Shown here piece after piece: positions 1-64,000 of a stretch of DNA of 64,000 nucleotides. Each line of letters opens with the position of its first letter. The first letter of the stretch is position 1. This stretch comes from Deuterostichococcus epilithicus. Lineage: Eukaryota > Chlorophyta > Trebouxiophyceae > Prasiolales > Stichococcaceae. A model generated the notes under the pieces. That model had not been told where the DNA came from. It saw nothing but the letters and a program-made list of their open reading frames with translations, and did not search any database. The stretch is from positions 2,046,001 to 2,110,000 of the forward strand of contig JAVTLE010000001.1 in the NCBI GenBank assembly GCA_033439295.1, in the 5' to 3' direction. The translations under genes and the position numbers were made by a program.

Positions 1-34
1 CTTCATAGCCAAATGCTGATCATGGAACCCCAGG

Positions 35-430
35 TAGGGTTGGCAGCAAACCAGCGACCGGATGTTAGGTCCGGTTACGCTTATTAATTAACCAACTTGC
101 ACTTTCCGGGGTTACTAAATAAAACCTGCCAACTACCTCGCCCCCTGTGCAGCAGGTGCAGCAGATGCCAAATTGCTCGTGCGGCTGACATCGGAAGACG
201 TGCACCTAAAAGCACTTGGCTCCCAGATGGGCAGCAAGGTGCAGCTGGCTGTGCGCAGCCGTTTGCGCCCGGGGGNGTTAGTGTAAGCTGTTTTGGGAAA
301 TGTGGACGCAGTGCAGTAACACAGAATGCCAATTTCCTGCGCCACTCCCCCCAGCCACCGCCACACTGGCCCCTCGCGGCAGCTAAAATCACTCAGCTTA
401 GAACGGGAGACCGCCAGTTAATTGCGCGCC
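35..430. mobile_element. Degraded hAT-type MITE, family H1
   Basis: The left end carries the H1 terminal motif TAGGGTTGGCAG followed by the family signature CCGGATGTTAGGTCCGGTTA. Inside are words shared with the full copy at 47628-48148: the 'gtgcacct...agatgg.cagcaaggtgcagctgg' stretch and the 'gcgccactcc..ccagcc' stretch. The right end cannot be found, so the copy is truncated or too diverged. One N lies at about 278. I saw no gene here. Confidence 0.6.
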
Positions 431-804
431 AATCAGAATTCAGCCCTCGTCTACCGCTTGGTACATCTGGTTTACCCAATGGAACCAATATTGTGCAAGC
501 AATCAACCTGTTATTTACAACACGTCTTAACAACACGCTGATCACGTATTCAACCACAGCCGGCCTCCACCGGCTGTCCTTGCTAACAGGATCAATAACA
601 GGGTTGCATTACCTAATCACATGCGTCAACCGGTTGATCGCGTGCGTATTTCGCAGAATCACCTCGCAGCGGCAAGGCACGTGGTACCTGGTTCGCTGTT
701 TGACGTTGCATGGCAGCTCATCGTAACCAATCTGCAGAGCTAGCTGAACGACTAGCCCCCCTTATTGTCGATAAACTTAGGTACTCAAGAAGAACAGTTA
801 CACC
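430..804. other. AT-richer intergenic stretch, shares words with 46480-46700
   Basis: No gene was recognised. The segment around 600-760 shares short words with 46480-46700 (taatcacatgcg, catggcagctcat, cagagct), which suggests two old copies of an unclassified repeat. Confidence 0.3.
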
Positions 805-1321
805 CAGTGTGGGCAGTGTAATTAATAGGTTTTGAACAAACGGTGTTACTAACGCTCTATTAACAGATTTCAAACATCGGCCGGGTTGGAAAGTGGCTGT
901 TATTAAAACCAGGGTATAACATCCTCACAGAGGTTTTGAACCCGCTCCCTCACACACCAAGAAATGCGCCGCTGGCACGGAACTTGCACAGAGGAGTGAT
1001 TGAGCTGCAGCACGATGCCCGTGCAGCTTGCTGACAGCATCTAGGTGCCCCCCAGGCGGCTCGGCGTGACCCAAGCCGGACTCAGGGTTTAGTCACTTTT
1101 ACCGAAATCGTCGCAGCCACCTAGCAAGCTTGCCCACTCCGCGCTGAAATGGGATTTCTGGTCAAGAATGATTTTGAAGGGCTGACTCCTTTCGATTAAT
1201 GCGGCATTTTGCCGGGTCTTTCGCTTCGTATAGAGGTCGGAAGGGGTTTGAAACGGATTACTAACATCGTGTTGTTTACAATTAACTTATAATTTGCCGG
1301 GGAATTAAGCTGCCCACAGTG
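805..1321. mobile_element. Non-autonomous hAT element, family H3, internal-deletion form
   Basis: The 517-bp element has terminal inverted repeats: left CAGTGTGGGCAG, right (reverse complement) CACTGTGGGCAG. It is flanked on both sides by the identical 8-bp duplication GTTACACC (797-804 and 1322-1329), which is diagnostic of hAT transposition. Both ends match the 1.28-kb relative at 17654-18932, but most of the middle is absent, so this is a deletion derivative. No coding capacity is visible. Confidence 0.9.
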
Positions 1322-1329
1322 GTTACACC

Positions 1330-3717
1330 TTCTGCCCACTTGTTTCCCCGTCGTTGATCCCTCCGAAAAACCCCTTGTGCGATCTGCTGCAGCGCGGCGG
1401 CTGCCAGCTGCAGCAGCTGTGCAATCCGCCTGCGGACTGCTCTGCAGCCCGAAAAGGCTTCTGATCACAGTCTGCTTCTGGCACTCGCGAAATCCCCCTC
1501 GTTTTCATACCTAGCAATAAAAACTCTTAGTCAAGAACGAAAATCGTACTAAGGGAGCGGAACTAATGCTTACATCAACTCGCCAAATCTTACAATGCCG
1601 GCTGCCGGGGCTCCGTTCGCACAGCCGGCTGCAGCGCGAGGAGCCTCCCTCACGCAAGCTCTGCAAAGTGACCCAAGGAAAAGCTGACGGACCACGGAAG
1701 ACCCGAAGACGCAGCTGGCAACCGGTAGAAGGCGTGAAGGTTTCCAGTCGACGACTCCTGGGGTTTACTACGGCCAGCCGGAAATTTGAGAGTATAAGGT
1801 TGATTCACCGTCGGTGATCAAAGATCAAGCTAAAGTCATTTATTGAACTTTATTCTTGGGCAATTACGACACTCGCACCACCCTGAATAGGACAAATCCC
1901 AATTACCCACCGGTTGCCAACCCTAGCCCAGGGACACTTGCGATGATCTGCTGGCAGCAAGTGCACAGTCGCAGCACTTTGCATCACTGTTACCATTGGT
2001 TGTATGTATTGATTGTAGCGACGGAAAAGCACGCGAAGTGCACTTGTGTAGCGCTTTTTAACTACCGTAGTCACGGGCAGGAGATGAGCAGCCGCCCAAG
2101 TCTGATTAATTTGGAAGGCGCGCAGGCTCGCGCAGCGGGAAACTAAGCCGAGTCGCAGAACTTCACAGTACACATACCATTTTGGATATACCTTCTAGCA
2201 ATGGAAAGTGCGCGAAGTGCACTCGCCCAGCGCTCTGCGACTTGTTTTTGCGCGACTCATGCCCGTGACTACGGTAGGGTGGCCATGCTTAGTATATTGA
2301 CGACATGTGCTCACCTTCCCAGTTTTCTAACGCCGGAATCCAGCTGTCACGTCGCGTCCAAGCTGGAAGCCTTGAAGCCGTCGTTTCAACTAGCTGAGCA
2401 TGGGCAAACTAGTAGTCGCTTAGGACTGGCCACCAGGAGTGCAGTTCCTGGGTGGTCAATGTGCGATCCTTAGAGCAGCGACACTCGCGTGTGCGTGTAC
2501 CTTGTGCCCCTGCAAAGTAGAACTATCCTCGAGCAAAACTGCAACTTTGCACAAGTGTATTTTCTTTGCGCAGGAAGCTTGCGTCATAAGCAGAGCAAGA
2601 CCCCGGATGTTGCTAAGTTTCACCAGCATCGGTGCCTTTATGTTGCGGCAGCTCGCGTACAGAGCATAGTGCTGCATGAGACAGCACTATGATTCATATC
2701 ATGCAATCACGCCCGCTGAGACTGTCGTTGGGGAGCTTGAACGATTGCGGCTGTCGCTGTGCACATGAAGCATCCGGATAACTCACAGACACTGAAACTT
2801 GACAGTTGAACCCCATCATTCCTCATTCAATCGTTCGTTATCTGCGAACAATTGCTGCTGCATGGTAATGCTCGCTGGGCTCGTGTTTCGGCACTGAGTC
2901 GCAAGCAAAGTTCCTGCGGTAAAGCTCCCAGTCCTGCAGTGCCTGCCCTGCAAGGTGCAAAACACTGCCCAACCACTGCAGCAACCAGTTGCAGAGCAGT
3001 GGCGGCTGCTCTGCTGCTGTAACAGCCAGCAGCAGCCCTTACTCTGCATCTAACAGCAGCGACAGTAAGCTGTATGCTCAGCGACATGCCTGCTTACTCC
3101 CTCTTTCGCATCAAGAAAGCTCTCGCTCATGTTCTCCCAACCATTTCCCAGCAAGCGTCCGGTGAACTTGAGACGATAAGGCATGCCCACATTCGCTCGC
3201 GAACGTTCCCTTATCTTTGCGCAACTCATGCCTGTAACTATGATAGCCTGAAAGTATTGTTGTTTCCGGATACTGAGTGATGCGCGTAGGGTCGGGCGCA
3301 AGAAGGAGATGACAACGCAGCAGGGTGCACCCATATGGAAGCGACACACGCAACGTTGGTAAGTAGTGTGATGCATCTGCAGCGTGTTTCACAAGGCAGC
3401 GAAAGCGCTCGAGGCGTCCTTCAAGGATGCTGTTTGCCATTTGCGACCATCACTTGTTCCACCCGCTTTCGGCCTAGCGCCGGGCAGCGTCCCGGAAAGG
3501 TCATTTCGATTCGTTGGTCCACTGATTTCCCAGTACTTTTGCAATGCGGAATATCAGAACATTACGATCGTCGGGAATGTTTTTCGTCGCTACTCAGTTC
3601 GAATTAACTTGCAAATAGCAATTGGTGAAGGATGATTATGTTTGAAGGTCCACATCTGGACCGAAAACACACGTTCCTCTATCTTGCTGGCAGAGCTCAA
3701 CATACAGCAATAGAAGC
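1330..3717. other. Intergenic, no gene recognised
   Basis: Apart from the MITE at 2063-2276, nothing here reads as a gene on either strand. Short open frames overlap on both strands and show no family motif. At 3225-3250 a single M1-like end (gcaactcatgcctgtaacta) suggests a truncated MITE whose partner end I could not place. Confidence 0.4.
2063..2276. mobile_element. TIR MITE, family M1
   Basis: It begins TACCGTAGTCACGGGC and ends with the inverted version, gcccgtgactacggta, about 210 bp apart. Internal words (cgcgaagtgcact, cgcagcggga) recur in the copies at 8189-8430, 10643-10853, 28391-28556 and 51519-51722. It is non-coding. The flanks do not show a clear target duplication longer than TA. 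Confidence 0.75.
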
Positions 3718-5231
3718 TTAAACAGGACCTGTAATCGGATGACCGTCACCGTCCATCTTGATGAAGGAGTACTCGAGCAAGTTTTGACATTTTGCCCGCA
3801 AGTTTGGTTCTGCGCTGAAAGCCCGGTACCCATGGCGGTGCATGCCCAAGAAAAACATCTGCATGCCTCCTGTAGTTGTGTGCCATTCACGCGGCAGATC
3901 TTCTCTGAAGGTCACAATTAGCTCGGCGTGCAGCTCGACAAACACCTGCGGCAATAGAACACACGCACATATATGCAGAAGGACGTTCTTGACATTGGTA
4001 GCAACCGGCTATGGGACATTCGCTATACAACTGCATTGACCTTGCGCGCATTGGCCTGACAAGGTCATGACCACAGGAAAGTACTTATGTTGTCACCTGT
4101 GTTGCAGGTATCACTGCGTCAGAAGCCAGCAACTCTGCGAAAATGGGCCACTCCCAGCCCTCGATGTCGATTTTTAAGATGTCGAGCCATGCGATGTTGT
4201 TGTCGCGCATAGAGCCTAAGAGTGTCGTAAAATTGCCACGTTTCTTGGACAGTCGCTCGAGCTGGGCTTCACTGCAACATCAAAGGTCGCAATCCTGGTT
4301 TGCTAGATGATCAGTCCGACAGCTTGGGAGCAATGCGACAGAAAGAGGACACAACTGGCAGAAGAACGACGACTCCCATGGCAACGATTCCACACCTGGC
4401 CATTCCCACAAGGTGCAGGTCTGCCCCACGCACAGAGGCTGATTGTTCCAGCTTCTCTCCCCTCAACGTGTGATCGTAGATGTGGATTTTGCAATGAGGG
4501 TGCGACGTCATGAGTGCATCCTCAAAGGACGTCTCGCCATTGGATCCAAGGCTGTAAACATAGCATTGCGGTTTGTCCAGCAGGCGATCCCTTGCACACA
4601 TCCACTTCCCTGCAGACACAGCAAAGCATTGCTTGGTGCTGGAAAACGGGTTCACATTCAGCTGCCCGGAAACACTTGCACGGAAAGCCAAAGCATGTCT
4701 GTTGCATATGATTGCCTGCTTGTTGGAACTTTGCGTCAGGACAGCGCGCACCTCCATCTACTACGGAACCCACACGCTCCATGAGCGGGCACGAATAGAA
4801 GGGGGCGAAAACGTCCCACAACTCAACTTGACCAGCACGCCGTTCCTCCTGCCGAATTCCTTCGACATAGTCCAAGGCACGCTGCCACTGCCGCTGATAG
4901 GCTGCCTCAACATCACTGTGGGTGATCTGGAATGTCTCCAACGTAGTTGCTGTGGCTGCCACTGCCTGGACGCCAAACAAAATTGTCAGCAATGACTGGA
5001 GCTCCGACAGCACTAGCATGCCGGGAGAGACTGCGAACTGAGCTCGATGAGATCAAGCATTTGCCTACGGAAGGCGTCTCAACTGCACTTGAAAAGGCTC
5101 ACCGCGACATGCGACGATGCGCGAGGCCCGGAGGATCCCCCGGGGTGAAGAGTGTGTATCGCCAGCCACACCACGCACACGGAGGCCACGAGGAAAACCA
5201 ACCATTTCCTGTTGGGTTCCTTGAAGTCCAT
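3718..5231 (-). CDS. METTL24-like secretory methyltransferase
   Basis: Five exons on the minus strand splice with consistent phases: 5231-5103, 5037-4752, 4609-4396, 4271-4097 and 3945-3718, giving 343 residues. The start is the first ATG before a type II membrane segment (KWLVFLVASVCVVWLAI). The body follows the METTL24 pattern. It has WDVFAPFYSCP and ERVGSVVDGGKWMC near residues 115-145, then CYVYSLGSNGETSFEDAL. A beta-strand/helix region leads to LDILKIDIEGWEW (the acidic DIEGWE motif of the SAM fold), and then VFVELHAE. The substrate is unknown; the lumenal anchor and the neighbouring glycosyltransferases suggest sugar O-methylation (inference). It is divergent from the GT92 gene at 5905. 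The donor of exon 3 (AG|GTGTGG) is the least certain junction. Confidence 0.85.
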
Positions 5232-5904
5232 GTCTCGAAACATAGATCAAACAGAGCACCAATCAACGGTCACACTGCTGGACACTAAACGCGCATTTCG
5301 TTGGTGACATGTAGTATGAGGTCGCGACAAACCTGCGACCTGCGGACAGTAGCAGTTCGGGAGGAGAATCAGTTTCAGAAAATAGCATGAGGAAACCAAA
5401 CTGAACTTAAGTCTAATTAGACTATAGTGTAGTGCTCAGTCTGTGTGTGCGCTAACGAGACTAGCACAACCGGGTGGAAATTATTATTATTAACGGAAGC
5501 TAGATTAGTTTTTTAAGCGTTTGGGCAAAAAGGGCGAGGTAACCGGCAGAAGTCAGTTAGTAACCTGGGTAACCGTAATCGGTAATCGTAAACGGGTCCC
5601 AACATCCGGTTACTGACAACCCTAGTCCGCGGTCACTTCATAACCCGCCGGTGGGTAAAATCCCTCGGCCTATACTGCTGACAGGGGGTCCTGAGGCGAC
5701 ATTAGGACGGCGATCCCATTCATTACTGCATTCATACACAGCCGCGATCACGCGCCCGCACAAGCATCCATCATCCGGCAAAACTTACGAGGTCCAGACA
5801 GTTGTTGCAAGTTTCTGCGCTACATCCAACCCTCATTTCGGAATCCAATCCTTCATATCATGCTGCTTGCTCGCCGTTCGTGACAGGGTCGTGGCCGTGC
5901 CAGC
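5232..5904. promoter_or_regulatory. Divergent intergenic region between METTL24-like gene and GT92-1
   Basis: The two ATGs lie 673 bp apart on opposite strands, so both promoters must be in or near this interval. No classical TATA box stands out. A hAT fragment occupies 5505-5624. Shared regulation is possible but not shown. Confidence 0.4.
5505..5624. mobile_element. hAT-type MITE fragment, family H1
   Basis: The stretch matches the right terminal part of the 47628-48148 element: gcgaggtaaccggca, then acatccggttactg, then the terminus caaccct. The left part is missing. It lies in the shared upstream region of two divergent genes. Confidence 0.65.
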
Positions 5905-7887
5905 ATGGCGTCCGTCTTGCGCTTTAATGCGAGGCATCATTCACTGGGATGCTGGCTGCGCGCTCGAAAGTTTATCAAACTTGCCGCTGCCGTGCTGCCT
6001 TCCATTGTTCTCGTGGTGATTGGCGCGGCAGCGGCTGGCAGCTGGCCGAGGCAATGCGCGCCGTCCGGTGGGCTCGTCGCCCCTGAGCTGGCAGCAGACA
6101 GCGCGGCGCCAGCGGTTGCGCCGCGGCTGCACAGCCAGCCGTCACCAGGATTTGACAGCTTAGACAAGGAGTATCTTGCGCTGTGCCTCGCGATCAAGGT
6201 GAGCTTCACTCCAGCCGCTTTTGAAGTTTTTGCTTGCCGATGCTATGCTAGCCGCAAGTTCAGGGCCTCACAACTCATGTCCTTCCACAGGACCTACATT
6301 TGGATGTCAGGGAGTGGGTTGCGCATCACAAGGCGGTGCGATTCTATAGCCTTGATCAATGTAAGTGACCCTGCGGACCTGTACCTGGCACTGCTGACTT
6401 GCCGGCATTTGGTCCGTTGCAGGTTGGGGTTGGCAGAATCTACATGTATGACACAGGTCTGCCCTTTGGCTGCGGCACACTGGCTCGGCGTGCAGCGCGC
6501 GTGAGCCTCAGCTTCATGATGGTGCACATCACATTGCCGAGATGCACAGCAGAAACTGCTGACGGTGTCGATAATCTGGTTGCCTGCAGGCAGCATGCCG
6601 CCATTGAATCGTACTGTCGCAGACCACATAGACTCAGGTTTGGCGCCATCATGCAACCCCTGATGCGAGTGTGCAAGCCTGCACTTCCAGCAGTGGCAGC
6701 GACCTCGTCAGCAAATTATCCTGCTGGGCGCAGGCTTTGTTTACTACACATGGTGGATACCTGATTTCGGCAACTCAACTCATGTGTGAGCGTCGTTCCG
6801 CCCCCTCACACCTCCAGTTGAGCGCATGCCTCACACACTGAGCCGCCCAGCAACTGAAAGTCCTTAACAATCAATGCACAGATTACATCCACAGCATCAC
6901 ATTTATGCCGACTGCATTAGACGAAATAGGATGAAGCATCGCTTCATGGGTAAGTTTCGAGCTTACGCATGGAGCTGGCTGCCTAGCTGGCCAACTCAAA
7001 TACTGGTCGCTCCGGGAACATGTCTTGTCTGTGCTGCCCGCAGGGTTTATCGACTCTGACGAGTATCTTGTGATGAGAAAAGACTCAGCATTCCAAACCA
7101 TACCAGAGCTTTTGAGAGCCTTCACGGCCATTGACGTTGACATTGCAGCGCTCGCTGTGCACTGGGTGCGGTGGCAGCATCATTGCCTTGCAGCAAGCCC
7201 ACTGTTCACATTGCAGCTTCTCCTGCAGCATCCCGCCTGCACTGATGCTCATTATTGCATTTTGCACAGGTCGTTTTTGGCTCCAGCGGGCACCTGGAGC
7301 GACCGCATGGGACAGGGGTGCTCCAGGTGTTTACAAGAAGAAACGTTTGATACCATACCGACATGGTGACGCCAACACGGACATGTGCTGGAGAAGTCGC
7401 TTGGTCTGCATGCTCCAGGCCTACACACGGTGCATACCCGGAGACGACCCGAAGAACGAGGAAGGGCTGCACATTAAAAGTCTGGTCAACACGAGATTCG
7501 TGTTCCCCTTTCCCAAAGAGTGCGACATAACGAACTGCCCATGTTCCCTACATTCGTGCGCCCAATGATATGTGAGCTCCCACTGCAAGCCTGCACGCTG
7601 ATTCCTTGGGTCCTGCCTGCAGCCCGCATCATTTTCGCTATGCAAACGACACATACGCCGTCAACACCAGATTCCAGCGAGTGAATGGCCCAAGGTCACG
7701 GCCAATCACCTACGCACACCTCGTGTTGCACCATTACATCCTGAAGAGCCAACGCGAATTTGAGGCAAAAATCCAGAGGGGTTCGGCTGTCAGGAAGCGC
7801 TATAGGAAGGCACCATACTTTCACCAAATCAACGAGCAAGCCACAGCAGCTTGCATGGATGCCGTCCATTTAGGGCCTTACGAATAG
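5905..7887 (+). CDS. GT92 (DUF23) family glycosyltransferase, copy 1
   Basis: Ten exons splice with all phases agreeing: 5905-6198, 6291-6335, 6423-6456, 6590-6637, 6734-6785, 6882-6949, 7044-7165, 7270-7326, 7419-7519 and 7623-7887, giving 361 residues. The N-terminus is a type II anchor (LAAAVLPSIVLVVIGAAAAG). Family motifs in order are LALCLAIKDLHLDVREWVAH, RIYMYDTG, PPLNRTVADHIDSG, the acidic FIDSDEYL (candidate metal/nucleotide-sugar site), VVFGSSGHL, AYTRCIPG, HIKSLVNTRF, and YAVNTRF near the end. GT92 includes galactosyltransferases acting on core fucose (C. elegans GALT-1); the donor and acceptor here are inferred only. It has three introns that copy 3 (55124-57260) lacks, and it lacks the 19-nt microexon of copies 2 and 3. 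Confidence 0.92.
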
Positions 7888-8888
7888 CTCTGCGACCTGG
7901 AGGAGGCTGTTGCTCAAAGCCAGCTTGATTTACTCCACATTGGCCAAACCCACCAAGAACTCAGCAAACTCGCTAGGCCTCATAAACTACAGTTTACCTA
8001 GATCTTCTGCCATGCCAGCCCGGGTCAAATTGAAAACACACTGACGAACATCCCTAAAACGACCATTGCGAAACCACTGGCCATAAAATTCCTGCCTTTG
8101 AAGTTGATCATCTTTGGCTACAGGAACTGATTGAACTTTTCGAAGAGCTTGACTCCTGGATCACAATTAGACCGGTTCAAGCTCAGAGCATGAAGTCATG
8201 GGCATGAGTTGTGCAGCCGCCAAATTCGAATTAGTTTGAACTCGCGCAGCAGGAATCGCGCAGCATGACAATCGCGCAGCAGGAAACCATTTCAAAATGG
8301 TAGAAAATACTTGAATGACAATTCCTGATACGATGTTCAGAATTGAGTCATACGGCAAAAAAGCGCAAAGTGCACTTGCACCACAGCGTTCTGTACATGA
8401 CTTTGCGACTCATACCTGTGGCTGCGGCAGACCTGTGATGACACAGCTTATGTCACTGCTTCGTTGGTATGTTTGTGACTGCGCTCAACATTTGTCGTCG
8501 CCTATTCATGCAGCCACTGCCAACCACACTGCAGCACGCAGCGAAATCACCCACGCAGCTCCCGCTCATCGCCTTGTTCGGTTGTCCTACCTGTATGCGC
8601 ATCCAAGAACCAGAATCGACAGCCTCATGCAACTCTATTGTGTCATGCAGCCTCTTACATGCCTGAGCTCAGGCATTCAAGCATGCATTCAAGGCTTTTA
8701 TAGCACGTGGCGGCAATGCACGAAACTCTGTTGGCAACATGCCGCAGCTCCTTTTACTGCACCCTTTGCGAAACTGCTACTGGAACAAGGCCCACTATAT
8801 ATAGACAGACACTGCAGAGCGCATGCGCACGCACCTTCACACGCCTTGCCAGGCTCAAGGCTGGGGGGCCGCAATGGCGGTGTGACTA
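7888..8888. other. Intergenic, no gene recognised
   Basis: It holds the M1 MITE at 8189-8430 and otherwise nothing I can name. A 242-codon plus-strand frame and a 274-codon minus-strand frame overlap here and onward. Neither shows a domain and they shadow each other. Confidence 0.35.
8189..8430. mobile_element. TIR MITE, family M1 (diverged)
   Basis: The left end gtcatgggcatgagttgtgc and right end gcgactcatacctgtggctg are diverged forms of the M1 terminal inverted repeat. The interior keeps the family words cgcgcagcaggaa and cgcaaagtgcacttg. A short direct repetition (aatcgcgcagca) lies near 8244-8275. Confidence 0.6.
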
Positions 8889-9560
8889 GTCTAATCATAG
8901 TTGCGAACAACTCATATGCGTTTGCTGCGTTTAGGAGCATGATGCCGGCGCAGCGCAGCATGTGCAAGGTCGACCTGGTCGAGGTGAAGTGTGCGTTCGA
9001 CCTGGCGGTGCACGGCAGTACGCGTCTCATTGCTGAGCGGTAGCATGCTGTGCTCTGGCAGCGCTTGCGCAGGGACGGGTGGGATGCTGAGTTCGTAGTG
9101 GGCAACTTCGGCACCATGCGGTCTAAGAGCATGGAGACCCTGGACAAGCTGGGCATTGGCGCCAGCGCCGTCAATAAGTAGGCCAAGGCTGTCGCCAAAA
9201 GAGTGCCGTGACAGGTCGTGCCGAATCGACGCTGTGAGGGGCAATAAGATCGTGCCTGGCGTCCAGATGGCCGCTTCCGTGAGGGAGGGGACCACCAGGG
9301 GCCCCCGTCGCCGCTCATGGTAGGCAATGCACTGCTGCTTCTGGATTCAGCAACATGCCTGTTGTTGTTGCACCGCGGCGTCCCTGCACGAGGAAGCGTG
9401 GTCGAGACGTCGTGAACCTCTGCTCTACTCCCATGACCATGCATTTCGTTCCAGGGGGATGCGCATCTCGCAGACTGTTTCTCTCGTGGAGGTGCCTCCG
9501 CCGGTTCTGCCGAAGCGTACATGCGAGACTCTTATGGCCCAGCAATTGACTCTATTGCCT
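8889..9560 (+). pseudogene. Possible LINE ORF2 C-terminal remnant or other decayed coding sequence
   Basis: One plus-strand frame reads as coding-like but is interrupted by several stops. It has a passage of the kind 'LWQRLRRDGWDAEFVVGNFG' followed by a Leu/Lys-rich tail (SMETLDKLGIGASAV). This resembles the cysteine-poor C-terminal tail of some algal LINE ORF2 proteins. I do not recognise it with confidence, and no reverse transcriptase domain is present nearby. It could equally be a decayed host gene. Confidence 0.2.
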
Positions 9561-9895
9561 CCCTGGCGACAGTAATGACGCTGGCACTCAGCGGCACAAT
9601 CTTGTAGGCTCAGTGTGCAGCTCTCGTCAAGACGGCGATCCCTGCTCAGCTGTGTCGTCGGTGGACTGTACGCAGGAGACTGTCGCGAGCGGCGCAGTCC
9701 GGCAGGACATACAACTGGAGGGTGCGGTCGACTCGATGTATGTTGCAACTTCACACAGTGAATCCATTTGTAGACCTCTCCGACACGGGGCGTGATGCGA
9801 CCTCGCGGCCTACCCGGAAACGTTCTACTGACTCACCAAATGCAAGAGCAGCCAAGAGCATGAATGCAAATCCTGAACCGCAAGCGATCTGCCAG

Positions 9896-10442
9896 CAGTG
9901 CGTGTCAATAAGCATTCGAGGGCGGTCAGCCTGGCAGAAGCTATCACAGGTTTCGCAAATCAAGTTACATAACCCAAACGTTTGGCAGAATTGCCGTTGA
10001 GGGTGGCATGAACTCCTCTCGCTAAGCTCCATCGATCGAGCTGGTCAACAGCTTAATATTTCCCAAATGTGTCTGCTGGAGGTTCACATGACGACAATGG
10101 CACTGAAGTGGCGCCACTAGTGGTGAGCATAAGCAGTCTGAAACACCCTCATAGATGGAGCGGACACTGCAATTTTTGTCATTTTTGCATTAGAGCAAGA
10201 AGGCGGTCTCATGACGTGCAACTGAGTCATGAGATTTGAATTGTGCGTTGTCTCCAGCTGCTTGAAGACATGCACTGACATGGAGACTGGGGGTGCTGAC
10301 ATGGAGACGAAAGCTTCTTACGTTACCGTGACAGTCACGTAAACATCAATCTGCCATAGGCAGATTTACCCAGTCGGCAGGACCTGTGGCAGAAAGCAAT
10401 TCTGCCAAGTGGCAGATTGACTCATTTTTGACAAGTACACTG
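9896..10442. mobile_element. Non-autonomous hAT element, family H2, complete
   Basis: The 547-bp element begins CAGTGCGTGTCAATAAGC and ends TTTTTGACAAGTACACTG (an inverted terminus). It is flanked by perfect 8-bp duplications TCTGCCAG at 9888-9895 and 10443-10450. Internal palindromes of the type CTGCCA/TGGCAG are frequent. It is non-coding and oriented opposite to the copy at 18935-19424. Confidence 0.9.
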
Positions 10443-10544
10443 TCTGCCAGGGCCCCAGGGCATTGGCATTCCACCAGGCACAGTACCAGTTGTGGACCGC
10501 TCCACAACGTGATGCCATGTCGCGACACCCCCCCCGGGGCAAGC

Positions 10545-11494
10545 TTTATCGATAGGACTGGTCAACAGCTTGAAAATGCAATGTTGTGTGTGCGACAATG
10601 GCACTAAAGTGGCGCCACCAGCGGTGTGCACAAGTACCGTAGTTACGGGCATGAGTCGCGCAGCCTCCAACATCCAAAAAAACTGAGAACTCGCGCAGAG
10701 GGAAACTATGCACAGTCGCACTACTTAGTAGTAATCATACAACGTTTGAAAGTAGAGTTTAGCGGCGGAAAAGTGCGCGAAGCGCTCTCGCGCAGCGCTC
10801 TGAAAGCAAAGATTTTAGCGACTTATGCCCGTGACTACGATATCCTGAAACATCTTTGGATTCGCGCCTCATGTGGCAAAAACCATTTTGGAACGTACCA
10901 CGTTGCTGCTGCAGCAGACCTGACACCCTCTTTCAATCACCCAGCGGCATTCTGCAACACGCCCAAACCCGCCGCTAAGTCTGCGAAGAAAACATCGTGG
11001 TGCACAGCTGCTGACACCTGCTGCTACGCCAAGGTGCCTGCCATTAGCTGGCCGACCGGCGCCGCCATGTGCAGCACTGTGTGCGCGCCCTGGCTGCCGA
11101 ATCCTAAATCGCAGCCCTAAACCGCCGGACCCTAAATTCTGAACCCGGTTGGAACCACGCTTCCGCTCTGCGGCTCTGCGCCGAAGGTTCATCCACAACT
11201 TCAGAGTCGAAGTCAGACACTAGAATGATCGTCGTCGTATTGCATGCTTAAAGCAACAATGCTGTCGTATGGCATTCAAATAAGCGTTCAAATGTGTGCG
11301 GTCTGCGGTGTCTTCAGCTCTACAGTACCTGGAGACTAGGGTCGCTTACGTATATGCCAGCAATGTAAGCATCAACCTACAACTGGCAAAAATGCGCAAA
11401 CGCCCGGTCGGCTGGGCTTGTGGCAGAAAACAGTTCTGTCACAGAAGTGGCAGATGAGGCCATGACAGATTGACCGTTTACTGACACGCACCAC
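10545..11494. mobile_element. Longer hAT family H2 copy, left end worn, interrupted by an M1 MITE
   Basis: The interior matches the 1129-bp copy at 45273-46401 in reverse orientation. Shared stretches are ggtcaacagct, ggcactaaagtggcgccacc, gcattctgcaacacgccc, catcgtggtgcacagctgctg, and the right terminus gtttactgacacgcacc near 11494. The family match is broken at 10643-10853 by an M1 element, so M1 inserted after H2. The true left terminus was not found. Confidence 0.7.
10643..10853. mobile_element. TIR MITE, family M1, nested in a hAT copy
   Basis: The left end is taccgtagttacgggcatga; the right end (reverse complement) is tatcgtagtcacgggcata. The roughly 210-bp element contains gtgcgcgaagcgctctcgcg. 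It sits inside an H2 element, which dates M1 activity after the H2 insertion. Confidence 0.8.
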
Positions 11495-11829
11495 GAGTGC
11501 GTCTCAGGAGGGGAAGGCAGCGTGCCTGTAGGGTGTTGGACTTGGACGAGTTTCGACAAGCCGTGAGCCGAGGCAGCAGCCAGAAGCAGATGACTGCGGT
11601 GTGCCATAGGATATGCACTCTTCTTCCTGTTCTTCCTTTCTTTTGAACCGTGGGATTTGCGACTTCTGTATGGCGTGGGCGATTGCCCACTCAGGAAGGT
11701 ATGAATGCAGAAGAATATACTGTAATTTGTATGAGGGACCCCCCCCCGCGCGGGTCGCGGTCGGAAACGGAAGGAAGAAACAAGGAAGCACAGAATGTCA
11801 AATGCTGCTTGGGATGAGCCACCGCCGTC
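11495..11829. other. Intergenic, no gene recognised
   Basis: It includes a run of nine C at about 11741-11749 within a C/G-rich patch. I see no gene. Confidence 0.3.
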
Positions 11830-12135
11830 GCCTTCCGCGCCGCAGGGCTAGCAGCACTTGGAACAAATTTGACGCCGCCGTGAAAGAAGGAAGAAAGGGA
11901 AGAAAACGAAGTTTGGGGGCAGGCAACGGAGCGGGCCAGCAGCACATGGAATATTTTGGGTAGCTCTGAAAAAAGGGAAGAAAGGGAGAATGAAGTAGTG
12001 TGGGGGGAGGCAACGGAGCTGGCCAGCAGCATTTGGGATATGTTCGGCGCCGCCGTGATGGAAGGAAGAAGGGAAGAAGGAAATTTTGGAAATGGAAAGG
12101 AAGAAGAGAGGCCCCCTCTTGGCCTTCAATGGCTG
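11830..12135. repeat. GA-rich minisatellite, about 85-92 bp unit, about 3 units
   Basis: Each unit has a purine-rich half (gaaggaagaaagggaaga) and a conserved half of the form cggagc(g/t)ggccagcagca, then tggaa(t)at.tt. The same unit occurs in opposite orientation at 26925-27240. Open frames through it are low-complexity and I do not believe they are genes. Confidence 0.75.
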
Positions 12136-12623
12136 GCGTAGATCGGGTTACGCTGAGACATCGACAGCGGAGCGTTGCAGCCGGTCACAAGCGCTCAGGG
12201 GCGCCATCACAGCATTCATAGCTTTCCGAGGTATACAAGAAGGCACAGCGTCCGTGAAGGATCCGTCGAGCCGTCGCAAAATGCCCTGTCAACTTGTCAA
12301 ATTTCACCGTGTTATTTTTATTTCGCCAATCGCGTAGCCCACACAAGAATGAGGCGACAGCTTGGGTAGATGTTCATCGCAGTGCTCTAACCCATGAAGC
12401 GTGCCGCATGGCTGACAACGCGCCGTGCCGCACTCGTCAGCTTCTGGTACTTGGTGCCGGTAGCATTAAGTAGCACTGCAGCAGTAGCTGTATCACCGTG
12501 CACGCAACGCGTCTAAGTCCGACACCCTGCAGGCACGCTGCCTTCCCCGCACTCAGGCCAGGGCCCCTGAGTGCGCTGAGGTGGCAAGATTTCAGCTGCA
12601 GGGTTTAGCGTGATGGGACATCT
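12136..12623. other. Intergenic, no gene recognised
   Basis: I saw nothing beyond ordinary sequence and short shadow frames. Confidence 0.3.
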
Positions 12624-12945
12624 AGGCCGTGTTCACACTAGCCTCACTCAGCGCTCGCTTGAGTGAGGGGTGACTCATGAACCCTCGAAGGGATGAGATA
12701 TGACATTCGCGCGCTCGCTGCCTGGCTGCCTGGGCGTCGCTACGACCTGCGCGCGACCCGCAGTCAGTCACCTCACTCAGCTTGAGTGAGGGTAGACCCT
12801 CATTCAGGATTCGGGGGAGTCAGTCATCTCACTCAGCTTGAGTGAGGTGCTTAAGTGAGGGGTGGCTCATCTAGACCCTAAATGTCCTGAGTGAGGTGCC
12901 CTGGCCGCTGGGTGAGGGCGAAATCGCTGGTGCAAACACGGCCTT
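12624..12945. mobile_element. Fold-back MITE, family M2 (CTCACTCA element)
   Basis: Outer inverted ends read CTAGGCCGTGTTCACACTAG on the left and gctggtgcaaacacggcctta on the right. The interior is filled with inverted words cctcactcag and cttgagtgagg, which would fold into a long hairpin. The flanking bases allow a TA or TTA-type target site. It is non-coding. Confidence 0.75.
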
Positions 12946-13168
12946 AGAGGAGTGCTCACTCAAGCACCTCACTCAAGGCCCCGATTCTGAGTGAAGCACT
13001 ACCAAAAGTCATGGGTTTGAGTGAGGCGCCTGAGTGAGGGTCGCGCACGGGTTGCGGCGACGACCGAGCAGCCCGACAGCGAGCGCGCGAATGTCATATC
13101 TCCTTTGAGGGCTTACGACTTACTCTTACCTCAGAAAGCGCTGAGTGAGGCTAGTGTGATCACGAATT
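12946..13168. mobile_element. M2 fold-back MITE, second truncated copy in inverse orientation
   Basis: This abuts the previous copy. It ends with gctgagtgaggctagtgtga, the reverse of the M2 left end, and contains the internal gtcatatctcctttgagggct also seen inverted in the first copy and at 35937-36243. The other terminus is missing, so the two copies may be a partial inverted duplication. Confidence 0.6.
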
Positions 13169-13688
13169 TAGGCAATTTTGCAAGCCACACCTTCCCCGCA
13201 TCGCTTTGAAGCCCCCTTTGTTCTTTGGCTCCATGGTATTCCGTGAAAGACTGAATGACTGGGTCACTCATGCAGTACGAGACTGGTTAAGAGGTCGCTA
13301 AACGGTGATTCAATCCCATACTGATTCTCTACAGTTGCCGTTGGGATCTTGGGAAACTGGTGACACTGGCGTAGAAGGCGTCTTCTAGACCTAGGCCACA
13401 GGCCAGTCAGTACTTCCACTGCCTCTGATTCTGCCACGTCTTTTCGTATTGGCCTGCAAAAGCTCTGGCTGACGTTGTCAGAGAGTTTGTCGGGTGCAAA
13501 GGACGCGCGCTGTGGGCACGGCCTGAACTAGTGGGACTTGACCGATCCACGGTTCAATTCACGGGCGCACAACTACAGGTATTGCACAGCTACCAAACTG
13601 TTGACTCTCGAATTGTGGTGTAGCTGGTTCAGTGGCCGTACGTGCACGTCAACATCGCAGTGACACGACTCCATGTATGGCCTTCAGG
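13169..13688. other. Upstream region of GT23-1, nothing named
   Basis: It lies directly before the GT23-1 start. I see no recognisable promoter element or gene. A GGTTCAATTC-like box at about 13550 does not sit in a foldable tRNA. Confidence 0.3.
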
Positions 13689-15245
13689 ATGAAACTGCCT
13701 GTCATCTGCGTCACGAGCTTGGCGGTCTCGACGACGGTGGTGCTCTTCCTTGCCACAGCAGGAACTAGGTGAGTTAGCGAAGGCCCCGTGTCCCTCTGGA
13801 TGCCATTTTGAAAAGTGCATAAAACAGTCAAGGTCAAGACGCAGTTCGCGTGTTCCTGGCTGTAGGCCAGACCAACAATGGGCAGCTACATTGCCGCGTT
13901 TACAGCCTCTCTCTGATGCAGCTGCGTGCAATCCCACCGCCTCACAGCAAGAGCCCGCCAATTTACCCAATGTTGCTCACCATCTTTATTCATCAAAGGA
14001 GCCGGCACCGACGAGTTGTAGCTTTGACAGCATTCCCGGTCTATGGAGCCTTCCACGCCCGTCACACGGAGGTCAGGCTCTCTTTGGGACTGCATTCGCC
14101 CAGAAGGAGATATATATGCATCAACATCCAAAAAATTGCTCCGCCCAAAAGTTCTTGCTACACCAGCCGCAACATGGCGGCATTGGCGCTCATGTACACG
14201 TGATGACGAAAGCGCTGGCGAATGCACTGGAGCTGGGGCGAATCCTACTTGTAGAATTCAGCAACAACACCCACTGGACGGACGACGAGTACTGCAATGG
14301 CCTGCCCAACATCGACGACTGTTACTTCGAAAGAATGAGCTCTTGCAGCCTCGCATCTATCGATGAGGCCGACATGGCGGCTTCCCAGACTTTTGATGGC
14401 ACCAAGGACCAATCCAACATAACAGTCTTGCACGATGTCAGATTCGTCTCCCAGGGCGTTGGCATCGGCAACCCTAAAAATCTGGTACCTGGTGTGTTTC
14501 GCTCATTACTGGCTGTCTCTGGCATTCCAATATCCGGCCGACACTACTGGTGGCGAGCACAAGGTGCAACCTACATCATGCGACCAAACATCAGGACAAT
14601 CGAATCATTGCGGGAGTACCGTGAGCGGCTTTACCATGGCCGTGACAATCTGTCAAAATCGATATCGGTAGGCGATGCGTGTGCACATTGTTCATCAGTT
14701 GTTTGAAGCGACTACTGTCTGACGTTAGGCTCGCAGGTGAAAGTTCCATTGTGCAGGTTTATCGGCATCCTTGCCTTTTCTTGACAACACCTTCCTGATG
14801 CTGCTTCAAACAGGTGCACGTGCGCCGAGGCGATAAAGTACGGGAGGCACCAAACTGCCCCAATGAGGCCTATGCTGAGGCAGCAAATGTCATCTATCAA
14901 AGTTCAAATGTCGCAGTAGATCGTCACATATTCCTCAGCACTGACGACCCTGGTGCCGTGACCTTCTTCAATGAAAGTTCCTGGGCGGTCTCAAGTGCTG
15001 ACACGCATCGGCCCGGCAATGACAGCATAGTAGCACATGGATACAGAGTTGGAATGGCCCGCGAAATGTTAAACAGCCTGCTCAACCTACAACTCGCTCT
15101 CGAATGCTCCGCCTTTGTTGGAACGCTCAGCTCGAATTGGTGCCGGCTGATTGACGAGCTTCGTTCAACGCTCGGCTGCAAAGCTGATATGCCATTCATT
15201 GACCCAATGCAGATGGGCGAGGACTCTTTGAACTATTATTGGTGA
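13689..15245 (+). CDS. GT23 / FUT8-like alpha-1,6-fucosyltransferase, copy 1
   Basis: Exon 1 (13689-13768, 80 nt) encodes a signal anchor (LAVSTTVVLFLATAG) and ends AG|GTGAGT. Exon 2 starts about 13866 (several acceptors keep phase) and ends 14667; exon 3 is 14814-15245. With that acceptor the product is about 437 residues. The GT23 pattern is clear: IYMHQHPKNCSAQKFLLHQP followed by a glycine-rich stretch, then VHVRRGDKVREAPNCPNEAY (HxRRxDK-type GDP-fucose motif), FLSTDDPGAV, SADTHRPGN, and AFVGTLSSNWCRLIDELRST. FUT8 enzymes transfer fucose to the innermost GlcNAc of N-glycans in the Golgi. The paralogue at 24642-26159 has the same exon 1 and exon 3 lengths. The acceptor substrate here is inferred. 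Confidence 0.88.
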
Positions 15246-15870
15246 ACTGTAGATTGCTTTATTGATGTCGCAACCAAGCTTTCTTTGCTATCATCTCAGA
15301 CACATCCTACCCATTCCTGCAGTCGCAAAGCAGCTCCCCTGAACACTTATTTGTGACACCGGCTGAGAATGGTCTTACATCCGAATGCAACCTTCGCAGT
15401 GACTTTGCAGCATCCTTCAAGGCGATGGGCCCACGCGAATCAAAACAAATTGACGATGTGGCGAAGCTGCTTTTCTATGTGGCTGACATATTGACAACTG
15501 CTTCTGTCGATTACAATCCTTGTGGACAATGATCTAAACAAGTGGCATTCGCAAGCGAACAGGGGCCTCCACGCCAGAAAGTGGCTAAACCCAGTTTCAG
15601 GAGAATCTCATGAGAGCCCAAGGGTTACTTTTGAAAGATTGTCTGGCTACAGCTCGTTCCGCTATTCCGCCGCCCCGCCGAGCACCGCTGCCCTTGACGC
15701 CAAATATGGCCAATGCTCATGGTCAGTGGTCCGCACTTTCTGCACACAGCGACCCAGCTTGGACACTCGGCCTGCCGGCTTGACTTAATTACAGCGTTCC
15801 GCCGCTTGCTGCCGCACGCTGCCTATTTCAGCTTTACAGCTTACCCCCAACTAATTGTTCATGTCTCATA
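15246..15870. other. Intergenic, no gene recognised
   Basis: Downstream of GT23-1. I saw no gene and no clear terminator signal. The phrase aagtggcattcgcaagcgaa (about 15540) recurs at about 30565, downstream of nothing obvious there, and may mark a dispersed repeat. Confidence 0.3.
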
Positions 15871-16000
15871 TTACCGAACAGAACGATTAGAAATGTACGT
15901 ATTGTACGCTTGGCCCCCGCACCTTGGCATGCGCTTTCGGCACCTGAAGTAATGGGGCCAAGTGTGCAATACGTGTGTCTGAAAACGTTCCATTCGACGA
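15871..16000. mobile_element. Hairpin MITE, family M3, copy 1
   Basis: About 130 bp. Left arm accgaacagaacgattag...gtacgcttggcccc pairs with right arm ggggccaagtgtgcaatacg...aaacgttccattcg. The two arms of about 45 nt leave only a short loop. A second copy lies about 90 bp downstream. Confidence 0.65.
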
Positions 16001-16091
16001 GCTGCGTCTTGATTCCCAGAAGACCGACGAATCAGCTTATTGCAGCTTATTGATATCTGCGTGTCCACTTGTACAGTCGCCTAACCCTCAG

Positions 16092-16219
16092 TTATCGAAC
16101 AGAACGTTTGAGAACGTACGTATCATATGCTTGGCCCCATACTTTGGCATGCGCACTCAGCACGTAAAGTAGTGAGGCCAAGCGTACGATATGTGAACTT
16201 CAAACGTTCCACTCGATGA
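16092..16219. mobile_element. Hairpin MITE, family M3, copy 2
   Basis: Same structure as copy 1: tcgaacagaacgtttgag and atgcttggcccca on the left, tgaggccaagcgtacgatat and aaacgttccactcgatga on the right. The copies have diverged from each other, but both keep arm pairing. Confidence 0.65.
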
Positions 16220-17653
16220 TTCGGAGCATCCCACTGTACACATGGATTTGCAACTAGCAAACGGCCAAGTCCTAATCAACGCTCCTACGCTTGCTGGATG
16301 TTCTTCACTTTGCCAGTTCACATACTTCAGCAAGAAACTATGGAAGGACTGTGTGAAGCACAGAATTCTCGTCTAAACTCCTCCAAAGAGTGCATGACAG
16401 GCTGCAAAATTGATGAGCGTAGAATCTGGGCAACACTGCAAACACGTCCGGTTTTGTTTGCACGCCCTCTTTGTGCGACCGTACAGCAAGCTGGCATCCG
16501 ATGCATACCACAGTGATGGGTTCAGCGGGTTCACAGCGCACCATCGCTGCCAGCAGGCACCGCACCTTTGCCGACCCTACTAACACTGGCCGGCACAACG
16601 ACCAGCAGCCCCTGTTGCCGCACATCGGCTGATCAAAACACGCACAGTATTTGTCAACAAAGCCACTGCTGTAATGGCGGTTTCAGCGGTTGAACACCCT
16701 CTCATGGACTTTTCGGTTTCGGTCACTTGTGCCGTGCCATATATCCTACACGAGAGGGATAGCTGTTGAAGTTTGTGCATTGAGGACAGGATTGTTGATA
16801 CGCAATGGCACACTTCTTTATTTCAAGCACGTGTTGATGAGATGCATCTAACGTGAGGCAAATGCAGCAACCCAGCAGCTTCGGTCGGCTGGATGCATGA
16901 CATTTCCGTGTTGATGGTACAGAAGCGCTCGATGCGCTGATAACTGTAAGCCGGCCATTTGCAGCATGGGCTTAGTCCACCGAACTTCCGCTACTTCAAT
17001 CCCCGAATTGAAGCTTTTTCCCCCAAAGTGAAAAAACACTGCAAACCACATTTCAAACGAAGCTGCCGGGCTCTAGAAAGTTCGCCTCCGTCTGATGCGA
17101 AGTTGTGGCGGGCGCTCGAAGGTTCGAAGACCGCTATATGAAGGGGGCTCCGGGGACACCTGGCACAGTCTCTCCTCCCTCTCACTCCCGCAGCGGTGCA
17201 AGCATGCCGGCGCAGTCCACTGATGTTCTGGGCGACACTAATATTTCTATCAGCGGGTGGAGGTGGCCTGTGGGGCAGCGCAAAGGGCATGGCATACTCG
17301 TGAAATGGGTGCCCATCCACACGGCCCAGGCAAGTGAAACGACTGCTATTACCCTAGTTCTCGGGCCACTAGGCCACTGCTGATGAGATCCTTTTCCTGA
17401 ACACATCTCCGTGGACGTTGCAAACGACAAACCGCCGCTGGACGGACGGACGGACGTTAGACCGCAGCCCAGCATGCGCTCACGTGCTGCACGGTACTAG
17501 CCACGAACAGCTGCAGGCTAGCGGTCCTATTGTTCATGATGTGCGCGTCAGCTTGTGAGCTTGAGCATCTGCCGAGCCGGGACGACGCAACCCTCTGCCG
17601 CCACATCATGCCGCCGTCTGCTTCCACTGTAACTGCCTCTCATATGTTATATG
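16220..17653. other. Intergenic, no gene recognised
   Basis: Short open frames on both strands, none with a family motif. I would not annotate a gene here. Confidence 0.35.
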
Positions 17654-18932
17654 CAGCGTGGGCAGCTTAATTCCCCGGCATGTTTATAGGTTAATTGTAA
17701 ACAACACGATGTTAATAATATCGCAAAATGAGAAAAGGTGCCGAATAAGGAGTTGGACGAGGGATGGTGGCATCTGGGATTACAATTACAGTGAGCTGTA
17801 AACACAGTTACGATTCCGAACAGCTGAACAGCTGCCTAACACGTTAGCAGGGGGTAACAGGGCTGCTGATGAAGTGAATCCTCCTCTCAGTCCATCGATC
17901 TGCCAGAGGTCCTACTCGTCGATCACGTCTAGACCAGCAGCTTGCGTTGCCAATTCATGGAGAGACAATTCGGTGCTGTGCAGCAATGCAGCGCAATAAC
18001 TAGCACCTACTCAGAGGACGAGGAGGCCGTGCACCCACCTGAGCCATCGGGATCGGAATGAAGTGTTTGAAAAGCTCCCTCAACGTCTGGCGCCCCTGCT
18101 CGTCCGTCATCGTCCGCGTTTTGAGACGCCCTGAATGTGCAGGCGTCCAGCGCGCCCTCCCATTGCCACCGCTGCTGCTCCGGCTGAGCAAGACAAACCC
18201 AGCCTTTCCGAGACAGCATTGCCGCCCCTGATCCCGATAGTCAGGCTCTAATCGGTCGATGGCAAGTTTGGTGCATTGACCTGCAGCAAGGGTGTAGCCC
18301 GACGCGGAGGCATGAGAGCGGAGGAAAGAGAACTGCAGCTGTCTGACAGTCTGCCGACCCTTATGTCAAGGCGGTAGAATTGTCTAGAATCGAACCCTCT
18401 GGAAGCAATACTGTGTGTCACTCCGTCGTCGAGCATGGTTAGGACACCCTTTCAATTCGCGGAAAAAGCCACAATTTTAGTAATCCGGTTAAAACCCCTT
18501 CCCGACCTCTATGCGAAGCGAAAGACCCGGCAAAAAGCCGCATCAATCGAAAGGAGTCAGCCCTTGAAAATTTATTTTTGACCAGAAATCCCTTTTCAGC
18601 CCGGGGTGGGCAAGCTTGCTGGGGTGGCTGCGACGATTTCGGTGGAGTGACTAAACCCTGAGTCCGGCTTGGGTCACGCCGAGCCGCCTGAGGGGCACCT
18701 AGATGCTGTCAGCAAGCTGCGCGGGCATCGTGCTGCAGCTCAATCACTCCTCTGTGCAAGTTCCGGGCCAGCGGCGCATTTCTTGGTGTGTGAGGAGCGT
18801 GTTCAAAACCTCTGCGAGGATGTTATCTGGTGTTAATAACAGCCACTTTCCAACACGGCCGATGTTTGACATCCGTTAATAACGCGTTAATAACACCGTT
18901 TGTTCAGAACCTATTAATTACACTGCCCACAC
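17654..18932. mobile_element. hAT family H3, long form (about 1.28 kb)
   Basis: The left terminus CAGCGTGGGCAGCTTAATT and right terminus (reverse complement) GTGTGGGCAGTGTAATTAAT match both ends of the 805-1321 element. The region 18470-18930 matches 830-1250 of that element in reverse. The interior (17750-18470) is shared, inverted, with 39683-40470. Open frames inside have no transposase motif, so it looks non-autonomous. No 8-bp duplication directly borders it; the right end abuts an H2 element. Confidence 0.7.
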
Positions 18933-18934
18933 AC

Positions 18935-19424
18935 CGTGATTCTGCCAATGGCAGATTGGCGATTACGTGACTGCCATCGTTACGTAAATGGCTTTAGTCT
19001 TCATGTCAGCACCCCCAGTCTCCATGTCTGCAGCCCAAGTCTTCAAGCAGCTGGAGACACCGCAAACATTTAAATGCTCAGTTGCATGTCATGAGACCGC
19101 CTTCTTGCTCTATTGCAAGATGACAATGAACATTGCAGCTTCCGCTCCATTTATGAGGGTGTCTCAGACTGTTTATGCTCACCACTAGTGGCGCCAAATT
19201 ATGTGCCATTGTCGTGGTGTGAACATCCAGCAGACACTTTTGGGATATATCGAGCCGTTGACCAGCTCAATCGATGGAGCTTAGCGAGAGGAGCTCAATG
19301 CCACCCTCAACGGCAATTTTGCCAAACGTTTGGGTTATGTAATCTAATTTGCCAAGTTGTGGCAGATTGGTTCTGCCAATCTGCCAGGCTGACCGCCCTC
19401 GAATGTTTATTGACACGCACACTG
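18935..19424. mobile_element. hAT family H2 copy abutting H3
   Basis: The interior matches 9896-10442 in reverse over most of its length (catgtcagcacccccagtct, gcttctgctctattg, cactagtggcgcc). The right terminus tgtttattgacacgcacact ends at 19424. The left terminus is lost where it meets the H3 element. Confidence 0.75.
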
Positions 19425-19509
19425 ATGTGCAGTGAGTGGACATCCCGTGGCTGGCACCGTTCGAGCCCCTCACCAGGGCTTGCGAGATGGTGTAACATCT
19501 ATCTCTCTC

Positions 19510-20017
19510 AAAGCTGGGAGGATTGGTCCTAACCGGGTAACCGGGGTTATCAAACAGTTATAGATGATCGGGGCCGGTATTCCGGTTACCTACCTCGCGG
19601 TTACCTGTCCCCCATTCGAAGCTGAGTGGATTCTAGCTGCCACCAAGGGGGGCAAGGCGGCGGCTCAGGGGAGTGGCGCCGACATTTGTTTTTCTGTGTC
19701 ACTGAATAGCATCCACACTTCTCTAGACAAGATGCACTATCCCCTAAGCACTGCCGGCTGCAGCTTGCTGCCCATCTCGGAGACTAGTATGATCAGATGT
19801 ACGCCATCAACGCCAAATTTCCGCAGGCAAATCGGCAACTTTGCGAACCGGCCTACGAGACTTGAAAATTAGACGGGAGTGTTGAGCGAGAGAAGATATG
19901 TCCATCTCCGAAGAGTTTGGGCAACAAGGGCGAGGCAACCGGCAGAACTTGATTAATAACTTCGTTTACCGTACCTAAGCGTAACCGGGCCTAACATCCG
20001 GTAACTGCCCAACCCTA
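19510..20017. mobile_element. hAT-type MITE, family H1, left end worn
   Basis: It runs in the same orientation as 47628-48148. Shared words are ggtcctaaccgggtaaccgg, agtggattctagctgcc, gggcgaggcaaccggcaga and acatccggtaactgc, with a terminal cccaaccct. The first few bases of the left terminus are missing, so no target duplication can be read. Confidence 0.75.
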
Positions 20018-20160
20018 TCGGGGGCTCCCGACCGGACCATCAAGGAGGCTATGTCTGCTCCAAGCGTTTGGGTAGCACATGTCTTGCAGCATTGCAGGAG
20101 GTGTCGACAGCAGTGCTCCGTCCTGTGCCAAACCGCTGTGATGATATGCTATCTTCCGCG

Positions 20161-21306
20161 ATGAGTCTGGCCAACGGTGATACACCCAGAAACATGTTCG
20201 TGTGGCACGCGCCTGGCCGTGCGTACCTCCCGCTCCTCTACGTCTCCGTGTTACTGATTTCAGCATCCCTGCAGCCGTGCAGTGCAATAGACGTCAGTCT
20301 GGCTGCTGCACCAAGACGCCTCCTGCAGAAGAACGGACTGGCTGGTCTCAACACTTCCTACATCAAAGGTCAACTCGAACAGGTGTGGAAACAAGGACCC
20401 CTGCTAACCGCATGCTTGTGAGAAGCCTGGTGCCTGTCGGGCGTCTGAGCGTGTAACCCAGGTATCGCGTGCTTGATCCCCAGGATCTGTGGGTCCTGAC
20501 ACAACACCCAACTCCTGGTGTATACCTCGACCTTGGAGCCCGAGACGGTGTCAAGATATCAAATACATACGCCCTGGACAAGCATGGCTGGTCTGGATTC
20601 TGCATCGAGCCGTTTCCCGCCCACTTCGAGGAACGCACGTGTACGCTTGCCCAGGAGGTTGTGACTCCAAACACTGGCCAGGTGGTCGAATTCATCAGGT
20701 GAGTCCGACGGCTTCTTACCTTGCCTGTGTATGCCCGCAGTATATGAAGCGGCTTTGCAGCATAAAGTGTAGCATTTATATCTTGCAGCAATGTGCATAG
20801 TCTGACCCTGCAGGGCTGGAACAGGGTTAGGCGGCGTCCTGGACTCCATGGGCAAAAATAAGCCAAATGAAACGAACGTGGATAAAACCGTCAAGATGAC
20901 GAGCATTTCTATCAGGGATCTTTTCAAGAAGTACAATGTGCCACCCACCATCACATACTGGAGTCTTGACACGGAGGGCAGTGAACTCCAGTTGTTAGAA
21001 GCATTCCCCTGGAAGGAGTACCGGGTGGAGATGATCACAGTGGAGCACAACTACGAGGAGCCAAAGCGAAGTCAGATCCGTGAGCTTCTGCTACGACATG
21101 ATTTCCGCCTAGTTCAGGAGGTCCGGTTTGATGATTGGTACCAGCTGAAGGACTTCGGACACAGCTCATCCGCCAAGTCAATCGGTGTCAAATACAACGA
21201 GGTTGCCACGAGGTGTCTGTTGTTTGTTATTGGTGGCTTGTGCGCCTTTATCATGGCGCGCTATCATTACGCCGCTGTCAGGCGGCATGATGCAAGGAGG
21301 GTGTGA
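20161..21306 (+). CDS. FkbM-family methyltransferase 1, membrane-anchored
   Basis: Three exons: 20161-20382, 20484-20698 and 20814-21306, all phases consistent; 309 residues from 20161 or 298 from the ATG at 20194. A hydrophobic N-terminal segment (YLPLLYVSVLLISASLQPC) targets it to the secretory pathway. The FkbM (Methyltransf_21) fold shows as GVYLDLGARDGVKISNTYAL (SAM loop), GWSGFCIEPFP, and ITYWSLDTEGSELQLLEAFP (DTEG in place of the usual DVEG). A second hydrophobic segment (LLFVIGGLCAFIMARY) lies near the C-terminus. FkbM enzymes methylate hydroxyls, often on sugars; the target here is inferred. Which of the two ATGs is used is not decided by the sequence. Confidence 0.85.
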
Positions 21307-21479
21307 CATCATGTGTAGTCTAAAGCTGTGGTGACTGATCAGCTTGTCCAAAAAGCTATAGTTGTTGCGGTTCATTGGGCATTCGTCACACATTGTAAGC
21401 TGGCGACATTGTGCACTCACTTGCGCATCACGCATGACGGACTATCCATTGGCAAGCTCAAGCTACCCGCACTCACAGG
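21307..21479. other. Short intergenic spacer after FkbM-1
   Basis: I saw nothing notable. The last eight bases form the left target duplication of the next element. Confidence 0.3.
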
Positions 21480-21897
21480 CAGGGTTGCACCGCACGGCGC
21501 ACGCGTGCGAACGCGCACGCGTTCCGCACGCGTGCGCACGGCCGCACGGCTGTGAGCACTGCCGTGCACACGTTGTCAGACGCTGTCAGACAGTGATGTA
21601 ATCCAGCTAGACAACAGCTGCCGGCATGCTACTGCGGCGGCAAATGAGACGCAACTGCACATCGCGGCGGTTGAACATGTTGCATACATCATCTCAACGC
21701 ATAAGATATATGTACAGTGAGGTTGTGTTCATGTTCAGCCTGTTATGGCCCAGCGCAGCCTGTTTCTTCATTCTCCTGGGGGATTAACACAGGCAGCCGT
21801 GCGAAAGTGCCGTTCCCTGCCGTGCGGGGTGCGCACGCGGTGCGCACGCGTGCGCACGGCCGCACGTCAGTGCAAAGTGACGTGCGTTGCAACCCTG
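21480..21897. mobile_element. Non-autonomous hAT element, family H4, complete
   Basis: The 418-bp element has termini CAGGGTTGCA and TGCAACCCTG and perfect 8-bp target duplications CTCACAGG at 21472-21479 and 21898-21905. Sub-terminal regions are packed with inverted words of cgcacgcgtgcg type on both sides, likely transposase-binding or hairpin arms. It is non-coding. Confidence 0.92.
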
Positions 21898-21905
21898 CTC
21901 ACAGG

Positions 21906-22539
21906 CATGACTTGCCCAACAGAAAATTCCCTGAGCACTGAGCGAGTGTATTTCGCATACCATTCCGCCGCTAAACCTGCTGTAGACATGAGCTTGACTG
22001 TACAACAAGCATTCCCGTGTAAATTTTTGCAGCTCGCACAGCTGCTATGCACGAGAATCTATGTACAGCGGTATCACGCCAACAATCTAGAATAGTAGCG
22101 ACAACAAGCCGCTGGAATTGCATTTGCGCAGCGGCCTTTCGGAATATTGTCAGCACGTGTTACGACGCTCGAATGCAACTTACGTCGTAGCATCGAGTCA
22201 TGGACACACTATCGTAGTGCGTGTATGGTGAGGACCTGCCTGCTGCATTCATTTTCCGCAATTTTTCCATTTCCAAAACCTGGGACGTCATCGTCCTATT
22301 GTTATCCCCGAAAGTGGTTCAGCAGATATCTCAGCAAGTTTTGGGCTCTCACCCGCTGCCGCTGTGCAACTTGTCAATGCAAACGTGGACAGTACGGTTG
22401 AGCAGTTTTATGGTGAAGGCCAAGCACGCAAAGCCTGCAGGAAACTCAGACATCGACTCGAGCAGTAAGGACCATTGAGGTACATCCGGTACGAGCACCT
22501 GGGTACCGACAAGTAGGCCGCATGGACCCACCGCACAAA
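21906..22539. other. Intergenic, no gene recognised
   Basis: I saw no gene and no clear long terminal repeat for the retroelement that follows. Confidence 0.3.
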
Positions 22540-24460
22540 GGCACAGCTAACTCAAGGGCCCTTGCAAAGTCATCGAGACATCTGCCGCTGACAAGTCATC
22601 GGAGATAGCGCCCAACAAACTGACCATGTGGGTACGGGACGAACATCTGCCTACCAGCCAAAGGTGCAAGACGGCTGCCGAGGCGTGGGAGACGCCAGAG
22701 TCAAAATTCACCCGGCAAGCAGCAATGCACAAGTACTCATGCTCAAGCAGCAAATGTCCGCCTTGCACATGGAGCCAAACGCGAACGTGGCGGCCTATGT
22801 AGTACGCGTGCGCCGCATCGCAAGCCAGCTGCTCTCGGCCATCAGCACGCTCACCGACCATGACGTGCTTCTCAGCATCCTGAACCACCTGCCGTCGGAC
22901 TACATCGTCATCAAGACCTCACGAATACCGATGATGACGCTCGATGCGGCACTCGCCAAATCTGCTCACCATCGAGGCGCAGCTGCCGCAAATTCATGTG
23001 TACCAAAACAGCAAGGCATTCGGAGCCTTTTGCAACGACCGCGGCCGCCCACCTGCCGCCAACAGGGTGCCCGCGAAGTCGCCCACACGTGAATGCTGCT
23101 TGTGCCACAAGAAAGGCCACCTCATGCGCGACTGCCGCAGCCGTAAGCATTACAAGCGCGTGCATAATGGGGCACACAAAGACACAGTGGCCCTCGCCGC
23201 CGTTGCGACATCCACAGCCGAGCATGTGGCGCTCTCGGCTACCCATGCCTCGACGAGTGGCTAATCGACTGTGACGCTACCTACCACATCACCAACGAGT
23301 ATGGGGGCTCGCAAAATTCCCAGCCGCCGTTGCGGCCAATGACATCACCTTTGGCGAGGTATCGGCTCTTGTCACTGCCATCGGGAACGTGTACCTACCC
23401 AATAGCTGCCACCACCCCAAGGATCACCCTCAAGGACGTCCTGTACGTCGAGGGCGCCACTGTGAACCTCCCGTCCGCCAAGCGAGTAACTACCGCCGGT
23501 GCCGAGGTCTTCTTCACCCAAACATGTGCTGGCACATCTGTCGGCAGCTTCACGGTCGCATACATGCCGTGTGCTAGCAACGACGCGTACAACCTGGGCT
23601 GCATTGACGATGCGGCCCCATAGCCATTCCCCTTGTTTGGCAAGGCGCTTATGGCGGCGCCCAAGTCGTCCACAGCCCACACAGCCGTCAAGGAGACACC
23701 AGAGCTGTGGTACCGCCGGTATGGCCACCTCGGCTACACCAAACCTCGGACGCCTGTCGGCCAAGGGCATGGTGACTTGCTTGAAGACCACCATAGTCAA
23801 GTTCTCCGACGCCGCACAACCGATGTGCGATTTTTACATCGAGGCAAAGCAGCAACCGCTCCTCTACTGGATATGGGCAGCGGACTCCGGGAGCTAGTCT
23901 ACAGCAGGAGGGCATTGACTTCGACGGAATGTTTGCCCCAGCGAGTCAGCACACAACCCTACTTACGTAGTCTCTTGGCCCTAACTGCCGCCAAGAACCT
24001 GGACCTCCATCAACCTGATATAAAGACTGTCTTCCTCAATGGCACGATTGGGGAAGAGGTGTATATCAGCCAAGCCTCGGGCTACGGCAATTGCAACACC
24101 AATGCGGTTTGCCGCCTGTACATGCCGAAACCCTGTTATGACGCGTATGGACCCCGTCCAAGAATGTGATCCGCTAACTCGCCAACACCAAGAGAATTAC
24201 CAACGACAAGGCAAGCGATCGCCCCCTTGCGATCATCGGCCACACTGATGCCAACTATGTTGGAGACCTGGACAGGCGCTGCTCAACCTCGGGCTTCGTA
24301 TGGTACCTACTCTATGGCGGGGCGAACAGCTGGCACAGTCGCTACATCATCCGCGGACGAGGCCGAATGCATGGCAGCCGGCATGAGCATAAACGAAGCG
24401 ATCAACCTGCGGCAACTGCTTGCCGCCTTTCACTCGTTTCTGATTCCTTGGAATCACTAT
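22540..24460 (+). mobile_element. Ty1/copia retrotransposon fossil, broken
   Basis: Recognisable parts in order are a gag-like region (about 22630-22990), a CCHC zinc knuckle (about 23090-23150, CxxCxxxGHLxxxC), a gag-pre-integrase patch (about 23700-23760), reverse transcriptase fragments (about 23900-24170) and an RNase H patch (about 24235-24400). Much of the integrase and polymerase is absent. No LTR pair was recognised. Several breaks are present, so it is an old inactive copy. It ends about 180 bp before the GT23-2 gene. Confidence 0.8.
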
Positions 24461-24641
24461 GGTACACTTTCCTTCTGATGGCGCTAGATGATGCACCTGT
24501 TCCATGCTTTCCACATGCTAGCATCAAGAATACGCTGATCCGTCTTTGCGCTAGGTCTTACATCATTGTTTGCAATTAGGAGCGTGTCATCTTTCAATCT
24601 ACAACTCGATATCCTACGATATCACTCCCATTATGTTGACA

Positions 24642-26159
24642 TCAGAAGAAGTAATTTAAGGCGTCTTCGTCCGTTTGCATTGGGTCGACGAACACCGCAT
24701 GTGCCTTGCAGCCAACGGTTGAGCGAAGCTCATCAACGAGTCTGCACCAATTTGAGCTGAGTGTGCCAACAAAGCCCGAGCACTCAAGGGCAAGTTCAAG
24801 GTTGAGCAAACTGCTCAACATTTCATGTGCCATCCCGACGCGACTTGCATGTCGCAGGATGGTCATATTGCCAGGACGGTGGGTGTCTGCATATGACACT
24901 GCCCAGGCGCTATTATTGAAATATGTAATTGCATCTGGATCGTCAGTGCTGGCAAAGATGTGACGCTCCAGAGCAATGGTCGAGGTTCTTAATACGACTT
25001 CTGCAGCCTCTTCGTAGGCCTCGTTGGGACAATTTGGTGCCTCCCTCACTTTATCACCGCGTCGCACATGGACCTACGAAGAAAACCATGCATGTGTTCG
25101 CCCTGCGCTCTTGTGAAGCTAGAGGACGTTGGTGCATACCGGCCATACATATGACTCACCGAGATTGAATTTGACAGGTCAGGGCGGCCATGGAAGAGCT
25201 CTTTGCGCAAGTTTTGGATTGCCGTGACTGACCGGACGTTTGGCCGAGCAATGTACGTAGCGCCCTGGGCCCTCCACCAGTAGTATTGGCGTTTGGCCGG
25301 GATGGAGGAAACGGCCAGCAACGATCGGAACACGCCCGGCACCATCTTATTACCGCCTTTGCCGCGGGACACACGTCGGATGTCTCGCAACACATCGACC
25401 CCCGACTGGTCCAACATGCCCATGAGCGGTTCGGCAGCTGCAAGCTCAGCTGGACCAATGTCTGACATGTCACAAGAGCTGAGGCGTTCAAAGTAGCAGT
25501 CGTCCACGTTCGGCAATCCATCGCAGTATGGGTCATCGGTCCAATGTGTGTCGCTGCTATGTTCCAAGAGCAGCACGCGGCCCAGGTTCATGGCGTGTGC
25601 CAAGGCCGTTGTCGTCACATGGATGTGGGCGCCAATGCCGCCGCTCTGCGGCTGGTGCAGCAGAAACCTCTGGGCGGAGCAGTTGGCCGGGTGCTGGTGG
25701 CGGTAGATCTCCTGCTGAGCGAACGCCGTGCCAAACAGTGCTTGGCCGCCGGCTGCCTGGTGCTGCAGCTTCCACAGACCCGGCACCTGGCCAAAATCGC
25801 ATGTCGTTGCCGCACGCTCGGCCGTCGAATACAGGTGGTGGGGTGCAAAACATGGCAGTGCCATTGTGTGGCACAGACACGATGCACTGCGACAGCTGGT
25901 GCCATTGTGTGGCACAGACATGATATATTGCGAGAGCTTCGGCGACACGAGTCTCCAGGCGGTGTCAGGCCTACGAGTGCACGCAAGGTTGTGTGTTGTC
26001 TGCATTTTGCTCTTGAATGTTGGGTCCCGACGTGTCAGCATGGACACTGTCCCAGCCATGTAGCTAAGCTGGCCGTCACCTGGTGCCTTGAGCGGCAAGA
26101 ATGATTAGGGTCAGCACAGCAGCAGCCAGCAATGCCCAATAGCTGCTCGGCAGCCCCAT
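24642..26159 (-). CDS. GT23 / FUT8-like alpha-1,6-fucosyltransferase, copy 2
   Basis: Exons on the minus strand are 26159-26080 (80 nt, signal anchor YWALLAAAVLTLIILAAQG, ends AG|GTGACG), exon 2 from about 25895 (or 25886) to 25160, and 25073-24642. The product is about 415 residues. It keeps the GT23 marks of copy 1: EIYRHQHPANCSAQRFLLHQ, VHVRRGDKVREAPNCPNEAY, FASTDDPDAI, ADTHRPGN, and FVGTLSSNWCRLVDELRST. Exons 1 and 3 have exactly the lengths of copy 1, so the two are an inverted duplicate pair about 9.4 kb apart. It probably fucosylates a glycan core in the Golgi; specificity is inferred. The exon 2 acceptor is ambiguous: a near-direct repeat (tgccattgtgtggcacaga) sits in this intron at 25859 and 25900. 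Confidence 0.87.
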
Positions 26160-26924
26160 CTGAGGCGCGTCACTGCGAAGAGACTGCGAAGGTCACTCGG
26201 GTTGCAAATCAGTTGCAGATCAGACTGTGCACCCACTGAAATGAGAGAGAAATAGAGTTGACCCCGAAAGGGTGAGTGCCCGAAAGGCTAACTGAAACGC
26301 ACAGCCAGCACGACAATTCCACAAGGAGCATCCACCTTTGAGCGCAGTTTCGGAACCAAGTAATAGTGACAAAACATGCGCTCCGGACGCTGCCACCTTG
26401 TCCGGAGTTTCGCAAGAAAGTGCAGGGCTGCTTGTGCGTCTTTGCTTGCGCGCTGCTTGCAAGCTGGGCGGTAAGGCACTTCTCGGGCTCAGAGCTTGCA
26501 CTTCACAGAAATCAATAGAGCGAGAGCGAGAGGACCCGAAAAGGTGAGTCGTCCGCTATGGCCCGTCAATATGAGTAAGTTCAGTCTGGCTCTCAGTCTG
26601 GCTCGCTAATCCCCTTTGTCCTCATTGACAAATACAAAGTATTTTCCTCGGCCATTCAGTGTCTGTTTCGCACGATGTCGCGGGTGGTTTGGCGGGAGGA
26701 GGCCGCGACGACATCCCTTTTGTTTGTGAATCGAAACATCAAACACATTTCACGACATGAAGAAGAAAGGGAACGCCAGTGGCAGCCTTGCCTTCAGAAG
26801 GTAGGTGACTGCATTTTGAACAGACGGAAGATCAGCGGGGACTTGTCGGCCGTCGTCCCATACAACAGAGTTAGCGCAGATCTTTAGTACGTTCTCTGCC
26901 GCCTCAGGGCATTAAAGGCCAAGA
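26160..26924. other. Intergenic, upstream of GT23-2
   Basis: I see no gene. Between 26240 and 26540 there is an imperfect inverted similarity (ccccgaaagggtgagtgccc versus gacccgaaaaggtgagtcg, and gcgcagtttcgga versus tccggagtttcgc), possibly another fold-back element. Confidence 0.3.
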
Positions 26925-27240
26925 GGGGACCTCTCCTCTTCCTTTCCATTTCCTCCATTCCAAGGTTTCAATGTTTTCAAGTGCTGCAGCCTCGCCGGGG
27001 CCCCGCACCCACTTCTTCTTCCCTTTCTTTTCTTCTTCGGGAGCTACAAAAAGTTTGTAAGTGCTGCTGGCCAGCTCGGCGGCCGGCCCCCCACTTCCCC
27101 CTCTATCCCATTTTCTCTTGTTTCAAATCTAAACAAAATATTTCAAGTGCTGCTGGCCAGCTCGGGGACCTTTCCCCACACTTCATCTTCTTCCCTTTCT
27201 TCCTTCTTTCACGGCCAGGTCCGCGGGGCGTCCCCATAAA
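26925..27240. repeat. TC-rich minisatellite, inverse of 11830-12135
   Basis: About three units of the form tttcaagtgctgctggccagctcgg followed by a pyrimidine-rich tail (cttcttccctttctt). They are the reverse complement of the 11.8-12.1 kb units. Confidence 0.75.
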
Positions 27241-27689
27241 AGATTTTTGTTGCATTACGGGACTTTACAGGGGAACTTCGTTACCTCTGCAGTAGGCGAA
27301 CTCAGTGCGTGTTATGCCACCACGACTTCAAGGATTTGGAAAAGCGTGTGAAACAATTTTCAGTACTACCCTGCGCCCTGCTGGACCTCTGGCTGTACCT
27401 CAGGCTGCCTGCGGAAGCTGCTGAAACCCTGCTTACGTATCTGTTTGACACAGCCGTACGCATGCGTGCACCTAGCGTCCTCGCAACGATGTAGGGCGGT
27501 CCCAAGCGCAAGCGGGTAGCATGCACTCGAGCGGGTTGGCCAAAGCAGCATGCACACGAATATAAAATAACGCCTGATTCGAGGCTCAGGCTGACCAGGC
27601 TGACTGGACGGGCACCGTACCTATGCGCTGGAGACGGTGGCTGCAGGGGGTCGGTGTCAGCAAGTGAGAATCAATGCGAAATGGAATGA
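27241..27689. other. Intergenic, no gene recognised
   Basis: I saw nothing I can name. Confidence 0.3.
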
Positions 27690-27965
27690 GCAAGGCAGTG
27701 TGCTATGCAACTAATGGCCCCCTTGAAAGGGGTGTTTGAATGACTGTCAAGGCATACCTCCAGGCAGCGAGGGTACAACACGGCTGCAGCAGCTGCAGGC
27801 TAGCCAGAACGGAGGCTTGAAAGCAGCACGCAGGTAGCATGGTAGCTGTGACGAGCTTGTCAGAAGTACCTGTATCACACCAGTCACCAGGCAACCACGG
27901 TCAGGCGCCCGTTAGCGAGCTAGGGGGCACCGCACTGGGTTGTCAGTCGCCGTACTTGAAGTCGG
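27690..27965. repeat. Dispersed repeat R7, copy 1
   Basis: It shares an ordered set of words with 33390-33650 in the same orientation: gcttgaaagcagcacgcagg, ggtagctgt, accaggcaaccacggtcagg, agggggcacc, and gggttg(c)cag. It could be a fragment of a larger unclassified element. Confidence 0.55.
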
Positions 27966-28390
27966 CAAGTTGTAGTGCCTCTTGCTTCCTGCAGCAGGCA
28001 TTACAGGGCGGGCAGCAACAGAAGAAAAGGCTCGTGTGCACCATGCGGTGCACCCTGGCAACCGTCCCAAACCTACCTGGCTTGCCGCTAGCGCTGCCCG
28101 CCGCCTTTTCAATCTCGCTGCCTTAGCACATGCTCACTGCTGCACGTTTATGTTGCTTGCAATGCCTCCTGTCGAGACCCTGCCGCAGCACCGGGGTATT
28201 ATGCAGAGTGCATGCCTATAACTGAGAGATAGGGGTCCAAGTTCAAAATATGCGTAGTCCCAGTGTCCCACCACAAAACCGCTAATATGGCAATCCATCT
28301 AGATCTCTAGCAGCTACGGACCTTTCATTCTGCTGCCTGTAGGTTTCAGCCCCTGAGATGTATGTCGTAGGGTTTTACCACAAGGTTACC
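27966..28390. other. Intergenic, no gene recognised
   Basis: I saw nothing I can name. Confidence 0.3.
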
Positions 28391-28556
28391 TACCGAAGTC
28401 ACGAGCATGGGTCGCGCACTTTTTCGGCTGCTAGAATTATAACGTTGTAAGAGTGTTGAAAAGTATTGCGGCGACTGTGCATAGTTTCCCGCTGCGCGAG
28501 CTCTCATGTGTATTCGGTGTTGGCGGTTGTGCGACTCATGCCCGTAACTATGGTAA
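28391..28556. mobile_element. TIR MITE, family M1
   Basis: Left end ccgaagtcacgagcatgggtcg; right end (reverse complement) taccatagttacgggcatga. The element is about 165 bp with the internal family word agtttcccgctgcgcgag. Confidence 0.7.
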
Positions 28557-28765
28557 GCTGCGATCAGTACTATGACAACAAAAACTTTCAAACTACACAG
28601 AGCGAAGCAGCAAACTCTGGGGGTCCCACATGCAGCGATACTGATCTTTTGGCCGATACTGGCACTGTGCCTGCTCTCGGCACCCTTCCGTGCACGTGTC
28701 GTTGAGGGGTACTCTCCTTTCAATAAACAGAAAACCCCCTTGTAGTGGCATGCTGGTCGAGAACG

Positions 28766-30463
28766 TCATAGACCGCCGGCCCCAAAAAGCGACCAAGGTG
28801 ACGCTTTGGCATACACAAACTCCATCGACGCGTAATCTAGTTCCGAGCACGATGGAGGTACCCTGTCCCAGGTACTATTGAGCTTGTACAGCTGGTGGAA
28901 CCGCCCACTCATAAAAGCACCTAAGCTACCGAAGCGGCTCCTGTGGCCAACGACCTGGTATTGTGTGAGAGAGAATAGCCACGCCTCTGCAACCGCCGCC
29001 CTAAAAACTTCTTTCGCCTCGCTGCTTGTGGCATTGGCAAAGCGGGTATGCCCCAATGGCACCTCTAGGCTCGTCATTAGCTTGGCGCCAAATGCAGCTG
29101 ACGCCGCACGCCGCAACAACATTGAGTCGCTAATTAGATACCAGAGGACTGGCTGGTCGGGCGAGCGCCGTCGGTGAGCCTCAATTTGGGCGGCACAATC
29201 AAAGTAGGGCTTGTAGCGCTCCACTGAGGTGCCCTTGACCGAATCGGGGTCCTTCAAGGCACTGTCGCCAACCCTGATCTGGATTCCGATGGTCAGCGTT
29301 GCCGCATTGGAGAGTAGGTCCAGCTCCTTGGCATAGGGCACCAGCACTTGGGGCCGAACTCGCACTAAGAAATCAAGGCCGCAGGCAAATGCTGTTGTGG
29401 GATTGAGGCCAAGGCGATACAACTCTTCCTTGTGATGAGGGTTGTCCATCAGCAGCATGATGTAACCAATGTGAGAAGATACTTCGAGAACAGAAAAGTC
29501 TACGCCCAGCTCGCGAACATCCTACAACGAGACAGAAGATAGCCGAGTTCGACTCTAGCATACAAGTACGAACAGGTGCAAGCATGTGGCGATGAGCAGA
29601 ATAATCAACATCACGCGGGACGCTTTAACAGCATGTTCACTGCAGTCGCACCTTGTGTTTGATGTGCTCAGCATGTTGCCCGAATCTATTAGGCAACGTG
29701 AGGCTGAATCTCATGGTTCCGCCGGGGCTTGCCATGCTCTCATCCCTGTATTACGAGCACATTGCCATCTGACACAATATCATCTGGCGCATTTGCAAGA
29801 AGAGCCTTCACCATGTAGCGGATGCGTTTCAAGGCGGCGCCAGGGCACATACCACGTCCAATTAATATTGGGTTGCCGGAACGCCCAATCATACGACCCC
29901 TGGGCTCCAAAATCCATGAAAAAAGCCCGTCGCTGCAATACCGCGATGTAGAGCATGGTAACCGCCCCCAGCAGGGAGTCTGCCAACCCGTTGAACCCAC
30001 GCACCACCAAGCTGCGCGATGGGATCCGCTTGGACAGCATTGCTGCATGCATCTCTGCGTATTCGGCCTGCCAAATGTTGCCGCACTGCAGCACCCTGCA
30101 GCAACCAAAGGCATGGTGTCAAGGAGCAGCAAGCAGACAACCGCCGAGCTGTTGCCTGGCACTGTCACTCGCCGTGAGCGCTGATGAAAGGGCAAGGGCA
30201 AGTATAGTCAACGACTCTCGGTCTTCACAGTCAGACCTTGAGACTGGCCAAGTCTCATTCTGCTGCGTTGACGTGTGTGGTCCGACCACACTTCCGGAAC
30301 CGTGCCAATGTGAGGCTGGTTGCGACAAAGCCACCGTCCAGGATGAGTTGCTCCACCGTGGTAATAGCGTCAGAGCGATAGCAAGCAAAACGGTTGCTGG
30401 AATTGCTGCCAGCCAGATGCGGTACTTATGCGAAGCTAGTCTGCTGTTTGTCGCGTTGTGCAT
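28766..30463 (-). CDS. GT37-like (xyloglucan-type) alpha-1,2-fucosyltransferase
   Basis: Minus strand. The N-terminal exon starts at ATG 30463 and carries a type II anchor (IWLAAIPATVLLAIALTLL). A middle exon (about 30098 to 29740-29812) reads RGFNGLADSLLGAVT and RRAFFMDFGAQGS, the donor-end signature of fucosyltransferases. The last exon (29521-28766) has TLTIGIQIRVGDSALKDP, the GIQIR motif typical of GT37, then VLWYLISDSMLLRRA and YQVVGHRSRFGSLGAFM. GT37 enzymes add alpha-1,2-fucose to galactose in the plant Golgi. The first intron borders are unclear. Near 29840 the middle exon appears to change frame by one base (WTWYVPW in one frame, KRIRYMVKALLANAPDD in the next), so there may be a sequence error, a missed junction or early decay. 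Confidence 0.7.
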
Positions 30464-31689
30464 GATGGCTGATTTGCCTTGTGCGCGTGTGCTGAACGCA
30501 TGAATGAACTGAATGAATGACAGAACGTATGCCGTCCTTAGGGCGCGTCAGGGCCGGTATAATAAGTGGCATTCGCAAGCGAATGTGGGGGCCTCCAGAA
30601 GGTGGCTGAACCCTGAGAGCCTCAGAGAAAATACCGCACAACTGGCCGCAACACCCACTTCTGTTTGCAATAGCTATCTTAGCCACCGGCACGCTTCTAT
30701 GTATCGTGTAGACAGGCGCACGAGCGAACGCTTGACTTGCGCCGAGGCTGCTGGATATGATCCCGGAAGCGTCTGGCTCAGTCTTCCAGACAGGTGCATT
30801 TGCCTTCTTGAAACCGGTCCCGCGGAAGGCCAAGCCAAGACAAACACAAAGTCCCNCCCACCCCCCCTGATGAAATGTCAGGGGCTCCTGATGGACACCG
30901 TTTTGAAGCATTTTATTTCATTGGCAAAGCATCTGGCGGTCGCAATGCAGATGCGTACCTCCCTGATGCCATCTGTGGCAATAGCAACAGCGGCAGCAAT
31001 GGATGGTGGCGGCGGCGGCAATGGGCACAAAGACACCGACCTGACTTGAACCACATCTGCTGCTGCGGCAAAGGTGCGGTGACGGTGGTTTGTTAGATGT
31101 TGACATTCGAAGGTGTCTCCCGGCGGGACCGACAGTGGCGGCGCTGTTGCCGGCTTCTGCAATGTAAGGGCGCCTGGCACAGCCCTCTGCCAACCCGTCA
31201 ATTTGCAGAGTGGGCACGCCATTGCCGGCTGCGGCCAACTCTCATTACGCTGCAATAGTGCTGCGCCTCGTAGTGCAATAGGCCGGCTTTTAGTGTCACC
31301 TGCTCAGTGTCAGGATCAACCTGCAGCAGGCTGATGCCAGTTGGGGCAAGCAACCAATGGTCGGACAATCATAATCATGGATAGCAAGAGGCTGAATTGC
31401 ATCATCGGCCAGTTAGACCGTGCATCCGTCATGTTGCAGTTGACCCCTGTTGTTGCGTGTGGCGCACACCGTATTCTCAGGTGACTGTAGTCTTGCGGGC
31501 ACCTGCGGCATCAGTGACCACCCCTGCCTCAGCCTGGATTGGCCAAATTGTAGCTTTTGCTGAAGTGAAGAAAAAAGGGGGAGTAAAGCCACTCGGGGGA
31601 GTGGTGGCCGAGTTCTGGAATGTTCTGGTCCCCGAATTTTTTTTGGGGCGCGTTGTGCGTTGGCAGTTTTGCAGTGCACGCCGCTTGCA
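30464..31689. other. Intergenic, no gene recognised
   Basis: It contains an N at about 30856 within a C-rich run and an alanine/glycine-codon-rich low-complexity patch at about 30980-31080. No domain could be recognised on either strand. Confidence 0.35.
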
Positions 31690-32240
31690 GCCATGCCGAC
31701 TCGTGCGTCGCGCTACGTGATTTGGTGACCAGAACTTCCTCCGACGGAATGGAGCCTGACTGTGGGCGTCAGGTCGGGCAACGTTCAGACGGGATGGCTC
31801 GGCCGCGTGAAAGCCTGGGTGGCGATGTATTGCCTGAGCGGAGTGGTGGCGCTGGAGATGGGCGGCCGTGCAGGGGAGCATCCAGGCGTACATCCCCGCC
31901 CGTGGCACAGGCAAGTGGGAGCTGATCAGTCAGGGGGTCGAGCAGTTGCACGGTGCAACAGGTCAGGAAGCTGTTCCTGCAGCTCACCCCTGCACTGGAG
32001 GACCGCCTGGCCCCCCAGGACCTGCAGTGGTCGGGCGGCCTGCGGGAGGCGCTGTTCGCGGCCCGGAACCTCCGGGCCGCTGAGCAGCCGCGGCCGAGTT
32101 AGGGGCTCAGCAGCAGCGGCCGGTGTAGCCAGTGGCAGCCGCAGCAGCGAACATCTGGTCGGACGATGAGCTGGTTGACGCTGTAGATGAGGACGGGGTT
32201 GAGGTTGACAGCTTGGACATGTTCCTTGACAGCCAGTGAC
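31690..32240 (+). pseudogene. Possible decayed coding region, family unknown
   Basis: The stretch has higher GC and coding-like composition, but the sensible phrases switch frame. Examples are IQAYIPARGTGKWELISQG, then KLFLQLTPALEDRLAPQDLQ, then an acidic tail SDDELVDAVDEDGVEVDS ending at TGA about 32240. It could be the remains of a transposon-encoded or host protein. I recognise no domain. Confidence 0.3.
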
Positions 32241-32334
32241 TGTAAACATTCGACGGACCACCATCCCCCGACCTACTTCTGCCCCCTCATCGAATTTGCG
32301 ATATTGTATACATTCGTATACTAGTATGCAGAGT

Positions 32335-32389
32335 AGTTCTGCCAATGGCCAGGCTGACCGCCCTCGAATGTTTATTGACACGCACACTG
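32335..32389. mobile_element. hAT family H2 terminal fragment
   Basis: It matches the 18935-19424 right terminus: ggctgaccgccctcgaatgt, then ttattgacacgcacactg. Only the last 55 bp are present. Confidence 0.7.
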
Positions 32390-32390
32390 T

Positions 32391-32450
32391 TGCAACCGGA
32401 TGTTAGGTCCGATCAAGGTTGCCGGTTGAGCCAACCGGGTAGTGTCCTCG
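32391..32450. mobile_element. hAT-type H1 terminal fragment
   Basis: tgcaaccggatgttaggtcc followed by ggttgccggttgagccaacc matches the H1 terminus. It lies immediately beside the H2 fragment, so two families end at the same point. Confidence 0.55.
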
Positions 32451-32639
32451 AAGTTCCCAGCAACCTTGAGAAGTTTACCAACATTCCTCGTTTGCAAACT
32501 CTCCACTCCAACTTGTAAGCAATCCTCCAGTCGCGACTCTCGGAACGTAGCACGTCGGAACTCAGAATCTACTTCCAGTACCTCCAGAAAGAAAGATCGA
32601 GGCCACGTCAGCACTGCAAGGCCCGTTCTGTCACATGGT

Positions 32640-32795
32640 CCTGCCGGCAGCACTCGTGGCGGACAGCATAACCTGAACCCCGCGCCTTGAGTCATACAAA
32701 CGCCGTGGCGAGGAAATCCCAGTATCTGCCGGCAGCACTCGTGGCGAGGGACAGCATAACCTAACCCCAACGCCGGAGTGCCAAACCAAACCTTG
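32640..32795. repeat. Two-copy tandem repeat, about 80-bp unit
   Basis: tgccggcagcactcgtggcg and gacagcataacct occur twice, about 80 bp apart, each followed by a related tail (ccaaacc.t.gcgagga / acgccgtggcgagga). Confidence 0.6.
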
Positions 32796-32834
32796 GCGAG
32801 GATGACACGTACCAAAGGGATGGCCAATGACAAG

Positions 32835-33065
32835 GTGTCGTTGTCTGAAGCCTTGTTCACCTACCCGCTGACAGGGGCGCTCTCTGGGAGCCAGCATTTA
32901 ACTGGCACTCTGATCGAGCTGCCACCAGGTGAGCGGCGGCCGCGGCATCAACAACACTGTCGACCCAGATCGAATTGTCTGTTAGCATGCTCACCTACCC
33001 GCTGACGGCCCTCTCTGGCATCCAGCGTTCACTGGCAGCCGGAACGATTTGCCTCAAGGTCAGTG
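32835..33065. repeat. Duplicated segment, about 135-bp spacing
   Basis: The word tcacctacccgctgac occurs at about 32859 and 32992. In both it is followed by a related tail (ctctctgg.a.ccagc...actggca.....cca.ggt.ag.ggcggc). Read on the plus strand both give a phrase like TYPLTGALSG, so it may be a duplicated exon of a lost gene. Confidence 0.5.
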
Positions 33066-33389
33066 GCGGCAGAGGGCGGCGTCAGTAGGTCGGCCTGCTG
33101 CAGCATGGGCGTGCAAATTGTCAAGAACCGCAAAAACCAGCTCGAAAACCAAAGTTGCTGAAGAGGGCGCAACATTGCTCTGCCGCCGTCGCTGCAACGC
33201 AGATACCTCTGCGCCGGGCTCTGGCCACACCGCCGTCGCGAATGAAACAAGTGTGGACAAGATCATCAGCTGTATGTTCTGCTTAAACCCTAATCAGCCT
33301 GAGTGAGGGTGGAAAGGTGTAAACATTTCTCTCTCTCTGGCGGCTGGAGGAGAACGCTGTCAACAGGCGAGGGGTACAACGAGTTGACT
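33066..33389. other. Intergenic, no gene recognised
   Basis: I saw nothing I can name. Confidence 0.3.
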
Positions 33390-33650
33390 CTCGTGCACCT
33401 GAAGGGCCCCTTTAAATAAGTAATAATATTTGTAACAAGTACAGCCGGAGCATCCTCGGGTAGGGCGGTACGGTTGAGGCAGTTGCAGGCGGTGGCTGAC
33501 TAAAGAGCAGGCTGGAAAGCGGCACGCAAGTATTGCAGTAGGTAGCTGTTCCAACCTATATGTGTAGTACCAGGGACCAGGCGACCACGGTCAGGTGAGG
33601 TCACCAGCAGTCCGTAGATGGGGGGCACCAGACCGGGTCGCCAGAACCCC
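33390..33650. repeat. Dispersed repeat R7, copy 2
   Basis: It corresponds to 27690-27965 in the same orientation: gctggaaagcggcacgcaag, taggtagctgtt, accaggcgaccacggtcagg, ggggggcacc. Ends are not sharp. Confidence 0.55.
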
Positions 33651-34010
33651 TCAAACCCGCTCCAGAGGGAAACGGGCCGAGAGGCGATGCAGCTGAGTAG
33701 CGCATTGTCGTGACCCTCCGCGTGCAATGGGGCCTCATGGCTCAGGGCGATGCACATGTGATTGGCAGCATGACGGTGATAGGGACCTGACGGATTTAAG
33801 GAGCGAATATGAAGGGTGGTTTGTCGGTTAGCCAAGATTCAACATCATGAATTCACGACTCGTCTCTTGACGAACGTTTGCCGACATAAGGTGTCATTAT
33901 TTCTAAAGATGACGTGGTCTCAATCCGTTGCCACAGCCTCGATGAGGCAACCACATGAATAGGTTCCTTTTTGTTGCTTCTTCGAAACAAAAGCAAAAAC
34001 AGACGAGCTA

Positions 34011-35864
34011 TCAGGCTCTGCCGAGGATGTCGGCGCGTGTGGAGACGGGCACTGGGAAAAAGCGTTCATTTTGCAGACGGTCAACTATGTACTCGCAGGT
34101 GAAATTGTATGTCCACATGTGCCTGTATTGCGTCATAAGCGTTTGCGCCCGGGACAAGTCAAAGTCTTGCATACGTTGCGGAATAGATGCCATCTCCTTG
34201 CGGTGGACAATGATGGCCAACTCGTTCCAGTCGAGCAGCTCCTACATGCAGTGAAGTTGAAGTCGAGGTCACGCACTGCATAGATGTCCACGCTCGCTCA
34301 TGCACTTCCGACAGCTCTACATGCCAATTGCTGCAGCTACTCTTTTACACAGCTTGGCACCTAGACACAAAGCAAACTGCTGGTTGAGTAATGAAGGCCA
34401 CACCTGAAAGGGTAGCACCGGGTCGTAGTCCCAGATGTAAACGGGGGCCGAGCCTAGCTGCAGCGCCTCATAGAGGCGCCAAGAGGTGGAGCCGAACCCA
34501 CGAGGGGCTAGTGTGAAGTTGGAGCGCTCAATGATACGCGCTGTCTCAGCGTTGTCAGCTTTTCCGAACAGGGCGCCGTGTGGCGCCAGCTGGGCGAGCA
34601 TCTCGCTGCGTACCCTGTGCGTGGTCAGCCCGCCATAGAAGCTGACGTTGATGTCCTTCGTCAAGCCTTTCGGCGCCAGGATCTGCAGCAACAGTAACCG
34701 GTTTGCTAAATCTTGGCAGCAATCGCAACTGTGCCGTGCACTTGAAATGCTGCTCGGACAGGAAATCCGACTGGGCCCGCCGGCGCAAGAATTTGCCTCA
34801 GCGAACCCGATGAGAGTCTGGCGGCAAAGCGAGTGCTCGACTACACGCCGGCAACTGGTTTGATGCCATACTAGATGTCAGGTTTGAGAAAGCTGTCAAG
34901 CTTCATAGATGTTTAGACCTTTAGACCTTGCGAAGACTTTGAATTTGCGGCATCATTCGGCGGCATGTTGTCTGTTCAAGAGAACTCGTTTGGTTGCTGA
35001 TCATGCAACACTATTGCGGGCCTCACCTCCTTCAGTAATGGAAGTGGCACCGAGCGCACGCCGCGGCTTGTTGAACCGCTGGCAAACACCATAAGGTCTA
35101 ACCCAGGTGGCACTGTTATGGGCAAATGTGGATTTACCACGCCCTTAGCGATCTGCAGTACCATAAAATACCGGTACTCCCGCCGCAGGCCGCCGAGGTA
35201 CGTTTCCATGTCGGCTTTGCGCTCGGCGTTGCAGTAGAAAGCGCAGTCGAAGAACATGACGGGCAGGTACAGTCGCTCGCCAAGGTCGGTATTTCCGGCC
35301 TGCGCTGCCTGCCAGTGCTCAAAAAAGGCGTTCTCGATCCAGGGGCCTGTATATCCTGCGCACAGGCATATGTCTCCTTTGCGATCACGGCACTGCACGG
35401 CAGATATGGGTATTGCAAGCCAACGCCATGGGTGATGGCCGCTAATTGCTTATAATGATCAGGGCACAAACGTTCTGATGGGTCAGAACCGGGCAGGGGC
35501 ATCTGGCATGCATTGTCACGTGATCCTTGTCCGCACACGGCACAGGCTGCGGCAACACGCTGAGACGCCACCAGCTGCTCGGGTGGGTTGCTGGACTACC
35601 TGCCCACTTTGTCGGTCTCGTCTGAAACCGCTTGGCATCCTCCAGCAGAAACGTCTGATATTCCTGCCGCGCGGCCTCGTCGACGGCTGTGGCCCCCGGC
35701 AAACTGGCGAGGCCGGTGGTGCGTCGTGTGCTGTTGTCTTGTCGCGCTGACTGCAGGCACTGCCTTGTGTGCGGGACCTGAATGACTAGCAGCGCCGAAA
35801 GCCCCGCTACCAACGCCACGAGGGTCACGATGCAGGCAGCTGACTGCTTCTCGGACTTCCACAT
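34011..35864 (-). CDS. Exostosin-family glycosyltransferase (GT47)
   Basis: Five minus-strand exons splice in phase: 35864-35600, 35546-35394, 35355-35027, 34682-34404 and 34241-34011, giving 418 residues. I chose ATG 35864 because it sits just before a type II anchor (SAACIVTLVALVAGLSALLV). An upstream in-frame ATG at 35966 lies inside an M2 MITE. The exostosin pattern follows: TGPWIENAFFEHWQAAQ, YLPVMFFDCAFYC, VPLPLLKE then APKGLTKDINVSFYGG, THRVRSEML, and the hallmark SNFTLAPRGFGSTSWRLYEA with LQLGSAPVYIWDYDPVLPFQ. The C-terminal part is ELLDWNELAIIVHRKEMASI. GT47 members add beta-linked sugars (Gal, Xyl, GlcA, Ara) to polysaccharides or glycans; the specificity here is unknown. A Cys-rich insert occurs at residues about 90-125. 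Confidence 0.87.
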
Positions 35865-35936
35865 GTGATCTTGCAACGGCTTACAGCCTGCAGCTTCCGA
35901 ACTCGGCGTGCAGCAAACAAGCTGGAACAGCGTTTG

Positions 35937-36243
35937 TAGGGCCGTGTTCACACTAGCCTCACTCAAGCCTCACTCAGCGCTCGCTTGAGTGAGGGCTGAC
36001 TCATAAGCCCTCAAAGGGAGGAGATAAGACACTCCCGCGCTCGCTGCTGGGCTGCCCCGGCGTCGCCGCGACCCGCGCGCGAGCCTCACTCAGGCGCCTC
36101 ACTCAAGATCTGAGTGAGGGTCGACCCTCACTTAGGATCTCGGGGGCTTTAGGTGGCTTGAGTGTGGTGACGCATCTAAACCCTGAAATTCCTTAGTGAG
36201 GTGCGCTTGAGTGAGGCAATTTCGTTAGCGTGAACATGGCCTA
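35937..36243. mobile_element. Fold-back MITE, family M2, complete
   Basis: Ends gtagggccgtgttcacacta and tagcgtgaacatggccta are inverted. The interior holds cctcactcaagcctcactca and many gagtgagg words. It lies about 75 bp upstream of the GT47 start codon, so it sits in the promoter or 5' leader. Confidence 0.8.
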
Positions 36244-36359
36244 ACAGAGATGTAGAGCCTGAGGGGGAATATCGTGAAACAAAATTCCCCTGACAGCCAA
36301 ACCCGCGTTACGGTTACCGGTTACGTCTACCGGCTGGGGCCGCCGTAGATCGTTCTGCG

Positions 36360-36842
36360 TAAGGTTGGCAGTTGCCGGATGTTGGAACCGGTGACGTTTA
36401 CCGGTTGGGTACGATTACCCCGATTATTTAACCAGATTCCGCCGGTTACCTCGCCCTTTTTGGTAAACCTCTTCGGAAATGGAATTGTCTCACCTCGCTG
36501 ATCATTCCTGTCTGATTTTCGAGCCTCTCTGGCTGATTTGCATTTAGCCAAACTTCTCGTGCGAACTGGCGTTGAAAGGCGTGCACCTGACAGTACTGGA
36601 CCCTTAGATGGACAACAAGGTGCAGCTGGTGGTGTGAAACCGTTTGGGGGGTAGTGCACATTGTTTGGGAAGCGTTGACGCTGTGCAGGCACAAAGTCAG
36701 CCGAATCCCTGCGCCGCTCCGCCCAGCCGCCGCCATACCCCCTGGCGGCAGCTAGAACCCACCTAGCTTAGAATGGGGAACGGCAGGTAACCGCGAGGTC
36801 ACCGGATTTCCGGCCCCGGTCACCGGTTGGCTGCCAACCCTA
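36360..36842. mobile_element. hAT-type MITE, family H1, complete by both ends
   Basis: Termini are aaggttggcagttgccgg and ccggttggctgccaacccta (inverted). The interior follows the 47628-48148 element in reverse (gcgccgctccgcccagccgc, ggtgcagctgg). The flanks do not give a clean 8-bp duplication; the right side abuts an M2 fragment (gctgagtaaggggtgactc). Confidence 0.75.
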
Positions 36843-38066
36843 GCAGGCTGAGTAAGGGGTGACTCTCAACCCTATTTTTTTGAGTGAGGTGCGCTTCTAC
36901 TATCGAAATGCTCGTCTAATTCACAAAAGTGCGGATTTAGGCCGAATCTGTCGCGCTGAGGAGCCACATGCGGGCGGCGGCCACCTCAGATGCTGTATAA
37001 TGTCGGGCTGCGGCGTCCTGCGCGAGGGCACCTTGCATGTCTGCTGACCCCAACGCCGCAGTTTGCCGGTCTTTGCTGGAAATATGAGGTATTCAAGTGA
37101 CGACTTTCATTGTGGGGCATGCCAGCTTTGCAGGCAGCCCTCACATCACTGTGACTCTGAGACCGTTGCAGAACGACATGACCTCATTACAGCGGCGGGC
37201 GGACGAAGAGGCGTTAGAGTTGCAGTCCCGACTGACACTTGCGTGCAGACTGAAAGTTTCCACTTAGGTACGCACAGCCGTGAATGGCGGGGAGACGAAG
37301 GCGACCGTATGCACTTGCCCTCTGCATGTTGCCGGCAGAAAGTCGATGCGCAGACCTCTGCAGCAACCGTGAGCAGCCTGCGCACGGGCGAGAAGCGCAA
37401 GCTGGCAGCAGCAAGGCAATCTTAAGGTGACCTCTTGACGTAGCGTCGAGGCGATTTCATACCGGGGGGAGTGACATGCCTTTCTGGTGACGGCAGAGCT
37501 GCAAGACCGTGGGCGCTGTGGGCAGGCAACGTGAGCCTGCTGCAGATGCAGCCTGAGGCTGTCTGCCGTGCCACAGCTCAGCGGATGTACATGGCCGCCA
37601 TGGTACAGCGCATCTATCGGGGTGGCATGTGTGCGACGCAGCAGTGGCTGCGATTGTGAAAGTGCAGCCTAAAGCGCAGGACGGCAACCCTTTGACGAGC
37701 ACAGGCCGAGAAACATGGTCACCAGCATGGTCCCACACTCACTGGAGAAGCACTGCCATCTCTGCCAGCCGCATTGCGCCAGCTGCCGGCTGCCGGATGT
37801 CCAGCAAAGCGGGCCATGTAATATCATGGAAACTGATGGTGGCCGGACAGCTGCCGCCGTTTAAAGCTATATGATCACATACGCCCAGCCGTATGCGTTT
37901 ACCCGCAGGTTGTTGTTTCATTGAGTGCTTTGCGCTCCTCATCAGAGATCAGACGGTTCCCAATCGCATATTTAGTCCCCGTCGGAACGACGGGTAGTTG
38001 TGACTAAGCTCAAATGCAACTAAATACAGGTATGATTAGCTACATCAGTCTCAGGCGACTACATCT
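36843..38066. other. Intergenic, no gene recognised
   Basis: It starts with an M2 fragment (to about 36895). The rest holds short frames only; none has a domain. Confidence 0.35.
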
Positions 38067-38132
38067 ATGATCTATCACCCCGAGGGTTTCTGTATCCTCC
38101 AGCCCGGCAGCGGCAAAATTGCCACAAACACT

Positions 38133-39316
38133 ATGATACGTGGGCCAGCCGTGCAGTCCGCCGTCGTCTTGAGCCTGTGCGCAATAACGGTGTTGTATGC
38201 AACGTCCTGGAAACCCCGTCTCAGCTGGGAAGCAAGCGACTCAGATCCCCACTGCCACACCCCTCCAAACAGCGTTGTCCGTTGGGATGACAGAGAGAGG
38301 CGGTGCTTGCCTGACGTGTGCGGTGATCTCGACATTCGAACGATACCTGACCTTGATGGCAACGTGCGAAAGTCTATCGTCTGCAACATGCGGCTTTTTG
38401 ACGCGGACCGCGCACGGCAGTGCTTGCAGAACAAGCGAGTTGTTCTTCTCGGAGACTCGACTATGTCCGAAGTCGGCATCGACATGCAGATGCTCATCAG
38501 CGGAGCTGGCAGCAACACAACCAAGATTGCAGCTTACATCAATCGCGCTGTGCACAACCTGAAAGATGTGCTGTTGCCGGAGCCTGCTCTGGAGAGCGAC
38601 GAGCCTGACCACAATGGCTACATCAACACCCGGATGCGACACGCAAGCGATGCCCCCCGCAACCATCCGTACAGACACTTCACCTTGACGGCGCCGCGAT
38701 TTAACATAACGATTGAGCACCGCTTCACTGGCGCCCACAAGGTCGGAGGCCAGCTAGAGGGAATAGGCACATTCCAGCAGCAGGAGTTTCAATCAGAGCT
38801 GAGATGTCTTCTCGGGGAAGATCTCTCGTGTCCTAACCCTGATGTTGTCGTCATCAACAGCGGCTTTCATGATGTGTGGGGACCCGAGCCCGTGTATGCG
38901 AGCTTCGAAGCTCCAATGCAAGTGCTCGCAGCACGCCTGAGTGCATTGAACTCGTCCGTTGTTTGGGTTGGCACGAAGGCTTTTAGGCCTCAATATAAGG
39001 CACATGTTTTGGCCATGGGGCTGGATCGCCTTGCGCAAGCATACTGCAATGCAGAGGGCATCCCGTTTGTTGACCTCTTCGCCGTGATGCACAATTTTTT
39101 GCCCATGGGAGCAGATGTCAAGTCCTTCACAGGTGAGCGCTGGCGGATCATTGCAAGTTATTTGCGCACACCCATGCCGTTGATAACATTTTTCCTGTGT
39201 GATTCGCAGGAGACTATTTGCATTGGGGCTCCAATGGGTTCAAGAAAGGGGCAACGAAAACCCTCACGCTCTCTTCCCTGATGACCCAAGCGATCATGGG
39301 CGGCATATGCCCTTAG
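38133..39316 (+). CDS. PC-esterase / TBL-like (SGNH-fold) membrane protein
   Basis: Two exons: 38133-39132 and 39210-39316, 368 residues (or 390 if ATG 38067 is used). A signal anchor follows the start (AVVLSLCAITVLYATSW). The protein has the layout of plant TRICHOME BIREFRINGENCE-LIKE and NXPE/PC-esterase domains. CLQNKRVVLLGDSTMSEVGI carries the GDS nucleophile serine (about residue 111). DVVVINSGFHDVWG matches the second conserved block. GDYLHWG just after the intron supplies the Asp-xx-His pair of the catalytic triad. Such proteins move acetyl groups onto or off cell-wall polysaccharides and glycans. Activity on this locus's glycan is inferred; a plain SGNH hydrolase is the alternative. 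Confidence 0.8.
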
Positions 39317-39682
39317 GCTTTGGCAGCACAAGGAATCGTTTCTTTGTGTGACAACCACCCCATTCACTGTTTGTGCTGTCGTGTATATTGCGGAACAGAA
39401 ACAGCAAGATGTTCATTGCTGCCAAAGAGAAGTCATCACACGGTATAAAATTGCCCTACCTGACCAGAACTTCAGAACTGCTATGTGTATTGGTCCTGCC
39501 GAGCGTTGCCTGGATGCGGATCTCAGGGTCTGGGCTCAAAGCAGGAGACTTTCACGCTCTTGGTCAAACGTCAGAAGCCGCCCTCACGAATGTCCTTCAA
39601 CCTCTTCTGCTTGCAAGGAGAAAGTGTTCAGTTCACATGGTGAGGTGGCAGAATTTTGCTTCGTCACAGGTTGTTGGTGTGG
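39317..39682. other. Intergenic after the TBL-like gene
   Basis: I saw nothing I can name. Confidence 0.3.
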
Positions 39683-40470
39683 AAAGAATTGTGGCTTTTT
39701 CCGCGAATTGGAAGTGTGTCCTAACCATGCTCGACGACGGAGTGACACACAGTATTGCTTCCAGAGGGTTCGATTCTAAACAGTTCCACCGCCTTGACAT
39801 AAGGGTCGGCAGACTGTCAGACAGCTGCAGTTCTCTGTCCTCCGCTCTCATGCCTCCCCGCCGGGCTACACCCTTGTTGCTGCAAATCAATGCACCGAAC
39901 TTGCCATCGACCGCTTGGAGCCTGACTATCGGTATCAGGGGCAGCAATGCTGTCTCGGAAAGGCTGGGTTTGTCTTGCTCAGCCGGAGCAGCAGCGGTGG
40001 CGATGGGAGGGCGCGTTGGACACCTGCACATCCAGGGCGTCTCAAAACGCGGACGATGACGGACGAGCAGGGGCGCAAGACGTTGAGGGAGCGCTTCGAA
40101 ATCTTCATTCCGGTCCGATAGCTCAGGTGGGTGCACAGCCTCCTCGTCCTCTGAGTAGGTGCGACTCATTGCACAGCATTGCTGCACAACACCGGATTGT
40201 CTCTCCATGGATTGGCCAAGCAAGCTGCTGGTCTAGACGTGGTCGACGAGTAGGACCTCTGGCAGATGCCGTTGTTCGATGGACTGAGAGGAGGACTCGC
40301 TTTATCAGCAGCCCTGTTACGTGTTACCCCCTGCTAACGTGTTAGGCAGCTGGTTAGCTGTTCGGAATCGTATCATATCACAGCTCACTGTAGTTGTAAT
40401 CCCTGATGCCACCATCCCTCGTCCAACTCCTTATTCGGCACCTTTTTTTCGTTTTGCGATAAATTAGATA
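39683..40470. mobile_element. hAT family H3 internal fragment
   Basis: It matches 17725-18470 in reverse orientation nearly throughout: ttttccgcgaattg, gtcgacgacggagtgacaca, ctgtctcggaaaggctgggt, cacctttt.tcgttttgcgat. Both termini are missing. Open frames inside (up to 228 codons plus, 196 minus) mirror those in the other copy but lack known motifs. Confidence 0.7.
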
Positions 40471-41796
40471 TAAACATTCGTTTATGTTCATATTTATAAG
40501 CATTCGTTTATATACATAGATAGCAGTAACACCCGGACAGGACAGAACATCCACGAACAGCCGCAGTATTCATTGGGTTGTGAAGATATCTCTCCTCAAT
40601 ATACCTAGGATATAGGATAAGGATATACCGTGTCATCCTTCTGCGATCAGGCTGCTGGCTGCTGCCTTTGCTGTGCGCTCGCTTATTATTAAAAAATCCT
40701 GTCCAGACGCATTGAGATTGAGTGTTTGTGCCGCAAGTTATCATGCTATAGGTTTGAGCCAAGAAGGTCCCACCTGAGAAGTACGAGGCCTGCTTGCACG
40801 AGCAGGCAGATCATGCAAGCGAACATGCACAGCGGCACCGCGAAGGTCTCGCGTTGCTGGGGGCGCCAAACTCCAAAATTCCCATTGCAGCCTCTGCCGC
40901 AGCGTGCCTCGCAGCAGGTAGATGCAAAGGAATGGTTTCTCGATAAGAACGGTGAGCATATGGATGTGCTGGCCAACTCCCAGAGTCCGACACTGAGTGA
41001 GGCGGCAGTGCAATGACGCGTGCTGACAAGTGTAGGGTCAAGCCAGTGTGGAACGTGTTTATGAGGCAATGCACGAGCCCTCGTCCTCTTGAGACGTTCA
41101 GAGGATGACCACAGCATTGTCACAGGCTTTGCGCCATTGGTGCGCAAAGACTGTCAAAGCCTGCCACAGGCTCCACGCACCAATGGCGATTTGCTGTGCA
41201 AGGCAGCGGAAGAAGTGAAGAGAGGCTGCGGAAAAGCCGAGAGTGATATTCCAGCCTCGCTGCGCGACGAGAACGCACGTTCCAACATGTCTTGATGCCT
41301 TTCAGCTTGCCGTGCGCCGCACGATTACATGCCCATGATTACGGTTTGTCACGAAGCAAACAACACAGCGCTGAGCCAAGGTGATGATGGGCCAAGCACC
41401 TACCTAGTACACTTCGTATTGATCGCCATGCCACACGCAAAGTTCAGACAAGCCGTCAGAGAGCGATCACTGCAGGCACAGCGAGGGTAGCCAAGTTTTG
41501 AGACTAGGGTTTGATCACGAGCCCTCTTGTGCCTCACTACAACCTCTTACAACATTGCTTCAGGCCACATGCACATTACAGCCGTCCCCTGAATCTCGGA
41601 GGGCTAGTCGGCTGGTTGTCAACACGTGGGAGAGACGAGGCCAAGCCTTGATGATCTGGACCGACTGTCCAGGCACGTCTGTTTGGGAGCTTTACTGTGC
41701 TGCCGCGCCACAGGCACCTTTCATGCACGATACCCAGATAGTTGTCCGCTCTGCATACGAAGCCAGGCAGAGGCTAAACAACTTGAAGTCGATTGC
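40471..41796. other. Intergenic, no gene assigned
   Basis: A minus-strand frame near 40760-40850 has a hydrophobic run (AVPLCMFACMICLLVQAGLV) that could be a signal anchor of an unrecognised gene, but no downstream exons were found. An AT-rich patch with attcgttta repeats lies at 40460-40510. Confidence 0.3.
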
Positions 41797-44700
41797 TCAG
41801 AATACAGCCGGGCTCCGTCCTTTGCATCTGTAGGTGCACAGTACGGCAGGTGCTGCTGCATAGCATGCACCAGGCTCCTTGTGAAGTTTTCGAGCATGCA
41901 GCGCAGCTTATCGTTATACGATGGGCTGGCATTCTGTGCAATCGCATGACATGAGCTGCAGCTGCCATGTTGTGCACAGGGGGTTTAGAGTGGGAAAGCA
42001 ATGCATGGAGGAGCAGTCACCCCCAGTCGGCATGGAGTCGTCAAACCGCAGCCAGTGGCTCGGCACCACCTCAAAAGCCTCGTGGTAGCGTTTGCGTTCT
42101 GCACAACCCGGCGGTCGGGCAAAGCAGTCTTACTCCTTCAGGGCGCGCATGCTTGCGTTCTTGCGACAATGTTACAATGCCAACAGTATCTGAGCAGGCC
42201 GATGCCATGCAAATGCGTGGTGGTACACCAGAGGCACCTGAGTTGTCCAGCACGAGAATGCCCCCCTGTAATAGGAGCAGCCGTTTCAACTGTTAGCATT
42301 GCTGCCTTGGCAAGCTGCATTTGGCAGCGCCTGGCACATGCCAGCGTGACGATCAGAGCACCAGATAATTGTTGTCACAGCTGCGGGCTCCCCTTGCATT
42401 GCATGCTGCCGCAGCACAGCGATGTACCTCGGGCTTGAGCAGTGGTAGGGCGCGCTTTACACATGCGACGCGCGAGCGGCCGTCCACGACAATGTAGTCA
42501 AAGACCCCCTTCTGATCCGGCAGGAAACTGGCTGCTACATACTCCCTGCAAACAGGCATGTTCAAAACCCTCAGCCTGGTTTCCTTGAAGACACGCAGAT
42601 CGTTGTCCGTCGTAAGGTGCCAGACGAGCCCTGAACCAGTAGAGTTGGGGCTGGACGCCGCCTTGTCCCTGTATGCCTGACATGAGACCCAGGTCAGGAG
42701 CGATTGTCTTCAGTTGGAACGCAATAGCTTCACCCACTTCAACATTGGGGCATTGCAGAAGAGAGATGACCAGTGTATCTGACTGCAGAGAGCGTCGCAA
42801 GGCGGCATGTTCGTGTTGCAAATATTACGCTGGTAATGTGCACCGTTGCCTGACGAACCAGCCTGCATGCCGTCCAAAAGTGACAGTAGTATAGCACTCT
42901 ATAGCTATATCCTTTGCTGCCACACTGCGGCGCATCTCCCCACCCGGGTCCACCATGTGCCCTCTGTGCACGCTGTCAGGCAGCAGTGAAGAGACGTCAG
43001 GCCGCAGCAATGCCCCCTAGTGGCCCGATTGGTTACCCAAAGCTGCTGGGATCGTTGAACTGATCGCCGGCCCCCGATGGCGAACCCCGCGGCACCGTAT
43101 GCGACACCCAATGCTGCTCCAGGTAGTCGGCCCCAAACATGCTCTCCAGCGACGCTTTCACCTGCGAAAGCAACAGTGCTGAGAGACGCAGCGCAATGTC
43201 CAAACGCAGGAATGGTCGAAACTCAAGGGGAGGTCAGGTCAACACAGCGAGAAGGGTATTGTGGCGGCATCCGAGCCATCCGATGCCTGTCTTGTACTGC
43301 ACTTGGTCAGGCAGCAACTGCCGAGCATGCTGATGCAGGCAGGAGAGGAGGGCGTCATCAGCACAGCTAGCAAGATGCTCGAGCAGCGCAGCGTCGCAAC
43401 AGCCAAAATGTTTTGTGATCCTGCATCATATCTGCTCTGACTAGGGTCTGATTGCAGCTGCGTGTGTGACAGAGCCTTACCTGCGGGACCCAGCCACCGT
43501 CATGCTCGATGGAGGTCAGCCGCCCAACGCGCACCAGGTTCCATTGAGACGAGGAGCCGGAACCCCACTCCAGTGCCTCCATGCCTGCAGGGCACAGGGG
43601 CAATATGAAATTAGACCTTAATGGATGCGCGCATCATGACCTGCAGGTGGCGGGCGCATGCACCCTCACCATGAGCAATGCGGCAAACTGCACGGCTAAC
43701 CAAGGCTTGCAGGCAAATCGATATACAGACTAGAAGGTCACGTTACACAATTCACTGCCCGCTAGCGGGAGAAGATGCTTCTAGGCCCGACCCTGGACAT
43801 GAGGTTTCTTCTGCCATGGCATGCACTGCGAGGCAGTCAGGTGAGCAATTGCAAGACCCCTGACTTTCGACATTGAGAAGAAGCTGGGCTATGAACATGA
43901 TGGTTGTTGAGCACAGGGTAGAGCCGCAGAATCCTCGGCAACTCTCGTAAAGGGCCTCTCCACAACATATCACTCCTCGTTTGTCAGCAGCTGCTTCGGC
44001 ATCATGCCATCGTGATGACAGAAGAAAGGCTACTGAAGACCTTCTCAAACTCCCTTGCTCACCGGTGTCGAGTAGCTGGTCCAGCATGACGATGGCATAG
44101 CGTGCCATCCACGGCTCGCAGATATTGCCAACATAGAATGGTGCACCCTGGTTTCTCGGCCGATGCCCAATGCCCCGGTCCGCTGGACAGTTTGTCATCG
44201 TGAATACCTGCGATACAAGATTGTTGACCAGATGCGAACCTCGAGGACGACAGCTAGCAAATGCTGCACACAGTCAGCCGCTGCACCATTTTGCTGGTGG
44301 GATATGAGTGCGGCAGAGACTGGAGCGACACGTGTGGCTAGGTTTTGGAAGCACATGAATAGGAAGGGAGGGCAGGATGCAGAGGGTGCGCTAGCGACAG
44401 CGGCGCACCTTTTTTCGTCCGTATGCTCGCATGCGGGCCACACGCTCCTCAGCCCCCCGGAAGCGATCAAACATGCCGGAAGCAGTGGCTTCTATGTTGT
44501 GTGCAGCGGCCATCGTTGTCCCTCCAGGCGGGCTTAGGGTTTGCTCGGCTGCACGATCGATATATGGTTGGCAGCAGCTAAAGAGAAAATTTTGAGGGGC
44601 CAGCAACTGTGGCCGGCAGAAATCCGCACCTGTGGACCCCTGGCCTTGTGGCAAGCTGACGCTCTTTTCATGAACTGCACTGTGCACATGGCCCAAATGG

Positions 44701-44807
44701 GCCGTGCCACCCACGATCAGCAGTATCACCGCGACAGCCACAAGCGTTCTGGCCCTTGATGGCGGCTCGAGCCTGCAGATGTATTGCAGACATTGCATGG
44801 ATGACAT
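41797..44807 (-). CDS. Class I SAM-dependent methyltransferase, membrane-anchored
   Basis: Seven minus-strand exons agree in phase: 44807-44409, 44207-44063, 43584-43481, 43161-43037, 42545-42428, 42265-42238 (28 nt) and from 42098 to a stop at about 41797, giving about 406 residues. The N-terminus is a type II anchor (RTLVAVAVILLIVGGTAHLG). The catalytic part reads EALEWGSGSSSQWNL (SAM-binding glycine loop), LTSIEHDGGWVPQ, FDYIVVDGRSRVACV and LPLLKPEGGILVLDNS followed by ERKRYHEAFEVVPSHWLRFD. This is the 'WGSGxST / SIEHD / VDGRxR / LDNSERxRY' pattern of a small algal and bacterial methyltransferase group whose substrate I do not know. The last 45 or so residues are uncertain, since an extra intron may remove them. 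Glycan methylation is inferred from neighbours. Confidence 0.78.
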
Positions 44808-45272
44808 GATGCAGTAATTACAAGTCTCTCGTGCCACTTCCGAACACAGCGACTACCGCATATGCCACCGGGTGGACAAGCAACCGAGCTGCACAGACCG
44901 TAGCTCCAGCACACACTATGGACCGTCGCGGACCGTCACACGCAGGGGTGAGATAACAGTGACCGATCCAGCGAGCGAACCCCAATACCAAAGTTTGGAT
45001 AGCGAAGACTTGGGTGACTCAAAGGCTCGGAATCAGCTCACGCAAGGCTCACCAAGAACTAGAAGGACGCGACATCGAGCGATCAGCGACCGGTTGGACA
45101 GCTGACGAAGGTGAATATGGCCGATCTGTGCCACCCACACTGAAGTCGTTCATCGCCGGAGGGTCGGTCCTGAAATGGCAGGCTACTAATCCCACGCAGC
45201 CCGCTGCACAAGACGTCGTTCGTCCTTAGCAACATTCACGCGCTTGACTGAGAACGCCGAACAACCGCCAAG
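44808..45272. other. Intergenic, upstream of the class I methyltransferase
   Basis: I saw no gene. The final eight bases are the target duplication of the next element. Confidence 0.3.
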
Positions 45273-46401
45273 CATGTCGATAAAGAGTTAATCTGCCATG
45301 GCCTAATCTGCCACCTGGCAATATTACTTTCTGCCACAAGCCCACCCCCGCACCCCGACAGAGCAGCTTCTGCCACGGGCAGGATTGATGATTACATAAC
45401 TATCATTGTTACGTAAGCAGCCCTGGTCTCTCGGTGCAGCTTGTCACACCGCACACATTTGAACACTCGTTTGAGCGCCATACGACCGCATTGGTGCTTC
45501 TAGGGTGCAAGATGACGACGAAGTCTGCCAGTGTCCGACTCTGACATCGAAGTTGGGGACGAACCCTTATGCGCAGAGCACAAGGCGTGGTGCCGTAACC
45601 CGTACTGGGTGCACGTTTAAGACGATGATGACACGCTTGGTTCGAACGGTCGTCGCTACGCACCTTGCTGCTATCGACCTCCGAGGTTGTCAAAAGCTCG
45701 CTCTGCAAACTTGAGGCAGCACATCTTGCACGAGTGCCGCGGTGTGCACAGGCAGTGCGCACTGCTGTGCTGGCAGCAGCAGCATCTGCATCACCCAAGG
45801 GTGGGGGGGCGTGGAAACTGTGCAGGCTGCTCGCAGCTAGCAGGAACTCACAGAAGCAGCAGACATAACAGAGCGCTTGTGAGGGCAGCAGCGAGCAGCC
45901 AGCAGATGGCGGCGCCTACTGTGCTGCAGATGGTGCACCGGTCTGCCAGCCGAGGACAGGTTCCTTGGCGTAGCAGGTGTCAGTAGCTGTGCCCCACGAT
46001 GTCTTCCTAGCAGAATCAGCGGCATCAATTTGGGCATGTCGCAGAATTCCGAGCGTGTGATCGAAGAAACTTGTCAGGTTTTGCTGCGGCAGCGAGTTCT
46101 AAAACGCAGTTGGAATCGTTCTTTCTCTGCCATGAGGCGCGAATGGCCTAAGGATGTGTTTCAGGGCACTTGTGCTCACCACTGGTGGCGCCACTTCAGT
46201 GCCATTGTCGTGGTGTGAACCTCTGTCACAAAACCCTGAAAAATTCGAGCTGTTGACCAGTCCAGCTCGACGAGAGGAGCTGAATGCCACCCTAAACGGC
46301 AAACGTTTGCGTTATGTGATCTAATTTGCCATATTATGGCAGATTAGTTCTGCCAATCTGCAGGGCTGACCGCCCTCGAATGTTTATTGACACGCACACT
46401 G
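45273..46401. mobile_element. Non-autonomous hAT element, family H2, long form
   Basis: The 1129-bp element has left terminus catgtcgataaagagttaat, right terminus tgtttattgacacgcacact ending at 46401, and perfect 8-bp duplications CCGCCAAG (45265-45272 and 46402-46409). It is twice as long as the 9896-10442 member, which lacks its central block. No transposase is visible. Confidence 0.9.
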
Positions 46402-47627
46402 CCGCCAAGCCAGGGTGGTACGAACACTTAACCCATGAATCATAACACGTGCCAATAACCCACTAACGATATCTTAATCACAGCCTGCCTGTGGTGAGCT
46501 GGCGACCGTCGCATTTTTCACATCAATCACATGTGATTGTTGCATTTAATCACGTCAATCACATGCGATAAATATTTCACGCCTTTCAAATCCCTCGCCA
46601 ATAGAGACGCATCGAAAACGTTGTATAACGATCCATGGCAGCTCATGATCAGTGTTCAGAGCTATCTGAGCGATTCCTGTCTGTTCTGGCGCTGAGTTGG
46701 GCCTGCTGCTGCAGGCACAATTAGGCCGACTTGGTCGCTGCAAACCCTGCAAATTAAATGGGCCCTCGGCCAATATCTGACCAATTTCCTAATTGGTCAA
46801 TGCATGATCTGACTGCCACCAATCGAACGAGCTCCTCGAGCTGAGATTTTTCCGATTGTTTTCGACAGAAAGGGGGGTGATTTAGGGGGTGAAACATTCT
46901 ATCGCAGCTCCAAGCAATTACAATGTTATTCAACAACTATTTTTATGTCAGGCGATTGCATAATCGCACCACCCTGCACCAAGGCGCCAAAACGTGTGGA
47001 GGGAGATATGAGCGGCGGACCTACGGAATTACTCCTCTTGAGGTCCTTTCATTTATTTATCTGCCGCCCGCCAGCTCGTCAAGCGCACTCTGCCTTAAGC
47101 GGCGGTCCGAACGTGTGGAATGCTTACGAAAGCCGATAACAGCACAGAGCGGCTCAGGCAGCGAGATCTATGGGAGAGCCTCTTTCGGTGCAGGATAGGC
47201 AGCCATGCGCGGCAGCGCACACCCAAAAGCTACCATGAGACAGCACGAGCGCAAGTTCTGTCAGGAGGTGCAGCGACACGGCAGGCTGAGAGGGCTGGAA
47301 CGCCAGGGGTTTTAAGCGTCAGTGGGAAACACTGAGGCCCCGCCTCGGGGCAAAAGTTATATGGCATCTTACTGATGTTGCAGCACACCCATTGCTTTCT
47401 TCGTAGCACATTTTAAGCCAAACGATAATGGCTCCATCCGTCGATCTCTTTAGCCAGCGAGGAGAACGCAACAGTAGGAAGTGGTGACAATTGACACAAG
47501 CTGCATATGCTGTGCCGCCTGCTGGAGGAACAGAGCGCGCCGTAGCTCCCACCTTTGAACTTTTTACAGGGATGGATGCACACTGTGCACGCACATACAG
47601 TACCTCTCGTGTGCTGTGTATCGACGC
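46402..47627. other. AT-richer intergenic region
   Basis: The part 46480-46700 shares words with 600-760 (see there). A local inverted word cacatgtgatt/aatcacgt/aatcacatgcg lies at 46525-46570. No gene seen. Confidence 0.3.
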
Positions 47628-48148
47628 CAGGGTTGGCAACCAACCGGTAACCGGGGTTGGTCCTAACCGGGTAACCGGGGTTGCCAACCTCCAACCGGGG
47701 CCTGAAATCCGGTTGATTTGCGGTTGGCTACCGTTTCCCATTCTAAGCCGAGCGGATTCTAGCTGCCGCCAGGGGATATGGCGGCGGCTGGGGGGAGTGG
47801 CGCAGAAATCGGCTTTCTGTGCCACTTCATAGCCTTAACACTTCCGAAAATAATGTGCAGCATTCCTTGGACGGCTGCGCATCACCAGCTGCACCTTGCA
47901 GCCCATCTGGGAGTCCAGGGTTGTCAGGTGCACGCCAATCAGTGCCGATTCGCACGAGCTTTGGTAACCTGCAAAACGGCTCCGAGAGGCTCGAAACACA
48001 GACAGAAACGTTCAGCGAGGCGAGAAACGTCCATATCGGAAGGATTTTGGGAGAAAGGGCGAGGTAACCGGCAAAATCCGGTTGGCAAACCCGGTTGGGT
48101 CAACCGCCAACCTCAACCGGACCTAACATCCGGTTACTGCCAACCCTG
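47628..48148. mobile_element. Non-autonomous hAT element, family H1, complete
   Basis: The 521-bp element has termini CAGGGTTGGCA and TGCCAACCCTG and perfect 8-bp duplications ATCGACGC at 47620-47627 and 48149-48156. The ends are rich in ggtaaccggggttgg words. This is the reference copy for family H1 in the window. Confidence 0.93.
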
Positions 48149-48156
48149 ATCGACGC

Positions 48157-49218
48157 GTTTACAACTTGACAGCAGCTGGGTTTGAATTTTGGGGAATTTC
48201 GGCCATAGCGAGCTGAAGTCCTTTGGTGTGTTTAGTGCTCAACGCAAAGTTCCAAACACACGCACCATTGCAAGCTCACCCTCAGTTCAGATGTCATACG
48301 AGACCCGTTACAGATGTGTACCAATCTTGCTGATCTCTACTATGCCGACGATCGGAGAGACGAGGGTGTTGATTGCCACGGGGCTGTGTGTGATGCTCAC
48401 ACTTATAACCATGTGATGATGGAGCAGCATCGCACCTGATCAACGTCACATCACCGCCGGCCGCGCAGGCGGTCAAGTCGTGTGAGCAGGTCCTGGCACC
48501 AATCGGGTTTCTACAGGTAGGGCACGCGTGGCCACACCTCGACGAGCGCAGCCGCATTAGGGGTTGGACACCTGTTCCCATAGCTCAGGACAATAACCAT
48601 TAACATCCATCCAGTGCTTCTGAGGCTGGTTGTTGGCGACTGCCAATGCTGCGCCGTTCGCCACTTGCAGGTGCTCGCTGATACAGGAAGCTGCAGCAGC
48701 TGGCCGTTTGCGTCAGGCTGTCCATTAGGATGGTCAACGTCAATCCCTAAACCCTCAACCCAAACCCTCAGTTGCCGTGCGGAGAATCCGGAGCTGCTGC
48801 CTGCTTGCCAGAGAGCTGTTACCGTAGTGGCCTCAAAAACTTCTGCTCGCCATCAGTCTGCTCGCCCGTCTCGAGGGTTGTCAAAAGGCACAGACTTCCG
48901 CGCGCAACGCACACCGGCCTTGACCGTGCTAAACTGAGAAAGTCCCAGAAGCAACAAGTCATTGGCATAGGATTCTCAGTTGCTGCGCACGCTTGTTGTT
49001 TCTCGCTGCCTCTGGACCCTCAGGGCCTCGTTCAGGTAGGCGACAGCCGCCTAGACCGCTGTTATTTATACAATTCAAATATTCAAAGACAGTATCCTGC
49101 TCAATGCCCGCCATCTTTCTGCTATGCCTCTCGTCGGCTTGAGCACCTCCTAACGTATTTGTATCTATGGATTGATTGAGACCAGTACGGTGCAACCCGC
49201 AACAACCTGCGATAACCA
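48157..49218. other. Intergenic, no gene recognised
   Basis: A short degenerate plant-type telomere-like run (ccctaaaccctcaacccaaaccctc) lies at about 48748. No gene seen. Confidence 0.35.
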
Positions 49219-51026
49219 TTACTCTCGCCGGCTGTTCGCCCTTCTGAGGCGACCACACAACAGCCAAGCTGAGATGCCAAATCCAAAACCAACACATGCT
49301 GCAAGAAGCAGCTGCAGGGTGCCGACATTGAGATTGTCGTCAACCTGTTCAATGTGATCAGCGGCGTCCTCTGGAATCGGGCCCACGTCCGCATCCCCCA
49401 AGAGTGCATCGGCGTCTGCAAGCTCCTCCGGAAGCTCATCGGCATCAGCTAGCTCTGGATCGGCCAACTCCGGCAGTGCATCCACCACATCGGCGTCCGC
49501 CTCCTCCAGAAGGGTCGGAGCCTCATTGTTCGTGAATACGAAATACTCGCCCCACCGACTCCTCTTGAAACTAAGGCTGGCGAAGGCCTCCAACACAGTC
49601 GCCGTCGAGCGATTGTTGTACCTGTCGTGCGTCTCTATTGACACTAGTGAGGCGTGGCCCAGAAAACCTGGAGCTCTAGGATCCGAAAACACCTTGACTT
49701 CCGACCCTGCACAATCACCGCTTGGATTGGCTACAGTACAGATAACCATTGTTGTGGTCTTTTCGCAACACAATTTCATGACGACCTTCCTGCCATCAAG
49801 CCAGTCACCCTCGGATCACCTTCAATGTCGATTTTCAAGTAGTTGAAACCCTTGATCCCAAGCTCTGTCAGCAAGCTCGGTATGGTCACTGCAGACAGAG
49901 TGTCGTTGCCCGGCTCATTCACTTCGACCACGGAGGAGCCCTGCAGAGGAGAGAGATCACATTCGCTGTGAGAGTCCGTCCAAGCGCTAGCCCGGCTGAA
50001 TAGCACTCGAGCAGCGGCTAGTGCGCTGTGGCAGCGTGCACAGGCTGACGTCAGGCGCACCACAGATCCTCTTTTGCCTGAGCTGCTCAGACTGAGCTGA
50101 GTCACCTTGTCCCATAGCCCCACCTGTGGTGCATCAGGATCTGAACCGTCCTCGACTTGCAGCACTGGATTAAGCTCAGGAGAACATGCACCCAGTTCGG
50201 ACAGCTCCTCACGTTTCTGGGGTGGATATTTGGCGCCATCGCAGCGTTGAGCTTGAGCATCGCAAAATTCGCGGGGTCAGGCTCGAGCGCAACGATGTGC
50301 GCTTTTGGCCAAAGAGCCGCAAACACTCTCGAGGCCAGTCCAACGTTGGCGCCAGCGTCCAAGACGTATTGGGGAGCCCAGCCAAGGTCCATGAGAAACC
50401 CTGCAATTTGATAGGGTGATCAGGATGCAGTCAAAGCGGCAATGCTCGATGACAGACCAGATGACTCCGCCCCATGCATCAGAGTCGACGAGCGTGACTC
50501 ACCGTACTCGTTGTGACCAAAAAGGTTCCTGATCACGCCCGCATCTGTGGCCTGCCCATCACGTATGTGAACCACGAGGTCGCAGCAGGCTGTGGCTAAG
50601 CTGCCGCACGGAAAATCGTGTACCGTCACGGGGACGATGTTCGTCTGCCAAGGAGGATTCGATACAAGTCAGCGGGTATCCAAACCTGTCGAGCTTGGCA
50701 TGGCGCTCTTCACGACACAGGACTACGCACCTCATCTTTGCCATGGTGCATCATCTTCACCAGTGTGCCCACATTGTAAAGCTGGCCCGGCATGCCAGCC
50801 AAGCTGAATCGTTTCTCCTTGAGGTTCACAGGCCTGCACTTTTGGTCATATGTGCCGACGGGCCGGGCGCCTGCGCAAACATACAGCAATCCCCTTTTTT
50901 CGAGCCGTGGCGCACGCGCTCAGCCTTACGCTCGCTGATACTTGGGTGCGTACCTGCTGGGACGCTCCATCCCATGCACCCAGCCAGAAGCAAGCACAAC
51001 ACCACAGCAGCTGTTTGCATGGTCAT
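49219..51026 (-). CDS. FkbM-family methyltransferase 2 with acidic stalk and C-terminal anchor
   Basis: Seven minus-strand exons fit in phase: 51026-50954, 50870-50731, 50644-50503, 50400-50213, 50123-50061, 49940-49820 and 49706-49219, giving 404 residues. A cleavable-looking signal peptide (AAVVLCLLLAGCMGWSVPAG) opens it. The SAM fold shows as VLDAGANVGLASRVFAALWP, HIVALEPDPANFAMLKLNAA, VGLWDKVTQLSL, and FNYLKIDIEGSEVKVF (the DIEG motif), then LVSIETHDRYNNRS. It ends with a repetitive Asp/Glu/Ala stalk (LPELADPELADADELPEEL region, about residues 315-365) and a C-terminal membrane segment (LQLLLAACVGFGFGISAWLL) with an Arg-rich tail, giving a type I lumenal topology. It is probably a sugar O-methyltransferase; the target is unknown. 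The acidic stalk is unusual for FkbM proteins. Confidence 0.87.
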
Positions 51027-51159
51027 TCGAGTCCAGGATCCGCCTGCACAATTACTGCCTGTCGATCAGCACCAGCCAAATGTATTTTTCACCGGGCTCT
51101 ACCTTCCAGCACTCGATCGACACATCGTGTACGGACGCCCCTGCTCACCAATGTATGCT

Positions 51160-51240
51160 TTGCTTGACAAGATTTGAACTCAGAACCCCCTGCTTCCCAA
51201 CAACCGCCCAGTACACGTTGCTCCATTCACAGCAAGGCAC
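51160..51240 (-). other. tRNA-like sequence or SINE head (weak)
   Basis: On the minus strand the segment has a B-box-like GAGTTCAAATC and potential partial acceptor pairing (gccttg / caagca). The T-stem pairs only partly and the D arm is not convincing. It could be a tRNA-derived SINE head or chance. Confidence 0.2.
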
Positions 51241-51518
51241 CTGAGGGGACTGAGTCAGCATCCCCCTTGACTTTCTTACAGTGGCTTACAAACATCTGAG
51301 CCGGTGAAGCCAGCTAGTAGCGGACATAATCGGTCTTATCGAGATTGGAAATCGGTGATGATCAGGAAACGATATTCCCGCACCCCACAGGGCTGGTTTC
51401 AAACGGCGATATCCAAGCGGCTAATCAGGGTTATTGTCCACTGTATCCGGGCTACCAACTCCAGATATATGCTTCACGGCAATTTCATGCCCGATTGCCC
51501 GGCCCTGACATGAGTCTA
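51241..51518. other. Intergenic spacer
   Basis: Nothing recognised upstream of FkbM-2. Confidence 0.3.
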
Positions 51519-51722
51519 AACCCATAGTCAAGGCATGAGTCACGCAGATTTATTTGCTGATCGCTGCGCAAGTGCGTTTGCACGTTGATCACCGCTAAAG
51601 ATTGTCTATAATGTGGTATCCGGCTGTGATGTACTGCGACCATACATTATTTTCCCGCTGCGCAAGCTTCCAATGCAATTCGATTTGAACAGCTGCATGG
51701 CTCGTGCCCGTTGTCACGATCC
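51519..51722. mobile_element. TIR MITE, family M1
   Basis: Left end ccatagtcaaggcatgagtc; right end (reverse complement) atcgtgacaacgggcacgag. The interior has the family word ttttcccgctgcgcaagctt. Confidence 0.6.
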
Positions 51723-51880
51723 GATGTACCATAGAAGGCATACAAGATTCTTCAGACGACTTCGATACTTGGTCACTGTGATTTCTGCTTGCAGACCTCT
51801 CTGAAAATCAAACTCCGACCCTTTCACTACTAAGAGGACAACCAGATGACACAGACTCTAAAACGGATGGTACAGAGAAT

Positions 51881-54560
51881 CTAAACGTAAGGGCCATAGC
51901 GAGATCCTTCTAGGCAGTCTTTAGTGGCTTTGTTCTCGATCGACTTGAAGAATGGCTCCCCTTTGTGCCGCCCTGTCAGCAGGGTATGCATCCTCGGAGC
52001 AGGTCGGACATGCCATGCATGTAACCGGTCAGCTGACCCTTCCATATTGTACAACAAGCATGCGGGCAGAGACTCACCCATGCCAGTGCCGCGCTCGTGC
52101 TTTGCCCAAAACTCCTGGCGACATGCACATGCGGCAGCACTTCTGAGCACACATCTGCTCGATGTCAACCCAGCTGTCTCAACAGCGTTATGAGCACAAG
52201 AAGCTCTTGGCGACGATGTTTCAAATCACTCACACCTCATGACTCTTGATTGTGTAGTGATTCAGCTGAATCCAGTCTGTAGTGTAGTCGTTTAACCGTG
52301 GACCATCCACACGCTGCAGCTCAATGCAAGGGCCATGCGGTTGCTACCATGTCACATGAGGACCCGATGAGCACACTTTAAACAGGAAGAGCAGGGTGGT
52401 GGTGGAGGAGAATTGCGGTCGTGAGCAATGAGCACATCGAGAAGCAGGCTGAGCAGGCACCTGGAAATGCTCGTTCACAGCATACTTGCCGTCGGTGTAG
52501 AAAAAACTGTGCGGGCTGCGATCACGGCAGGAGGTACTGTCACCGCACATTGGGCAAGCAATTGACAGGCTTTCCGCATGCTTTGCGAAAGCAGCAAGTC
52601 CAACATCGTCACAAGAGGGGTGCCGCACTCTTTCGGGCGCGAAACGAAATCGGTGCTAGCAATCGTCTTCACGTGGCGGCACTGCCCGCATGGCCGGGGC
52701 AGGCACTTCGTGTACTCCTGCGCAGGGTGAGTGCCAATTCTGGTCGCATTCGTGACAGGGAAACGCCACATGGACGACTGGCGTTATAATGAGTTCCCAC
52801 GGCAAAATCTCCCGGCGGCCGCCATGGAGATCACTGCAGCTCGTTTGCTGCTGCGCGCTGCTGCTGCTGCTGCTCAAGCCTGCAACCGCTCGTGTCGTCG
52901 TGTTGCAGCCGGCAAGTTGGCAGCCCCGAACCACCCTAAACCTATGTTTTTTGCACCTGAAGCACGCCGCCTTCCGGCCGTTCCTTGTGGCCGCTCGACC
53001 CAAACAGCTCCCAGTTCACCACCAGGCCGCCAATGGGCTCGAAGGCCTGCAGGTGCCGCAAGAGGTCTGGCACCGTCGCAAATCGGTCGCCCCGCAAGAT
53101 GAGGAACTGCGGGGCAAGGGGGGCACAATGGCCAACGGTTTAGCGCTGCTCCTGCAGGTTTTGCCACCCTGGGTTGGCCGGCCTGCAAATGTATGATCAG
53201 TGGCCATTACAGACGAAGCAGAGCGAATGCAGGCTGGGCGCTGGGCATGACAGCCAGCAATGGTGAGCTGTGGTTTCCGGCACAAGCTGAGGCGTTTGGT
53301 CAACCTCCCAAGGGCCGCATACCTCATCTGAGTCTGTGAAGGCTGCACGGCAACATGAGCAGGGCCTTGCTGTGGAGATATGCACAGAGCAGCATCAACG
53401 ACGAAACTGCAGCATCGGACCAACATTTGGTACAGCACCCGCTTATGCACAGAAGACTGGGATGCATCGTCGCACCTAGGAATTGGTGCTGATCACGAAA
53501 CCGCGAAATGCAGTCTATCCACACCTGCGCAGCGGCAACATATGCAAGATGAGGTACGATGGTCGCAGGCGTCTTGCACCTGTGCCACAAAGTGGTGCTA
53601 GCTGCTTTCGTGGGGCATCAAACTCGCCTCCATCTGGACATATCGCCTGCAAATGGAGGAAATCCGCATCCCTCACCAGCGCTGCTGCAGAACAAGGGGT
53701 AGGCGAAATGCAGTTCGCCGACCCTGACAAAGGATATGGCTACGCCATCAGCGAACTCACTTGTGCGTCGCGTTGCCAAAGTCCGAGGGCCAGTATACAT
53801 ATTCCACCAAGCCTGATTCGATGTGGTCGGCCACCGTATCGTTGAGCGGCGGGTCGCTCCCTGTGCCACGGGTGGATGGGAGCTCGCGTAAGCAGGCACT
53901 GTGCGGCGCTTTCAAGGCCGGATGGCACACAAATGGGCAGCTGGACTCGCACCAACACTGCAGAGGCTCACCTGTGTCGTAGAGATAGACCCTCCCTGCT
54001 CCAATCTGTGGCACATCCCAGCATCTCAGAGGGTTTGGTCGGCTCTCGTAATAGCTGAATGACACGTGCCGACAGCAACAGCAGCAGCACTTTTCACAAC
54101 CACTCACCGCTTTATGGTGCGCCACCCACTCCCGGAGGTCCAGGTGGAGGTCCCGGATGCTGAGGCACATTGCCAGGTACTGGTCTCCATACTGATCAGC
54201 TTCAGGCGCCTCCGCCGCAACGCTGGCCTGCTGGTCGTGACCCAGATCCTGCTCCTGCTGCTGCTGCTGCTGAGCTTGCAGCTGCTCGTTGCACAACGCC
54301 GCTACATTCACGCCGTCTGCCTCACGCTGGTTCGATGGTGCTGCCTCCGCAGGCTCTAGCCCCTTGTAATGGCGGATGGCTGCATCAAGGCTGCTGCCCC
54401 TGTGCGTCAGATTTTGCTGATGCGATGCAAATCGATATACCAAATGCTGCGTGCTGCTGTCCCTGAGCTGCAGCCACAGCAACACGCCGAGCGTGGTTAG
54501 CACAACTGCCAGCAGGAGCAGGAGCACGCGGCCGTGGTTGCGGCGCCGGTCAGTGGGCAT
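51881..54560 (-). CDS. GT92 (DUF23) family glycosyltransferase, copy 2
   Basis: Twelve minus-strand exons are all in phase: 54560-54108, 54005-53972, 53860-53761, 53646-53628 (19-nt microexon), 53524-53476, 53342-53323 (20 nt), 53106-52957, 52717-52629, 52515-52461, 52313-52236, 52114-52078 and 51960-51881, giving 387 residues. It has a strong type II anchor (RVLLLLLAVVLTTLGVLLWL) and a Gln-rich stem (QAQQQQQQEQ). Motifs: YLAMCLSIRDLHLDLREWVA, RVYLYDTG, PPLNDTVADHIESGLVEYVY, VWIDCISRFRDQHQFLG, the acidic TDSDEFL, NWELFGSSGHKERP, EYTKCLP, CRHVKTIAS and YAVNEHFQ. The microexon is followed by a GC donor (GAG|GCGAGT). It is probably a Golgi hexosyltransferase, by family a candidate beta-galactosyltransferase (inference). 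It is divergent from copy 3. Confidence 0.92.
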
Positions 54561-55123
54561 CACAGCTGTTTGCGGCCCTGTAAAGCCGTATGTGGCTGGC
54601 TATTACATCCCCCGCTGCTCAAGCGCTGCACCGCGGCGGTGATTTGCACCTAGTGTCAGGCTCCTGCTCGAGGACGGCCGACATTCAACTCAACGGTCTC
54701 TGTCATGTGGTTAGCATATGCCGCAAAATTTTGTGCGCAATTGCGCTATTTGAAAGTTGAACAAATTCTGTTGTGTTGCAACGAACAAGGCGTCAACACG
54801 CAGCAGAATACGCTGCAGCCGCAACAACCAGGCGGAGTTGGCATGGGTCTCGACGATCGGCTCAAATGTCAGAACACAGACATGCCCGCGGTATGATGCT
54901 CTGCCATGAAGCACAGGAAGCATGTCAGTATGTCAGATGTCCTAGAGTGGTCTGGGGCTCTGGGCCGTAAAACCCTAAACCAAGCGCAACAAAGCCGTCA
55001 AATTGGTGCACATGTGTGCGGTATTTGCCTGTGCTTCGGAAGCAATGACGATTTGGGCTGCATCAGCATGCAGCAACGCTGCCAGACTGTCGTGATGCAC
55101 CAAAATCCTGATTGGTGTGAGCT
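54561..55123. promoter_or_regulatory. Divergent promoter region shared by GT92-2 and GT92-3
   Basis: 563 bp separate the two start codons, which point away from each other, so one interval must serve two paralogues. No obvious core promoter word. I saw no transposon in it, unlike most other gaps here. Confidence 0.45.
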
Positions 55124-57260
55124 ATGCCGTATGCAGCCAGGCGGTCTGGGGCAGGACGAAGTCACGCACTGTCCGTGTCGGCAGGACTGCTGGCTGTCTT
55201 GTGCATAATCCTGCTTCTTGGACAAGCCAGCGACATCCAGCACGGCTTCCCTCGGCAAGCAGCAACCCGAGCGGCGGCAGACCCAAATGCAGCACGGTAT
55301 CTAGCCACCGGCAAGCTGCAGGCTGCAGTTCAGCGTTACAGAAGCTCAACGAACCCGCTCGGTGTAGTCGAAGTCGAACGGCAGCCTCGCGAGACGGTGC
55401 GGTGCGAACAACAGCGGCAGCCGCCGCGGCAGCCCGCAGCACAGGGGCGTGAACCTGACCAGTTCTTGGCGATGTGTCTCGGCATCAAGGACCTACATTC
55501 GGACCTCAGAGAGTGGGTGGCACACCATCGGGCGGTGAGCATGTCGTTTTGTTGATGAATTGGCGCGGCGGGCAGTGCATGGCAGCCCAGCAGTGCATGG
55601 GGTCTGATGACGGCATGACTGACTGCAGGTTGGAGCCGGAAAAATATACTTGTACGATACAGGAAGCAGACCGCCACTAAATGAAACAGTGGCCGATCAC
55701 ATCAGGTCGGGCTTGGTGGAGTACATCTGGTGGCAACCGGACTTTGGCAACAGCACATATAAGTGAGGAGCAGAATCTGCATACAATGCCGTCAGCAGCG
55801 CATGAACCTGGCGTATACGCATGCGATGTTGTCAGTACACCTGGAGGCTCGTTGAGCTATGTCAGTTGGTGTGTCCCTTTCTTGCAGGAAACGTCCACAG
55901 ATGGAGGTGGGTTCAAACTCTGCTTTCCGCTGTCACCTTGCTTGGTTTCAGCAATGCTATGAAAATTGCACGATGTCGTGTTGCAACAACTCGTGGTTCA
56001 TCTGTAGATATGGATGCACTGTATTGATACATATCGAAATCGGCATCAGTTTCTAGGTAAGTGATCACCAGCGAAGCTGCAGAAATGTGAAGTTTTGGTG
56101 ATCGTACACCGCAAGCGACGCTTTGGGGTCGCCAGAGTCATGCACTTATTGCTGTGGCTTGGATGTGCAGGTTTTATAGACTCAGACGAGGTGACACAAC
56201 ATGTAAATGTCGGGTTTGTCTTCCAGTCCTGTTTAACTGACCACCCATTAACATGCTCAGTTTGAGCCACCTCAGTTTCTCATCCCGAGGCCACCATTCA
56301 CAAGCGTCCCGGTTCTTCTGAAGCACATGCAAGCTTTCCAGCCATTTGGCGGCCTCGTCATCAACTGGGTCCGTCCCTTGACCTGCCAAACCCATTTTCC
56401 TCTGCACGACAATAACGACAGTCCGGAAGTGGGTCTAGGGAACCACCTACAGCTTGTATCTAAGAAGAGCGTGCGTGGTTTGCAGGTGATATTCGGGACT
56501 TCAGGCCATAAAAAGAAACCGAAAAGCGGCGTCTTGCAGGTGAGCCACATCGGTCAACATGACCTGTCTAGGTTTCAACAGACTTGATTATCCATTAAGC
56601 GAAGCGAGCATGACCGTTTGCTTGGAACAGGCGTTCACAAAGTGTATGGCTGCTCCAAATGGGCATGGGATGCACGTGAAAACGATAGCGAACACTGACT
56701 TCGTCATACGGCCCAAAGAGTAAGCATGAGTAGCACATGAGCCGCTTGGCATCTCTGACGTTAAATACAGCACATTCACTATAGAGCGGGACTAATTTAG
56801 AGCTGCCCATGCACAGCCCTCACAGCTTCCGGTTCGCAGAAAATTACTATGCAGTCAACGAGCATTTTCAGGTGGGAGCTCGAGTGTTTTGCCTCAGATC
56901 AGAGCATGTGATTGATGTGCTCTGCGTTTCCTGTGGCAGCGACACTGTTGATGGCATGCAGCGTGTGACCGGGCCACGAATACTAAACTACACCACGGAC
57001 AAGATACAAATCAACCACTACACAACCAAGAGCTTGCAGGAGTTTAAAGAGAAGATGAAGAGAGGCAAGGGCTCGGCATGTACTTGTGCTGAAGCATGAT
57101 GCATCTTGCGAAATATAGGACAAAACTCACCCGCTTCGTCGATTGCGGAGATGCAGGCACGGGAATGGGAAATTTCAAGAAGTGGGATTTTTTCCGGTCA
57201 GTGGAAAGCAAGTCCACCATGCATTGCATGGAAGGCACCACATATGGGCCATACACCTAG
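55124..57260 (+). CDS. GT92 (DUF23) family glycosyltransferase, copy 3
   Basis: Eleven exons are all in phase: 55124-55534, 55629-55762, 55888-55906 (19-nt microexon), 56008-56056, 56171-56190 (20 nt), 56276-56368, 56486-56539, 56631-56719, 56817-56871, 56962-57064 and 57157-57260, giving 376 residues. Type II anchor ALSVSAGLLAVLCIILLLGQ. Motifs: FLAMCLGIKDLHSDLREWVA, KIYLYDTGSRPPLNETVADH, VEYIWWQPDFGNSTYK, the microexon peptide KRPQME, then IWMHCIDTYRNRHQFLG, FIDSDE, FLIPRPPF, NWVIFGTSGH, HVKTIANTDF, and YAVNEHFQ. It ends GTTYGPYT. The intron at 57065-57156 uses a GC donor (GAG|GCAAGG). Its intron set differs from both paralogues. Confidence 0.92.
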
Positions 57261-57911
57261 AGGAGGGAATGCAGCACATGTTGGTCTTTCGCTTGAAGGA
57301 AGGCTTCTTTTTGGACAATGCGTTTACGCATCGTATGAGTAAGGTTTGTCGAATGGCACATCTGCTTGACCTTTGCTGAAGATTTTAGGACAGAGCCACA
57401 GTGACAGCGGGTAGGATCGAATCTCTATTGTTTCATGTGTTTATTCATCTTCTGTTGACAAACCTGGGAGTGGTCGGGGTCATACCTGTGCATGCCCAAA
57501 AATCCCAACCAGCAGCGGCGTGCCACAGAATTAAGCTAGCAACTCATCATAGCGCATCCTGCTTACCGACATCTCAAGTAGGTACGACATACCTCTGCCC
57601 ACATTTCGCTGCCTGGAGGCATCTCTTCTTATGTATCACTTCGGCATGGTGTAAGCTTTATCTGTGCAAGGGCTCGCCACCACAACATGCCACTGACAGT
57701 TGGCTTTCAGTTCATGGGAACGACCAAATCAGCACCACCTTCGACTAACGGCTCTGCTACACCTGGGCATCGAGACGTGTCAACGCACTTGCGATCTTGC
57801 AGTTTTCTCAGGCTCTGCAACAAATTTTTCCCGGCCCTTTCCCAAACGGTTTGGTATTGTGGATGCCTGCGGAGTGCGCGCACACCAAAAATTAATTCGC
57901 AGCAACTTCAA
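57261..57911. other. Spacer between convergent GT92-3 and GT2 genes
   Basis: The two genes converge here. I saw no gene or mobile element. Confidence 0.35.
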
Positions 57912-59625
57912 TCACAGCAAGCACCACTGCGCCAAGATGTCCAAAGCGTGCACCTTGTAATGATAGACGAAGGTGCCCGTGTGCAGGCAAAGCTTTGCAT
58001 TTCCGTCTCGTGCTATGCGATTCGTCAGCTCCGTTTCTTGACCCAAGTTGCGATTCTTGGGATTGAACAGATGCTGGCTGTCAAATGCGAGTCTGGTGAT
58101 GCTGCGGCGCGCTGCAAAGAAGAAGCCTACAGCAAGAAGAAACGAGAGTCGCCACTGCAGACATGCACCGTTCCCCTTTGTCGCTCGGGTCCCATCATAC
58201 CAATGCTACTTTGGAAATTGACCAACGCATGTCCCACCTGAAAATCCTTTAGTTTCATGCAGTTTCCAGCTTTCGTGCACAAACGCTGTGCTTGCGCAGC
58301 CACTGTTGTCCATTATGTCCTGCAAATAAGACCATGGTTGATTTCCATTCTAGACGCACCGGCAGCTGCACTTGAACAGCACAGAGCGCAAGCACACAAC
58401 CGAACCTGCACTCGCTGGTAGTTTATAGGGTTGTTCACGAAGCCCTTCGTGCTTGAATTTAGGTTGAAGAGTCTCTCGACGCCTTCTGCCTTCCAGCTTC
58501 CTTTCCCTCCCACCGTCGAGAGCGGACATACCACGTCGCAGTCGCCGCCTGTGCTATCCAAAAGTGAAAGCATCACGTCTACGAGAGCCTTGCCACGAGC
58601 TGCCTCCACACCCGGCACAAGGTGCGCACTCCATAACACGCACCATCTGGCGTCATGGCGTGCAGCAGGTCACCAATGACGCCGTCCGGTATCAGCACGT
58701 CGTTGTTGCTGATGATCAGCGCGTCATGTTCTGTCTGCAGCCACAGCTGGTATGCCAGGTTCCAGTTGAAGGTGACGCCGTTCGACGCCGGTGGCTGCAC
58801 GTACCGCACGCCGGCCTCTTCTAGGCGTTCAGGCGTCCCGTCGCTGCTCAGCTCGTCTACGACCTGCGGGCGGGCTGGGTTTTGGCTTCAGAGTCTGTTG
58901 GGTCCGGCGAGGCCATCCTCCAGTGTAAATTTGCAAGCAAACACATATGGGCCCACCCATTCAAGCCTCACCAGCAGCTCAAAGTCGTCCCTGATGGCTG
59001 CGAGCGAGTGGAGCAGCAGTTCAGTCTTTGGCCACACATTTGCCGTGGGCACGGCAAACAATGCCGATAGGTCTGCGCCCCGCGGCTTGGAGGCCTCCCG
59101 TTGCTTCAAGTCGAATCTTGGGCCTCTGGAGGCTCTGCCAGAAGCGAGCCGTCCGTTCCAGCCCCCTGCGCTGTCGGACGCTGCAGCCGCGTCTAACATC
59201 TCGCCAATCTGCACGAGGTCCGGGGAGAGTTTTTTTGGCCGCAAACAAGGTATGCCAATGTGTGATTTAGATGTGTTAGAAATCTATGGTGCATGGGCAC
59301 AGGTATCAGCTCACCCGTTGTTTACATTCAGGCCATGCCAAGCCAGGCTGCAGCTTGCGGGTGGAGCTCTGCAGCCACGGCATCGTACAAAACTCACGGC
59401 GCAGTCCTGGCAGTGAGCATCTGGCTTTGTGCATGCACGCCCAGGATTCAGTGCTTCGTCTGCACCAGGAAGCGTTCAAGTGGTCACCTGCACTAATGCC
59501 CCCCCCGCGGAGCTGCTGAGCATGGTCCGTTGCATGAGTAGCCCAACGAGTGCGACGACGACGAGGGCACCAACAGCTGCCAGGCGTCTCGTCTGTCGAA
59601 TCTGACCCGCGTGCGAGTCCGCCAT
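57912..59625 (-). CDS. GT2-like (GT-A fold) glycosyltransferase
   Basis: Minus strand. Exons 59625-59488, probably 59368-59315, then 59208-58972, 58863-58644, 58548-58406, 58319-58238 and 58126-57912 fit in phase, giving about 362 residues. The N-terminal anchor is LAAVGALVVVALVGLLMQ. The nucleotide-sugar domain reads KTELLLHSLAAIRDDFELLV then VDELSSDGT, VTFNWNLAYQLWLQTEHDAL and IISNNDVLIPDGVI (DXD-like NND), then CDVVCPLSTVGGKGSW. After a short exon come GFFFAARRSITRLAF and NLGQETELTNRI, followed by FVYHYK, typical of rhamnosyl/glycosyl GT2 proteins. The role is inferred from the family as transfer of a sugar to a growing glycan. The 54-nt second exon is the least certain part, since direct splicing of exon 1 to 59208 also keeps frame. 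Confidence 0.8.
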
Positions 59626-60565
59626 GCGGGCCCCACGTGGAGAATGCATGACTGGGGTGATTTGCTTTCACAAGCTGCATGAAAACTTTGTCTGCGAAGG
59701 GGGTCTCGAGGATCTTAAGTCAGAAACTTTGGACTCGCTTGTCCATTCGAGCTACCGGCTGCTAACGGCATGCTGCAGAAACTCTCTGGCTGCTCTCAGT
59801 CCACAAACACGCGCGATGCCTGAGCGCGAAGGTTGGCTAGAGAATTTATGCAGCCTCTGGTTTCGGACGGCGGGCTATCTCACAACCATGGAAGGGACAT
59901 TTTGACGGCATAATGCCAAGCTCTGCAGCCCGGCGTTGGGCTCGGCAGCAAATGGGCCAGATGTGGCTTGTAGCGAGTCAGGCTAGGCTGCCACCTAATT
60001 GCGGCTTGTCCTACAAAGTGGACGGAAAGGCACCAGGTACCCATGTCAGATGCATCAGATGTATGTTGTTCACCATGCCATCGCCGCGGCAATGCAGGTA
60101 TGTGACTGTGATGCAGGATTCGCAGGCAGGGAAGGTGTGGCGACGCCATCACACCTAACTTCGACCACCGAGCACTCTGTCAACAAAGTCTATAGTGTGC
60201 ATATGGTTGCCTGCGTGACGGTGATGCGCAAGCGGCTGTGAACCATGGCGGAAGTGCGAATATTCTTGACGGCGAGTTTGCGCAATAACACTGCTTCTGC
60301 CTATATGCAGATTCAGCTCAAACCGCAACTTGACAACACCGGCCGTGGACATGCCACGCAGAGCCCAGGCAGCCAGGAGCAGGACGCATATAATCGAGCT
60401 CTGCAGCTCCCGCACAGCTCCCTCCACCGCCCCGCTGCTCCCTCCACCGCCCCGCTGCTCCCTCCGCCTGGGCCGCGCCAGCTCGGCGGTGGCAGGCGCA
60501 CGGCGGAGGTGTGACCAGCGCCTCTGTGGGCACCAGGGGACGGTGGGACCCTAGCGCATCCCGTG
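59626..60565. other. Intergenic and 3' region of the V-ATPase gene
   Basis: No gene recognised. A short G/C-rich tandem (gctccctccaccgccccgct, about 2.5 copies) lies at 60418-60472 near the 3' end of the V-ATPase gene. Confidence 0.4.
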
Positions 60566-63520
60566 TCACCGGTAATCCTCCTCCAGCGTCCGGAAGGCCT
60601 CCTTGATCTGGTCGTTGAGCTCGCCCAGCTTCTTGGACACCGCCTCCTCGCCTTCGGCGGGGTCCTCGAACTTCTGCGCCGTGACCTTGTACATGAGGTC
60701 CGACAGGCGCGCCTTGATGGCATTGTAGGTGATGCGGTGCTCGGGCCCTGCGCCCGCTGTCCGCTCCACGGCCTGCGTGACGATTGATGGATTCGTGTCT
60801 GCTGCGAGCAGCCCTAGACTGGATGATGCATGGTGATTGATTCGCTTGTTGTTGTGGCAGGGGAGACATAGCGCGCCACCCGCCGCCGGCCGCTGGTCAT
60901 CGCATTGCCTGCAGCCGAGTACTGTTTGACCGTGTGCCCGCCGTGCTGGGCGGCAGAAACCCCCCCAAATGCAAACGCTGCACGCCCCGCGTGCACATGG
61001 TCAGGCAGTCTAGGAGATTCGCAAACGCAGTGCAGGCAGGAGGCTCGATTTGCAACACCCAAACAGTGTGCAGACAGCTCCAACGGGGACAAGCAACAGG
61101 AGTCGAGAGTGGTTGAACAGGCGGCAGCACCTGGTTGGCCAGCTCGTGGAAGGTGACGATGTTCTTCAGCATGGCCACGGACTTGTAGAAGGGACCTGCA
61201 CAAACGCGGTGCAGTGCGTCATGGACAAGCAAGCAACACCAGCTGCCTGCACCTTCCTCTGGGCCGCATGCAGGCGCACGGACATGGGGGTCACTCCGCC
61301 CGGGGTGCCATAGGCGCGATGCACTGAGCAGGTTGCGTTAGAGGAAGCTCGGATCAGCATGGATAAGCATGCCAGATCCGACCTGCGTCAGGCAGTTGCT
61401 TCGCTTCCAGCCAAGACAAGTTTGAGGAGCTGGTGCAAAGACGCACAGTACTTGTCGTAGGGCGTGAAGCTGTTTTGCTGCAGGAAGTCGTCCTTGAGGA
61501 AGCGCGCAGTCTCCAGCGTGATCTTGTCTGCCTCCGCCAGCGAGTCCTGCATGGAGCGAGGGAGCAGAGTGCTGAATGGGTCTGCTTCTCAACAGCTTTC
61601 CGGAAGGGGAGGTTGCGGCCGTTGGCCCTGCAGCGCCGGGTCCCCCCCTCTTCAAAAACGAGCTGCGGAGCGTGCTGCCTGCAGCATGCGCTCGCCCGGT
61701 GCCTCCCTGCGGCGGACGAATCGCTCCGTTCCTGCTGCGCAATGGGGTGCCGCTGCGCACCCCAGCGGCCCCTGCACCGCCTCTGCAGGAGTTGTCCCCA
61801 TAAAGCATCCGTGTAGTTGCCAGATTTCCGGTGAATGCGTGCGTGCCGACCGAAAATGCCATCCGGCACGTCCGCGAGGGCCCTCAGGAGCGTGGAGATG
61901 CACACAAGCCACCTTTGGGACCTCGAAGGTCAGCTGGTCAGCTCGCACACCAGCTGCACGATCTCAGGAGTCGAGGTCCTCTCAGTCTGCATCACGTCCC
62001 GCGCAGTTTCGAATGGCAGCCTTGCTGATGGCAAGTTTCGAGGGAACTTAAGGAGCATAATATCACCTTGCCGACCAGCTGCACGATCTCGTTGAGGTCC
62101 TCTTCCTTTTGCAGCACTTCCCGCACGGTCTTGCGCACGTTGAGGAATGCCGGGTCCATCTTGTCATAGAAGGGCTCCAGTGCCTTTGTGTACTTGGAGT
62201 AGCTGATGAGCCAGTTGACGGAGGGGAAGTGCTTGCGCTGCGCCAGCTTCTTGTCCAGGCCCCAGAACACCTGCAGCACAGCAGGGGCAGCTGAGGGATT
62301 GAGGCGGGATGGATGTGGGCTGGTGCTGAATGACGTCGAAGCAACGGAGGGGCGTACCGTGTTGAGACAATATATGTTCTGCACAGCATGGCCCGCTGGC
62401 CGCGCCCTCTGGCACCTTCCGCACAGCACGTGACGGCGGGCGGCTGCACAGCCCCGCGCAGGCTGCCACCCCCGCGCAGGCAGGGTGTGAATTCCCACAC
62501 CTGCACAATGCCGAGGGTGGCCATGGTGACGGGGTCACTGAAGTCGCCCCCAGGTGGACTGACGGCGCCGACGATGGTGACGCTGCCCTCGCGCTTGGGT
62601 GAGCCCAAGCAGGTGACGCGGCCCGCGCGCTCATAGAAAGACGCCAGCCGCGCGCCGAGGTATGCCGGGTAGCCTGCGCGCAGCACCAACCGCATGTCAG
62701 GTTCCAAGACCTGTGGTGATGGTGCTGCCTATGTGCACTGTCTGCATGTGCGGCTGCTGCTCGGAACGACCCGGGAAGACCTTGGGAATTGCGCCGTGAG
62801 GTTGAGCGATCTTGCGGCTGTTGCGCGGGTGTGGCACAGCTCTGCAGCGCGCTGGCGCCGCAGCTGCAGGCGGCTACGCGGCACAATGCAGAACGGCGCC
62901 GGCTGCAAGTCGTGGGCGCCGGACAGACTGCGGCCTGCCTGCTGCGCTGCTTGCCGCTGGCGGCCCGCACAGATGTGACTCTGCACACGCAGGTCAGCTG
63001 GCGCCGGCCCAACGGAGCGCACAAAGCGCTGCCCTCATCGGTGCTTGTACTAACATGGGACACTGCTTCAAATGGGTAAGGCCTGTCCGAAGCGTTGCAC
63101 AGCTCTGCACAAGTGCGGATGTAGGGGAACGGGAAAGGAAGGAAAGGGGCGGGCGCAGGGCCAGCGCAGCAGGAAGGGCCGGCGTTCACCGTCCGGAGTG
63201 GGCGGCCTTGACCGCCAGGCGCCCCAAGATCTTGCACAGCGCCTCGACCCAGCGGGACATTGAGTCCGCCCGCCTTCATGAAGGGATGAGAGGACAGGGG
63301 TTTGCGCAGATCTCGAGGGCACTGACGACCTCTCACCGGAGTCAGCGGGCATCTCCGCCAGGCGGCCGGAGATCTCGCGCAGCGCCTCTGCCCAGCGGGA
63401 GGTGGAGTCCGCCATCATGGAGAAGTGATAGCCCATGTCCCGGTAGTACTCCGCCAGCGTGATACCCGTGTAGATGGACGCCTCACGCGCCGCCACCGGC
63501 ATGTTGGACGTGTTGGCCAC
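60566..63520 (-). CDS. VHA-A / VMA1: V-type H+-ATPase catalytic subunit A, 3' part (gene runs off the right edge)
   Basis: Six minus-strand exons cover roughly the last 310 residues of a family usually near 610-620: 63520-63337, 62673-62501, 62270-62067, 61546-61447, 61195-61131 and 60772-60566. Phases agree. Diagnostic text: [131 protein letters not shown], and [16 protein letters not shown] at the end. It is the ATP-hydrolysing subunit of the vacuolar proton pump (V1 sector). The Walker A part must lie beyond 64000. The final intron in the window (63521 onward) and three others are unusually long and carry decayed copies of neighbouring exons. Confidence 0.95.
61938..62020 (-). pseudogene. 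Decayed copy of a V-ATPase A exon end, inside an intron
   Basis: The minus strand reads [20 protein letters not shown] and ends EIVQLV, matching the true exon end [20 protein letters not shown] at about 62067-62140. It lies between the real exons at 62067 and 61546. Composition and length fit a partial exon duplication. Confidence 0.7.
63190..63292 (-). pseudogene. Decayed copy of the DSTSRW exon half of V-ATPase A
   Basis: The minus strand reads [20 protein letters not shown], matching [20 protein letters not shown] of the true exon (63337-63520). A degraded donor (tccggacggtga versus tccggtgaga) sits at the matching place. Confidence 0.75.
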
Positions 63521-63564
63521 CTGCGCAATGCAGGCTTGATGCGTTGAAAATAGGGGCGTGCGTG

Positions 63565-63621
63565 CGTGTTCGAATGGACGCCTCGCGCACCGCCCATCGG
63601 CATCTCACTGGTGTTGGCCAC
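63565..63621 (-). pseudogene. Decayed exon copy A of V-ATPase A
   Basis: The minus strand begins CAG|GTGGCCAACACC and reads [15 protein letters not shown], matching [15 protein letters not shown] of the real exon start at 63520. The acceptor context is kept but the frame slips after about 12 codons. Confidence 0.75.
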
Positions 63622-63680
63622 CTGCATGCCAGCATCCAACAGGATTGGGCTGGAGAAGAAGCTGAAGATGGGCTTCAGAG

Positions 63681-63742
63681 GTCAGTGCTGTTGTACACAA
63701 CCGCCTCGCCGCCGCGACCTGCATATTGGACATTGTTGCCAC
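63681..63742 (-). pseudogene. Decayed exon copy B of V-ATPase A
   Basis: The minus strand begins CAG|GTGGCAACAATG and reads VATMSNMQVAAARRLCTT, aligned to [18 protein letters not shown]. Confidence 0.7.
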
Positions 63743-63794
63743 CTGCATGGCGCCGGCAGGTCGAGTTCGAAGCGAAATGGACATGGAGGCTGGC

Positions 63795-63851
63795 GATTGA
63801 GCTCCAGAGGCGTCTCTCAACGGCCGCCAGCATGTTGCAGGTACTGGCAGC
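63795..63851 (-). pseudogene. Decayed exon copy C of V-ATPase A
   Basis: The minus strand begins CAG|GCTGCCAGTACC and reads AASTCNMLAAVERRLWSSIA, aligned to [20 protein letters not shown]. It is the most diverged of the three copies. Confidence 0.65.
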
Positions 63852-64000
63852 CTGTGCCATTGCTAGTTCGGATAGTCGAAACTTTAAGAACGTGTCGAGA
63901 AGGTGTAAAGGTGGTTGTTTCATGCTCCTGTAGTGCTTCATTATTTTGTAGCGCAAGCTTCCTGGCTGACCACTTCTGCAGCCCAGTCTTGGTGTTTGAG

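What the first reader, a model, noticed from the sequence alone, without database searches (positions are those of the whole stretch)
3718..59625. A 56-kb eukaryotic cluster of unrelated glycan-building and glycan-capping enzymes
Thirteen consecutive recognised genes are all secretory-pathway enzymes of the kinds that build or decorate glycans: GT92 x3, GT23 x2, GT37-like, GT47, GT2, two FkbM, one METTL24-like and one other methyltransferase, and a PC-esterase/TBL-like protein. Nearly all carry an N-terminal membrane anchor. Eukaryotes rarely cluster non-homologous glycan genes. The layout recalls bacterial polysaccharide loci but with spliced, alga-type genes. That they form one pathway is inference.
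Basis: partly seen in the sequence, partly recalled or inferred. Interest (0 to 1): 0.93.

Follow-up and report, generated by a model that had tools for sequence, protein, structure and literature searches.

The report
Algal cluster of surface-sugar enzyme genes
In what is probably a green alga, thirteen neighbouring genes for enzymes that build, methylate or otherwise modify surface sugars sit together in a repeat-rich stretch of DNA, an arrangement that resembles the virus-resistance chromosome of some tiny marine algae.

Summary
The cluster is real. I built spliced models for all 13 genes. Ten pass curated Pfam cut-offs (Methyltransf_22, three GT92, two GT23, two FkbM, GT47, GT2). A GDSL/NXPE-type esterase and a methyltransferase have sub-threshold or indirect support; the 'GT37-like' name is unproven. 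Each gene has a hydrophobic N-terminal segment in or just upstream of its model. Between them I recognised only a broken copia element, in a partial scan of the gaps.

Three claims need correcting. The enzymes are not all unrelated: two sets are paralogs, and the METTL24-like protein also passes the FkbM cut-off. The layout is not like a bacterial polysaccharide locus: no sugar-nucleotide, flippase or polymerase family was found, and strands are mixed among repeats. Eukaryotic precedents exist: the Mamiellales small outlier chromosome, linked to virus resistance, and the fungal galactosaminogalactan cluster.

Best reading: an old, duplicating 'surface-glycan toolbox' of Golgi enzymes in an intron-rich, probably green alga, beside a higher-GC V-ATPase gene. 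One shared pathway is unproven; synteny and expression could not be tested here.

The parts
3718..5243 (-). METTL24-like (Methyltransf_22) methyltransferase, spliced; anchor exon at about 5172-5243; 3' end uncertain
   Evidence: Pfam PF13383 98.4 bits, also PF05050 23.4 bits; anchor
5905..7887 (+). GT92 glycosyltransferase a, about 10 exons
   Evidence: PF01697 54.7 bits; exons; DSDE motif
13677..15245 (+). GT23 (FUT8-type) fucosyltransferase-like a
   Evidence: PF19745 40.9 bits; profile of both copies matches FUT8 structures, E 2e-8; HVRRGDK motif
20146..21334 (+). FkbM-type methyltransferase 1
   Evidence: PF05050 54.2 bits; below cut-off of NCBIfam fkbM_fam; 3' end approximate
22592..24166 (+). 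degenerate copia-type retroelement inside the cluster (not a glycan gene)
   Evidence: Retrotran_gag_2 4e-7 and RVT_2 3.6e-8 in separate broken frames
24642..26159 (-). GT23 (FUT8-type) fucosyltransferase-like b, paralog of GT23 a; 5' part uncertain
   Evidence: PF19745 38.3 bits; 68% identical to copy a; dN 0.23, dS saturated; anchor at about 26.1 kb
28766..30463 (-). putative fucosyltransferase, 'GT37-like' (weak assignment)
   Evidence: XG_FTase 11.5 bits, E 0.11, collinear C terminus; IQIR motif; anchor 2.40
34011..35864 (-). GT47 exostosin-type glycosyltransferase
   Evidence: PF03016 54.5 bits
38067..39316 (+). GDSL/NXPE-type (PC-esterase/TBL-like) esterase or acyltransferase, 2 exons
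   Evidence: Lipase_GDSL_2 25.1 and NXPE4_C 21.6 bits, both below cut-off; GDS at residue 129 and DYLH at 357
41914..44807 (-). SAM methyltransferase of unassigned family, many short exons; 3' end approximate
   Evidence: PDB 3cvo E 0.0005; Methyltransf_24 E 0.11
49219..51026 (-). FkbM-type methyltransferase 2, signal-peptide-like start
   Evidence: PF05050 31.8 bits; NCBIfam fkbM_fam 53.6 bits, above cut-off
51881..54560 (-). GT92 glycosyltransferase c, head-to-head with GT92 b
   Evidence: PF01697 65.6 bits
55124..57260 (+). GT92 glycosyltransferase b
   Evidence: PF01697 63.3 bits; 60% identical to c
57912..59625 (-). GT2 glycosyltransferase; anchor ORF at 59625 not joined to the body by the gene finder
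   Evidence: PF00535 37.9 bits; anchor ATG 59625
60566..64000 (-). flanking V-ATPase catalytic subunit A (partial, runs off the window): right-hand neighbour, not a glycan gene
   Evidence: ATP-synt_ab 166.6 bits and ATP-synt_VA_C 99.3 bits; best PDB chains 526 and 520 bits; GC3 0.786, intron GC 0.632

Best explanation
This is a genuine island of at least 13 genes for Golgi/ER enzymes that build and cap surface glycans, in an intron-rich, probably green alga. Shown: the genes, their families at the confidence stated, hydrophobic N-terminal segments, an old GT23 paralog pair under purifying selection, repeats, and a higher-GC housekeeping neighbour. Inferred: fucosyl- (GT23, GT37-like), GT92, GT47 and GT2 transferases assemble a branched glycan; FkbM and METTL24-like enzymes O-methylate its sugars; the GDSL/NXPE-type enzyme adds or removes acyl groups. 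The island grew by local duplication and was kept together as a toolbox for varying surface sugars (N-glycans and/or wall or exopolysaccharide), functionally like the Mamiellales small outlier chromosome but inside an ordinary intron-rich chromosome. It need not be one linear pathway.
For: Families. Anchors on all 13 against 9 of 185 control ORFs, with the caveats on start choice given under the observation check. GT23 a/b: 68% amino-acid identity, dN 0.23, pN 0.20 against pS 0.77 (dS saturated), so an old duplication with both copies constrained. Shared intron before VHVRRGDK in both GT23 genes. 26% of intergenic DNA is repeated within the 64 kb, against 8% of genic DNA. Cluster genes GC3 0.59-0.73 and intron GC 0.49-0.57, against 0.79 and 0.63 for the V-ATPase neighbour. 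Precedent with the same classes: 12 GT and 7 methyltransferase genes among 34 identified on the Bathycoccus SOC; a GT92 and an FkbM on O. tauri chromosome 19. Chlorella-clade N-glycans are diverse and O-methylated.
Against: Only one flanking gene is in the window, so the GC difference rests on 308 codons and could be a housekeeping-gene effect; the rise is gradual and starts at about 58.5 kb, inside the GT2 gene. PMC3797821 says that most or all of GT2, GT37 and GT47 (among others) are missing in the green and red algae it examined, which speaks against the GT37 name or against a host like those algae. No shared promoter word exceeded the null. No nucleotide-sugar or transporter gene such as the SOC carries was recognised. 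Synteny, expression and glycan structures were not testable; the species is unknown. Three of the 13 family names are weak.
Confidence: 0.58

Rival explanations
1. A dedicated biosynthetic gene cluster: the 13 enzymes act in one ordered pathway on one glycan and are kept together by co-regulation or co-inheritance, like the fungal galactosaminogalactan cluster.
For: Complementary activities (several transferase families, methylation, putative acyl modification) and a hydrophobic N-terminal segment at all 13. Eukaryotic precedent with five co-regulated genes (PMC4817252). No other gene family recognised in the 33 gap ORFs scanned.
Against: No committed precursor, transport or polymerising enzyme was recognised. 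No shared promoter word above the null. Strands are mixed. Three GT92 and two GT23 copies look like family diversification rather than single steps of one route.
Confidence: 0.2
2. A genomic-compartment effect: fast-duplicating families collect in a repeat-rich, lower-GC stretch where gene order is loosely held; the neighbourhood has no joint function.
For: Repeats fill 26% of intergenic DNA and a broken copia element lies inside; paralog sets; lower GC than the neighbour.
Against: All 13 recognised genes are of one broad functional class; a neutral compartment should also collect other expanding families. The GT23 pair stayed linked although its synonymous sites are saturated.
Confidence: 0.2
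3. Viral or bacterial import: the block came from an algal giant virus or a bacterium carrying glycan genes.
For: Prasinovirus and chlorovirus genomes carry glycosyltransferases (recalled); an alien origin was once proposed for the SOC.
Against: All 13 models contain introns, of the same splice type as in the V-ATPase neighbour. Scans of IMG/VR gave no relative for 3 of 4 queries, and for GT92 only 10 loci at 26-36% identity; a GTDB scan with GT23 gave none. These scans start from short peptide patterns and find mainly close relatives, so absence is weak evidence. No gene trees were made.
Confidence: 0.02

Closest known systems
Small outlier chromosome (SOC; chromosome 19 of Ostreococcus tauri and Bathycoccus) of Mamiellales
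   Same: Glycosyltransferases and methyltransferases are the two dominant identified classes, including a GT92 and an FkbM gene in O. tauri; lower GC than the rest; repeats, transposon-related genes, paralogs in different contexts
   Different: SOC is a whole small chromosome with few introns, many unknown genes, epimerases and sugar transporters; here a block of about 56 kb, spliced, beside a housekeeping gene, with none of those other classes recognised; virus link untested
Aspergillus galactosaminogalactan (GAG) biosynthetic cluster
   Same: Non-homologous glycan genes, including a transferase and a deacetylase, physically clustered in a eukaryote
   Different: Five co-regulated genes with an epimerase and a deacetylase for one known polymer; here 13 genes with paralog sets, different families, no known product
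Bacterial capsule/O-antigen loci (recalled)
   Same: Several transferases plus methyl and acyl modification together
   Different: No sugar-nucleotide, flippase or polymerase family found; spliced genes on both strands; anchored Golgi-type enzymes
N-glycan repertoire of Chlorella-clade algae (PMC7383745)
   Same: Fucose, rare O-methyl sugars and strain-level diversity are what such enzymes could make (passages)
   Different: Chemistry known; in the passages seen no gene cluster is linked to it; the host here is unidentified

Membership tests
Mamiellales small outlier chromosome (SOC) | Enrichment in glycosyltransferase and methyltransferase genes | tested here: met
   Family-level hits, with the GT37-like gene and the esterase weak
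Mamiellales small outlier chromosome (SOC) | GC lower than the rest of the genome | tested here: inconclusive
   Lower than the one flanking gene, but the rise begins inside the GT2 gene; rest of genome not held
Mamiellales small outlier chromosome (SOC) | Whole separate small chromosome with few introns | tested here: not met
   Adjoins a V-ATPase gene; most models have several introns
Mamiellales small outlier chromosome (SOC) | Differential expression in virus-resistant lines | not testable with these tools
   No expression data held
Eukaryotic biosynthetic gene cluster (GAG type) | Non-homologous enzymes physically linked | tested here: met
   Several families within 56 kb; all-against-all BLASTP links only the two paralog sets, plus one pair at E 0.15
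Eukaryotic biosynthetic gene cluster (GAG type) | Co-regulation and one shared product | not testable with these tools
   Only a promoter-word test, which was null
Eukaryotic biosynthetic gene cluster (GAG type) | Synteny in relatives | not testable with these tools
   No eukaryotic genomes held; viral and prokaryotic scans not informative
GT23 (FUT8-type) | FUT8 catalytic domain with the HVRRxDK signature | tested here: met
GT37 | XG_FTase domain at curated cut-off | tested here: not met
   11.5 bits against 23.4
PC-esterase/TBL | PC-Esterase domain at curated cut-off | tested here: not met
   That model is not among the hits; only GDSL and NXPE4_C, below cut-off; GDS and DxxH motifs present

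The most novel reading that the evidence does not exclude
A surface-glycan diversification island, convergent with the Mamiellales virus-immunity chromosome, has evolved inside a conventional intron-rich chromosome of another alga, and is a genetic basis of the unexplained strain-to-strain diversity of methylated, fucosylated glycans in such algae.
Probability: 0.28. Interest if true: 0.8.

Novelty: new variant of a known kind. Interest (0 to 1): 0.56.

Why it matters
The genes behind the diversity of algal N-glycans and wall sugars are, to my knowledge (recalled), mostly unassigned. A compact island holding candidate fucosyl-, GT92, GT47, methyl- and acyl-modifying enzymes gives a short list to test. 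If it varies between strains and tracks virus or symbiont specificity, the idea that algae keep hypervariable surface-sugar loci would extend beyond Mamiellales.

Tried and rejected
Giant-virus or bacterial origin: no close relatives in four IMG/VR scans and one GTDB scan; only GT92 gave loci, ten at 26-36% identity. Bacterial-type polysaccharide operon: missing parts, mixed strands. Common promoter word: no 7- or 8-mer above the null. RNA genes: none. Single-sequence AlphaFold of the large GT37-like exon and of the esterase exon gave mean pLDDT 33.1 and 34.7, useless, so no fold search was made. The first gene-finder run collapsed into over-splicing and was discarded. The second, whole-window run chained genes together across the gaps; I kept only region-limited models and dropped by hand the zero-length exons and some terminal exons that the finder allowed. 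The GC table used partial exon lists, so its 'introns' contain some short exons. The novel-case probability was lowered from 0.30 to 0.28 on rechecking, because the GC rise starts inside the GT2 gene and PMC3797821 reports GT37 and GT47 mostly missing in the green algae it examined. Papers: PMC3491373, PMC5082852, PMC3797821, PMC7383745, PMC4817252 and PMC11106453 were seen as found passages only; all others as search listings. I know of no SOC-like island in print outside Mamiellales, but this rests only on searches of an open-licence library, whose listings were often capped (25 of 461, 20 of 215, 25 of 60, 12 of 508).
Full report
What was checked. The window is 64 kb of eukaryotic DNA with no tRNA gene and no Rfam match at gathering score; no whole genome is held for it. 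I translated stop-to-stop frames, wrote a small splice-aware gene finder, discarded a run that over-spliced and one that chained genes, and kept region-limited models, edited by hand. The flanking V-ATPase subunit A served as a sanity check: its exons join into a protein matching solved V-ATPase A chains at 526 bits (36qu, organism not shown), 520 (7uw9, a plant enzyme, recalled), 489 and below (entries recalled as mammalian) and 377-372 (entries recalled mainly as yeast). This agrees with, but does not prove, a green-lineage host.

The genes. In order: METTL24-like (-), GT92 a (+), GT23 a (+), FkbM 1 (+), a broken copia element, GT23 b (-), GT37-like (-), GT47 (-), GDSL/NXPE esterase (+), a methyltransferase (-), FkbM 2 (-), GT92 c (-), GT92 b (+), GT2 (-), then V-ATPase A (-). 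Ten of 13 pass curated Pfam cut-offs. By the NCBIfam fkbM model FkbM 2 passes, and FkbM 1 and the METTL24-like protein do not. The esterase is below cut-off but has GDS and DxxH motifs. The methyltransferase is supported by PDB 3cvo at E 0.0005. The GT37 label rests on an 11.5-bit collinear hit and an IQIR motif, so it is a lead, not a membership; and PMC3797821 states that most or all of GT2, GT37 and GT47 (among others) are missing in the green and red algae it examined.

Same cell compartment. Twelve starts scored 1.73 to 2.84 on a 19-residue Kyte-Doolittle window; GT23 b scored 2.03 in one alternative model. Only 9 of 185 intergenic ATG ORFs reach 1.6. The comparison is not fully matched: for six genes I picked the start by looking upstream, mostly for a hydrophobic segment, and the GT2 anchor was not joined to its body by the finder. 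The picture fits type II or signal-bearing Golgi enzymes, as expected for GT23, GT47 and GT92 (established knowledge).

Are other genes hidden between? Of 357 intergenic ORFs of 55 aa or more, 94 had a coding score of at least 3.6; 33 of these, whole or in part, were put to Pfam at E up to 1. The only hits were Cox20 (0.043), Replitron_HUH (0.078) and EpmC (0.095), all below cut-off. So 'no other recognised family' holds for that part only. An exon pair at about 8.85-9.2 kb (+) looks protein-like and has no family.

How related are the parts? All-against-all BLASTP links GT92 a/b/c (43-60%) and GT23 a/b (68%); one further pair, GT23 b with GT92 b, came up at E 0.15 and is noise. By profile, the METTL24-like protein also passes Pfam's FkbM cut-off and the GT92 proteins pass a GT2-type model, so there are about five superfamilies (my grouping, partly recalled). 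The two GT23 genes share the intron before the catalytic motif; dN is 0.23, pN 0.20 and pS 0.77, that is, synonymous sites are saturated. So they duplicated long ago, both stayed under purifying selection, and they are still 9.4 kb apart.

Setting. 25.6% of intergenic bases recur within the same 64 kb, against 8.3% of genic bases. The longest pair is 778 bp at 90%, inverted, at 17.7-18.5 and 39.7-40.5 kb. An element of about 500 bp recurs at 19.5, 36.4 and 47.7 kb (69-74% identity), with pieces at 0.2 and 5.5 kb. Cluster genes have GC3 0.588-0.725 and intron GC 0.494-0.572; the V-ATPase neighbour has 0.786 and 0.632 (from partial exon lists). The rise is gradual and begins at about 58.5 kb, inside the GT2 gene, so with one flank gene this is suggestive only. 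The left border is not seen: no gene was recognised in the first 3.6 kb, where 4 ORFs were scanned.

Chance. The five green algae of Table 1 in PMC3797821 have 0.43-0.77% of genes as glycosyltransferases. Under an assumed 3% for every glycan class and ten independent units the run is about 2e-14 per position. Coincidence of independent placement is therefore very unlikely, but compartment effects are not excluded.

What it most likely does. Inferred: fucosyl-, GT92, GT47 and GT2 transferases build a branched glycan; FkbM and METTL24-like enzymes O-methylate it; the esterase-like enzyme handles acyl groups. Chlorella-clade N-glycans show such variety, with arabinose, fucose and several O-methyl sugars (PMC7383745, passages). 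Whether the target is N-glycan, wall or exopolysaccharide is open.

Known relatives. The Mamiellales small outlier chromosome is the closest known thing that I found: in Bathycoccus 12 glycosyltransferases and 7 methyltransferases among 34 identified genes, low GC, no synteny between species; in O. tauri a GT92, an FkbM gene, shuffled paralogs and transposon-related genes, with expression tied to virus resistance. PMC3491373 says such chromosomes were not found in Chlamydomonas, Volvox or Chlorella, and Mantoniella tinhauana lacks detectable ones. The present block differs in being spliced and adjoining a housekeeping gene, and no epimerases or transporters were recognised in it. The fungal GAG cluster shows that eukaryotes can cluster non-homologous glycan genes for one polymer. 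So the block is a new variant of a known kind, not a new category.

What could not be done. No eukaryotic genomes, expression or glycan data were available. Viral and prokaryotic scans gave no syntenic block: GT23 none, GT92 ten loci at 26-36%, esterase none, FkbM none in IMG/VR, GT23 none in GTDB. These scans favour close relatives, and the ten loci were not read.

Noticed in passing
22592-24166: Degenerate copia-type retroelement (gag and RVT_2 pieces above cut-off, Pol_BBD and gag_pre-integrs below, in broken frames) between FkbM 1 and GT23 b.
   Followed up: partly
8853-9320 (+), antisense ORF 8915-9346 (-): Protein-like exon pair with no Pfam family; could be an unrecognised gene inside the cluster.
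   Followed up: partly
17719-18476 and 39687-40461: Inverted repeat pair, 778 bp, 90% identical; neighbouring stretches of the 17.7-19.4 kb block match at 0.8-1.3 kb (92%) and 9.9-10.4 kb (83%).
   Followed up: partly
19520-20020, 36360-36831, 47654-48152, pieces at 199-421 and 5515-5624: Dispersed element of about 500 bp, 69-74% identical between the three long copies, all outside gene models.
   Followed up: no
58500-64000: GC rises gradually from about 0.54 to 0.62 (intron GC 0.63 in V-ATPase A), starting inside the GT2 gene.
   Followed up: partly
51881-57260: GT92 b and c lie head-to-head with 563 bp between their starts and contain micro-exons; GT92 c seems to use a GC-AG intron (read by eye).
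   Followed up: partly
276 and 30856: Two single N bases in the window.
   Followed up: no
L001-L010: IMG/VR contigs encode distant GT92-like proteins (26-36% identity to GT92 c).
   Followed up: no
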